This document shows positions 1-64,000 of a DNA stretch of 64,000 bases, in pieces; within the stretch, counting starts at the first letter, position 1, and each line of letters opens with the position of its first letter. A program made the translations under genes and the position numbers. Below the pieces are notes generated by a model. It made no database searches and was not told the DNA's origin. It was given only the letters and a program-made list of their open reading frames with translations. This DNA comes from Ianthella basta. Taxonomy: Eukaryota > Porifera > Demospongiae > Verongiida > Ianthellidae. The stretch is taken from positions 5,743,371 to 5,807,370 of the forward strand of contig OZ025868.1 of NCBI GenBank assembly GCA_964019415.1, in the 5' to 3' direction.

Positions 1-926
1 ACCAAGAAGTGTCTGCGCGATTTAGAGCATGAGGCTTGAGGGTGCTAAGTGCCCAAGTGCCAAGTGGTCTAAATTGTGTAGAGACACTGATTGGTCGTCA
101 TTTAAGTGTCATAGATCCAAATACATTCGCTAACCCAATGATTTCACGCTCCTGTCAATTTTTGACAATGTACACTTAACTGACGTCACATTGCAATGAT
201 AAATGCTCCCATGGAGTGCCTGCAGATGCTTTGTGAGATTTATCAGTACCTGCACTCATCTAGCAACATTATATTATGGGATTTAGAATCACGCGTGAAG
301 CAATTGGAATGCTTCTCAAAGATTCAGAATCATTGTTTAGACACATGTTAACATGGCAATGGGATCAATATGTGGAAAATGCATTTAGCAGGTGCTAGAT
401 AATCATGCAAAGCATAAATATGCATTTTCACATTTGACTGGCAAATTCAAAGGATACAATTGGTGAGCAGACAATTGTAAGTGCCCGATCTCGCACTCCT
501 CTGCACCAGAGGATGGAGTTGAAGAGAAGTAGGATGGTGAGCACAAATGAAAGACACATCTGTAACATTATGACTATCGTCAGGGGATAGTAGCTGCATG
601 TGGAGATTGATAGGGAAGAGATGAGTCATATATATATGCAGTCCGCAATGGAGCATCCTTAATGAAACATCAGCACTTTAGAATTAATACTAAAAAATCT
701 GTGCCTTGTTGAATTGGGACAGTAATGTAATGTATGCATACAAAATCATTTTGTGGGATGATTTTTGAATTTCACAGATAGTGGCATGATCAAAATTAAT
801 AACACGAAATCCTTTTACTGTCACCAGACTTTATGAGTATATACAAGGGCTTTGCACAATTGAATCGCATAATCATGCATGAGAGAGAGCCAGCTGTTGG
901 GAACAGGGAGTTAGAGGTCATGCAAG

Positions 927-1130
927 ATGGTACCAACCCTAGTGTATGGATGTGAGGCATGGGAATTGAAGGAGGGGGATAAGATGAGACTGCAGGTGAT
1001 GGAAATAGAAGTGTTGAGGAGAGTGGCAGGGGTGATTATGTTAGAAGTGAAAAGATAAGGAAAGTACTAAAGCAGGAAGCAGTGGTGACACAGGTGAAGA
1101 GGAGGCAATGGTGATAAATAAATGACGACA
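927..1130 (+). mobile_element. LINE reverse-transcriptase C-terminal relic
   Basis: Plus-strand translation from 927 reads LVYGCEAWELKEGDKMRLQV and continues with EVLRRVAG. This matches the usual end of non-LTR retrotransposon ORF2 proteins (VYGCETW...LRR..G). Stops follow soon after and no upstream RT core is present, so it is a short 5'-truncated fossil inside intron 2 of K1. Confidence 0.6.
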
Positions 1131-1989
1131 GTCTAACGGGGAAGTAATGAGAAGACAAGTGGACTAGTACTTGAGATGTACATAATTGTCAAGCTCATTA
1201 TTTTTGTCACAAAAAACAAATTGAAAACTTTAAGGTTAAATTGAGCTACACATAAATGATTGCCATTCACTATGGCATGCAGTACAAATGTGATTGTCAC
1301 TGACTTGTGCATTTACTTACTAAGCATAACTACAGATCACTAAACCATCCACAAGTGCTCCACCTCCAAGAACAAGTGAAATAATGCTTGACAGCACCAT
1401 TGTCTAAAGAACATAGACAAGTTTGTGTAAGGCACAGCATCATGAAACAAGGGCAAATAAGGGTGAGAGAATATAATTATACAGAACAATCTATATTGTT
1501 CATGGCATGCATGCACACGATTATAGGTAGCAGCACCACAAACACAAACCACCCTAGCTATACATACGTACACTGTAATTAGGCTCCAGTGCATTGACGA
1601 TGGCACACCAGCGCCTGTCTGCTGTACTTCCTTGGAAACAAAAATGAGTAATTTCTAAGTTTGTCAGACGCCGGCGCCAACAGGATGTGACATCAAATTC
1701 TTATGGTTGTATGAAATGTACTGTACTTTGTCAAGGGCTGTGAGTGGCAAAATGGCGTCTGGGCTAATGGAAAAAGGAAGCACTCTCTTCAGCTGCAGGG
1801 CAGCTAGGTGGCCGGCACCTCTCTAAGCTCGCGTCCCCCCAATCCCTTAACTGGTATGGCGCGTATCAAGTCCACTAATGACTGGTAGTGGAAGGGCCGC
1901 TAATTTTAAAATTGGCTTATCGGCCAGCAGAGACCGGAAGGAGGAATCGTGCTCTTCGGCTGCAAGGAAGCTAGGCGAACAGCACCTCT

Positions 1990-2115
1990 CTAAGAACATG
2001 CCCACCCAGTCCCTCAACTGGCAGATAGCATCTCAAGCCGATTCCTTGCAAGGCGCTGATTTTTGAGGGAACAAACAATCACACAAACTGAGATTCGGTG
2101 CATTATAGTAAGATG
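1990..2115. repeat. Dispersed repeat also at about 13088-13215 and 41395-41525
   Basis: The stretch containing AACATGCCC.CCCAGTCC.TCAACTGG and GTGCATTATAGTAA recurs at about 13088-13215 and 41395-41525 in the same orientation. It lies in intron 1 of K1 here and just downstream of exon 1 of K3 and K8 there. This is either a mobile repeat or an ancestral intron-1 sequence shared by type-a genes. Confidence 0.5.
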
Positions 2116-5100
2116 GCAGATCATATAGCAAATCATTTCTAATAAAATTCATCATGTAGTTTTCATACTTGCCAGTAATAGCAAAGTCGATCATTTGAGT
2201 CTGTGGTTTGAGACACATAATTATGCAGGCAAATACCTTGCATACATACACCTTATACACATCACAAATCCAATAATATATAGCTGAAAGTGTCTGTGTG
2301 CATGTGTGTGTGTTCGTGATACGTGTGCATTTCTGGTTCCATTGCTGACAAACTCGCTGTGGTTGCTGGGAGCACCGGGGGTCAGTTAATACCGAGGTTG
2401 ACGCTGCACATCTTGCAGTTCGCGGAGAGTCACCCATAAATTTTTTGCTTTTCCTTCACAGACAAATGCCATTTTCTAATTACTGTTCCCGTTGACTTTT
2501 GGTTTTTATCGAGCTTGATCCACTGTCGTCCCGCAGTCAAACATAACGAGAATCATCACACCACCTAATAAAATTATTTTATTTTAGCTGTAGCGGTAAT
2601 ATAGTTGCAAGGGCATTGGGGGACAGGCGGGTGCCGTAGCTTGCCGGATGCAAGCCTCTCAGTTAGACAGCTATATAACCCATAATCCTTCAGTACTGCC
2701 TACATGTTGCAGTTAACCCTAATACATTATGCAACTGAAATCTGAGCTAAACCATGCAACTAATGGGTATACACAATATATTATTGTCACAAGGTGTAGA
2801 GTAAACACAAATGTCTCCTACAAGTTTCAATCGACAACAATACCAAAGGCAATGCACAAATTCAAACAAAGCAACTGAGCGCACACAATACTACAAGACT
2901 TGCATACATCAAAATTGCAAAACCATCATGAACTTACTATGAAAAGGCCAAATACACATTTCCCTTCCTTGAAATACCACCGATTAGGCTCTCTCGTCTC
3001 TGGAAACTCTTCAGCAAGTGTAGAAGTGCTGGGTTCATTGACTGTGTGAGCTGCCACTTCGTGCAAGCTGCTATCAAAATTGGGCACAATAGGAACAGTC
3101 TTTCCCTGTAGACGGAGCCTCAGATTGATGTTCTCAATGCGCTCATTGAGATTCTGGATTTTCCCATTTGCTACCGACTTCTGGGATACAAGGTCTGCTT
3201 TTCTGCTGTTCGCACGTACAACCTCGCTCTCCTTACTCTCCAAGTCCTTCTGCATATGCCACATTGCAAGCTGCACATTGCTGTCCTGCTCTTGTATGGA
3301 ATAACTCTTCAATACAACTTTCTCAATTCGCTTCATTTGTGACAAAAGAACACTACTTGTCGGACGCTTGCTTGCATTGTCATCCAGGCATAGCTTGATC
3401 ATGCCATGGAATAACTTCTTTTCATCTTCTGGAAATAGCTCTATGTATGGTGCACGTGTCTCCAACTGAGAGTATGCCAATGTGGTTTGTTTCTTATCTA
3501 CCTCAACATCAGACGGCCTTGGAATGACCGGGGTAGGCCACTCATGTGTGAATGTCATAATGATGAGGTTGCCGTAGGAGAACACATCGAGCTTGTCATC
3601 GTATTGTAGTGGGTAGCGCAATGCTTCAGGGGGCATGAACCCCGGTGTGCCCTTGATGGAGGAGCTACGTGTGAGTGAGGCTGCATCGATGGCCCTGGTC
3701 ATACCGATGTCGGTCAGCTTGGTCAGGTAGGTCACCTCGTTGACGAGGATGTTGTTGGGACTGAGGTCGTGATGCACCAACTTGGGGGAGTGGCTGTGAA
3801 AGTACACCAGACCCTGGGCCACCTGACGGAGGATCACCACCTTGTTGATGAGAGGAAAATCTTCCTTTGATGTTGACTCGAGTAGCGAACGTAGACTGGC
3901 GTCCATCTTCTCCAGAACCATGACAGGGGTGTGGGAGGGGTTGAAGTAGATCCCCAGAAACTGGACAATCTGAGGGTGTCTCAAAGCAGACCACGTGGCG
4001 CACTCTTTCTCAAACGCTGCAATGAACGCTTGCTTCTCCTCCGCTGATAGTATCTCCTTGAAGATGTCGTGCATGAACTTCGCAGCGCAGGCCGTTCCAT
4101 TCCACTCCACTTCGAAGACCATCCCAAATGCACCCGCTCCGAGTTTTCAATCAGTCCTCCTAACGTCGTAGATCTTTAATGGAGAGAGCTGAGCTTCCAA
4201 ATCGGCCATTTTGCGAGCAATCATGAGATTAGTCTTGTTCCCAGCCTAGTCCAGCCAGCTTTGGACCTAGTTAGGCAAGGTTAGGTTAAGTTAAGTAGGC
4301 TAGTTAGGTTAATCAGTGCAGTTGTGAGGACCACAGATAGAAGTGCAAGTACTGCAGCAATAGCAATCACTGTTTTGCTAAAAAGAAGAATGACTTCTGT
4401 GAACGGCAACGAATGCAACTTGCAGCTACAAGAAACGAGAAGTTAGAACAGCCAAATGGATAGATTTCAAATTTATGCACTGTGCAAGATTGTTTGTCAC
4501 ATAATAATGGCTGATGAGATTGCCATGGCATTAAAAGTGTATGTATCCTTGTTTTGTAAATGAAGCACAACTGGACATATACAACTACATGCAATGCAGT
4601 CTCATGACATGCTATTTATACTATCTATCCAAAGGTAAGTTGGAATAGGCACTCCAACACCTACAAAAGCATATGGCATCAGAGAAGCATTCTAGTTTAG
4701 CTAGCGCGCTTCATAGTTGTGCCCATGTGCAAGTTGCAATTTGTTGCTGCATCCCGCTCCAACATGCGTGTGTAACGTCTCCTTTGCTATTGATTAAGTA
4801 CAAAGTAGAAGGCCGCAGGTGAACTAAACTATAAAGCGGAAAGCGTCTTCTTCCAAGAGAGAAAGTAGCTCGATGACGACAGGATGGGCTCACATTATCT
4901 GGGTTTTATGATTGCGCATTGAATCGATGACATCTCTTTCTTGCAACGTTTTGCACCCTTAGCTATGGCTGCAGTGCAAATATGCCGAATGTTCAGAGAA
5001 GCACCAGGCTATCCAAGAAATTAAGACATTCAGGGATGATGAGAGCTCTCGGGAGCTGGCTGTCAACAACTTTCAGCACTCAAAGACCAACACTCAACCA

Positions 5101-5349
5101 ACAATCATTGAAAGTAAATCGTCGGCATGATTTAGTCAATTGTACGATAACAAATCATGGTCACAATAAAGTAAACCATAAGCTCGGTAGTAACTCATGC
5201 CAGTTCAACACCGGTTCCTATTTCCATGTGTTTGGTACAAACAGCGCCCCATAATAATGCCATGCGCCCCACTGTATGTGATTGTGTCCTGCTACTATGT
5301 TCCCCACCATATGTGAATGTAGCAGTCAGTGGTGGCAGCGGTGGACTTG

Positions 5350-5507
5350 CAAGAAAGCCCACCTTTGGCAGGCTTTCTTGGATGTGCACCATTGAATGTG
5401 AATGGGCCTTACTGCCGTGTGACACACTGTACATGAATGTGACAGACAATCGTGGCAGTGGTGCACTTACATTTGCAAAAAAGCCCGCCTTTGACGGGCT
5501 TTCTTGC
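5350..5507. repeat. Pair of short hairpins
   Basis: Two stem-loops with related sequence: 5350-5380 (arms CAAGAAAGCC / GGCTTTCTTG) and 5475-5507 (arms GCAAAAAAGCCCG / CGGGCTTTCTTGC with small mismatch). The same pair occurs at about 34980-35137. They resemble bacterial terminators in shape, but this is an intron of a eukaryotic gene, so that reading does not apply. Confidence 0.7.
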
Positions 5508-5745
5508 TCCATCACATCACAAGTCAGTGATTCCAATGCATGCATTCGGTGCTGAATACAGCAGTGCAAAATATGCACGTGCATAGTGCCATGGTGGATT
5601 TGCTTTGTCACAGAGGAACCACAGCTTTGTGCTGTTTTGCAACCACCACAGTGGCATGGCACATAGTGCAACTTGCACTGTATGGTGGTGGTGGCGGTAG
5701 TTATGTTTGACTTGAGTGGTTGGCATTTCTGCAATTTCCACTATT

Positions 5746-5929
<184 letters not shown>

Positions 5930-7866
5930 GCAGTAACACTGAAGTGGACAGTCAGACAGACAGATATGTTATGTATATCAATACATCTGTCAGAAAAATA
6001 TTTCACAGTTTGGTAAGGGCAGTTGTATCTTAAGGACTGCCCTGGCTAACCTGACGACTGAAGCCCTCACCATCCAACATTTGTAATGTGGTTATTAGAC
6101 TATCTACGAAAGACCTCAATCATCACCAATTTTGCTTTCCCAACTACTTACTGAACTACAGACTATTCATGGAGATGTGGCTGGAATGTAGCTTGAGTTC
6201 AGGAGCACCCAGGTGCAGCACTAGTTTTAATTCAAAGTACCTTTAACTCGAAATACTTGTTGAGGCAGGAACAAAAAGTTACCTGTAATTTTGAGGCTTC
6301 GTAGCTAAATTGGTGTATGAATAGCATACGGTTTATGTAAGGGAACATGATGTCACAAACTCATAGCTGTCTTGTGTAAAGGTGAATATTTACTCACTCA
6401 GAATTGACTTAAGAAGGCTAGAGACATACTGAGAAGCAAACAAACAAAGCAAGAACAAAATATCTGCGACTTTGTACTACTTTCAGCAGGAAACGTCGTT
6501 CAGACATCACCACATACATGATACATGACAGCTAAAAACACCGGAATACCAACCAGGCCCATGGTTACTTACCCTCCAGTTGTATAATAAATATCTTGAG
6601 ACTTAGCTGGGCTACTGCTTAGACTGAGGATTGCAAGAGCCATCATAATTGAAATGATGCTCATGAGCGCCATGGTCTGTAGCCCAATAGAATACATTAT
6701 ACATGTAAAGTTCATGCTCAATCATGACTGTACGTCATTCTAAACATAGCTCCATTACACACCAATACTTACTGTGAACAAGCAACAGGCACATTTTCCC
6801 CACTGGAAACATCGCTGGCATGGGTTTGTTCTACCAACAGTCCCAGTTGCTGAACTCATCTCATGGACTAGGAGTGAGTCGGTCTCAGACCCTGTATGAG
6901 TTTCATTCAGGTACACTCTACTGCTGGTCACATCAAGCATAGCAGAGCTCTCTAGCTGTGACTCTAGCTGGAGACCTTCAAGGTGTTGTTCTAGTGTTTG
7001 GAAATTTTCAGAAATTGTAGAAATTTCAGTTTGCAGGCTTTGGTTCTCAGTACTCACTTTGGCAATCTCTATCTCCTTCTTCTGTACTGCCCTCTGCATG
7101 CACCACAAAGCGAGCTGGATATTGCTTAATTCTGTCTCTGGTATATATCAGCTTCTAAGTCGGTTGTCTCGACCTTCTTCATTTCAGCCAAAAGCATTGC
7201 ACTGCTTGGACGCATACTGCCTTCATTCTCCAGGCAGAGTTGAGTTATTCCTCCAAAGGCTTTCAATTCTTCTTTTGAAAACTGCTCAAAATGATGCTCA
7301 TGTAGCTGAAACTCTGACACAGACTAAACCGGTATCAGCTGAGGAGTGGGCCACTTGTGTGTGATAACAGTTATGATCACATTGCCGTATGCAAACACAT
7401 CCAGCTTGTCGTCATAACGTGGGGGATAGCGAAGTGCCTCTGGAGCGACAAACCCCGGTGTGCCCTTGATGGAGGAGCTACGTGTGAGTGAGGCTGCATC
7501 GATGGCCCTGGTCATACCGAAGTCGGTCAGCTTGGTCAGGTAGGTCACCTCGTTGACGAGGATGTTGTTGGGAGTGAGGTCGTGATGCACCAACTTGGGG
7601 GAGTGGCTGTGAAGGTACACCAGACCCTGGGCCACCTGACGGAGGATCACCACCTTGTTGATGAGGGGAAAGTCTTCCTTTGGCGTCGTCTCGAGTAGCG
7701 ATCGAAGACTGGCGTCCATCTTCTCCAGCACCATGACAGGAGTGTGGGAAGGGTCGAAGTAGATCCCCAGAAACTGGACAATTTGAGGATGTCTCAAAGC
7801 AGACCACATGGCGCACTCTTTCTCAAACGCTGTGATGAACGCTTGCTTCTCCTCCGGTGATAGTAT

Positions 7867-8611
7867 CAGGGCCGGGGGAAGGTTGGCACATTTGCTCAGG
7901 CCATTTGGAATGTCAAGACATTGTTTAATTAATACTACGTAGCTACTCATCTTGATGGTGTAGCTACACAACAGACAGGATTATAGCAAGATAGACAAAA
8001 GGGGAGGGGGAATGGGTACATAGTTCAAGTTCATGTCCCTAGGAAAATTTTGGGGTTTATGTCCTCCAAAATTGGTTCTGGTGCACTCTGTGCGGTTCAA
8101 AAGCACTTTTCTTTCATACATTAACTGCACATTAATGTCATGTTTTTACTGCAATTTGAAAACATTTGGGGGAAGGGGGGAGAGCCTGAATGTTTGCGGG
8201 GAAGCTTCCCTCTCCCATCCTCATGCCCTTTAGGACTACAAATTGTAAAGAATTTCAGCTTAGAAAAGCCTAAGTGCTAGATAAACATCCAAGACGTTCT
8301 TCTGTCGCGGCGGCAGCCATTGTGTTCTATAACGTCATAATTCGTCATCAAAATGGCGGCGGCGACCTCGCAACATAGTTGCGCCCGCAGCTCGCTTGAA
8401 TATTAGCTAATTCCCAAAGTGGTTACTCACTGCAATTGGATTACTCCATTTGAAGGCAGTTAGAGCCTTCAATTCGTGATCTCTTTGGCAACTAATGGTA
8501 AGTTCCTGACGGCTAACGTTAATTTTAGCTCTAGCTGACAATTTCCTAGCTGGCTCACAAAACTTTGGTCCGGCCATGGCCGGAGTGGCCGGAGCGGTTC
8601 CCCCGGCCCTG
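7867..8611. mobile_element. 745-bp non-autonomous DNA transposon inside K2 exon 1
   Basis: Absent from every other kinase copy. Ends are inverted repeats CAGGGCCGGGGGAA (7867-7880) and TTCCCCCGGCCCTG (8598-8611). The flanking AGTAT (7862-7866 and 8612-8616) is a 5-bp target-site duplication; uninterrupted copies have a single AGTAT. No long ORF related to a transposase is visible, so it was probably mobilised in trans. Superfamily is not clear: CAGGG ends recall hAT elements, but those make 8-bp duplications. Confidence 0.9.
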
Positions 8612-9161
8612 AGTATCTCCTTGAAGATGTCGTGCATGAACTTCGCAGCGCAGGTCGTTCCGTTCCATTCCACTTCAAAGACAGTTCCAAATGCGCCCGC
8701 TCCGAGCATCTGACCAGTCTTTCTAACGTCATAAATCTTCAAAGGCGCGATAGGCTCAGCAACAGAAACCATCTTGCAGTTTAGTAAAGGAAACGTGCAC
8801 CTAATATAATTATTATTATGACAGATGGCTTTTGTTCGTATATAAATTTATATCATTCGCTATGATAAGTTTGTACACGCGGCTACGTGTAATAAATGTA
8901 GAATTATTTGCTATATTATAGGCATATTATGGTCACATCTGTCCATCTATAGCTAGTTACGCTAATCTGGAACTTGTAAGATCTGGAGCTAGCTGTAGGA
9001 GGCTAATCTCCAGCGCTATGCAGAGGGTCTGTATATCTGCATGTGTTCATGTAATAGATATACACCTCAGCACCGTGATATAATTATCTATTACTCATGT
9101 ACATGCATGGTGGCACATCTGCAGCACTATAGCAGGCATTCACATGACATGTACCAACAAT

Positions 9162-9281
9162 GCTAGTCCCTACTTCTGGCCCCCGATTGCGCATGGGCAG
9201 GGAGGGTGTGAAATTGACAATAGTTGCTAGACCTTCCCTTCCCTGCACACGCGCAATTGTGGGCCGGAAGTAGGGGCTAGC
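9162..9281. mobile_element. Hairpin MITE (also at 38076-38195)
   Basis: Imperfect inverted repeat of about 50-bp arms beginning GCTAGTCCCTACTTCTGGCC and ending GGCCGGAAGTAGGGGCTAGC. It is present in both duplication copies at the equivalent place, so the insertion predates the duplication. It sits just outside the 3' end of K3. Confidence 0.75.
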
Positions 9282-9466
9282 GTGCCAGACTACAACAATG
9301 CTGGCACCTGACACGTGCCAGTTATGCTGAAATGCAATCATAGCAAAATAAGTGTTTGGTACACATAGTGACTAAGAGGATTTCAAAGATAAATGGTGCT
9401 ATTACTAGTACACAGCTAGAACAAGAATTTAGCAGTTACTTAAACTCCATCCTGTAGCAGGCAAAT

Positions 9467-12400
9467 CTACCTCCTCCATTGCAACATGGTAAAGTAGGCG
9501 AACACAGCCAGACCCTGCATGTATGGAAGAGAAGGTGTCTTGTAGCAATACAGCAGAGAGTAGAACTGTGCTTCATGACTTTCCACACACACAGTGCATG
9601 CCCCTGGACTCACTTGTCTGCAGTGTGCTAAATACATGAACTACCATTTTGAACTAAATGCATGGGAAATGATACCACTATTATGAAGTTACACGGTACC
9701 TATATGTACAATGCTTTAGTAACTAATAAATATTGTGTGTACCTGGCAGTTGTAACCCCATGTCAGTGCAGCTCTACATGGCACAGCATGATACAGTGGT
9801 TTCACAATTTCTAATCCCAATTGACATTTGCACATTGCACTCGATCACGTGAGTAAAGATTTGGAAAGATAGGCTCGCACGGGATAAGCACATGCTTCGA
9901 TCTACGTGTGAGGCTATCGTTCCAATACTTTACTCATGTAATCAAGTGCAATGCGCAAATGCCATTCAGGACTAGAAATCATGAAACCACTGTAAGAGGA
10001 AGCATAAACTCCACCAAACCATGCATGCCATAGCATGCAGGGGTACATTTAGGGGAGGGTACAGCCCCCCCCCCCCATGCTATACTCTCACTCTCAATTG
10101 GAAAATTTATCCAGCCCTATGTCATTTTCAAACGGGATGATTTTCATGCATGCAATATTACAGTATGCAATAAATTATACTATCAATATGAATAAACATT
10201 GTTTACAAGGTTACAATAGTAGCCGCCAGGTAGCTGCATAGCTAGGCTTGCCCCTCCCCCCCCCAATTTCTTAAAACCTTAATCTTGCCCCCCTTGAAGA
10301 AATTCTAAATACGGCACAGGCAATGAACATGCTGGCTCACTTTGGCAAAATCATATCGCTGAAATATACATGCTTCACTCTTTCACTGATGTATAGTACA
10401 CCTGTTTTACATTGAGTTGCTCACAACAAGGGGAATAAATAATGGTCAGTATACACCCTATCTGGCTGCAACAGAAGTTTATAAAAATGCAGTCGTGTAC
10501 AAGTCAATTAACTAATTATTGCTTCAAATGAGACCGCAGCTTCTAAATATGTACATAGCAATCTGAGTCCATTGCAAGGAAAGGAACAGGAAGATATGGC
10601 TCAGACAAGCAAGAAAAGTATTAGGAGACAAGCAAGGGACGTTTCAGTGAAAGGACTAACAACCCCGTGAATGCTTAGGAAACTTTCAGGGTATTCACTG
10701 CTGCCAACCGTCCGCAGCCATCCTATGCACGTAGCCTCAGCTCACATATGTATTGTTAAAATACACAAGCAAAATGGTAGACCACAGGAAATGCCACTGA
10801 AGACGGTAATGTCTCAGCAAACCACCCGCATCGATGGAATCCAGGTCCACAGACTGGACCAAATGACGATCTGCCGATGTTGTCTCAGGCGTGGGGTTAT
10901 ATAGTGCTCTAGATCGACGGCGCAAGCGGCAAATGTCAAAAATTCTGTCAGACAACAGACTGAAGCAATCACTTAACCCCCGGCGCTAACGCGCATGGGG
11001 TAATTACTAAAAAAGAAATAGTGTATTAATTAGTACTAGCTATTGCATCATCAATAGTGTAATGCATGCATGGGACTCACCATGGCTGCTGTTGAAAAGG
11101 TAGGAAGACCAGCACATGGCTGAAAGAAAGCAATCATTCCATAGACAGTGAAGTGCCCCCCTACAAAAAGTATAATCTTACTGCTAAGAAATTTTCCAAA
11201 TTTCACAGATAACAGATGCTGTTTGATCACTTTTGTACATAGCCACCCAAGCACTTACATAAAGCAGCCAGCCTCCTCCGGAACAAAATAGAATGGGTCA
11301 TACATGGTACAAGTATAGAATGCAATACAGCTATGCACAGTTACCCATGAATTGCCACAAGTGACCACACCAGAGAGACTTGCTTCAGATCAGGGCATTA
11401 GAATATTTATGCAGTAATACATAGATGTCTATCACATTCAGTCCATGCTCTCGTAGTTTGGCGTAGGCAAAGGATACGAATGGTGAACAGACGACAACAA
11501 GTGCTCTATCTCTCACCCTCCTGCACCAGAGGATGGATTGGAGGATGAGGAGGAAAGTGAGAAGTACGGAAGAGACACCTTGACCTAGTAAGATAGAGAA
11601 TGTGTCCCTGCAATATCAGAGTAGGTTAGGCTTAATGCAGTAAATACTACATAGGACAACAAGTGCAGTTCATAATGTTGCATTTACATGCAGTAACTGA
11701 ATACCATATACCATAGCTACATATATAATTCACCCAAATGCTAAAGGCAGAACCATTTTATATAAACAGAATAGCTACATAAAAACATTATGCTTGAAGG
11801 AGTGACACATAGCATGTATGCATGGAATTTAATTAACTGTAACTAGTTCTTTGAAATACACAAGTAATGTATCAATGTAGGAGTATAAATTATTGTGAGC
11901 CAGTCAGCACAATTTATAGATGGCTACATCCTGAAATAGTTCTGGAAGTCGGCAATATGTATGACAACCAACCATGCCATATATGTTTACTTACGGTCCG
12001 GCAAAGCAAGCTTCAGAATCTATAAACTGAAGAGCACTGCATGAACATGAAAACGTCAGGCTCGATGGATAGCTCCAAATTCCATACAGTTCTGCAATAG
12101 CTACTCCTCCGAGTAGAACAGAAATGACACTTGACAGCACTACTACCTGCAGTACAACAATCGACAAGTGTGATGAGAGTGTTGCGTCTAGCTATAGTGA
12201 TGAAACATGTGCATAATCAGACCCCACACTTGTAACGTCTATTTACTAGAAATGTGCCAGATAAAAACGTGTATCCTATTTCCCTGTATTAGTGAGCTTC
12301 GACAAAAGTAGCCAAATGGCAGCGGTTAAGAACAATTGAAGGACATGGATAGGCTTCTTTCAATGTATTAAGGACAACAGTGCAGCCAAAGCCAGCCTGG

Positions 12401-14794
12401 AATGCATGTAAGAGAAAATCGCCACCGGCTTCTCGTGCTCCATTTCTTCTTTTCATAAATTACTGTTCCCACTGAATTTTTGTGCGCTCCTAGTGCCTGA
12501 CGCAGGGCAACTACAGACCCAAATCGTGTACGAGGATTCGCGTACGGACGTGAAGGGCACATATCCAAGCGCCGGTGGCAATCCGATAAGTACAGTGCTA
12601 GAGCAAGTAGGAAATTTGTCTTCCTCATGTATTAAGATACCCCGGTGCCACCATTCCGTTCTGGTAACAATGCAGTAACACGACAACTGGTTCTTCTAGA
12701 GTGGCATACCTGTGCTCGATGTTCTGCACAGTCTTCATCTAATTTAAGGAAGGGGTATTGGTCAGCGCAGGTATTAATCTGATGTATATAGCCATAGTCT
12801 TTTGGATATGCAAAGACTGTACAAACTAGTGAATAAAAATTCATTTAGAAGTAAAAGAGATTTAGGAATGGCCAGCAGAAAAAGCATAGATACAAGAAAC
12901 AGTAACTCAACACCATGATAAACCATTTTCCGTGAAGTTTGCTCTACATTCCAAATTTCCTTGTATAGCTACTATTAGCTAGCAAGACATTTGGGTCCAT
13001 GCAGCTACAACGAAATTAGGAATGTAGAGCGAACTTCACCACAGAAATGTGGTTTATCATGATGTGCTCTTTGGCCAGAAGGCAGCTAAGCAAAGAACAT
13101 GCCCGCCCAGTCCATCAACTGGAACGGAGCATCTCGAGCCGATTCCCTGTAAGGCACCAATTTTATATGACTGAACAAACTGACATACAAACCGAGATCT
13201 GGTGCATTATAGTAATATTATCGAATGTTTTGCAGAGCAATCAATGCAGAAATGAGTAATCTTTCCCGATCAATTCCAATCAATTTTGCATATACTACTT
13301 GTCTGCGGGGTGGTACAGGTTAGCCCAATTTATAGTACCTTCCAACGTATGATCAAAATGAACTATTAAAGGTAAAAAATGCATGTGCAACAACTCCTTG
13401 ATTGAGGAGTAGCTTACCCCCAATGTAGTACAGAAAGATAAATCACGCATGCAGTAAGGCAGGCGGAGTGTGCAGTACACTGGGCAGTGTAGAGCGCAAT
13501 GCTGCAATGTTTGACTTACTGTGAACAAGGCACACACACATTTCCCCTGTCTGAAACACCATTGACAAGGCCTCCTCGTGTCGGGAAGCTCATCAGGCTC
13601 AAGCAGTGTTGAAGTGACGCTGGGTTCATCTGCTGTGGGAGCTGTCATTTCATGCAAGCTGCTATCAAACATGGGTAAATTGGGAACAGTCCTCCCCTGT
13701 AGACGAAGCCTCAGTTCAACATTCTCAATACGCTCCCTGAGACTCTTAACCTTCTGATCTGCTACAGAGCTCTGACTTACTAGCTGAGCATTCACCCTGT
13801 TCACCCGCACTGCCTCACCGTCTCTATTCTCCAAGTCCTTCTGCATACGCCACATTGCAAGCTGCACATTGCTGTCTTGCTCTTGTACAGAATAGCTCTT
13901 CAGCACAGTTTTCTCCATTTGCTTCATCTGAGGCAGAAGCATGTTACTTGTTGGGCGTTGGTCTGCATTATCATTTAGGCACAACTTGACCATGCCTTGG
14001 AATAGCTTCTTTTCACCTTCTGAAAATAGCTCTAAATAGGGTGCACGTGTATCCAATTGAGAGTACACCACAGCACCCTGCATCTCCTCTCCTTCAGTTC
14101 TAGATGGTCTTGGAATGACTGGGGTAGGCCACTCATGTGTGACTGTCATAATGATGAGGTTGCCATAGGAGAACACATCGAGCTTGTCATCGTATTGTGG
14201 TGGGTGGCGCAACGCTTCAGGAGGCATGAACCCCGGTGTGCCCTTGATGGAGGAGCTACGTGTGAGTGAGGCTGCATCGATGGCCCTGGTCATACCGAAG
14301 TCGGTCAGCTTGGTCAGGTAGGTCACCTCGTTGACGAGGATGTTGTTGGGACTGAGGTCGTGATGTACCAACTTGGGGGAGTGGCTGTGAAGGTACACCA
14401 GACCCTGGGCCACCTGACGGAGAATCACCACCTTGTTGATGAGAGGAAAATCTTCCTTTGGTGTTGACTCGAGTAGCGAGCGCAGACTGGCGTCCATCTT
14501 CTCCAGCACCATGACAGGGGTGTGGGAAGGGTCGAAGTAGATCCCCAGAAACTGGACAATCTGAGGATGTCTCAAAGCAGACCACGTGGCGCACTCTTTC
14601 TCAAAGGTTGTAATGAACGCTTGCTTCTCCTCCGCTGACAGTATCTCCTTGAAGATGTCGTGCATGAACTTCGCAGCGCAGGTCGTTCCGTTCCATTCCA
14701 CTTCGAATACGATCCCAAATGAGCCGGCTCCAAGCTTTCGATCCCTTCTCCTAACGTCGTAGATCTTCAACGGAGATAACTCAATTTCTACCAT
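9467..14794 (-). CDS. K3: type-a kinase with C-terminal four-pass membrane domain
   Basis: Exons: E1 13520-14794, E2 11995-12146, E3 11478-11607, E4 11081-11176, E5 9467-9514 (TAG); 566 codons plus stop in one frame. Residues about 20-290 are the kinase: glycine loop LGAGSFG at 21-27, lysine 42 in CAAKF, catalytic HHDLSPNN (Asp146), DFG at 165-167, PPE at 191-193. A coiled coil covers about 300-365, then CQWCFRQGKCVC precedes membrane helix 1 (ALFTVVVLSSVISVLL). E2 ends in a Cys-containing loop; E3 holds helix 2 (SSVLLTFLLILQSILW) and basic RRVRDR; E4 holds helix 3; E4/E5 hold helix 4, ending LQWRR. Intron 3 has the U12 donor GTATCCTTTG, but the branch site (TTTCTTAGC) is weak. Catalytic residues are present, so it is probably active; substrate unknown. 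The ATG lies 180 bp from the K4 stop. Confidence 0.85.
9794..9992. mobile_element. Palindromic MITE with TA flanks (Tc1/mariner-like)
   Basis: Ends CAGTGGTTTCA / TGAAACCACTG are inverted repeats, each flanked by TA, and the two halves are complementary over much of the 199 bp. It lies in intron 4 of K3. The copy in K8 (from 38690) is cut short at about 38865 by a deletion. Confidence 0.75.
12911..13065. mobile_element. Fold-back MITE in intron 1 of K3 (also at 41206-41365)
   Basis: Inverted repeat: CATGATAAACCA...GTGAAGTTTGCTCTACATTCC pairs with GGAATGTAGAGCGAACTTCAC...TGGTTTATCATG. It occurs in both duplication copies in the same intron. Confidence 0.7.
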
Positions 14795-14974
14795 GTTTAA
14801 AGCTACTACATGTGGTCTTCACGTGCTTGAAGGTTTACATTATTATATTGTGAGAACGCTCATTTTGTTATATAAATTCGTGCATCCTTACACACTGTTA
14901 ACGTTTGTCCTTAGCTATAGTACACAATCTACACGTACGTATACAGCAGTTAAGAAGAACACGGATGAATAGTA

Positions 14975-17900
14975 TTACTCCATCCACTGCAGCACAATCA
15001 TGTAGCAAATTAGAGCCAGTACCTACAACAGGAGGAAAGATGTACCGCTGCAAGCACAGTGTAGGATAGGATAATACAGAATGGTGTACCCTTAATGCCT
15101 GTCAAGCACATAACATTAGAACTATCCGTAATTAGCTAAACCACAATATAATGTGATGTGACATGTACATGTATGGAGTCACAGCCAATACAATCCACAT
15201 ACGTACTCTCATACGCACTTGTATCTATACATAGTATAACAAGGGTAGCTAATATCAGTCTAAGTGTACTCTTAGTCTGGCTAGCTAGACCGTCCCTAAG
15301 CACCCAAGGCACAGAAGGCGTGAAAGGAAGAGATGGCCTGGCATGCAAAACAATTACAGTATTTGTCCGTATAGAGGCCGGGGCTCGAATAGAGGCCAGG
15401 CTCGAATAGTGGCTGGGTCCCGAATAGTGGCTGGGTTTGCCGCAATCGACACAGAATGCCTCTCAATCAACATTTTTGTGCTCCTTAGCAACTGCAAGTC
15501 GCTTGTCACACTTCACAGTTGCCAAGGATCATCAGAGTTGAAAGAGTGATGTCTAAGAGAAAGTCATACAATGTCTCTTTCAAGTTGAAAGCCGTTGAGT
15601 GCACAGAGAAGACGACCAAGGAGGCGGCTGGCACCTTATACACGTGGTGGCCTCTAACAACGCTCTCGTTCATGACAAAACTAGTCGTGTGCGAATCTTG
15701 ACTTGCAGTCATCCCCCCCCCATGCGCAGAGACACAATACTATACACCACTGATTTTATATTGGAAACAAGGCCAAGTATTAGAAAAACTATATAACAGG
15801 TCAAAACTCTCAGGAAAGAAATAGAGGCCCAGATACAGAAATAGAGACGGCAAAGGTATTCATTGCTAACACAGCCGTTGTTATCAGTGAGGAATCAAGT
15901 CATGAATGCCTATGATGTGATTGTTTGCCTGCCAACGGGCTATGGAAATAGCCTCGTACCCAGTCCCTATTTCCATTCCGACTCCCGAGCGGAAGTCGGA
16001 ATGGAAATAGGACTGGGTACGAGGCTACTATGGAAACTCCCTTATCTTTGAATCTGTACCATGCATATCACATAATTTCAGAATGTGTTACATTCCATAA
16101 TAGGCAATGATCATGAGCATACTGTGTGAAGCAGCACTAGCATAATCATTGCTACACATTCATGATCAGAGCCATACATTTTTATGCAAAGTGAACCAAA
16201 ATTACTCTTCGAATGGGAGCTGCAATGTTTTTCATGCAGCTAGCTAAGAAGACATGTCATAGGGATTGGGAATCTTTGGGATAGCCAGGGTGCATGTGAA
16301 CAATTATGAGCTAGTTACTAGGATTTAAAGAGTCGCTATAGCAAGCTAGCTACCAATGCCAGTATCCCCACATTAGCGCAGCACAGTGTATTCCTATTTC
16401 ATATTTACTTGTTGGTTGAGCTAGCATAATAACCAAATAGGTAAGACTACTGTAATAGTTTTTCAATAGAAAGACGGTTCAGCATGCGAACTCCTGCAAA
16501 CACGTTTGCATCACTGTGAGTCTGAAACTGTGGTTGGAGGAAAGCTGTCAATGGTGTCCTTCAGCATGTGCAAGGTCAGGCAATCGACTTCCAGTCTATA
16601 ACTGCCAGTGTGACAGTCTGGAATAACATGCAGCTATAGGTATATGGTAGGTGAGCAATTCCGGTGAATTGAGAGACTAGAAAGAGTTACAAGCCTCCTT
16701 CAAATGACGGAGCAGGTAGGCTCCAGTTTAGAGGATTAGCTATCCTTTCACCGTGCAAAGTGAAGTTACGTCATGTTCAACATTCTACAAATCTCCTACA
16801 CAATAGCAAGGAAGTGTATATGGGTTGGAAAGAGAAAAGAATAAAAGATACAGCAAGGCTTTGTCTCCCCATATTCAAATTTCTTATATACCCTTTCCAA
16901 TCAATTTTGTCTTCCATGCTACCATATAACAGATACACACACTTAATAAGTACATGTAATACACAGTGCCATAACATAATTATCATTCTTAGACTACCAT
17001 ATATTAGACAAATAGTAAGAACTTTTGGCAATATACATACGTCAGAAGAACGTATGTATATTGGAGAACGGAATGCTTCCATGCAGTACATACAATCACA
17101 CTCACCATGAAGAATAATGTAGATGAAGCCAAGGACATGCACACAACTGCAGCAGCACCATAAAAGTCAATAGATAGATATGGAATACTTATAATTATTC
17201 CACCAGTGGAGAAAAGTGATGCCAATAGCAACATCACCTATAGCGCATGAAGTCAAGGATGACAATGTGCAAAGGAATCAGGGCCTATACAAGTAGGAAC
17301 TAACACAACTGGTATTTTCTGCTATGAGAGCTAGGATTCAAGGATACAGCTGCTGAACAGATGAGGGTGAGTCCTTGACGTCTCTCTCCTCTGCACCACA
17401 GCAAGAATCTGACAATCAGTGCAGTTGTGAGGACCACAGACAGAAGTATCTGTACCGCAGCAGTAGCATTCACAACTTCAGAAATACGGTGTAGGGTAGT
17501 CAGTAGGCTTGAATTACAACTACTGCAGCTATTGACAGAGAAATGGAAAGCAGTCAATTGGTAGCAAGATCACTTACAGGTCAGTCTAATGAAAATGCAT
17601 TTTATTCCCTCTATTCAACCCTATATGCATAAACAGTTTGGGATTGAGCAAAAATCCAAGGATGGCAATTAGCATGGCATTTCCCTTAGAACTCGCTCAC
17701 TGTAATAGAATAAATAAAGAGATAAGAGTCTTCTATATTAGTGGGGCTGTACCATATCATATGTTATGCAAATGGCATAGAAGTTCATTGCAGATAAGAT
17801 GACAAAACAAATAATTCTTATGTGAAGACATTCGACATTCGGTCTTCGTCAGTTACAAAGTGAAGCGTGAAGAAAAGATTGGCTTTTTATGCTTTGAGAT

Positions 17901-20187
17901 TACACCATACATTGAAATGTCTTTGATGGTGTTATATTTATTCAAGACCTGTCAAGTCATAAAGACACGCCCGCCTTCCACTTTCCAATCATTCAGTTGC
18001 TACAGGTGCAAGATGTGCGTAATTAAGTCAGTGCACACAAGGATCTAGCAGACGTAATAGCGAACACAGCACCAAGAAAAACATTTTAACATGCAGTGGC
18101 ATCTGCCATATCTGACCAAATCATACTTGAGGGTACCACGTCTATAAAGAAATTTGAGAACCCAGCATTGGCAATGTAGTCACGTTTGAAAGCCACATCA
18201 TATGAGATTCGTCGCAATAAGGTATCTTTACAGACAGCAGGAGGGCTATTAGGCAGACGAGGCGAACGTAACCATACCAGCGCAACTCTCATCCATTGTA
18301 CAAGGGACAAAGAAGGTGATTTAAGCTTCAAACAAAGGCCAATAAAGGTAACATCACAACAGAATACTATTATAATGACTGCGAATTAAAAGAATGACGT
18401 GGAATTAGAAGACAGCAAATTTCGTCAGAGAATTAGAAGAAAACCGCACGTTTTGTACAGATAACAAAAAATTAGAAGATATACAGTATAATTAGCAGCT
18501 GTAGAAACTATACTAGTGTCATTTATATCTGCGTGTCATACAATTGCAAGTTGTTCAAATTTGCACTCCATTATATTTACTCTAAAACATATATACTCAC
18601 AGCAAGGTACACTGCGATTACACAGACTCACTTACTTTTCATAATTATTGAAACTATCCAAAAGTGCTGTGCTTGTTACGGTTGCAAGTGCCAACATGAT
18701 GGAGATGATACTCATGCTCACCATTGACTGCAGCAATACAATCAGTAATAATACATAACGAGTATACATACATGCAAGACTGAAACCTTCCTCATGCACT
18801 GTGTAGCTAGTGTCACAGTAACTGGAACAAGCATTTAAAATGAACTTGCTCACACTCATCCCAAAATACACAAAATCCTTACCGTAAACAAGCAGCAGGC
18901 ACATTTCCCTTGTCGGAAACAAGAATGGCATTTTCCACTCGGTGCTGTTTCCACATCAGAAGTAGCCGTGGCTGCTGAACCGGTGTCAGAAACAGTGTGG
19001 GTCTCACTGGACAGGAGCGGGTCTGTTTCTGAACCAGTCTGGTGTGACATATAGTGCACTCTGCTGCTGGAGACGTCAAGCGTAATTGACTCTTCCATCT
19101 GTGATTCTAGATGGAGATGTTCCAGGTGCTGTTCAAGCCTTCGTGCATTCTCGTTATATCTTGATATATTGGATTGTAGGCTTTGGTTCACCACATTCAC
19201 CTCAGCAATCTCCGTCTCCTTCTTCTGTACTGCTCGCTGCATGCGCCACATTGCTAGCTGAATGTTGCTTGCTTCCATCCCTGCTGCCATGTCACCTTCC
19301 AAGACAGTCACCTCAATTCTGTTCATTTCAGCTAGTAGCATTGCACTGGTTGGACGATTCATCCCCTTGTTTTCCAAGCAAAGAGCGGTTATTCCTCGAA
19401 AAGCTTTAATCTCTTCTTTTGTAAACTGCTCAAAATGGTGCTCACGAAGTTGAATCTCAGACAATAGTTCAATTGTTGTCTCTTCTTCTCCCAGCTGAGG
19501 CATAGCGGGTGTGGGCCACTGATGCGTGATGGTCATGATGATCACATTGCCGTAGGAGAACACATCGAGCTTGTCATCGTATTGTGGTGGGTGGCGCAAT
19601 GCTTCAGGAGGCATGAACCCCGGTGTGCCCTTGATGGAGGAGCTACGTGTGAGTGAGGCTGCATCGATGGCCCTGGTCATACCGAAGTCGGTCAGCTTGG
19701 TCAGGTAGGTCACCTCGTTGACGAGGATGTTGTTGGGACTGAGGTCGTGATGCACCAACTTGGGGGAGTGGCTGTGGAGGTACACCAGACCCTGGGCCAC
19801 CTGACGGAGGATCACCATCTTGTTGATGAGGGGAAAATCTTCCTTTGGTGTTGACTCCAGCAGTGAGCGCAGACTGGCGTCCATCTTCTCTAACACAAGG
19901 ACAGGGGTGTGGGAGGGATCGTAGTAAATCCCCAGAAACTGGACAATTTGTGGATGTCTCAAAGCAGACCACGTGGCGCACTCTTTCTCAAACGCTGTGA
20001 TGAACGCTTGCTTCTCTTCCTCGGATAGTATTACCCTAAATACATCGTGCATGAACTTCGCAGCGCAGGCCGTTCCGTTCCATTCCACTTCGAAGACTGT
20101 CCCAAATGCACCCGCTCCGAGCTTTCGATCAGTTCTCCTTACGTCGTAGATCTTCAACGGAGCGGTAGGTATAACCACATTCGCCAT
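14975..20187 (-). CDS. K4: type-b kinase with C-terminal four-pass membrane domain
   Basis: Exons: E1 18883-20187, E2 18636-18727, E3 17348-17522, E4 17106-17237, E5 14975-15022 (TAA); 583 codons plus stop. The kinase has LGAGAFG, CAAKF, HHDLSPNN, DFG and PPE motifs. It is followed by a type-b coiled coil (about residues 310-375), the acidic dileucine motif ETDPLL, and CHSCFRQGKCACC before the membrane. E2 starts SMVSMSIISIMLALATV (helix 1). E3 encodes an Asn/Cys-containing loop and helix 2 (AAVQILLSVVLTTALIV) followed by RGERRQG. E4 contains two hydrophobic stretches. The protein ends LICYMIVLQWME. Intron 3 is U12-type (GTATCCTTG donor, TCCTTGAC branch 15 nt before the acceptor). The start lies 85 bp from a divergent plus-strand gene. 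Probably active, role unknown. Confidence 0.85.
15549..15701 (+). pseudogene. Transposase N-terminal fragment (Brk/pogo-type DNA-binding region)
   Basis: The plus-strand ORF starts MSKRKSYNVSFKLKAVE and continues TEKTTKEAAG. This pattern (KRKSY...FKL.AVE.AE....AA) is typical of the DNA-binding start of pogo/Tigger-like transposases and domesticated relatives. The reading frame loses similarity after about 30 residues. The copy at about 43845-43975 has the same start, so the fossil predates the segmental duplication. It lies in intron 4 of K4. Confidence 0.5.
15949..16027. mobile_element. 79-bp near-perfect palindrome (MITE)
   Basis: TAGCCTCGTACCCAGTCC opens and GGACTGGGTACGAGGCTA closes an inverted repeat of about 37-bp arms that differs by a single-base bulge. 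It is a short hairpin transposon within intron 4 of K4; its region is deleted from the K9 copy. Confidence 0.8.
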
Positions 20188-20213
20188 GTTTTACTGGTGC
20201 CACGATGCTTCAA

Positions 20214-20224
20214 GGGGAATCACC
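20214..20224. promoter_or_regulatory. kappaB-like motif GGGGAATCACC upstream of K4
   Basis: The 11-mer GGGGAATCACC lies 27-37 nt upstream of the K4 ATG and between K4 and the divergent beta-helix remnant. It differs at one position from the kappaB consensus GGGRNWYYCC and recurs at the same distance in K9, K10 and K11. Function is inferred only from position and conservation. Confidence 0.4.
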
Positions 20225-20271
20225 TAATGCAATTATGACGTAATGTTTCCACGCGTATATACGCAAGGACG

Positions 20272-20793
20272 ATGCGCAAGAGCAGTCTCCTTGTTCTGTT
20301 AAGCTTGCGCTCAGCTTTGGCCTTCAAGTCTACCATCGCGATCCAGTGTGATGTAGTTCGCTATGTATCTCCTACGAATGGCGCCAACAGCATCAGTTGT
20401 CTTAATTCTAGCGACCCCAGCAAGCCTTGCCGGAACCTGAGCTTCGCGCTAGTTGGAAAAGAAATCGAAGGCGCTCAACCTGATTACTGTAACATTTCCA
20501 CAGGACCTGACAACCTTTTCTGTACGCCTTTATGACGGCACTCACTACCTATCCGTGGAGACGCAGGTGACTAACGCTACAAATGTGCTTATCATAGCCA
20601 TGCGCCCTGGAGGTGCAGTTGTTCGCTGTCGATCCTTCCCAAATCACTTTCCAGACCATTGGGACGATATTGTATTCTTCTGCTCTCGAAACATCACAGT
20701 TTCGGATCTGGTGTTTGAGCACTGTGGTCGATTTGGTTCGGGCATGTATGCCTACAGAGTGGATGGTCTTCATGTGCGAAACTGTATATATTC
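20272..20793 (+). pseudogene. Remnant of secreted right-handed beta-helix-like gene (first exon)
   Basis: The ATG at 20272 opens a signal-peptide-like start (MRKSSLLVLLSLRSALA), followed by YVSPTNGANSISCLNSSDPS. The frame breaks near 20515 and resumes one frame over with RLYDGTHYLSVET and NITVSDLVFEHCGRFG. Repeating NITVSDLVFEHC / DGLHVRNC units are typical of parallel beta-helix proteins. A GTATAT donor could follow at about 20794, but no further exon is seen before the fold-back repeat at 21155. The copy at 46217 is also frame-broken. It was divergently arranged with K4 (85 bp between ATGs). Identification as beta-helix is by pattern, not search. Confidence 0.6.
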
Positions 20794-21008
20794 AGGTATA
20801 TATAATAGGAATGCACTTCATAGATTACTGCATATTTCTATACAAATGCAAGGTATATTACATTGGACATTATTAATATGCACAATGAATGCATGTAATG
20901 GAGTTCTGTTATTATTAATATGGTAAAGTAAAGGGGATCAGGAGTTGTATGATAGTTTGACATAATATCAGACTTACGTATTATAAGTACATGCACATTA
21001 TATCAGAC

Positions 21009-23427
21009 GAGATACTGTACCAGACTATATAAGAACTCTGCCAGAATTCCTCCAAGTTCAGAGAGGACACTTGAGAGCATCATTGTCTGCAGTACAACAG
21101 CAAGCAGTGATCAATGAAACAAGTGCACACAATACAGTGCTATGCACACTACATTGAAAAGGGGGCAATTATTGGTTTTTTCTGCAGTTGGCCAGTGCAA
21201 GGCAATAGATTGAAATGGTAATCACTGAATATTACGCCTAACCTACCAATGTATTGGTGTCTCAGTTGGCAGGGGGGCACGAAGCCTTATTGATTTGGCA
21301 ACCAGCGATCACCTCCCCCAGTCATCCAACAAAGATGGAAGAGCCACAGTGACGAGCCCCGATTAGGGTGAAACAACTGTCTGTGGCTCTTCTATCTTTG
21401 TTGGATGAGTGCATGATGGAAAGAAGATGGAAGAGCCACAGACAGCTGCTTTGCCCTAATTGGGGCTCATCAGTGTGGCGTACTGACGGTTGATGGTTGA
21501 TAAGCAATTGCCCCCTTTCAACAATGCTTCAGTCATGATGACTGTAGCCTCCCTCGTCGATTTCTGTTCTGTTTAACTTGTTGTGGATTCCGAATCAGCC
21601 AGTCATCCAACCATCAACCATCAGTACGCCACACTGCATGAGCCCTAATCGGAGCGAAACAGATGTCTGTGGCTCTTCCATTTTTGTTGGATGACTGGCC
21701 ATGGGGGAGGCGATCACTGGTTGCCAACTCAGTAGAGCTAGCTTCGTGCCCCCCTGCCAACTGAGACGCCATGCAATACTGGTGTAGTTGGTAGGTTAGG
21801 CATAATATCCAGTGATTTCCCCTTCAATCTATTGTCTTGCAGTGGCCAACTGCAAAAAAACAATCTCCCCCTTTCAACAACGCTTCAGTCATGACTACTG
21901 TAGCCTCCCTTGTCTGCTTCTGTTGGAATCATAAGTGTTTAACTTGTGGTGGATACAGAATCAGCCAGTCATCCAACCACCAAAATGCAACCATCAGTAC
22001 GCCACACTGATGAGCCCCAATTAGGACGAAACATCTGTCTTTGGCTCTTCCATCTTTGTTGGATGACTGGTTGCCAACTCAATGAGGCTTCATGCCCCCC
22101 CCCCCCTCCCCCTTGCCAACTGAGACACCAATACTGGTGTAGTTGGTAGGATAGGCATAATATCCGGTGATTACCCTTTCACGCTATACATCTCAGTTAT
22201 GGTTCTGCATTGTAAAGATTATATAGTATTTTGACATAATAGTGAACTCTGTTACCAGTAATGCTTGTGAATTGTAACTGCAGTTAGCTACCACTCAATA
22301 TGTACTATGAATTAATCCATTCCATAGCTCCCAAGGCTGTTGAAATACAAAGAAGGATTGGGCCACCATGCTTAACACTCAACAGACAGTACCAAAACTC
22401 CAACAGTGAACTTTTACACACTCATAGATGAAATTGGTCCTCCAATAACCTATATATTTATCATTGAAATGTGTATGTACACACCCAACCTCATCCCTCA
22501 TAGGGGTGAAGATAAGGGAGCTCGAGGTGAGCTGGAATAATGAGCAGACTTGCTAATGCATCATGTCAGTTCAACACAATGTTTCTGAAGGAGATGTGTC
22601 AAGGAACAGGACAAGGGCTGGGATCTGCTGAAATGCAACTTTAAATAAGGCATGTATGAATCTCTGCAAATATTAAAGAAGGATAACCTCCAGCATTTGG
22701 GACATGTAACTAATGATGACAATAAATTTGGCTGAAGTAAATTAAACAACCTGAAATTTGTGTCACTTACAGTGACTAAGGCACAAACGCATCTCCCATG
22801 TTTGAAGCAACTTTGATGACAAGATCGTCATCTCTCAGGGATCTCCTCCAGTGGAGTAGCTAAGGGGTACACTATAGGAACAGTCTTCCCCTGTAGATGG
22901 AACCTCGGCTCAACATTATCTATTTGATCCTTGAGATTTTTCACCTGTTGTTCTGTTCTTTGATCTCTGAGATATCAGTTCAGATTTCATCCTACTCACA
23001 TATGCACACACTACCTCATTGTCCTTAGTCACCAATTCCTTCTGCCACATTACAAGCTGCACATTGCTATCTTGCTCTTGTATAGAATACCTTGAGCTCT
23101 TCAGTACAGCGTTCTCAACTTCCTTCAATTGGGGTAACAGTGTGTTACTTGTTATGTTACGCTTGTTATGTTATGTTTGCTTGCATCATCATTCAGGCAC
23201 AACTTGACCATGCCAAGAAGAAATTAAACTTCTTTTCATCTCCTGAAACAACTTCAAGTAGGGTGTACGAGTCTTCGATGAAGAGTATACCTTTAGATCC
23301 TGTACCTTCTCTATACCGCAAATGCTCTTGGAATGACAGGGGTAGGCCACTCGTGTGTGATTGTCATGATGATGAGGTTGCTGTAGGAGAACACGTCAAG
23401 CTTGTCATTGTATTGTGGTGGTCATTA
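21009..23427 (-). pseudogene. K5: degenerate type-a kinase remnant
   Basis: E1 survives only from about 23427 down to the splice donor at 22771. Recognisable pieces are VFSY.NLIIMTITHEWPTPV, the coiled-coil segment QEQDSNVQL (as broken frames) and CFKHGRCVCALVT before GTAAGT. Multiple frameshifts and stops interrupt it, and everything upstream of the last third of the kinase domain is missing. E2 is still visible at about 21009-21086 (TMMLSSVLSELGGILAEF). E3 to E5 are not found; a fold-back repeat (21155-22187) occupies intron 1. Confidence 0.8.
21155..22187. mobile_element. Composite fold-back repeat
   Basis: About 160-bp arms containing CCAACTGAGACACCAATACT-type sequence face each other at 21155-21310 and 21715-21876, and a third, direct copy of the right half follows to 22187. 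The inner part repeats CATCTTTGTTGGATGA with GAGCC(C)A.T motifs in both orientations. It is a tandem or nested fold-back transposon without coding capacity. Confidence 0.75.
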
Positions 23428-24334
23428 AAATCTTCGTGGGGGGGTGACATATGCATCAAAGTATATACATATGGCCCCACAGTGAGGATTGGAGCGATTC
23501 AATAAGCGTACACTTTGAAAAGGTCCATATGCCATTTTTCAGCTGGTGATTTAGAGGGAAAATCCCTTCAGCTCTTCTAAAAAATGTGTGTCTACCGGTA
23601 CCTATGTGCATATAATTACATACATGCAGCCACAATGGTTGTAGATGCTGATCATAGCTCCTAAATAAAGTCATCTAAGACATCTCAGTGTAAAAGGGCC
23701 GAGGTGTTTCATCACCATTAATTAAACGCCTGAGAAAGAAAATTATGTCATAATTGTATTAAAACAAAATTCAAAGCAATGGCACAAGCATAATAGCTAT
23801 TTAGCTACACACATCTAGCTAGCTAGCTAGCTAGCAAGCCACACGACATGTCATGCTAAAAACACAAAATAGGAGAATCAAGGTGTATCCGGCACATTAT
23901 ATTGAACAATTAAAGACACTAGTGTGCATGCAGTGTGTCTCCTGGCCTGGCAATTTATAGCTACCACAGCTGTCTTGCAATTGTCCGATGTCACTTCCTC
24001 CAACTCTGTGCTGGAGGTCACCGTCTATATATACTACAGATCGGCCATCAGAGGTGTGTCAGTCCCACCTCCTCCATTTAAGGACTCCTCTTTTGTCAAG
24101 ACTAATTGAAATTATACATTAGCTACACATTTGTCATCATGCATATGTGCATATGTATACCATGCATGCTTCACAAAATTAATTTTCAACTGAATAAAAT
24201 AGCGAGCTGCATAAAGTGATCAGAGATGAATGGCATGATGTCAGACATGTACTAGCTAGTGTGCTATTATGAGCAGCAAGCTACACATGGCAAGTAGTTA
24301 TAATTTTGAGCCCTGTAATTGTTATATCCTACAA
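23428..24334. other. Intergenic, K5 remnant to K6 stop
   Basis: A/T-rich sequence with short AGCT-rich runs (for example CTAGCTAGCTAGCTAG at 23817-23835). I see no kinase exon, RNA gene or complete element here. Confidence 0.5.
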
Positions 24335-27300
24335 CTAGCTAGCTAACCTCCTCCACTGCAACATGGTAAAATAAGAGAACACAGCCAGACCCTGCACAAG
24401 GGAAAAGTTGTACTGTAGCAATGTAACTGTAATTAGCTAACTGAACTGCATTCTGGATTGTCAGTCACCGTTATCTAGCTATACACCCACATGTCTGCAG
24501 TGTAGCAATAGCACGAACCAGTGCTTGCATAAGAAAACAAAAGTTAAGGCTGATACCACATGAGCGAGGCCAGTAATTGTATTGTAGCTACTTGAGATAG
24601 ATTTTTCAAATATACGCACATCACAAGCATGTAATAGCACAATGTGACTCCATGTACCAAGTCGGACTATATACTCCATCGTTATTCAAGGGTGAAATCA
24701 TCTCATCTGCCAAGATACTACCAGGGCATATGAGCATAGAGGACACAGACGACACAGATAATGACAGTGGAGAAGAGGTCCAGGAAAAGTATGTGGAGGG
24801 TGGAAGAAAAGCCAAACACTGTCAAATTAATATTGCTCAGATTGACTTCTAACACTCTGCGCCTACTCACTAAAAATAAGCTGCAAGGGAACTACATATT
24901 ATGCCTTTTACATATAGTTACAGAATTAATAGGCTGTATAATGTACCTTTACCATATACACACTGAAGTCAGCATAGATCTACATAACCTCTCATCCATG
25001 AGTGCATTGTACTTATGTACATACACATCCTAGTAAATTCTGGACAAATGCAAAAGCATTGTATGGTGAACATGATGGTATGTGTGGAGCATCAAGAGAA
25101 TGATGAAATGTATGCATAACTGCAAGGTAGTCTTAAGCATGCAGTAACAGATGCATGACACTTGAATGAATGCATGATGCATGAATTAAGCAATCCTGCC
25201 AATATCATGGGCAGATGGGCCACTTGGCTATGCCCACCAAGATTCATGCCTGCAAGAGCTCCATTTGTATAATATACCATACACTTCCATTTACTGTACT
25301 CTCTCTAAAAAATTGTCACCCTAGGTGTCCAGAAAATGTGTCCTTGGCAGCAATTAGAAAAGGAATGAACAAGATGGCTGCAGGTGACGAATATTTGGAG
25401 TTCATCGGCGAATCATTAGAGCGGATGGAAAAACGTTGGAGCACTTTTGTTAGGGGCTTTCTTGATGAAATGTTGGAGTTTAAACTCACTAGTGGCTGGA
25501 GTTTGCTTCTTTGAGCCTCCAGGCAGAGGTTCAAACTGACCAAGAGTGTTTGGGAATGCTGGCATTCTCAGTTTGGCCAGCTTGAAGAAACCCATGAGTT
25601 TTTCTTCTGTGGAGGTTTGTCGCTCTCATCACTGCTGAACTGGGCAGCATTGCTCAGCCTCAGAGAGTGTGGGTCAGAAAAGTTAGCTTTAGCAGTGCTC
25701 AGAGTACTCTCTGTAGCGTCTGCGTCCGACAGATCAGGAGAAAAAAGGTAATCCACAGATGCATCCATCTCATGATAATTCTCTCACAAGTACACAACGA
25801 GGAGGAATGAGATCTAAGTCTTGATATATATACTTAATTACTAGTTGTCTTTTTATATTGCTCATAAATAGACAACAACATAAAACAAAGGCTGCGGCAC
25901 TTCACAAGGCTGCTTATTAAAAAGATATATTGGAATGTACTTCCTGACTGGTGAATTATTAGAGTAATCTGACGGATATTACATTAGGAAGCCGGAAATT
26001 TCATCATCAATCAGAATGCATTTGGGCAGATTTTTCCTAAGTAACAAATTATTGGAGTGATGAAGTTTTAGAGAGAATACAATACCTATTTAAATGTACT
26101 TCGTATACATACACTACTATACTAAGAGCATGTGTATAAATCTACGCTGTGGCAGCATGCAGGTAAGACTGCTCACTATAGTGTGGACCTCACTCAGACT
26201 GTTCTAAGTAATAAAGACATACTGCTAGCCATTATGCTACATTATTGATATTGTAATGCATGGGACTCACCATTGCTGCTGCCGAAAAAGTAGGAAGACC
26301 AGTGCACTGGAACGGAGCACCAACCCCGAATGAAGTGAAGTATGACACTACCAGGAATATCAGCTAACAAGCAATGTTAAGGGTATTCAAATTCTTTGCA
26401 CGTAATGACAATGAATATGATGAACTACTATTACAAATACAGTGAAACCTCTCTAAGACAGCCACCAGTTGGCCATTTCTAACTGTCCTATAGAGAGGTG
26501 GCCGCTCTGCAGAGGTACACTGCAATGCTTTAGTGCTATTGGGGCCGGGGAGGCTGGCTGTTTCAGAGAGGCAGCTGCCTAACACAGTGACCATCGTAGA
26601 CAGGTTCCACTGTGCTGCAAGCTTCTACTATACTGCTGCTGCTGCTATTACTTATAATACACTAATATTAACTAGGCAGATGCATAGCATTGAGGACAGG
26701 GGTGAGCCTAAGTGAGGCTAGGAGTGTACGTAGCAGATATTTGCAGGGCTCCAAGTTTTGTGTATACATATTTACACTATGTATACAGTGAACAAAGGCG
26801 AAGGATACAATTGGTGAGCAAGTGATAACAAGTGTCCGATCTCTCACTCCTCTGCACCAGAGGACGGATTGAAATAGGAGCAGGAAGATGAGCAGAAAGG
26901 AAACACAAATCTGAGAAATTACACCAATCCACAAAGGTACTGGTGCTTGCCTGTACACAGTGATAGAATAGAGGATATGTGCTACATAATATACGTATGT
27001 AAAGTCCATTACAGTTCCTAATGTCCAAATTAACCCTTTAAGCGCGAATGACAAGTAAACTCGACACACACGGCTAGGTAGTGTCTGCTATGATAGATCC
27101 TTTGCTAACTGCTAATAGCCGAATGAAAGGTACGAAATTGGTGATTGTTAAACAGGATCAGACATTCCAGCCATAACCAGGATTGTCAAGTGCAAAGAAA
27201 ATCTATATAATAGAAAACAGGACAGGATTATGTCTCTTTAGAACAACCATGCCCTTTCTATCAGCTACCACAGGGACTCAAGAGGATAGACGAGTTGCAG

Positions 27301-30300
27301 CAAGTCATCCGGAAAGCTTCCATGAGCCTTTATTCTGTTAGCGTGCATTGCATGGTGCCTTCTCTTAAGTCTACCATACGTGTTTGGTGAGCTTGAGCAG
27401 GAACATGGCAAATCTCGCCACACAGTGACATGACACAATTCAGTAAAGAACCTCATGCAAAAGAACTAAGGCCAATTACATAGGTCAAGGAACACTTATT
27501 AATCAACACGTGTGAGAAGTACAAAGCCATAGCATCTTCGATACAACTGTACACATATACAGCACTTGCAAATGCCTCAGATGTTTGCACCCTCACATGG
27601 AGCTGTACATTCGTCATACCACACACTATGAGGTTTTACTACTACTAGCTGAATGCACGCCCTTTGGGTGGGTTCCCAGTGTACGTTTGTAATTTGAGCA
27701 TTGAACCAATCAAAACTGTCCATTTAATTGGGAGCATTCTGTAGACTCACTCCGATAAACTCCATGTACACAAAATTTATTATTTTAATCTACTTCGTCT
27801 AAAGGAGTCCAGTGGTGAAGGCACTAACCACCTTAGGTCGTCTTCCCCGTATTGCAGTGATATACTCTTCCAAATTTGGTGAAGATTGGTGGAAAACTGA
27901 AGAAAGAGTTTGTGAACAAGGAAACACCATCTTTTCCCTATCTCTTAGATATGACAGCAACTGTAAAATTGGCAAGAACTCAGACAGAACGACTTTAAAC
28001 TAGATTTCGGCTTGAGCAGGTTACTCTCGCCATGCCTCTTCATAATCCTACCACGTTTCGTGACATTCGGTTCAGAATTGAAGGAGTATATCCTGAACAT
28101 AGAAAATGTGCGTTACATTTATTATAATGAGACTAGCGGACAGACCCGCCCTTCGGGCTGGTCTCTCCGCGTGCTCGGCGTATGCCAGCTGGTCGGACAC
28201 AGGCTGGTAATGCCATTGCTACTCAGGCCCCAGCTAGTAATGCACTGGCTGGTCATGTATGCTCTGGCAAAGGATAGTCCAGGCTGGCCTGGTGATGTCA
28301 GTGTGACATCACCAGGCCAGCCTGGACTATCCTTTGCTGACCTACCATGTGTGCATGCAATTTACATGGAAGATCACCGTAGACAAACAATGGATAGTTG
28401 TAAGAAGCTGATGGTTTCTGTGTGTGAGACAACCCCCTTTCCTTTTTCTCTGCTTCGGCATCGCGCTAGCTTGGTTGTAATCCTCGCACCTGCACGAACG
28501 CCTAGGATACGATATACCTTCTTCTAAGATCCAAGATGGCCGACGGTCGGTTCATCCTGGTTTTTTGCCGCGCGCTCCTTGGCAGCAGCTTATTTCAGCA
28601 TGTCTGCCACCTTATGTTGAGACGGGGTACAGCGTGCAACGGATGGGAACGTTTGCACGCTATTCGTCGACGTTCGCGAGAGGAGCTCGTGAACAACGGT
28701 TGGGGCTCTTCTTCTGTATTGGCAGCATAGGAGCGTACCCGGAAAACTGTATATTTTCTCCGTGGATCCAAGATGGCAGACGGCCGTTTAGAGGTTTTCA
28801 CCGCATGCTCCTCGGCAGGAGCTTCTTCGCGCACGTCACCCCCCTTAGATCGAGACTGGGTGTGGCGTTCATAATCTGGGAAGGTTTGGTCTCAATTGGT
28901 GGCCGCTCGCGGGAAAACTTCGTGAACAACTGTTTTGCACTTCTCTTTATATATATAAGGGAGTCACTATGTTCACCAATGTTGAAGTACGGAAGTAGGA
29001 CACACGTGACTAGATTTTGCGAAAGCACTCTTATACATATACAGGGTGGGCAAAATCTCGGAGATCTGCTACTGTGACGTCAGAGCGACCGTGACATCAT
29101 GGACAGCAGTCCTAGGGCAAACAAATGCCTAAGTATACCAGGCCTACCATATAGGATGACTAAATGTATAGAAGAGACTAAAAATAAAACCAGCCATACT
29201 TTTTCTTCCACGATCCAAGATGGCCGACGGTCAGTTCATCCTGGGTTTTCGCCGCACGCTCTTTGGCAGCAGCTTATTTCAGCACGTCTACCACCTTATA
29301 ATAATACGGTGTACAGAGTGTGATGGATGGGAATGTTTGGGCGCTACTCGTCGATGCTCATTGGAGAAGTTCGCGAACAACAGTTGGGTCTCTTCTTTTG
29401 TATTGGCAGCATAGGAGCGTGCCCGGAAAACCGTATATTTTCTCGGTAGATCCAAGATGGCGGACAGTCAATTGGAGGTTTTTCGCTGTGCGCTCCTCAG
29501 CAGGAGCTTCTTCTCGCAAGTCCCCCCTTTAGATTGAGACCGGGTGTGGCATCCATAATCTGGGAAAATTTGGTCTCAATTGGTGGCCAAATGCAGGAGG
29601 ACTTTGCAAACAACTGTTGTGCACAACTTCTCTTTATATATATAGATAAGATTCATAATTATAAGAAACGTAACGTACAACACTAATTGCTCCTTCAGTT
29701 TTGAATGAATGATCACGAAACGTGGTAAGATTATGAAGTGGTGTAGCGAGAGTAATATGGTCAAGCCAAAACTTGGTTTAAAGCCGTTCCGACTGAGTTC
29801 TTGCCACTTTTATGGCTGCCACCATATCTATAATATAGGAAATAACTTCTCCTTCAATTTTCTACAAATCTTCACCAAACGTGAAAGAGTGTATCATGGT
29901 AATCAGGGGGTGACCTAAGGTGATTAGCGCCTTCGCCGGTTGACTCCTTTAGACGAAATGGATTAACGTAAGTCAATTGTGTGCGCACTGAGTTTTACGA
30001 AATGAGTCAACAGAATGGTCCCAATTAAATAGTCGATTTCCGTTCGTTCAACGCTCAAATTTCAAATGATATGCTGGAAAACCCACCCAAAGGGTGGGTA
30101 TTCAGCTAGCACTTATAATATAATAGTAGAAATGAACCTGTGCATGCCCATTTAACTGCTATTAACTCACCAAGCGACATAGAAGACCACAATCTCCACA
30201 ACAGCTGTTCCTCCAAGGAGAAATGAGAGAATGCTTGAAAGCATCATTGTCTGTAGTAAATACACAAACATTGATGAAACTAGGGCAGATAAAACTAAGT

Positions 30301-33245
30301 ACACAAACTGTGAAATATGGTTTGCCCTTCATAATACAGCACTTTAGTGCTGTGCTACAGTTCTCACTTGCAGTTAATAAAGGGTTTGTCAAAATGATTA
30401 GTAGCTTACACTGACGGTTAGGAAACTCAAACGTACGTGTTGGCCATGCATTAACCTACACTTAGACTAAGTATTTTACTGTGTAATAAATAGTAGCTAT
30501 TCCTTTAAAACTAGAAAGAATAAGAAAAAATCTACAAAAATAGTAAGCATGTAGGGATGGCATAAAAAAGACATAAACAAGTAAAGGCTGTGGTGGTGTG
30601 AAGTGGAGCATTAACCATTGTCCCTATATGCAAGAATGTCGCACCTTATAGTACTACATCCTTGAATGTAGGGACGATGGTATGCTCCACTGTGTAACAG
30701 CCTGGCTTCTGTCCTTTTTATGCCATCTCTACATCCTTACTATTTTTGTAGAAAATTTTAATTATTTCTAGTTTCTGTAGTTCTTACAGTGTGTAGCTAG
30801 CTAGGCTGCAGCTTACATACTAACCCGAAACCATAGGACGTTGATGCTGTAATTGGACCTTATTTTTGTAACCATGGGGCTCGAGGTTTTGGCTAGCTAA
30901 ACACCTGGGTTACATACTAAGCCACCAAAAGAACGCAGAAACGGCGACCTGAAGTGAAACAGGAAAATGCACAAGTGCGAATGTCCTTTAAACGAAGAGC
31001 AAGCTAACTTTGGCCACATATGCATCTTCAAACAGACACACGACGACGTTGCTAAACAACTAAACTAAATTTATAGGAGAACAAAGCAAATGAATGTGTT
31101 GCCAAAGCATTCAATTATGTCATCTAAAAATGGCATCTCTCTTGTGTTGCAACGTCTCCTGAGGCCTTGAAGCCCCCATTTGTGAAACTTTCTCATGAAG
31201 GTTTCTAATCTGCAAAGGAATACAAGAAGTGAAGAGCGGCATAACACTGTGGCAAACGTTTTCTTGTGCTTGCTACACTTCATGCGCTACGGCTGTCAAA
31301 GAAGAAGAAGAAGAAGAGGAAGAAGATGAAACTCCGAAAATGTAGAGGTCGTGTTCTGAGAGGCACTCACTTTCAAATGGAAAGAAGGTTAGTCCTGCGT
31401 ATTGTACAACCGACACTTCAACATGGGCAGCTCTTTTCGCTGGTTTTCAACCTCATACGGTAATAGCGCTACTTTTCATTTGTATTACAGCATACAAACA
31501 ACCACAGCCATCCCTACATAGACAGCACTACCGTGCTGTCTGATTAGATAGCATTTAGTACACAGACTTTGAAAAGGGGGGTTATATTCCAAGAAGAACT
31601 GTCTGAAAGAAAATTTTCCATCCTCACAACAAATGGAAGATTGTAAATTGTCATACACACACACACTGGAACTGCCAAAACAGACTGACAAAGGTTGAAA
31701 ATGATGTTTATGGTCCTTAATAAGGACTTGAACTAATACATGGTTAGGTTCTCAATTCTTTGCACCACAGACCCTGACAGAAGGTTTATACACACTCAAC
31801 AAGTACCCCACCCTGCATACACACCTGGCTAGCAGAAAATGCATAAGCTCAAATATTAAAGTTTACTTAACACCATAGCTTGCAGCATTTGGTACATATT
31901 TCATGTGATGATTACGAATACAGCTGAATTAATGATTAACCTTACAAACATTTTGGTACCTGTTACTTACCGTGAACAAGACACATATACATCTTCCATA
32001 TTTGAAGCACCACTGACAAGGTCCTCTTGTCTCTGAAACGCCCTCAACTAGTGATGAGGTGACACTGGCTTCATTAGCTGTGGGAGCTGACATTACTTGC
32101 AACCCACTATCAGAGATGGGCACACTGGGAACAGTCCTCCCCTGTAGACGGAGCCTCATATACATGTTCTCTATGCGCTCCTTGATATTCGTAACCTTCT
32201 GATCCACCTCCGACTTCTGGCTTACTAGCTCAGTCCTCCTACTGTTCACCCGCACAACCTCAGTGTTCCTATTCTCCAAGTCCTTCTGCATGCGCCACAT
32301 TGCAAGCTGCACATTGCTGTCCTGCTCTTGTACAGAATAGCTCTTTAGCACTGCTTTCTCTGTTCTTTTCATTTGAAGCAGAAGTGTAGTACTTGTTGGG
32401 CGTTTGGTAGCATCGTCATTTAAGCACAACTTAATTATACCTTGGAATAGCTTCTTTTCATCTTCTGAAAACAGTTCAAGGTAGGGTGCACGAGTGTCCA
32501 GCTGAGAGTATGGTATCACAAACTGTGTCTCCTCTCCCTCAACTTCAGGAGGTCTTGGAATGACAGGGGTGGGCCAGTCATGTGTGATTGTCATAATGAT
32601 GAGGTTGCCGTAGGAGAACACATCGAGCTTGTCATCGTATTGTAGTGGTAAGCGCAATGCTTCAGGAGGCATGAACCCTGGTGTGCCCTTGATGGAGGAG
32701 CTACGTGTGAGTGAGGCTGCATCGATGGCCCTGGTCATACCAAAGTCGGTCAGCTTGGTCAGGTAGGTCACCTCGTTGACGAGGATGTTGTTGGGAGTGA
32801 GGTCGTGATGCACCAACTTGGGGGAGTGGCTGTGAAGGTACACCAGACCCTGGGCCACCTGACGGAGGATCACCACCTTGTTGATGAGAGGAAAATCTTC
32901 CTTTGATGTTGACTCGATTAGCGAGCGCAGACTGGCGTCCATTTTCTCCAGCACCATGACAGGGGTGTGGGAAGGGTCGAAGTAGATCCCCAGAAACTGG
33001 ACAATTTGAGGATGTCTCAAAGCAGACCACGTGGCGCACTCTTTCTCAAACGCTGTGATGAACGCTTGCTTCTCCTCCGCTGATAGTATCTCCTTGAAGA
33101 TGTCGTGCATGAACTTCGCAGCGCAGACCGTTCCGTTCCATTCCACTTCGAATACTGTCCCAAATGCGCCGGCTCCAAGTTTTCGATCACTTCTCCTAAC
33201 GTCGTAGATCTTGAACGGAGAGAGCTGAGCTTCCAAATCGGCCAT
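24335..33245 (-). CDS. K6: type-a kinase with C-terminal four-pass membrane domain, longest gene
   Basis: Exons: E1 31971-33245, E2 30171-30250, E3 26809-26950, E4 26271-26363, E5 24335-24391 (TAG); 548 codons plus stop. ATG at 33245 (MADLEAQLSPFKIYDVRR) rather than upstream non-ATG codons. The kinase is complete (LGAGAFG, CAAKF, HHDLTPNN, DFG, PPE), followed by a coiled coil and CQWCFKYGRCIC. E2 is the shortest in the array (80 bp), so the first extracellular loop is minimal. E3 contains a long helix (VSFLLIFLLLFQSVLW). The E5 stop is lost relative to paralogues, adding Leu-Ala-Ser after QWRR. Intron 2 (3.2 kb) carries a 2.46-kb fold-back element; intron 3 is U12-type (GTATCCTTC donor, CCCTTAAC branch 13 nt from the acceptor). 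Partner of K1, which is nonsense-mutated. Confidence 0.83.
25371..25768. other. Unassigned coding-like stretch in K6 intron 4
   Basis: Minus-strand ORF from 25768 starts MDASVDYLFSPDLSDADATE; after a frameshift the other frame reads LGQFEPLPGGSKKQTPATSE. On the plus strand a short ORF begins MAAGDEYLEFIGESLERMEK. The codon composition looks protein-like but I do not recognise the family. A transposon-derived remnant is my best guess. Confidence 0.25.
27645..30109. mobile_element. 2.46-kb fold-back transposon with internal repeat array, in K6 intron 2
   Basis: Terminal inverted repeats of roughly 480 bp: the left end CTAGCTGAAT...CCCTTTGGGTGGGTT (27645 on) pairs with AACCCACCCAAAGGG...ATTCAGCTAG (to 30109). 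Similarity continues inward through GTCTAAAGGAGTC, ACCACGTTTCGTGA and other blocks to about 28130 and 29650. The centre holds four related units of about 237 bp starting at the GATCCAAGATGGC motif (28528, 28765, 29212, 29449), arranged as two pairs. No transposase ORF is evident. Confidence 0.85.
28267..28337. repeat. Perfect 34-bp-arm hairpin with 3-nt loop
   Basis: 28267-28300 is the exact reverse complement of 28304-28337, separated by GTG. The stem opens GCAAAGGATAGTCCAGG. It lies in the central part of the fold-back transposon, before the first GATCCAAGATGGC unit. Confidence 0.95.
30509..30777. mobile_element. Fold-back MITE, about 270 bp
   Basis: AACTAGAAAGAATAA...CTACAAAAATAGTAAG...GATGGCATAAAAA at the left pairs with TTTTTATGCCATC...CTTACTATTTTTGTAG...TTATTTCTAGTTT at the right. 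Arms of about 80 bp or more surround a partly complementary centre. It sits in intron 1 of K6. Confidence 0.75.
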
Positions 33246-33392
33246 TTTGCAATAAGTCACAAGATATGGAACACATGCACATTATGTAAACAACCCGCGG
33301 AATAATTCAAAATAGTTATCACAGTACGTAGTGCCAGGTATATACGTACACCATGCAACAGTAAAATATGTGGTTTCTATCCATGTATAACG

Positions 33393-35526
33393 TCATTCCA
33401 TCCACTGCAGCACAATTAAGTAGCAGAGAAGAGCCAGTCCCTACAAAATGTGACAAAATGAGTGCTTGTGTAAAGTATGTAGCGATCAGTGCACCCTTGT
33501 GGGTGTGTTTGTAAGGATATTTATAGTGCACTTGTGTGAATTCGTGTGTGTAAAATGAAGATGGTTTAACAAAATGAGCATGCTTGTGCTTATGCATGTA
33601 CATGTAGCTACACTCGCGGCATAAGCATGAGTATCTGAATTGGGCAGCAGCCCCGTGATCTTAGCTAGATATGTGGAAGTTCTAAAGTATGGAGGGAGAG
33701 TGCTTCAATTACAACCTGTAGTTCAATACAAACAAACTCACCATGAAAGTTACTGCAACAATGGACGATACTCCCACTTCTGGATTCATGACAATCATGT
33801 TTGAGAGAATTCCACAAGTGGTGCAAAATGACATAGTCACTACTATCACCTAAAAATGGAGTCAAGGACAGTCACACAGTTGCACAAGGGATTGAGTATA
33901 ACTAGTATACCTGAATGTCAAACTGGTATATACACAACAAATCCCACTTGCTAGAACTAGCACTGTAGCACAAAGATCAAGGTCTTAGGATACAACTACT
34001 GAACAGATGAGGGTAAGTCCTTGACGTCTCTCTCCTCTGCACCACAGGAGGAATCTGACAGCCAGTGCAGTTGTGAGGACCGCAGACAGAAGTGCCTGTA
34101 CCACAGCAATAGCAATCACTGTTTTGCTAAAAACAACAATGACTTCTGTGAGCAGGAACGAATACAACTTGCAGCTACAAGAAACAAGTGAGAGAATTGA
34201 CGAGAAGTTAGAACAGCCAAATGGATAGATTTCAAATTTATGCACTGTGCAAGATAGTTTGTCACATAACAATGGCCCAACACCTACAAAAGCATACGGC
34301 ATCAAAGAAGCATTCTAGCTTAGCTAGCGTGCTTCACAGTTGGGCAAGTTGCAATTTGTTGCTGCATCCTGCTTCAACTTGCGTGTGTAACGTCTCCTTT
34401 GCCATCGATTAAGTACAAAGTAGAAGGCCGCGGGTGACCTAAACTATAAAGCGGAATGCATCTTTTTGCGAGAGAGAAAGTGGCTTGATGGCGACAGGAT
34501 GGGCTCATGTTATCTGGGCTTTACGATTTCATATTGAATCGATAACATCTCTTCTTGCAACGTTTTGCACCCTTAGCTATCGCTGCAGTGCGAATATGCT
34601 GAATGTTCAGAGAAACACCAGGCTATCCAAGAAATTAAGACATTCAGGGACGATGAGAGCTCTCGGGAGCTGGCCGTCAACAACTTTCAGCAGTCAAAGA
34701 CCAACACTCAACCAATGATCATCGATAGTAAATCGTTGACATGATTTAGTACGTTAACAAATCGTGGTCACAATACAGTAAACAATAAGCTCGATATTGT
34801 AAATCATCAGCACAATATAGTAAATCGTGGCAGTTCAACACCGGTTCTTATTTCCATGTGTTTTAGTACAAACAGTGCCCCATAATAATGCCATGTGCTG
34901 CACTGTATGTGATTGTGCCCTGCTACTATGTTCCCCACCATATGTGAATGTGGCAGTCAGTTGTGGCAGTGGTGGACTTGCAAGAAAGCCCGCCTTTGGC
35001 AGGCTTTCTTGGAAGCGTACCATTGAATGTGAATGGGCCCTACTGCCATGTGACACACTGTACGTGAATGTGACAGACAATTGTGGCAGTGGTGCACTTG
35101 CATTTGCAAAAAAGCCCGCCTTTGATGGGCTTTCTTGCTCCATCACATCACAAGTCAGTGATTCTAATGCATGCATTCAATGCTGAATACAGCAGTGCAA
35201 AATGTGCAAGTGCAAAGTGCCATGATGGAGTTGCTTTGTCACTGAGGAACCACAGCTTTGTGCTGTTTTGCAACCACCACAGTGGCATGGCACATAGTGC
35301 AACTTGCACTGTGTGGTGGTGGTGGAGGTGGTGGTGGCTGCACGTGGTGGTCAGTGTTATGTTTGACTTGAGTGATTGGCATTGCTGCAATTTCCACTGT
35401 GTGCAATAGCTACCCATGGTTTTGCTGTCTTCTCACAGTAGTCACTCACAGTCGTTTGGAATCTGTGTCGCATCACTTAATACTGACACCAGCACACACC
35501 ACACCATACATTCTGCACCATCATGT

Positions 35527-35576
<50 letters not shown>

Positions 35577-37686
35577 GCAGTACCACTCAAGTGGACAGTC
35601 AGAACATTATGTACATCAACACATTTGTCAGAAAATTGTTCGACGTTTTGGTAAGGGCAGTTGTGTCTTAAGGACTGCCCTGGCTAACCTGGCAACTGAA
35701 GCCCTCACCATCCAACATTTGTAATGTAGTTATTAGACTATCTACAAAAGTCCTCCATCATCACCAATATTGCTTCCCCAACTACTTACTGAACTACAGA
35801 CTATTCATGGAGAAGTGGCTGGAATGTAGCTTGAGTTCAGGAGCACCCTGGTGCAGCACTAGTTTTAATTCAAACTACCTGTTTAACTTGAAATACTTGT
35901 TAAGGCAGGAACAAAATGTTACCTGTAATTTTGAGGCTTTATAGTAAATTGGTGTATGAAAAGCATACGGTTTATGTAAGGGGAAACATGATGTCACAAA
36001 CCTAGCCGTCTTGTGATAAGGTTAATATTTACTCACTCAGAAATGACTTAAGAAAGCTAGAGACATACTGAGAAGCTAACAAAACAAAGCAAGAACAAAA
36101 AATGTGTGACTTGTACTACTTTCAGCAGGAAATGTCGTTCATACATCACCATATACATGATACATGACAGCTAAACACCAGAATACCAACAAGGCCCATT
36201 GTTACTTACCCTCCAGTTGAATAAGGAATATCTTGAGTGATAACCGGGATACTGCTTAGACAGAGGATTGCAAGAGCAAGCATAATTGAAATGATGCTCA
36301 TGAGCGCCATGGTCTGTAGCACAACAGAATACATTATACATGTAAAGTTTATGCTCAATCATGACTGTAACTCAGACTAAACACAGCTCCATTACACACC
36401 ATATAAGTACTTACTGTGAACAAGCAACAGGCACATTTTCCCCACTGGAAACAGCACTGGCATGGGTTTGTTCTACCAAGAGTCCCAGTTGCTGAACTCA
36501 TCTCATGGACTAGGAGCGAGTCGGTCTCAGACCCTGTATGAGTTTCATTCAGGTACACTCTACTGCTGGTGACATCAAACGTAGCAGAGCTCTCTAGCTG
36601 GGACTCTAGCTGTAGATGTTCCAGGTGTTGCTCTAGTCTTTGGAAATTTTCAGAAAATCTAGAGATATCAGTTTGCAGGCTTTGGTTCTCAGTATTCACT
36701 TTGGCAATCTCTACCTCCTTCTTCTGTACTGCCCTCTGCATGCGCCACAAGGCTAGCTGGATGTTGCTTATTTCTGTCTCTGGTCCTATATCAGCTTCCA
36801 AGACGGTCGCCTCGACCTTCTTCATTTCAGCCAAAAGCATTGCACTGCTTGGACGCATACTGCCTTCATTCTCCAGGCAGAGTTGAGTTATCCCCCCAAA
36901 GGCTTTCAATTCTTCTTTTGAAAACTGCTCAAAATGATGCTCACGTAGCTGAAACTCTGACACAGACTCAGCCGGTGTTTCTCGTTCCTGCATCAGCTGA
37001 GGTGTGGGCCACTGGTGGGTGATAACAGTTATGATCACATTGCCATATGCAAACACGTCCAGCTTATCATCATAACGTGGGGGATAGCGAAGTGCCTCTG
37101 GAGCGACAAACCCCGGTGTGCCCTTGATGGAGGAGCTACGTGTGAGTGAGGCTGCATCGATGGCCCTGGTCATACCGAAGTCGGTCAGCTTGGTCAGGTA
37201 GGTCACCTCGTTGACGAGGATGTTGTTGGGACTGAGGTCGTGATGCACCAACTTGGGGGAGTGGCTGTGAAGGTACACCAGACCCTGGGCCGCCTGACGG
37301 AGAATCACCACCTTGTTGATGAGTGGAAAATCTTCCTTTGGCGTCGTCTCGAGTAGCAATCGAAGACTGGCGTCCATCTTCTCCAGCACCATGACAGGAG
37401 TGTGGGAAGGGTCGAAGTAGATTCCCAGAAACTGGACAATCTGAGGGTGTCTCAAAGCAGACCACGTGGCGCACTCTTTCTCAAACGCTGCGATGAACGC
37501 TTGCTTCTCCTCCGCTGACAGTATCTCCTTGAAGATGTCGTGCATGAACTTCGCCGCGCAGACCGTTCCGTTCCATTCTACTTCAAAGACAGTCCCAAAT
37601 GCGCCCGCTCCGAGCATCTGGCCCGTCTTTCTAACGTCATAAATCTTCAAAGGCGCGATAGGCTCAGCAATTGCAACAGAAACCAT
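33393..37686 (-). CDS. K7: type-b kinase with C-terminal four-pass membrane domain
   Basis: Exons: E1 36415-37686, E2 36210-36313, E3 33994-34174, E4 33742-33849, E5 33393-33440 (TGA); 570 codons plus stop. ATG at 37686 (MVSVAIAEPIAPLKIYDV); the longer frame would need a TTG start. The kinase has LGAGAFG, HHDLSPNN and DFG. The coiled coil (about residues 305-370) is followed by ETDSLL and CQCCFQWGKCACC. Helix 1 is MSIISIMLALAILCL; E3 supplies helix 2 (IAIAVVQALLSAVLTTALAV) and RGERRQG; E4 supplies helix 3 with Cys residues; the protein ends LCYLIVLQWME. The intron 3 donor is GTATCCTAAG with TCCTTGAC 12 nt from the acceptor, a U12-like pair. Only 147 bp separate its stop from the K6 start. Confidence 0.85.
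35528..35575. repeat. (CA)24 microsatellite
   Basis: Pure CA repeat of 48 bp, orthologous position to the 182-bp repeat at 5747-5928, in intron 2 of K7. Confidence 0.97.
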
Positions 37687-38362
37687 CTTGCAGTTTAGCA
37701 AAGGAAAACGTGCCCTAATATAATTATTATTATGACAGATAGCTTGTGTTCGTATATAAATTTATATCATTCGCTATTATAAGTTTGTACACGCAGCTAC
37801 GTGTAATAAATGTAGAATTATTTGCTATATTATAGGCATATTATGGTCACATCTGTCCATCTATAGCTAGTTACGTTAATCTGGAGCTTGTAAGGTCTGG
37901 AGCTAGCTGTAGGAGGCTAATCTCCAGCGCTATGCAGAGGGTCTGTATATCTGCATGTGTTCATGTAATAGATATACACCTCAGCACCGTGATATAATTA
38001 TCTATTACTCATGTACATGCATGGTGGCACATCTGCAGCACTATAGCAGGCATTCACATGACATGTACCAACAATGCTAGTCCCTACTTCTGGCCCCCGA
38101 TTGCACATGGGCAGGGAGGGTGTGAAATTGACAATAGCTGCTAGACCTTCCCTTCCCTGCACATGCGCAATTGTGGGCCGGAAGTAGGGGCTAGCGCGCC
38201 AGACTACAACAATGCTGGCACCTGACACGTGCCAGTTATGCTGAAATGGCAAAATAAGTGTTTGGTATACATAGTGACTATGAGGATTTCAAAGATAAGT
38301 GGTGCTATTACTAGTACACAGCTAGAACAGTTTGCTTAAACTCCATCCTGTAGCAGGCAAAT

Positions 38363-41300
38363 CTACCTCCTCCACTGCAACATGGTAAAGTAGGCGAACA
38401 CAGCCAGACCCTGCATGTATGGAAGAGAAGGGGTCTTGTAGCAATACAGCAGAGAGTAGAACTGTGCTTCATGACTTTCCACACACACAGTGCATGCCCC
38501 TGGACTCACTTGTCTGCAGTGTGCTAAATACATGAACTACCATTTTGAACTGAATGCATGGGAAATGATACCACTATTATGAAGTTACACGGTACCTATA
38601 CGTACAATGCTTTAGTAACTAATAAATATTGTGTGTACCTGGCAGTTGTAACCCCATGTCAGTGCAGCTCTACATGGCACGGCATGATACAGTGGTTTCA
38701 CAATTTCTAATCCCAATTGACATTTGCACATTGCACTCGATCACGTGAGTGAAGTATTGGAAGCATAGGCTCACATGGGATAAGCACGTGCTTCGATCTA
38801 CGTGTGAGCCTATCGTTCCAATACTTTACTCACGTGATCAAGTGCAATGCGCAAATGCCATTCGGGATCAATTGCAAGGAAGGGAACAGGAAGATATGGC
38901 TCAGACAAGCAAGAAAAGTATTAGGAGACAAGCAAGGGACTTTTCAGTGAAAGGACTAACTACCCAGTGAATGCTTAGAAAACGTTTAGGGTCTTCACTG
39001 CTGCCAACCGTCCGCAGCCATCCTATGCACGTAGCCTCAGCTCACGTATGTATTGTTAAAGTACACAAGCAAAATGGCAGATCACAAGAAATGCCAATGA
39101 AGATGGTAATTTCTCGGCAAACCAACCGCATCGATGGAATCCAGGTCCACAGACTGGACCAAATGACGATCTGCCAATGTTGTCTCAGGCGTGGGGTTGC
39201 ATAGTGCTCTAGATCGACAGCGCGAGCGGCAAATGTCAAACATTCTGTCAGACAACAGACTGAAGCAATCACTTAACCCCCCGGCGCTGTCGTGCATGGG
39301 GTAATTACTGAAAAAGGAAAAGTGTATTAATTAGTACTAGCTATTGCATCATCAACAGTGCAATGCATGGAACTCACCATGGCTGCTGCTGAAAAAGTGG
39401 GAAGACCAGGACATGGCTGAAAGAGAGCAACCATTCCATAGAAAGTGAAGTGCCCCCCTACAAAAAGTATAATCTTACTGCTAAGAAATTTTCAAAAGTT
39501 CACAGATAACAGATGAGTTTTGATCACTTTTGTACATAGCCACCCAAGCACTTACATAAAGCAGCCAGTCTCCTCCGGAACAAAATAGAATGGGTAATAC
39601 ATGTTACAAGTATACAATGCAATACAGCTATGCACAATTACCCATGAATTCCCACAAGTGACCACACCAGAGAGACTTGCTTCAGATCAGGGCATTAGAA
39701 TATTTATGCAGTAATACATAGATGTCTATCACATTCAGTCCATGTTCATGTAGTTTGGCAAAGGCAAAGGATACGAATGGTGAACAGACGACAACAAGTG
39801 CTCTATCTCTCACCCTCCTGCACCAGAGGATGGATTGGAGGATGAGGAGGAAAGTGAGAAGTAAGGAAGAGCCAGCTTGAGATGGTATAAACCAAGTGGT
39901 CCATAATGGGAACCTGCAATACCAGAGTAGGTTAGGCTTAATGTAGTAAAGACTACATGGGACAACAAGTGCAGTTCACAATGTTACATGTACATGCAGT
40001 AACTGAATACCATAGCTGCATAATTATATAATTCACCCAAATGCTAAAGGCAGAACCATTTTATATAAAACAGAATAGCTACATAAAAATGTTATGCTTG
40101 AAGGAGTGACACATAGTATGCATGCATGGAATTTAATTAACTGTAACTAGTACGTACTTTGAAATACACAAGTAATGTATCAATGTAGGAGTGTAAATTA
40201 TTGTTAGCCAGTCAGCACAATTTATAGATGGCTACATTCTGAAATAGTTCTGGAAGTCGGCAATATGTATGACAACCAACCATGCTATATATTTTTACTT
40301 ACGGTCTAGCAAGGCAATCTTCTGTAAACAACTGACTAGCACTGCATGAACATGTCAATGTCAGGTCCACAGGTACTGACAGTTCTGCAACAGCTAGTCC
40401 TCCGAGTAGAACAGAAATGACACTTGACAGCACTACTACCTGCAGTACAACAATAGACAAGTGTGGTGAGAGTGTTGCGTCTAGCTATAGTGATGAAACA
40501 TGTGCATAATCAGACGTCACGCTTGTGATGTCTATTTAGAAACGTGCCAGATAAATATGGGATATCCTGTCTTCATGTACTAGCGCGCTTCGCCGAAAGT
40601 AGCCAAATGGCAGCAGCGAAGAACAATTGAAGGACATGGATAGGTTTCTTTCAATGTATTAAAGACAGCAGTGCAGCCAAAGCTAGCCTGGAATGCATGT
40701 AAGAGAAGAGCGCCACCGGCTGCCCATGCTCCATTTCTTCTTTTCATAAATTACTGTTCTCATTGAATTTTTGCGCGCTCCTAGCACCTGACACAGGGCA
40801 ACTACGGACCCAAATCATGTACAAGGAAACCTGTATGGACGTGAAGGGCAAATATCCGAGCGCTGGTGGCAATCAGGTATAAGTACAGCGCTGGAGCAAG
40901 TAGGAAATTTGTCTTCCCCATGTATAAAGATACCCCGGTGCCGCTATTACATTCTAGTAACAGTCCGGTAACACGACAAATGGTTCTTCTAGAGTGGCAT
41001 ACCTGTGCTCGATGTTCTGCACAGTCTTCATCTAATTTAAGGATTTAAGGGTATTGATCAGCACAAGTATTAATCTGATGTATATAGTCATAGTCTTTTG
41101 GATATGCAAACAGTACAAACTAGTGAATAAAAATTTATTTAGAAGTAAAAGAGATATAGGGATGGCCAGCAGAAAAAGCATAGAAACAAGAAACAGTAAC
41201 TCAACACCATGATAAACCACATTTCTGTGAAGTTTGCTCTACATTCCAAATTTCCTTGTATAGCTACTAAAGATTAGCTAGCTAGACATTTGGGGCCATG

Positions 41301-43098
41301 CAGCTACAAGGAAATTAGGAATGTAGAGCGAACTTCACCACAGAAATGTGGTTTATCATGATGTGCTCTTTGACCAGAAGGCAGCTAAGCAAAGAACATG
41401 CCCGCCCAGTCCATCAACTGGAACGGAGCATCTCGAGCCGATTCTCTGCAAGGCACCAATTTTATATGACTGAACAAACTGACATACAAACCGAGACCCG
41501 GTGCATTATAGTAATATTATCGAATGTTTTGCAGAGCAACCAATGCAGAAATGAGTATTCTTTCCCGATCAATTCCATTCAATTTTGCACATACTACTTG
41601 TCTTCGGTATGGTACAGGTTAACCCTGGGCCAATTTATAGCACCTTCCAATGTATGATCAAAATTAACCATTAAAGGTAAAAAATGCATGTGCAACAACT
41701 CCTTGATTGAGGAGTAGCTTCCCCCAATGTAGTACAGAAGAATAAATCACGCATGCAGTAAGGCATGCGGAGTGTGCAGTACACTGGGCAGTGTAGAGCG
41801 CAATGCTGCAATGTTTGACTTACCGTGAACAAGGCACACACACATTTCCCCTGTCTGAAACACCATTGACAAGGCCCCCTCATGCCTGGAAGCTCATCGG
41901 GCTCAAGCTGTGTTGAAGTGATGCTGGGTTCATTGGCTGTGGGAGCTGTCATTACATGCAAGCTGCTATCAAACATGGGCAAATCAGGAACAGTCCTCCC
42001 CTGTAGACGGAGCCTCAGTTCAACATTCTCAATACGCTCCCTGAGATTCTTAACCTTCTGATCTGCTACAGAGCTCTGACTTACTAGCTGAGCATTCACC
42101 CTGTTCACCCGCACTGCCTCACCGTCTCTATTCTCCAAGTCCTTCTGCATACGCCACATTGCAAGCTGCACATTGCTGTCCTGCTCTTGTGCAGAATAAC
42201 TCTTCAGCACAGTTTTCTCCATTTGCTTCATTTGAGGCAGAAGCATATTACTTGTTGGGCGTTGGTCTGCGTTATCATTTAAGCACAACTTGACCATGCC
42301 CTGGAATAGCTTCTTTTCACCTTCTGAAAATAGCTCTAAATAGGGTGCACGTGTATCCAATTGAGAGTACACCACTGCGTCCTGCATCTCCTCTCCTTCA
42401 GTTCTAGATGGCCTTGGAATGACTGGAGTGGGCCACTCATGTGTGATTGTCATAATGATGAGGTTGCCGTAGGAGAACACATCAAGTTTGTCATCGTATT
42501 GTGGTGGGTAGTGCAATGCTTCAGGAGGCATGAACCCCGGTGTGCCCTTGATGGAGGAGCTACGAGTGAGTGAGGCTGCATCGATGGCCCTGGTCATACC
42601 AAAGTCGGTCAGCTTGGTCAGGTAGGTCACCTCGTTGACGAGGATGTTGTTGGGACTGAGGTCGTGATGCACCAACTTGGGAGAGTGGCTGTGAAGGTAC
42701 ACCAGACCCTGGGCCACCTGACGGAGGATCACCACCTTGTTGATGAGGGGGAAATCTTCCTTTGGTGTTGACTCGAGTAGCGAGCGCAGACTGGCGTCCA
42801 TCTTCTCCAGCACCATGACAGGGGTGTGGGATGGGTCGAAGTAGATCCCCAGAAACTGGACAATCTGAGGATGTCTCAAAGCAGACCACGTGGCGCACTC
42901 TTTCTCAAAGGCTGCGATGAAGGCTTGCTTCTCCTCCGCTGATAGTATCTCCTTGAAGATGTCGTGCATGAACTTCGCAGCGCAGGTCGTTCCGTTCCAT
43001 TCCACTTCGAATACGATCCCAAATGCACCCGATCCAAGCTTTCGATCCCTTCTCCTAACGTCGTAGATCTTCAACGGAGATAACTCAATTTCTACCAT
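38363..43098 (-). CDS. K8: type-a kinase with C-terminal four-pass membrane domain
   Basis: Exons: E1 41824-43098, E2 40303-40439, E3 39775-39913, E4 39378-39473, E5 38363-38410 (TAG); 564 codons plus stop. Sister of K3: the starts are identical (MVEIELSPLKIYDVRRRDRK) and introns align. The kinase has GSGAFG, CAAKF, HHDLSPNN and DFG; then a coiled coil, CQWCFRQGKCVC, and four predicted helices ending LQWRR. E2 is 15 bp shorter and E3 9 bp longer than in K3, both in frame, so the extracellular side has changed while the frame was kept. Intron 3 has the U12 donor GTATCCTTTG but the same weak branch region as K3. Confidence 0.85.
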
Positions 43099-43844
43099 GT
43101 TTAAAGCTACTACATGCGGTCTTCACGTGCTGTAAGGTTTACATTATTATATTGCGAGAACGCTCATTTTCTTATATAAATTCGTGCATCCTTACACACT
43201 GTTAACGTTTGTCCTTAGCTATAGTACACAATCTACACGTACGTATACAGCAGTTAAGAAGAACACGGATGAATAGTATTACTCCATCCACTGCAGCACA
43301 ATCATGTAGCAAATTAGAGCCAGTAACTACAACAGGAGGAAAGATGTACAGCTGCAATGCATAGTGTAGGATAGGATAGTGCAGGACAGTACAGTATAGT
43401 GTACCCTTAGTGCCTGTCAAGCACATTACATTAGAACCATCCGTAATTAGCTAAACCACAATATAATGTGATGTGACATGAACATGTATGGAGTCACAGC
43501 CAATACAATCCACATACGTACTCTCATACGCACTTGTATCTATACATAGTATAACAAGGGTAGCTAATATCAGTCTAAGTGTACTCTTAGTCTGGCTAGC
43601 TAGACCGTCCCTAAGCACCCAAGGCACAGAAGGCGTGAAAGGAAGAGATGGCCTAGTATACAAAACGATTACAGTATTCGTCCGTATAGAGGCCAAGCTC
43701 GAATAGAGGCTGGGTCCCGAATAGTGGCCGGGTTTTGCCACAATCGACATGGAATGCCTCTCGATCAACGCTTTTGTGCTCCTTAGCAACTGCAAGTTGC
43801 TTGTCACACTTCACAGTTGCCAAGGATCATGAGTTGCAAGAGTG

Positions 43845-43975
43845 ATGTCTAAGAGAAAGTCATACAATGTCTCTTTCAAGTTGAAAGCCGTTGAGTGCAC
43901 AGAGAAGACGACCAAGGAGGTGGCTGGCACCATATACACGTGGTGGCCTCTAACAACACTCTCGTTCATGACAAA
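43845..43975 (+). pseudogene. Transposase N-terminal fragment, second copy
   Basis: Same MSKRKSYNVSFKLKAVE start as the fragment at 15549, duplicated with the block. The frame runs into the deletion breakpoint beside the MITE at 44005. Confidence 0.45.
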
Positions 43976-44004
43976 ACCAGGGCTTCTCAGCTGGCTCAGG
44001 CATC

Positions 44005-44184
44005 AGAAAGGGTTGGTTCTCTAATACCAACTTCACAACAGGGTTGAAAACCTTGCCGACGTTTCGACCAGATGCTCTGGTCTTCTTCAGGGCGAAGATT
44101 CTAGATGACCAGAGCATTTGGTCGAAACGTCGGCAAGGTTTTCAACCCTGTTGTGAAGCTGGTATTAGAGAACCAACCCTTTCT
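44005..44184. mobile_element. 180-bp fold-back MITE at a deletion breakpoint
   Basis: AGAAAGGGTTGGTTCTCTAA... and the facing ...TTAGAGAACCAACCCTTTCT are inverted repeats of about 80 bp; each arm contains the GACGTTTCGACCAGATGCTC-type core. It is absent from the other duplication copy, where about 1.8 kb of K4 sequence is present instead. Confidence 0.85.
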
Positions 44185-46161
44185 AACACAACTACTGCAG
44201 CTATTAACAGAGAAATGGAAAGCAGTCAATTGGTAGCAAGATCACTTACAGGTCAGTCTAATGAAAATGCATTTTATTCCCTCTATTCAACCCTACATGC
44301 ATAAACAGTTTGGGATTGAGCAAAAATCCAAGGATGGCAATTAGCACAGCCTCTCCCTTAGCACTCCCTCACCATACTAGAACACATAAAGAGATAAGGG
44401 TCTTCTATATTAGTAGGGCTGTACCATATCATATGTTATGCAAATGGCATAGAAGTTCATTGCAGATAAGATGGCAAAACAAATAATACTTATGTGAAGA
44501 CATTCGACAATGAGGTTTTCGTCAGTTACAAAGTGAAGCGTGAAGGAAAAGATTGGCTTTTTATGCTTCGAGATTACACCATACATTGAAATGTCTTTGA
44601 TGATGTTATATTTATTCAAGACCTGTCAAGTCATAAAGACATATCCATCCACCTTCCACTTACCAATCATTCAGTTGCTACAGGTGCAAGATGTGCGTAA
44701 TTAAGTCAGTGCACACAAGGATCTAGCAGACGTAATAGCGAACACAACACCAAGAAAGACATTGTAAGTGCAGTGGCATCAGCCATATCTGACCGAATCA
44801 TACTCGAGGGTATCACGTCTATAAAGAAATTTGAGAACCTAGCATTGGCAATGCAGTCACTTTTGAAAGCCACATCATATGAGATTCGCCACAATAAGGT
44901 TTCTTCACAGACAGCAGGAGGGCTATTAGGCAGACGAGGTAAACATAACCATACCAGCGCAACTCTCGTCCATCGCATACGGCTTGTGGTGAAATATAGT
45001 GCACTGTACTGCTGGAGTCATCGAGGATAATCGACTCCTCCATCTGTGATTTTAGATGGAGATGTTCCAGGTGCTGTTCGAGCCTTCGTGCATTCTCGTT
45101 ATATCTTGAGATGTTGTATTGTATTGTAGGCTTTGGTTTGCCACATTCACCTCAGCAATCTCCGTCTCCTTCTTCTGTACTGCTCGCTGCATGCGCCACA
45201 TTGCTAGTTGAATGTTGTTTGCTTCCATCCCTGCTGCCACTTCACCTTCCAAGACAGTCACCTCAATTCTCTTCATTTCAGCTAGTAGCATTGCACTGGT
45301 TGGACGATTCATCCCTTTGTTTTCCAAGCAAAGAGTGGTTATTCCTCCAAAAGCTTTAATCTCTTCTTTTGTAAACTGCTCAAAATGGTGCTCATGAAGT
45401 GGAATCTCAGACAATAGTTCAATTGTTGTCTCTTCTTCTCCCAGCTGTGGCATAGCGGGTGTGGGCCACTGATGTGTGATGGTCATAATGATCACATTGC
45501 CGTAGGAGAACACATCGAGCTTGTCATCGTAGTGTGATGGGTGACGCAATGCTTCAGGAGGCATGAACCCCGGTGTGCCCTTGATGGAGGAGCTACGTGT
45601 GAGTGAGGCTGCATCGATGGCCCTGGTCATACCAAAGTCGGTCAGCTTGGTCAGGTAGGTCACCTCGTTGACGAGGATGTTGTTGGGACTGAGGTCGTGA
45701 TGCACCAATTTGGGGGAGTGGCTGTGAAGGTACACCAGACCCTGGGCCACCTGACGGAGGATCACCACCTTGTTGATGAGGGGGAAATCTTCCTTTGGTG
45801 TTGACTCCAGCAGTGAGCGCAGACTGGCGTCCATCTTCTCTAAAACAAGGACAGGAGTGTGGGAGGGGTCGTAGTAGATCCCCAGAAACTGGACAATTTG
45901 AGGGTGTCTCAAAGCAGACCACATGGCGCACTTTGTCTCAAAGGCAGTGGTGAACGCTTGCTTCTCCTCCTCGGATAGTATTACCTTGAATATATCGTGC
46001 ATGAACTTCGCAGCGCAGACCGTTCCGTTCCATTCCCCTTCGAAGACTGCCCCAAATGCACCCGATCCGAGCTTTCGATCAGTTCTCCTGACGTCGTAGA
46101 TCTTCAACTGAGCGGTAGGTTTAGTTACAGTCGCCATGTTTTACAGGCGCCAATACTTGAA

Positions 46162-46172
46162 GGGGAATCACC
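46162..46172. promoter_or_regulatory. kappaB-like motif GGGGAATCACC upstream of K9
   Basis: Same 11-mer as upstream of K4, 25-35 nt before the K9 ATG. Kept although K9 is a pseudogene, as expected for a recent duplicate. Confidence 0.35.
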
Positions 46173-46216
46173 TACTGCAGTCATGACGCAATGTTTCCAG
46201 CGCCTATGGCAAGGAC

Positions 46217-46600
46217 GATGCGCAAGAGCAGTCTCCTTGTTCTGTTAAACGTGCTCTCAGTTTGGCCTTCAAGTCAACGATCGCCATCCAGTGTGATGTA
46301 GTTCGCTACGTATCTCCTACGAATGGCACCAACAGCATCAGTTGTCTTAATTCAAGCGACCCCAGCAAGCCTTGCCAGAACTTAAGCTTCGCGCTAGTCG
46401 GAAAAGAAATCGAGGGAGTGCAGTCTGATTACTGTAACATTTCTACAGGGCCTGACAACCCTTGTGTACGCCAGTGTGACGGCATCCACTACCTATCCGT
46501 GGAGACGCAGGTGACTAACGCACTGGCACTGCAGTTCTTCGCTGTCAATCCTTCCCAAACAACGTTCTAGACCATTGGGACGAGATTGTATTCTTCTGCC
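46217..46600 (+). pseudogene. Second beta-helix gene remnant, truncated
   Basis: Copy of the gene at 20272. A 1-bp deletion near 46257 breaks the signal-peptide frame; YVSPTNGTNSISCLNSSDPS and DGIHYLSVETQVTNA remain readable, with a short internal deletion after that. It ends abruptly at about 46600, where kinase sequence begins. Confidence 0.6.
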
Positions 46601-47015
46601 GGGACTGAGGTCGTGATGCACCAACTTGGGGGAGTGGCTGTGAAGGTACACCAGACCCTGGGCCACCTGACGGAGGATCACCACCTTCCTTTGATGTAGA
46701 TTTCAGTATAAAGCAAGCGCAGACTGGCCAAGGCATCCATCCAATCCAATAATAATTATTATAATGACAGGAGCGTGGAAGGGGTTAAAGTAGATGCCTA
46801 GACCACATGGTACACTCTTTATCAAACGCTGTGATGAATGCTTGCTTCTCCTCCGCTGATAGTATCTCCTCAAAGATGTCATGCATGAACTTCACAGTGC
46901 AGGCCAAGACTGTCCCAAATTCACTCGCCCCAAGCTTCCTATATACCAGTCTTTCTGATGCCATAGTTCTTCAACAAGGGAAGTCTCAGCAAAAGAAGCT
47001 ATCTTGCGGTCATGA
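46601..47015 (-). pseudogene. Kinase exon-1 fragment with internal deletions
   Basis: From right to left the fragment matches the start region of K10/K11 (47015 downwards; the start codon is now ATA), FMHDIFEEILSAEEKQAFIT (about 46890-46820), a degraded linker, then GLVYLHSHSPKLVHHDLSP (46690-46602). Large parts between these are missing. Upstream, AATCACCTAGGGTAATGCTC resembles the K10/K11 promoter. It is fused to the beta-helix remnant at 46601. Confidence 0.8.
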
Positions 47016-47629
47016 GGGGGAACAAGGTGAATCACCTAGGGTAATGCTCCAGAAACGGGACACCTGCTTCTCAGCTACTTTGTGCTATGAAATTCGGAAT
47101 GAATTAAAGTTTATATTGTATATAGTTGAATGAAATGTAGTGGTATGCAATGCATGATGGATAATTATGCTTTTGGGAGAGCTAGCAAGTGGTCCTACTG
47201 TCCAAGATGTATAATCATAAATAATTAATTATATACACACGAGTCTGGCAGTTTTAAATGGACATGCAACCTACTCTTGCAGGATCGAGTTAGCTTTATG
47301 CCTAAATTTTTTGCCATAACCTTCCCATTAAGACCAGAATAGGTCATATTTGGTAGGTAAGAATCCTGCAGCCTTTACACATGTATATATATATACAACA
47401 GGTAGCTCAGAGCTACCGCAAAAAATGAAACTCTGTCAGCACAACTCATTCCAAACCCACTCCCTTCTGTGTAATAGTGAAGAATGCCTGTGTGAAGCCC
47501 TGTATACGTATAATGAGACATTGAATGTCCGATGATTCTAGTAGCTACACACGTGCACAAGCTAGAGTATGAGTCATGTACATATCTGACTAAGAATCAT
47601 GCATTTTAGATGAAAGCACTAGTACTGTT
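47016..47629. other. Intergenic, kinase fragment to K10 stop
   Basis: A/T-rich sequence with TATATATATATA at 47383-47396. No gene, RNA or complete mobile element recognised. Confidence 0.5.
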
Positions 47630-50600
47630 TTACTTCCTCCACTGCAACATGGTGAAATAGGAGAAAACAGCCAGACCCTGCACAGAAGAATAATTATTTT
47701 ACAGTAATGAAACAGTGACTTGAACTACAAAATTAATTCTGATTTTTCTCAAGGCACAATCATATAAACCCACAAGTCTGCAGTGTGCTAAATGTACGTA
47801 TGAACTACGTAGCATTTTGAGTTGATAGCAAGGGATTTTAATACCATCAGTATTGAGGTCATTGTCGGCAAATAATGACATACTTGATACAACCCTTGAA
47901 ATACACATGTGCATCACCGATTGGTACTCCTAAGTCAAGATTGCTTGAAACTCTGTAATGTCTCATCGGCAGCTAGCAACAGGAGAGCCTTTAATTTTTC
48001 GTGACGTATTAGGACCCCCTGAAAAGGTTCTCATAGTCCAAATATTTCAAAATATTCGAACCCCCAATCCCACTTTTCTGGATGTTAGCTCAGAATGGTA
48101 GGCTTTGAGACAAACTACCACTCTTCTACAGAGGTCACTACTCTGACCCTTCCTCTCTGCCTCTGTATTAAAGACTTCTCAATTCTTTATGGCTTGCACT
48201 GGCGCTCTCTTCCAAACTGTTTGCTTACCTCCGAGACCATATTTCAGTGTATTTCCATTCTTATACTCTTATACTAAGGACTTCATTAATGGCAACTTCT
48301 TCCCGATCGTCTTCCCTGTTCTGAACAATTTTTCTCAATCGTTCTTTGCTGACGTTTCTCGCCACCATTTATATGTATATACACAATATAAATTTGGATG
48401 GGGGGAATGCATATTACGGGGTCCACTTTGAACATGACAAGCCACACCATGTATCACACCTACACACATGGAAATCTTAGCACAATTGTATGCATGCATC
48501 AGTTATATGACAGTGCTGAGGAGTACATGTAGCACATGAGACTGTCTAATATCCACATAGATTCCGTTGTCATTGCCACGGGCCTCTTTTCGTGATCTCT
48601 AAATCTCGTAGACACCCCAGCTGTATGTATGTTCACGCCAAGACTTCTATTTCGTCCAGCTGGGCTTTAACTAAGGCGCTTCGTTCGCGCTGAAAATGTT
48701 ATAGGAATTTCATAGCAGAGAGCTGCAGCTGTATATTAAAATAAGCCACAACATACAATGTACAGGTTGCTCAGCTTACTTGTTTTGTCAAGAAACAGTA
48801 TATATAAAGCAACAATCTGGCTCCGAACCAGAGCCGAGAAATGAACTGGTTATGAGCTGGGAGCAGGCTTGGTTAAAGAACATGTACACCACTCTGGGAA
48901 ATGCTGTGGCTGATGTGGCTGACAGTGAGTATACTTACACTTAGCTGACACACCGCATCCACTGCCAACCTGTAAGAAACATCTAGCTGCTTCAAGATGA
49001 CCACCCCAAGTTGAGACCCAAATCAAATGACGTACTACTTCCAGAAGACGTGTGATGATGCAAGTATGAGTAGGTAAACTGATTCACTGCCACTCCTTGA
49101 CCAATTATTGGGATATATAATACATAAATGCTAACCAATCAAAGTCTCTGACGACTTAGACTACTCGGCACTCAGGCGCTTTGCACCCTCGTTCCTCATG
49201 CTCTATAAATCTCAGAGACACCTCTTGGTCAGCACTTAACTATTACATACATGCACTAAAGTGCTGTGGTCTGAATGTTATATACATACTCTGTCGCACA
49301 GGCTTCTATATTGACACTTAGGTGGGATTGCAAGTCTAGTGAATTCAGGATGGCTGGACTAGTGTCTGGCTGCTTCTGTTTGCGCACTGACAATTTCGAT
49401 CATGGATTATTCTTGCCCAGGTTATGCCAATTGTGCAAAATGCAAAGAGAGCTGTTCAGCCCTAAAGAAGAACGTCGAAGTCTTACTCTAGAGAAAGCCA
49501 AGGGAAAGCAGCACCAGACTAGCAATAACACCCAGAGACATGGGTCTAAGTGAAAACAGTGCCAGGTTCTTTACAGATGCCGAAGTACAGAAGCTCCATA
49601 AGAGGGCTATAAACTTGGCAATACTGCAAAAATGAAAAAGTGGGCAGTCAACAATTTCATGGCATGGAAGGCAGCACTTGAGTTGGCACAAGAGGAGAGG
49701 TGTCATGGTGATTGCTACAGCCGACAGCCAAGTATCTTGTGTGTGTGCACATGGCTATCAGTACACACCTTCTATATATGCCTGTGGTAAAACAGGTTTT
49801 AAGAATCCCGTGTGTAGCTTCTTAAATCCTGTTATGTCAGAGAAGAGGCTTTTTGATGAAGTTATACTATGGTCGTGAAATTCAATCACCTGTCGTTGCC
49901 CTGGCAACAGAATATATTCAAAATAATATCATAATGCCACTACATAGCTATTACAAGACAGCAACAATAGTGTAATGCAAGAAACTGACCATGGCCACTG
50001 CTGATAAAGTGGGAAGACCAGAACACGGTTGGAAGGGAGCGCCACTTCCATAGAAAGTGAAATAGGACATTACAAGAAATGCAACCTGACAAATAATATT
50101 AAGGAATCATTGACGACTATTTCACAGATAAATTATGCATAAGCAGCCAGCCACCTTCAAGCAGATTAAAGTACTAGTAATGTGCTACATACCTTATACA
50201 GCACGCAATACAACCAATATGATGCCTAAATACTGATATTATACAGTGGACTGCACACATGACCAGGTATAACTGAATGGCTTGCAAACACAGCATTAGT
50301 ACACAAATGTAAAACATGCTTCATTAACATTATACACTGGTACAGGCAAGGATACGAATGGGGAACAGACAACAGCAAGTGCCTTATCTCTCACTCCTCT
50401 GCACCAGAGGACAGATTGGAGGATGAGTAGGATGGAGAGAACAAATGAAATAGCAAGCTGAGATATTGTACCAACCAATTGGAATTGTCCAGATATATAC
50501 CTGCAATTGATAGCACAGAAGAGAAAGAACTGCTAAAGGCTGAAATATTACGTAAAACATATTAGAAGATACATAAAAGAAACACATGCATAGCACATGG

Positions 50601-52374
50601 CATTTAACTGCAGCAAATTTGAAGTAGCATACATGTGGTGCATAGGAGAATTTCTTGAGATCGAACATATAATACCTGTCAACAACACATACAGGGATTG
50701 CAATTGGATATAAGGCAATTCTGGCAGTTTTCAATATGTATGATTAGCAAACTATATACTATGGACTTACTGCAGTTTGTAGCAAGCACCACTTGAAAAC
50801 ACACTGGGAGTGCATGAACAACCCAAGTTCCACTGGACACATCCAGGAGAGGTACGTTGTGCAATAGCTCCTCCTCCAAGCAGAATTGAGATGACACATG
50901 ACAACATCATTATCTACAATGTAACAGTAGACACGTGTGTAGAGAGTGTTGCATCAAGTGCTGGAGCACGAGAATATAGCAACATTGTAGTCTGTTAATG
51001 CAAATATCCTTCTGCGTGCATCAAACAGCTGTGTATCAAAAACGCAACATGCTGAGCATACAATGCACTGTGTACAAGGAAATGCAGGAATATCTCACTT
51101 ACAGTGAACAGGCTGCATACACATCTCCCATGTATGAAGCACCACTGACAAGGCCTTCGTGGCTCTGGAGTTTCATCAACCACTGTGCTAGATTCTTTGG
51201 CTGATGGAGTTGGCATTTCATGCAAGCTGCTATCGGAGAGGGGTACATTAGGAACACTCTTCCCCTGTAGACGGAGCCTCAGATGAACATTCTCAATCCG
51301 CTCCCTGAGATTCTTAACCTTCTGATCTGCTACAGAGCTCTGACTTGCTAGTTGAGCATTCACCCTGTTCACCCGCACAGCCTCACCGTCTCTATTCTCC
51401 AAGTCTTTCTGCATACGCCACATTGCAAGCTGCACATTGCTGTCCTGCTCTTGTACAGAATAGCTCTTCAGCACAGTTTTCTCAACTCGCTTCATTTGAG
51501 GCAGAAGTGTAGAACTTGTTGGGCGTTTGGCTACATCATCATCTAGGCACAACTTGATCATACTACTGAATAGCCTTTTTTCATCTTCTGAAAATAGCTC
51601 CAAGTAGGGTCCACGTGTCTCCAATTGAGTGCATGTCTCTGCATCACGTGTCTTTCCTCCATCACTTTGAGACGGCTTTGGAGTGACAGGGGTGGGCCAC
51701 TCATGTGTGATTGTCATAATGATGAGGTTGCCATAGGAAAACACATCAAGCTTGTCATCGTAGTGTGGGGGGTAACACAATGCTTCGGGAGGCATGAACC
51801 CCGGTGTGCCCTTGATGGAGGAGCTACGAGTGAGTGAGGCTGCATCGATGGCCCTGGTCATACCAAAGTCGGTCAGCTTGGTCAGGTAGGTCACCTCGTT
51901 GACGAGAATGTTGTTGGGACTGAGGTCGTGATGCACCAACTTGGGGGAGTGGCTGTGAAGGTACACCAGACCCTGGGCCACCTGACGGAGGATCACCATC
52001 TTGTTAATGAGGGGAAAGTCTTCCTTTGGCGTTGACTCAAGCAGTGAGCGCAGACTGGCGTCCATCTTCTCCAGCACCATAACGGGGGTGTGGGAGGGGT
52101 CGAAGTAGATCCCTAGAAACTGTACAATCTGAGGATGTCTCAAAGCAGACCACATGATGCACTCTTTCTCAAACGCTGTGATGAACGCTTGCTTCTCCTC
52201 CGCTGATGGTATCTCCTTGAAGATGTCGTGCATGAACTTCGCAGCGCAGGCCGTTCCGTTCCATTCGACTTCTAACACTGTACCAAATGCGCCTGCGCCG
52301 AGCTTCCGACCAGATCTTCCAATGTCGTAGATCTTCAACGGAGCAAACTGCTCGTCAAGCTTAAAGGAGGCCAT
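47630..52374 (-). CDS. K10: type-a kinase with C-terminal four-pass membrane domain
   Basis: Exons: E1 51103-52374, E2 50771-50913, E3 50356-50500, E4 49990-50085, E5 47630-47677 (TAA); 567 codons plus stop. Start MASFKLDEQFAPLKIYDIGR. Kinase motifs LGAGAFG, CAAKF, HHDLSPNN, DFG, PPE are complete; the coiled coil is the type-a form and CQWCFIHGRCVC precedes helix 1. E2 encodes a Cys-rich loop (PGCVQWNLGCSCTPSVFSSG). E3 holds helix 2 (ISFVLSILLILQSVLW), E4 helix 3, and the end is FSYFTMLQWRK. Intron 3 is only 270 bp and U12-type: GTATCCTTG donor, TTCCTTAAT branch at 50098-50106, 13 nt from the acceptor. A palindromic kappaB-like site lies just upstream. Intron 4 is 2.3 kb and contains a separate coding fossil (49520-49720). 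Confidence 0.87.
49520..49720 (+). pseudogene. Broken coding fragment resembling a WAVNNF/DUF3504-type domain
   Basis: Two overlapping frames read NSARFFTDAEVQKLHKRAIN and, one frame over, KMKKWAVNNFMAWKAALELA. The WAVN.F..W pattern recalls the QRICH1/KCTD1-like domain derived from Crypton-type recombinases. Recognition is by pattern only. The frame shift and lack of flanking coding sequence indicate a fossil in K10 intron 4. Confidence 0.3.
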
Positions 52375-52396
52375 CTTGCGGTCACGAGGGCAGCGA

Positions 52397-52407
52397 GGGG
52401 AATCCCC
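52397..52407. promoter_or_regulatory. Palindromic kappaB-like site GGGGAATCCCC upstream of K10
   Basis: Exact match to GGGRNWYYCC within AGGGGAATCCCCT, 22-32 nt upstream of the K10 ATG. The paralogues K4, K9 and K11 carry GGGGAATCACC at the same distance. Because it is so close to the ATG it may lie in the 5' UTR or core promoter. Confidence 0.45.
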
Positions 52408-52747
52408 TAGAGTAATGCTGTAGCATATATAGTAGTATTATATATACGTAGCTACATCAGCTCTATATGGTTCGCCATAGCTATAGGTAGCTATATAGCA
52501 AATTGGATCTCGAGGTATAGGAATCCTTCGTCGATCGTGCAAATACAGAGCAGATATATAGCTCAGTGCCTCCTCAAGACTGGTTCTTATCGTCAGGTAG
52601 CTATCAGAAATGTTTCATGTTTAGCTAGCTAGCTAGCTAACAAACACGTACCTACATTGAGACATGTAATTATGCATGTCTGATACTATTACCCCTAACT
52701 TAAGCTGATAAAACATCATATTAGATAACTATAATTATATAACTATT

Positions 52748-55700
52748 TTACTTCCTCCACTGCAACATGGTAAAGTAGCAGAATACAGCCAGACCCTACA
52801 CAGAAGAAAATGTACACAGTAGCAATTAAACAGTGAATAGAATTGCACTTTCCGACTTTCCTTGCAGCACATATGAACCCACAAGTCTGCAGTGTATACT
52901 ATAAGTAAGAACTAGCATTTTGAAATGCTTGCATTACCACCATCATTGAGGTCGACTCTTCCCCAATAAAACTAATAATGCATGGTCAGTTTAGTAAAGT
53001 TGACACAATCCATGAAGTACATGCAGAAATACAGAAGATGGAGCATACGAAACCTACATGCATGGAATTCCAAGCACAACGTATGTATCTAATAGCTAAG
53101 TTGGGCAATTAGCGAAGAAAGCTCCTTATAGTGATTTGGAAGGTAACTCATCTCTATAACTACAACTAATACGTAATCCATGTCTATATATATAGGCATG
53201 GCTTATGTAATAGTTATATAGCCTTCACAGTGCGTGACACAATGCATACACAGCACAAGGCCCGAGGGCATTAAGTGGGCTATGACTAATATATCGCCCA
53301 TTGTCATGGCTCCATAAATGCTCTTTCAGCAGAATTAGCTGGGTAGGGTATCAGGTTGGTGACAGTTCCTTCACATTGCAATCTACGCTGCTTGAATGCA
53401 GAGATTTTAGCGAGCGTTCTTGCTCAGATATCCATACAGACTCTCAATTCAAATGAGCCGGCTTCTTGGTATAACACACAGTGCATGATGACAGGCAGAC
53501 CACTTGTAACAGCTTAGTGGAAGGACTTGTTGGCTCTGAAACTGTTGAATATCTTTGTTTTCCACTGAAGCAATAAGATCATTGAGGACTTAATAAGAAG
53601 GTGCACAAAGAAGCTTGTTCATGTAAGCTGCTGGAATGTGCCCATTCTGCCGACCTTGAATGATTGCTAACTCGGGCATAGTTGATCTTCCTCCAAGGTT
53701 AGTTAATATGCCGTACTACAACAATATGGATGTTTGTAATCTAAAGTGTGTAAGGACAATGTCACATGGAATCACTGATGTTTGCATGAACTTTGACCTG
53801 GGTGACATTGCTAATATAGCATGGCAATATCAACTGACTAGCCCTGGGCTCTTATAGGTCATAAGAGAGATGTCAACACAAGGTTGCCATGGCAAATATA
53901 TAGTACAAATATAAGTAAAAGAGCACATCCCCAGCTCCATACACGTGCATACAGCTTTACGGCTTGCGCTGATGCTCTCCATTGAATGCTAGCTTCCGTC
54001 AGTCAGTGTATTTCCATTACTATACTCTGATTAGCTTACTCCAAGATAAAGACTTCTTTAATGGTGACTTCTTCCTGATTGTCTACCCAGTTCTGGAACA
54101 CATTTTCTCAATCATTGTTCACTAATGTTTCTTGCCTCCATTTATATGTATATATGCACTGTAAATTTGGATGGGGGAACCGTTTATTATATATAGAGGT
54201 CCATTTTTTACGTGACAAGCTACACCGTATATATCACTCTTATACACATGGAAATCGTAGCACAATTGTATACATGTATTAGTTATACCACAATGAGGCT
54301 TCTTATTGAAGTTATACCATGGTTGTGGAATTCAATCACCTGCCGTTGACCCCACAAAAGAGCATATTCAAAATAACATTATATGCCACTACATATAGTT
54401 GTTATAAGACAGCTACAATAGTGTTATGCAAGAAACTGACCATGGCCACTGCTGACAAAGTGGGAAGACCAGAACACATCTGGAAGGGAGCACCGACTCC
54501 ATACAAAGTGAAATACGACATTACAAAAAATGCAACCTAACAAATATCGTTAAGGAATCACTGACAACCATTTCACAGATGAACTATGCATAAGCAGCCA
54601 GCCACCTTTAAGCAGATTAAAGTACTAGTAATGTGCTACATGCCCTGTACAGCATGCAATACAACCAATATGATGCCTAATAACTCAAGTTGCACCAATT
54701 ATAGAATTGGCAATCGGTATCAGCTGAAATTGCATGGGTCTCTTAAACTTTAACGGTAATCGGTTGGTCCATTGCTTCCTCATACCGATTAATTTTTGAT
54801 TACGTCACAGCGAGCACGTGATGTTTGCGAGTAAAGTGTTATAGCAAGTGGTTACATTGTTGTGAATCGTTGGTTTGTTCTGGATCTAGCAGCACATGGA
54901 ATCGCCAGGAAGGAAGAAGTCACCAGCGTGGGACTACTTCACCATTGCCGAGGACCCCAACTCTGTAGTGTGCCAGGTCTGCAAAAAGAAGGTACAGTGG
55001 AACCTCGCTGAACGACCAGCTCTATAAAACGACCACCTTAGAAATAAGACCGCTTTGGTTTAGTCCCAAATTCATGTACCCATGTATTTTTGATTGCAGA
55101 ATTAAGACCACCTCGAAAATAAGACCAATTTGCATGGTCCGGATACTGGTCTTATTTCTGAGGTTTCAGTGTATCATGCAGCAGCAAGAATTCCAAGAGC
55201 TATGGGATTACAAATTTGGTGCAGCATTTGAGGGCCACGCATGCTCAACTGCTCAAAGAGTTTCAACAAAAGGGTGAGGCGCAAAATGCAGTGGAAATTA
55301 GTAATTACTGATATTATATAGTCGACCCTGCATAATTAAGGGACCAGGTAAGACTGAATGCATGGTTTCAACCACAGCATTAGTACCCAACTGTAAAACA
55401 TGCTTAATCCATATTATACACTGGTAAATGCAAAGGATACAAATGGTGAACAGAAGACAATAAGTGCCTTATCTCTCACTCCTCTGCACCAGAGGACGGA
55501 TTGGAGGATGAGTAGGATGGAGAGAAAAAATGAAATGGCAAGTTGAGATATTATACCAAACAATTGGAATTGTGCAGCTGTATCCCTGCAATTGATAGCA
55601 CAGAAGAGAAAGAACTACTAAAGGCTGAAATATTACGTAAAACATAGAAGGTACATAAAAGAAACACATGCATAGCACATGGCATTTAACTGCAGCAAAT

Positions 55701-57457
55701 TTGAAGTGCCATGTGGTGCATAGAAAAATTTCTTGTTTTTAAAAGATATATTTGTTGTATATAAATACCTGTCAACAACACATAAGGGGGTTGCTTATAA
55801 GGTCATTCTGGCAGTTTTCAATGTGTATGATAGCAAACTATATACTATTAACTTACTGCAGTTTGTAGCAAGCAGCGCTTGAAAACAACACACTGGGAGT
55901 GCATGAACAATCCGAGGCACATCCAGGAGAGGTAACAGATTGTGCAATAGCTCCTCCTCCAAGCAGAATTGATATGGCACATGACAACATCATTGCCTAC
56001 AGTGTGAAAATAGACAGAGAGTGTTGCATCAAGTGCTGGAACATGAGAGTACGGCAACATTGTTGTCTATTAACGCAAATATTCTTCTGCATGCATCAAA
56101 CAGCTGTGTCTCAAAAGCATAGCTAGCTGAGCATACAATATACTAGACTATGTATAAGGATATGCCACAGTATCTCACTTACAGTGAACAAGTTGCATAC
56201 ACATCTCCCATGTATGAAGCACCACTGACAAGTCCTTCGTGACTCTGGAATTTCATCAACCAGCGAAGTGCTGGATTCATTGACTGCTGGAGTCGACATT
56301 TCATGCAAGCCGCTATCAGAGAGGGGTACACTGGGAACAGTCTTCCCCTGTAGACGGAGCCTCAGATGTATATTCTCAATGCGCTCCCTGAGATTTTTAA
56401 CCTTCTGGTCGGATATAGAGCTCTGACTTACTAGCTGAGCATTCACCCTGTTCACCCGCACAGCCTCACTGTCTCTATTCTCCAAGTCCTTCTGCATACG
56501 CCACATTGCAAGCTGCACATTGCTGTCCTGCTCTTGTACAGAATAGCTCTTCAATACTGCCTTCTCAACTCGCTTCATTTGAGGCAGAAGTGTACTACTT
56601 GTTGGGCGTTTGGCTACATCATCATCTAGGCATAATTTGATCACACTACAGAATAGCCTTTTTTCATCTTCTGAAAATAGCTCCAAGTAAGGTGCACGCG
56701 TCTCCCATTGAGTGCATGTCTCTGCATCACGTGTCTTTTCTCCATCACTCTGAGACGGCTTTGGAGTGACAGGGGTGGGCCACTCATGTGTGATTGCCAT
56801 AATGATGAGGTTGCCGTAGGAGAACACATCAAGCTTGTCATCGTAGTGTGGTGGGTAGCGCAATGCTTCAGGAGGCATGAACCCCGGTGTGCCCTTGATG
56901 GAGGAGCTACGTGTGAGTGAGGCTGCATCGATGGCCCTGGTCATACCGAAGTCGGTCAGCTTGGTCAGGTAGGTCACCTGGTTGACGAGGATGTTGTTGG
57001 GACTGAGGTCGTGATGCACCAACTTGGGGGAGTGGCTGTGAAGGTACACCAGACCCTGGGCCACCTGACGGAGGATCACCACCTTGTTGATGAGAGGAAA
57101 GTCTTCTTTTGGCGTCGTCTCGAGTAGCGATCGCAGACTGGCGTCCATCTTCTCCAGCACCATGACAGGAGTGTGGGAGGGGTCGAAGTAGATTCCCAGA
57201 AATTGGACAATTTGAGGGTGTCTCAAAGCAGACCACATGATGCACTCTTTCTCAAACGCTGTGATGAACGTTTGCATCTCCTCCGCTGATAGTATCTCCT
57301 TGAAGATGTCATGCATGAACTTCGCAGCGCAGGCCGTTCCGTTCCATTCCACTTCTAATACTGTGCCAAATGCGCCTGTTCCGAGCTTCCGACCCGACCT
57401 TCCGATGTCGTAGATCTTCAACGGAGCAAACTGCTCGTCAAGCTTAAGAGAGGCCAT
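52748..57457 (-). CDS. K11: type-a kinase with C-terminal four-pass membrane domain
   Basis: Exons: E1 56183-57457, E2 55857-55996, E3 55441-55585, E4 54441-54536, E5 52748-52795 (TAA); 567 codons plus stop. ATG at 57457 (MASLKLDEQFAPLKIYDIGR); a longer frame upstream lacks an ATG. Tandem sister of K10. The kinase has LGTGAFG, HHDLSPNN, DFG; the coiled coil is followed by CQWCFIHGRCVC. E2 encodes a loop with five Cys (PGCASDCSCTPSVLFSSAAC). Intron 3 is a textbook U12-type intron (GTATCCTTTG donor, TTCCTTAAC branch at 54549-54557, 13 nt from the acceptor). It has been enlarged to 904 bp by a nested transposon insertion. The ATG lies 368 bp from the K12 stop. Confidence 0.87.
54686..55301 (+). 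mobile_element. hAT-like transposon remnant in K11 intron 3
   Basis: Absent from the equivalent K10 intron, where CTAAATACTGATATTATA is continuous. Here TAATAACT (54678-54685) and TAATTACT (55302-55309) flank the insert as an imperfect 8-bp duplication, the size hAT elements make. It carries a BED zinc-finger ORF and a later MITE. Confidence 0.6.
54896..55311 (+). pseudogene. BED-type zinc finger (transposase N-terminus), split by a MITE
   Basis: ATG at 54896 opens SPAWDYFTIAEDPNSVVCQV, the aromatic start and C-x2-C of a BED finger. After the MITE (54995-55171) and its duplicated TA, the same frame continues with GITNLVQHLRATHAQLLKEF, supplying the H...H half, and stops at 55309-55311. BED fingers begin many hAT transposases. 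The catalytic domain is missing. Confidence 0.7.
54995..55171. mobile_element. 177-bp TA-flanked MITE (Tc1/mariner, pogo-like ends)
   Basis: Ends CAGTGGAACCTC and GAGGTTTCAGTG are inverted repeats, flanked on both sides by TA (54993-54994, 55172-55173). The interior has complementary GACCA.../...TGGTC and AAATAAGACC motifs. It interrupts the BED finger ORF. Confidence 0.85.
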
Positions 57458-57483
57458 CTTGCGGTCACGTGCGAGGGCAGCGA

Positions 57484-57494
57484 GGGGAATCACC
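57484..57494. promoter_or_regulatory. kappaB-like motif GGGGAATCACC upstream of K11
   Basis: Same 11-mer and spacing (27-37 nt upstream of the ATG) as K4; one base from the K10 palindrome. Confidence 0.4.
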
Positions 57495-57825
57495 TAGAGT
57501 AATGCTCTAGCATAGTATTGTTATACGTAGCTATATCAGTTCTATATGGGTCGCCATAGCTATAGGTAGCTATATAGCAAATTGCATTGGAGGTATATAG
57601 GAATCCTTCGTCGATCGTGCATATATACACAGAGCAGACATAGCTCAGTGCCTCCTCAAGACTGGTTCTCCTTGTCAGGTAGCTATCAGAAATGTTTCAT
57701 GTTTAGCTAGCTAGCTAGCTAACAAACACGTACCTACATTGAGACATGTAATTATGCATGTCTGATACTATTACCCCTAACTTAAGCTAATAAAACATCA
57801 TATTAGATAACTATATATAACTATT

Positions 57826-60800
57826 TTACTTCCTCCACTGCAACATGGTGAAATAGCAGAATACAGCCAGACCCTACACAGAAGAAAATGTACACAGTAG
57901 CAATTAAACAGTGAATAGAATTGTATTTTCCGACTTTCCTTGCAGCACATATGAACCCACAAGTCTGCAGTGTATACTATAAGTACGAACTAGCATTTTG
58001 AAATGCTTGCATTACCACCATCATTGAGGTCGACTTTTCCCCAGCAAAATTGACACAACCCATGAAGTGCATGTGTGACATACACCAATGTGCAGCATGT
58101 ATTGGTGCCCCTATAAGTCAAGATTGCATGAGACTCCATATATAACGTCTCATCAGCAGATAGCTACAGAAGATGGAGTGTATATACGATACCTACATAC
58201 ATGGAATTCCAAGCACAACGTATGTATCTAATAGCTAAGTAGGGCACTTAGCGAAGCAAGCCCCTTATAGTGAATAGCTATCTCATTAACTATAACAAAT
58301 ACACAAGCCATGCCTGTATATGTATACAATGTCATAGGAATGTAATAGTTAGAGCCTTCACAGTGCGTGACACAATGCATACACAGCACAAGGCCCAAGG
58401 GCATGAAGAGGGCTACGACTCATATATTGCCCATTGTCATGGCTCTCTAAATGCTCTTTCGGCAGAATTAGCTGGGTAGTGTATCAGGTTGGCGACAGTC
58501 CACGCTGCTTGAGTGCAGAGATTTCACTGAGCGCTCTTGCTCAGATATTCATGCAGACTCTCAATCAAACGAGTCGGCTTCTTGGTATAACACACAGTGC
58601 ATGATGACAGGCAGACCACTTAATGTGGTAGAGCTCATGCTACATTGTCTAGCAGATTTATGGAGCGTTGATGAGCATTCACGTAGCTGTAGGTCTGGTT
58701 CCAGTAAAACATTTCGACCACGAGGGTCTTCATCATTTACAAAACGTTTTGTACCTGATGAAAGGTATAGGTGGCAAGAATGAGGATAGTTTAGTCTGCC
58801 TGTCAGTAAGGAGTTGGCCACATTTTAAAATGCACATGTACAAAGGACCCATGCTATATATGGAGGCTTGGAATTTGCAGCCTTCGCTGTACACATTCCT
58901 TAGTTTCCTCAATGTACAGTACGTATATCTATACATTGCACACATACGTATATCCACTGTCACTGCACATGTACACATACAACTACGTTGCCTTCTGCTC
59001 TAAATCGGTATTTAGAGCATAGCGCGAACGCCGCGCGTGCCATGCCCATGCTCTAAATCGGCATTTAGAGCATAGGCGCGAACGCCGCGCGCCGAATTAG
59101 AACACGGCTGTACGAAATAGACCACGGCGCGAAACAACACCCGGGGTGTCTACGGCGTTTAGACGCACGTTACCATAGTAACGGGATCTATTTATGCTAT
59201 AGACAGGCCTAGTACAATATATGCAATATACAAGCACAATACTGATAATGGTGACCTTGTGCACAATTGACCGAATTAGATAGAATTGCTACATATTCAG
59301 ACCACAACAACACAAAATGTGCCCAACAATGCCCATATGTGTGGATGGTGAAGGAAAAGGATACCAGTGGTGAACAGACAACAGCAATTGCCCTATCTCT
59401 CACTCCTCTGCACCAAAGGACAGATTGGAGGATGAGTAGGATGGAGAGAAGAATTGAAAGGGCAAATTGAGAATATATACCAATAGATAGGCAAAATGCA
59501 AAAACGTTCCTGCAAAATCACAGAAGAGCAAGAACTGATGATGATATGTTACAAAAACATACTAGCTGCATGCAGCATAAAGCTGAGTAAGTGAAATTAA
59601 TGTATATACGTGCAGTTTGGAATTCATTTAACTATAGCAAATTTGAAGTAGCAAAGTGTGTATAGGAGAATGTTCTTGCAAAGTTGCCAAAACAACACAT
59701 AAAGGAATTGGTTATATTTTCTAATAATATTAAAATTATTTCTGGAAGCTGACATTGTCCATGACAGTGTATGTATAAACTGACTTACCCTAGGGAAAAA
59801 CAAGGGGCTGGAGAGAAAACTGGATTGCATGCGGAACAAACCAGCTGGCTCACAGCACATCCAGGAAGGAGAGACAGTCGTAGAATAGCTCCTCCTCCAA
59901 GTAGAACTGAGATGATACACGACAACATCATTGCCTATACAGTGTGACAATAGACATGCATGTAGCGTGTTGCTTTAAGTGCTAAAACATGAAAATACTG
60001 AAACACTGCAGTCTGTAGACACATGCAAATAATATCCTAACATGTGTAAAAAGGGTACAGTGCATTATAAATAGCTGCTTCTCAACAACACAGCATGCTG
60101 AGTGTGTAGTACACTAACTATTCACTGTACAAAGAAATGCTGCAATATCAGACTTACAGTGAACAAGCTGCATACACAAGTCCCAAGTTTGAAGCACCGC
60201 TGACATGGCCTTCGTGGCTCAGGAATCTCATCAACTAGCAAAGTGCTGGTTTCATTGGCTGTGGGAGCTGACACCTGCAAGCTGCTATCAGAGAATGGTA
60301 AATTGGGAACAGCCTTCCCTTCCAGACGGAGCCTCAGATGTACATTCTCAATGCACTCCCTGAGATTCTTAACCTTCTGGTCTGCTACAGAGCTCTGACT
60401 TACTAGTTGAGCATTCACCCTGTTCACCCGCACAGCCTCACCATCTCTATTCTCCAAGTCCTTCTGCATACGCCACATCGCAAGCTGCACATTGCTGTCC
60501 TGCTCTTGTACAGAATAGCTCTTCAGCACAGTTTTCTCAACTCGCTTCATTTGAGGCAGAGGTGTACACTTGTTGGGCGTGTGCTTGCATCATCATCTAG
60601 GCATAACTTGATCATGCCATGGAATAGCCTTTTTTCATCTTCTGAAAATAGCTCCAAGTAGGGTGCACGTGTCTCCAATTGAGTGCATGTCTCTGCATTG
60701 TGTGTCTTCTCTCATCACTTTGAGACGGCCTTGGAATGACAGGGGTGGGCCACTCGTGTGTCATGGTCATAATGATGAGGTTGCCGTAGGAGAACACATC

Positions 60801-61427
60801 GAGCTTGTCGTCGTAGTGTGGTGGGTAGCACAATGCTTCAGGAGGCATGAACCCCGATGTGCCCTTGATGGAGGAGCTACGTGTGAGTGAGGCTGCATCG
60901 ATGGCCCTGGTCATACCGAAGTCGGTCAGCTTGGTCAGGTAGGTCACCTCGTTGACGAGGATGTTGTTGGGACTGAGGTCGTGATGCACCAACTTGGGGG
61001 AGTGACTGTGAAGGTACACCAGACCCTGGGCCACCTGACGGAGGATCACCACCTTGTTGATGAGAGGAAAATCTTTCTTTGACGTCGACTGAAGTAGCGA
61101 TCGCAGACTGGCGTCCATCTTCTCCAGGACCATGACAGGAGTGTGGGATGGGTCGAAGTAGATCCCCAGAAACTGGACAATCTGAGGATGTCTCAAAGCA
61201 GACCACGTGGCGCACTCTCTCTCAAATGCTGCGATGAACGCTTGCTTCTCCTCCGCTGATAGTATCTCCTTGAAGATGTCATGCATGAACTTCGCAGCGC
61301 AGGTCGTTCCGTTCCATTCCACTTCTAATACTGTACCAAATGCGCCCGCTCCGAGCTTCCGATCGGTCCTTCTAACGTCGTAGATCTTCAACGGAGTGAA
61401 CTCAGCTTCTACCATCGTTTCAAGCAT
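57826..61427 (-). pseudogene. K12: type-a kinase, frameshifted and lacking exon 4
   Basis: Exons: E1 60158-61427 (ATG at 61427, or 61415 by homology with MVEIEL of K3), E2 59789-59934, E3 59365-59509, E5 57826-57873. The kinase part is intact to PPEALCYPPHYDDKLDVFSY. Two 1-bp deletions, near 60710 and 60566, then break the frame before the coiled coil, which is readable again from about 60550. The U12 donor (GTATCCTTTTCC at 59364) is present. No exon 4 or U12 branch/acceptor is found between 57874 and 59364; the region is replaced by unrelated sequence including a GC-rich tandem repeat. Sequencing error could explain the deletions but not the missing exon. Confidence 0.8.
58997..59092. repeat. 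Two-copy tandem repeat, GC-rich
   Basis: GCTCTAAATCGG(T/C)ATTTAGAGCATA followed by GCGCGAACGCCGCGCG occurs twice in direct order. Each copy contains the small palindrome CTCTAAATCGG.ATTTAGAG. Base composition is unlike the A/T-rich surroundings, suggesting an inserted element at the place where K12 exon 4 is missing. Confidence 0.7.
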
Positions 61428-62119
61428 GCGCTGAACTTCTCCGCCTTGGTGGCTTAAATGAGCAAGCGCCCGGGATAGCGCATGCGCTCACACGCTTTGT
61501 TAGCTACATCAGTTCTGTAAAATGTATCATACGCCTTGCATGTGCCATATACTGTACATGTATTAGTATTAGTATCCATGTCTGTAGTTGTTGCAAATAG
61601 GTACGTACACATGTAACTATAATCCATTCCAGTGGATGGTGCCTGATAGCTTCCTGCCTCCATGCAATGGGACCTCCTTACGCCTTTGGAGAGGTCCCTA
61701 GCTACCATGGGAGCTTGGAGACAGGAGAACTGGGAACCAGCTCAGGATATGACATCCCTGAATTTAGCCACCTGAGACAAAGACTCTGTGGAAAGCCTTT
61801 CAGCTGTACAATGCAATTTGGCTATTCCATAGACATGCATACACACAGTGGCCACTCTTGAGAGTGCTAATGAGTACATATAGAGTGATTGCAACGACTG
61901 TAGCAGTTAATTTGTTATACAAACTAGAAATGCTCAAAACAGACTTAGTGCAAGCTCCATTATGACTCAATAGACAATGCTAGTAGTATCTATATTATAC
62001 TACCGCAGTCTATAATAAACAGTGTTGATATATAGCATGCATGACTGTGCTCACTACAATATATAGTCTACAACAAGTTTAGGTTTGAGTAACAAGTCAT
62101 AAAATCGCCACATGTAGTG
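61428..62119. other. Intergenic, K12 start to K13 stop
   Basis: Holds the K12 5' flank; no kappaB-like 11-mer was seen here. No RNA gene or complete element recognised. Confidence 0.5.
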
Positions 62120-64000
62120 TCACTGTATCCACCGCAGCACAATCAGAAAGCAGAGTAGAGCCAGTCCCTACAAAACCAGACAAAGTGAGCATCTGCATGC
62201 AATGTGCAATGAAAGATATCATTATAACTACAGTATAGCTGGGAAAGGAGAAGCTCACTGTGGCCACGACTCTACTCGTACCCGGGGGCACAGGATCAAA
62301 GTAAGAGGGTACTTCGTGGAGCTCACGCACAAACTGGTTCGAATCTGGTTACACCTGAATCAGTTTGCCAAACTTGGTTTCGAAATTTAAGTCTGGTATT
62401 GTACCAAAAACTGGCAGCTAGGCTCGTCACTACTATAGATTGTGCAAGAGCCAAACCAGTTTCAACTCACAAAACAAGGTGAATTGGTTTCAAATCAGTT
62501 TAGGTTAAATTAGTTTCAATACGAACAAAACTGTGCCGAAACGGCTGCAAACCACTTCGATCGTGTGATCTGCTTACTGGGCAATAATAATACAAATGAT
62601 TTCAGAAGTTCTTGAGCACAAAATAGCAAAGACTTCAAGCTATTGAAAAAGCAAAAAGCTTTGTAAGCAGTTCTGATGCCTTATTTGTTCCGCATTTCAT
62701 AAACGTACTACAGACAAGTGTCACTGAATGGTTAGCTTCCTGCGTGTGAGCTTAGAAGCATTTTTGTTCACCATAACTCGCTCCTATGTCTAAAGCAATT
62801 GACATCCATTGGGGTACTGTACCTCACTGCTACTATAACATTTTGGCCTTTCCTAAAAACTCATAATGTATGTCTGCCATCATATACTCACCATGAAGAA
62901 TACCGAGAATGAAGCCACAAGAACGGCACTCCAGTTATCGGCAAGAGGTTCGGAAGGTTGCAACTTCTGTTGAGTGGACACTATGAGCAGGGGCATCATT
63001 ATTCCACTGACTGTGAAAAGAGACACAGTTAGCAACATCACCTAGTACGTGTAGTGAAGGACAACATTGGAAACAGATGTTATAGAAAATACTGCAGCAC
63101 ATACGTACATATTCTGTGTACGATGAAAAGGATACAATTGGGGAACAGATGAGGGTAAGACCTTTGCGTCTCTCTCCTCGACACCACAGCAAAAAGCGGA
63201 CCATCAGTGCAGTTGTGAGGACCACAGATAGAAATATCTGTAGTGCAGCAGTGATATTAGCACCTTGGTAAAGAAGATGTGGGGGTGCCAATAGGCTGGG
63301 AAAACAGCAGCTGCAGCTAGAAACAGAGGAAAGGGAAGGGGTTTGCCTGTAAGTTAAGTTAGGTGACACTCCACATGTACCTAATACATACTACTTGTAT
63401 TATTGTATTGATCCAACTTTCTACTAATTAGGAATGTTGATGTCACTAGGAAGAGCAGCTACATAAGATGATATTTTGCTTCCCAATCAGGTAGCACCCA
63501 CAACACCTACATATATAATTATGCTATTCAATTTGCGTCCATGTTTTGTAATCATAATATTATGACCACTTACCTTTCATAAACACTATAATCCATGTAG
63601 CTTGTGCTTCTTACAGTTGTAAATGCAAGGATGATGGAGATGATGCTCATGATCACCATCGACTGCAGCACAGTACAAGCATATAACATATGTATATGTA
63701 ATTACCTTCAAACTGTAGTCATTTCACATACATTCTAGAGTGGCACAACAACTAACAGTTACATGATGAAAGAACAAATAATCCTGACATGCACATACAC
63801 AGCATATGGAGTATACTTACTGTAAACAAACAACAGGCACATTTTCCTTGTCGGAAGCAACAATGGCAATTCCCACTGGCTGCTGTTTCCACTTCGGAAA
63901 TAGTCGCGGTAGCTGAACCGGTGTCAGAACTGGTATGGGTTTCACTGGATAGTAGCGGGTCCGTTTCCAAACCAGTTTGCACATGTGGTGAAATATAGTG
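62120..64000 (-). CDS. K13: type-b kinase, 3' half only (continues past right edge)
   Basis: Exons: E1 3' end 63821-64000 (continues beyond the window), E2 63574-63662, E3 63136-63316 (acceptor could be 63310), E4 62892-63041, E5 62120-62167 (TGA). E1 shows ETDPLL then CHCCFRQGKCACC. E2 starts SMVIMSIISIILAF. E3 carries SCCFPS, a loop, and helix 2 (LQIFLSVVLTTALMV) with RGERRKG. E4 is the longest in the array (150 bp). The protein ends LCFLIVLRWIQ. Intron 3 is U12-type: GTATCCTTTTC donor, TCCTTCAC branch 13 nt from the acceptor. The kinase itself is outside the window. Confidence 0.8.

Follow-up and report, generated by a model that had tools for sequence, protein, structure and literature searches.

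The question raised by this locus is whether a kinase exon and four small exons that follow it form a single gene, and what kind of protein such a gene would encode. The window, which is the whole 64-kb stretch of Ianthella basta DNA that was analysed, lies within a tandem array of 36 kinase exons spanning 240 kb of the genome, within C1:5.565-5.809 Mb. Open five-exon models were obtained for 29 of the 36 copies, including the doubtful g21, whose frame stays open only through the loss of segment 2; the other seven copies are broken. The kinase exon and the membrane module interleave one-to-one in 35/36 copies, and two classes (A and B) mostly alternate along the array. All window genes of the array are on the minus strand, as follows.

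g3 gene, 57457-52748, minus: complete, five exons
g3 exon 1, 56183..57457, minus: kinase, coiled coil and Cys cluster
g3 exon 2, 55857..55996, minus: remainder of segment 1 and first outer loop
g3 exon 3, 55441..55585, minus: segment 2, LWCRG loop and start of segment 3
g3 intron 3, 54537..55440, minus: U12-type (GTATCCTTT...TTCCTTAAC...AG)
g3 exon 4, 54441..54536, minus: remainder of segment 3, second outer loop and start of segment 4
g3 exon 5, 52748..52795, minus: end of segment 4, LQWRK and stop
g4 gene, 52374-47630, minus: complete, five exons
g4 exon 1, 51103..52374, minus
g4 exon 2, 50771..50913, minus
g4 exon 3, 50356..50500, minus
g4 exon 4, 49990..50085, minus: U12-type intron 3 is 50086-50355
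g4 exon 5, 47630..47677, minus
g6 gene, 43098-38363, minus: complete, five exons
g6 exon 1, 41824..43098, minus
g6 exon 2, 40303..40439, minus: starts VVVLSS, without Met
g6 exon 3, 39775..39913, minus: acceptor homologous to g10/g16; script alternative starts at 39952
g6 exon 4, 39378..39473, minus: intron 3 has the GTATCCTTT donor, a weak acceptor AAG and a badly placed branch motif
g6 exon 5, 38363..38410, minus
g7 gene, 37686-33393, minus: complete, five exons
g7 exon 1, 36415..37686, minus
g7 exon 2, 36210..36313, minus: 101 nt past exon 1
g7 exon 3, 33994..34174, minus
g7 exon 4, 33742..33849, minus: U12-type intron 3 is 33850-33993
g7 exon 5, 33393..33440, minus
g8 gene, 33245-24335, minus: complete, five exons
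g8 exon 1, 31971..33245, minus: start codon 147 nt past the g7 stop
g8 exon 2, 30171..30250, minus
g8 exon 3, 26809..26950, minus
g8 exon 4, 26271..26363, minus: U12-type intron 3 is 26364-26808
g8 exon 5, 24335..24391, minus
g9 gene, 20187-14975, minus: complete, five exons
g9 exon 1, 18883..20187, minus
g9 exon 2, 18636..18727, minus
g9 exon 3, 17348..17528, minus
g9 exon 4, 17106..17237, minus: U12-type intron 3 is 17238-17347
g9 exon 5, 14975..15022, minus
g10 gene, 14794-9467, minus: complete, five exons
g10 exon 1, 13520..14794, minus
g10 exon 2, 11995..12146, minus: without Met
g10 exon 3, 11478..11607, minus
g10 exon 4, 11081..11176, minus: intron 3 shares the weak acceptor with g6
g10 exon 5, 9467..9514, minus
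g1 exons 2-5, 62120..63662, minus: 63574-63662, 63136-63316, 62892-63041 and 62120-62167; exon 1 crosses the right window edge
g2, 57826..61487, minus: degenerate, exon 1 split between two frames, no exon 4 found
g5, 43279..46113, minus: degenerate, kinase exon truncated, exon 5 the sole other exon recognised
g11, 6573..7980, minus: degenerate, kinase exon broken, exon 2 present
g12, 458..4197, minus: exon 1 interrupted by an in-frame stop; exons 2 and 3 recognised, while exons 4 and 5 fall beyond the left window edge

Since the same five exons are repeated along the array without change of order, the pattern exceeds what chance would give. The seven complete window genes have intron phases of 0/2/0/0, coding lengths divisible by three and no internal stops. 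Each gene would encode a protein of about 545-591 residues. The phases were initially imposed by the script during splice-site choice, so the choice was rerun without this requirement. The best phase-free donor was the model donor in 28/29 (exon 1), 29/29 (exon 2) and 28/29 (exon 4) models, and the exon-5 frame was compatible in 29/29. The seven complete genes with compatible phases and lengths divisible by three proposed in the first-pass annotation are confirmed. The interval assigned to them (33393-57457) holds four of the seven (g3, g4, g6 and g7) and the truncated g5, but g8, g9 and g10 lie outside it at 9467-33245. For g6 exon 3, the acceptor at 39913 was used in place of the script's choice, 39952. 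A first frame for g6 exon 4, read from the TAG before GGGGGCAC, was dropped because its phase misfits, while the acceptor found by alignment to the other copies gives a fitting phase. Exon content, order and frame are shown by the sequence and its conservation across the array, and from these we infer the splicing itself.

Exon 1 ends in CxxCFxxG(K/R)CxCxLFT in all 7 window copies. The donor that follows is GTAAGT in six of them and GTAAGG in g9, and reads GTAAG in 25/25 models. Beyond this donor the frame runs into a stop after 3-74 codons in the 32 copies having a donor. The in-frame stop would suit a soluble kinase gene in exon 1 next to a separate small membrane-protein gene in exons 2-5. 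In several copies, moreover, exon 2 starts with a Met and a signal-like hydrophobic run (context ACCATGG in g7). However, Met is absent from exon 2 in g6, g10, g16 and g19, intron 1 is only 101-189 nt long in 7/25 models, and the GTAAG donor is present in all 25. In 20/25 models the most hydrophobic part of segment 1 spans the exon 1/2 junction; segment 3 likewise spans the 3/4 junction in 25/25 and segment 4 the 4/5 junction in 21/25. A CACGTG box occurs within 150 nt upstream of the exon-1 start in 10/29 copies, compared to 1/34 for exon 2 and 0/32 for exon 3, and therefore gives no sign of a second start. Kinase and module also diverge jointly (Mantel r 0.90 overall, 0.76 within A and 0.66 within B, p <=0.0004), and the nearest neighbour of every model is of the same class for both parts (25/25). 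No free-standing module gene was found in searches of the genome. Outside the array these searches placed the module only on contig C79, in two copies of which one has its kinase and the other is truncated where the contig stops, and on contig C2, as an exon-3 remnant. PolyA hexamers are uninformative, with 3/35 at exon-5 stops and 1/32 at exon-1 read-through stops against a 9% background. The junction-spanning segment 1, Met-less exon 2, short intron 1, CACGTG distribution and co-divergence argue against separate transcripts, and two adjoining genes are highly unlikely.

The third intron differs from the others. GTATCC is found at its donor in 29/29 models and at the donors of introns 1, 2 and 4 in 0/29 each, although the script searched for GTATCC first at intron 3. 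The donor has a median match of 9/9 to GTATCCTTT; the U12-type 5' site is GTATCCTT. Phase-free, GTATCC lies no more than 90 nt from the LWC codons in 29/29 models, compared to 2.6% of random 90-nt stretches. The branch site TTCCTTRAC is matched at >=7/9 positions in 25/29 models (5.4% of random AGs) and at >=8/9 in 14/29 (0.5%). The branch motif is merely 7 nt from the AG in g6, g10 and g16, and the best match in g17 is at 23 nt. The genome contains the minor spliceosome RNA genes U12 (97.4 bits) and U6atac (94.5 bits). By these sequence signals, intron 3 looks U12-type, and hence a minor spliceosome substrate, in all 29 models. Nothing specific on U12 introns in sponges was found in the literature searched. 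Introns of the U12 type are spliced out slowly and are known to serve as regulatory points. The main product could instead be a cytosolic or two-pass kinase that arises by retention of intron 1 or intron 3, with the four-pass form minor or induced, and keeping intron 1 does close the frame within those 3-74 codons. The read-through tails, however, vary widely in length and are dissimilar except among close relatives, and exons 4 and 5 are conserved, so it is quite unlikely that a retained-intron form is the main product.

Exon 1 encodes a protein kinase. In the two copies scanned, PF00069 was matched with E 3.5e-33 and 115.6 bits (g7) and E 6.1e-36 and 124.6 bits (g6), against a cut-off of 31.7. 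Among solved structures the best match is CTR1 (3.9e-27, 98.2 bits), followed by TAO2 (70.6 bits), with TAK1 and IRAK4 just below TAO2. We take CTR1, TAK1 and IRAK4 to be TKL-type kinases and TAO2 to be a STE20 kinase. The kinase therefore appears closest in sequence to TKL-type kinases, and the earlier TKL-type label stands as a statement of similarity to CTR1, TAK1 and IRAK4 by score, not by a tree. The ATP-binding Lys (CAAK) was identified in 33/36 copies, the exceptions being the broken g11, g29 and g31; DFG is present in 35/36, with DIG in g12. The catalytic loop is HHD (HHDLxxNN) in 36/36 copies, which makes the kinase non-RD. Non-RD kinases lack the Arg before the catalytic Asp and are linked in PMC8463890 to innate immunity across kingdoms. 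The coiled coil is indicated by weak Pfam coiled-coil matches and a low-confidence predicted helix. An AlphaFold model of exon 1, with an alignment of the seven window copies, has a low mean pLDDT of 38; the helix is predicted at 309-365, with pLDDT 59-70 only from residue 331 on, and residues 81-120 are at 50-65.

Exons 2-5 complete a putative membrane module. The four hydrophobic segments proposed earlier appear as the expected peaks over the hydropathy cut-off in 20/25 models, and the other 5/25 fall short: three peaks are seen in g8, g10 and g14, segment 2 is missing in g21, and g16 reaches four only when an additional first-loop peak is counted. The models have three to five peaks, all C-terminal to the kinase, and no peak >=1.4 precedes the kinase in any of the 25. 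The order of kinase, coiled coil, Cys cluster and four-pass module that had been described is supported as a sequence-encoded order. The module appears to match no known Pfam or PDB family. Tetraspanin, claudin, MARVEL and MS4A were not among the 12 Pfam families listed at E up to 10 for 13 modules, in a search where HMMER filters drop most weak matches. The best match of any family was Plug_translocon (E 0.0084) in 1/13 modules, and the module profile gave a single unrelated match in the PDB (E 0.83). Searches of the module alignment against genome contigs (29 pattern matches) and of the exon-1 alignment against viral contigs (40 pattern matches) gave no confirmed relative. The outer loops are about 5 to 50 residues long, which is small for ligand binding.

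The location of the protein has to be considered. No signal peptide was seen at the N-terminus, where the kinase begins within ~20 residues of the start codon, and TAOK2-alpha, which shares the outline order, is ER-associated (PMC9114808). The array might accordingly encode endomembrane (ER) kinases that are anchored like TAOK2-alpha and shape or tether membrane, instead of surface receptors. Fast change restricted to the outer loops and a set of 36 copies would be unexpected for a housekeeping tether, and the kinase scores 98 bits with CTR1 against 71 bits with TAO2. An ER-type role is a less probable explanation.

In eight gene pairs (16/25 models), the outer loops have a pN/pS of 1.36 (bootstrap 95% 1.02-1.90), compared to 0.43 for the membrane part and 0.24 for the cytosolic part, with boundaries drawn from hydropathy and exon borders and with gaps in the loop alignments. 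The loop ratio exceeds 1 in 7/8 pairs and is 1.00 in the other. Loops and cytosolic part differ with a Fisher p of 7e-21, where the eight pairs are taken as independent without a tree. The predicted non-cytosolic loops seem to change unusually fast, as though each copy recognised a different target. Relaxed constraint could also produce a loop pN/pS close to 1. The array might be made up of young duplicates with freely drifting loops, where nothing but the kinase exon is maintained and gene conversion contributes to its maintenance. The seven broken copies and the loss of segment 2 in g21 would agree with such decay, and so would the synonymous difference in class B, which is lower in exon 1 (0.256) than in the module (0.381), as kinase-exon conversion would give. 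However, pooled values show constraint in exon 5 (0.35-0.46), segment 4 (0.36, up to 1.13 in one subgroup of seven, g7/g13) and the Cys cluster with segment 1 (0.41), and weak constraint in segment 2 and its flanks (0.73); the segment and Cys-cluster figures include the doubtful g21 and the longer g6 exon-3 model, both outside the eight pairs. The splice frames and U12-type signals are also preserved in the 29 complete models. A decaying membrane part is therefore unlikely.

The array probably encodes four-pass receptor-like kinases with diversifying outer loops, for which a surface location, ligand, pathway and function are our inference. The proteins would be embedded in the membrane with the kinase facing the cytosol, followed by the coiled coil, a linker, the four-Cys cluster at the membrane face and the four segments. 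Two loops between membrane segments would lie on the outer side, and the C-tail would be short. The coiled coil may pair the proteins, the two fast-changing loops may contact varied external or luminal partners, and such contact could alter how the kinases cluster and how active they are. On this view the array would be a diversified receptor-like kinase set, probably for immune, microbe or self recognition. The minor spliceosome would join exons 3 and 4, which might act as a gate between the four-pass and a truncated form.

The kinase exon also has relatives elsewhere in the genome, where a large sister group gave 131 matches. At one locus (L046, C11:2361001-2365900) the kinase-coiled-coil first exon is 52% identical over 319 query residues, and the exon recognised after it codes for an NHL propeller (PF01436, E 9.5e-25). 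This locus, the only one of the sister group for which a domain exon was seen downstream, shows no convincing trace of the four-pass module. With a propeller in place of the module here, the kinase-coiled-coil exon appears to be a unit that can be re-used. Tentatively, all of this could belong to one recognition system, in which the kinase-coiled-coil exon is joined to at least two sensors, the cytosolic NHL propellers and the membrane four-pass module. The two outer loops would be under positive selection, class A and B genes would be passed on as head-to-tail pairs and perhaps act together, and the U12-type intron would decide between a receptor and a truncated form.

If the receptor reading is true, the array represents a receptor-like kinase design that begins with the kinase and ends with a four-pass module, present in about thirty copies whose outer loops are the fastest-changing part. 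It would be a candidate diversified recognition system for sponge-type animals, would show one kinase exon re-used with different sensors, and would make a whole receptor family dependent on the minor spliceosome. Standard gene finders could be led by the four tiny exons and the GTATCC donor to call a soluble kinase. The apparently U12-type intron 3, the loop pN/pS of 1.36, the non-RD HHD kinase and the NHL propeller at a sister locus are new here.

The architecture had been described as one that could not be named. The outline has a precedent, and no report of a kinase-first four-pass architecture was found in the literature searched. TAOK2-alpha is the nearest architectural precedent. Its membrane region reportedly crosses several times, and TAO kinases have an HRD catalytic loop. 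Like the 29 open array models, it has an N-terminal kinase, a coiled coil and a C-terminal membrane region. The array kinase, however, is of a different type by sequence score and has HHD in place of HRD, and the array protein is much shorter, with a Cys cluster at the membrane face and a module of no named family. The array genes also occur in dozens of tandem copies with fast outer loops. For TAOK2, the N-terminal kinase and coiled coil are described in PMC12879741, where the extra C-terminal part is termed a leucine-rich repeat domain; the C-terminal membrane region of TAOK2-alpha is described in PMC9114808. The L046 gene has a homologous first exon and a sequence compatible with the same phase-0 first intron, but differs in the exon recognised next, where the propeller takes the place of the four-pass module. 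Single-pass receptor kinases (animal RTKs and plant RLKs) have a large outer domain, one membrane segment and a C-terminal kinase. They share with the array a membrane-tied kinase with variable outer parts; in the array this order is inverted, with a pair of short loops as the outer parts. GPCR-TKL/K fusions in choanoflagellates and GPCR-TK fusions in choanoflagellates and sponges are described in PMC12716839. In these, too, a multipass membrane domain is joined to a TKL-like or TK kinase, but there are seven segments and the kinase is C-terminal, whereas the array models have four segments and an N-terminal kinase.

Stop-to-stop frames reveal a set of related long kinase frames on the minus strand of the window (C1:5743371-5807370, in a genome of 209 Mb and 96 contigs). 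When the whole genome was searched with a single kinase exon, 99 of 804 candidates were scored. Thirty-six of these 99 matches lie in C1:5.569-5.808 Mb, on the minus strand in every case, and make up the tandem array (copies g1-g36); of the others, one is on C79, a small contig, and 62 are elsewhere, nearly all on contig C11. Exons 2-5, which encode the membrane module, were found by copy-to-copy comparison and then with one profile per exon, in a scan covering 254 kb around the array. An open five-exon model was obtained for 29 of the 36 copies, 25 from a script and g17, g18, g19 and g33 upon inspection. The frame of g21, one of the 29, is open only through a model without hydrophobic segment 2, and this copy is probably also broken. 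The remaining seven copies (g2, g5, g11, g12, g29, g31 and g35) are broken or incomplete. The first-pass annotation had claimed seven complete genes, a count that is borne out by the seven wholly within the window. The five-exon gene model very probably holds.

The kinase exon and the four small exons had also been assigned to a single gene, and, exon 1 and exons 2-5 do appear, from several lines of sequence evidence, to form one gene. In 20/25 scripted models the exon 1/2 junction falls inside the best hydrophobic stretch for segment 1 (exceptions g7, g13, g21, g26 and g34). Segment 3 spans the exon 3/4 junction in 25/25 and segment 4 spans the exon 4/5 junction in 21/25, the other four having no peak above the cut-off there. 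Seven of these models (g1, g3, g4, g7, g9, g13 and g15) have a short intron 1 of 101-189 nt. Exon 2 of g6, g10, g16 and g19 contains no Met. A Met at the start of exon 2 is otherwise common, which counts against a single gene. The pairing is one-to-one: every kinase exon except g5 has its own exon-3-like match before the next kinase, that of g11 being partial. The kinase and the module also co-diverge, giving the same two sequence classes, A and B (nearest neighbours 25/25), and correlated distances (Mantel r 0.90 overall, 0.76 for the 8 class A genes and 0.66 for the 17 class B genes; each p <=0.0004). A polyA-signal test was uninformative on one versus two genes. Outside the array, two module searches (E <=0.001 and <=1) found only two copies on C79, one with its kinase and the other running off the end of the contig, and one exon-3 remnant on contig C2. 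This lone remnant (C2:6712066-6712179, minus strand) is far from the array, has its donor changed to GTATTC and is accompanied by no further convincing module exon within the 4.5 kb fetched.

The model phases are 0, 2, 0 and 0. The script imposed these phases on the choice of sites, so their agreement in the scripted models is no test. When donors were chosen free of phase, taking the exon starts of the models as given, the best donor was the model donor for exon 1 in 28/29, exon 2 in 29/29 and exon 4 in 28/29; the exon-3 GTATCC was present in 29/29 and the conserved QW of exon 5 was in frame with its acceptor in 29/29. The compatible phases proposed for every copy thus pass this consistency test. 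Donor usage in the scripted models (n=25) is GTAAGT (23) or GTAAGG (2) at intron 1, GTAAGT (23) or GTGAGT (2) at intron 2, GTATCC (25) at intron 3 and GTGAGT in 20 at intron 4. The exon-3 acceptors are the least certain splice sites.

The unusual donor of intron 3 fits a U12-type intron. A GTATCCTT donor together with a TTCCTTRAC branch site near the acceptor is the signature of minor-spliceosome introns. GTATCC, which the script tried first when modelling intron 3, is the donor in 29/29 copies there versus 0/29 at each other intron. All 29 copies have it no more than 90 nt from the LWC codons, compared with 2.6% of 90-nt stretches taken at random, and the ordinary (U2-type) donor that scores best near LWC is the same site in just 8/29. 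A branch-site match of at least 7/9 precedes the intron-3 acceptor in 25/29; the corresponding counts are 1/29 for intron 1, 7/29 for intron 2 and 3/29 for intron 4, and the rate at 3000 random AGs is 5.4%. At 8/9 or better the counts are 14/29 for intron 3 and 0/29 at each other intron, with 0.5% at the random AGs. The window contains GTATCCTT ten times, against a chance expectation of 2.0 over both strands, and nine of the ten are at exon-3 ends of this kinase family. The genome also has one scored gene each for U12 RNA (97.4 bits, C15:6980686-6980837) and U6atac RNA (94.5 bits, C12:1821463-1821587). Weak points are g6, g10 and g16, which have an AAG acceptor and their best branch match just 7 nt before its AG, g17, where that match is 23 nt away, and g25, g28, g34 and g36, which reach only 6/9. 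Intron 3 is very probably U12-type. The window copies of it lie within 11177-55440, and some thirty minor introns in one tandem array seems unusual.

Exon 1 encodes a protein kinase (PF00069, E 3.5e-33 and 6.1e-36 in the two copies scanned), whose best solved-structure relatives are CTR1, then TAO2, TAK1 and IRAK4. The residue before the catalytic Asp is His rather than Arg in 36/36 (HHD), so this is a non-RD kinase, a type with a link to innate immunity across kingdoms (PMC8463890). The coiled coil is indicated by weak matches to coiled-coil families and by a predicted helix (309-365) from an otherwise failed model. All seven window copies share the Cys cluster CxxCFxxG(K/R)CxCxLFT without change, but some copies outside the window (e.g. 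g20 and g22) deviate from it; the cluster may carry lipid or bind zinc. Searches with 13 modules gave no convincing Pfam family and no PDB sequence match for the four-pass module.

Pooled over all pairs, pN/pS is higher for the module (class A 0.67, class B 0.71) than for exon 1 (class A 0.32, class B 0.33). Pooled over seven subgroups, the values are 0.20 for the kinase, 0.24 for the coiled coil, 0.52 for the linker, 0.41 for the Cys cluster plus segment 1, 0.73 for segments 2-3a, 0.51 for segment 3b, 0.36 for segment 4, 1.14 for the first loop (many gaps) and 1.02 for the second. Single subgroups scatter, segment 4 being at 1.13 in g7/g13. The two fastest-changing regions are the two predicted non-cytosolic regions, which supports the predicted topology; four passes with a cytosolic kinase are likely. 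Eight pairs of close relatives (16 of the 25 models, picked by us and possibly not fully independent) gave 0.24 for cytosolic parts, 0.43 for membrane and 1.36 for loops (bootstrap 95% 1.02-1.90); the loop value exceeded 1 in seven of the pairs and was 1.00 in the eighth. This suggests, without proof, that the loops are selected for diversity; relaxed constraint on them is the main alternative. A receptor-like recognition role with diversifying loops is about an even prospect, and immune or self recognition specifically is rather doubtful.

Classes A and B alternate for the most part along the array, the labels of the broken g5, g11, g29, g31 and g35 having been assigned by us. From stop to start, A-to-B gaps are 140-1427 nt (median 355, n=14 measured; six <=241 nt), B-to-A gaps 506-5021 nt (n=9 measured) and B-to-B gaps 177-2382 nt (n=4). 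Two A-to-B gaps in the window are:

33245-33393, between genes on the minus strand
14794-14975, between genes on the minus strand

Based on this pattern, the duplicating unit seems to be an A-B pair, as if the two genes were inherited together and perhaps also expressed together. In 10/29 copies a CACGTG-type box occurs no more than 150 nt upstream of the exon-1 start codon (background 5.3%), compared with 1/34 exon-2 and 0/32 exon-3 starts; it is a possible shared promoter element. Other features in the window are:

5747-5928, 91 CA repeats in tandem
20453-20923, plus strand, an open frame of 157 residues whose weak beta-helix match (E 0.027) falls short of the cut-off
about 21111-22178, a self-similar stretch adjoining that frame

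The broken copies g29 and g31, in which no exon 4 could be recognised, have similar CA repeats between exons 3 and 5. The genome also has at least 150 SRCR domains (150 of 1173 candidates scored, all matching; 0 in 14 control genomes), on many contigs and with many clustered on C2, C6, C8, C16 and C21; this would suit an animal such as a sponge, without being proof of one.

A search with one kinase from the sister family on C11 had 131 of 848 candidates scored, all 131 matching and mostly on C11. Two sister loci were fetched. One of them (L046, C11:2361001-2365900) is the only one found with a downstream domain exon: behind its kinase-coiled-coil exon lies an open frame of 305 residues containing NHL repeats (PF01436, 9.5e-25), and the sequence is compatible with a phase-0 junction. 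Module exons occur there only as weak short matches (best profile E 0.013, 18 nt, inside the kinase exon). The other (L045) has a donor-like GTAAGC directly before the stop that closes the kinase-coiled-coil frame. Given the NHL exon at L046, one kinase exon appears to have been joined to different sensors.

The architecture was not found described in the open-licence literature searched. TAOK2-alpha, a TAO/STE20 kinase, comes closest as a precedent for a kinase followed by a coiled coil and a membrane region. It is ER-associated through its C-terminal membrane region (PMC9114808). That region spans the membrane several times. In the GPCR-kinase fusions of choanoflagellates and sponges, the order is reversed and there are seven segments (PMC12716839), whereas here the kinase comes first and four segments follow. 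By architecture the array kinases are therefore a novel form of membrane-bound kinase, and their module belongs to no named family.
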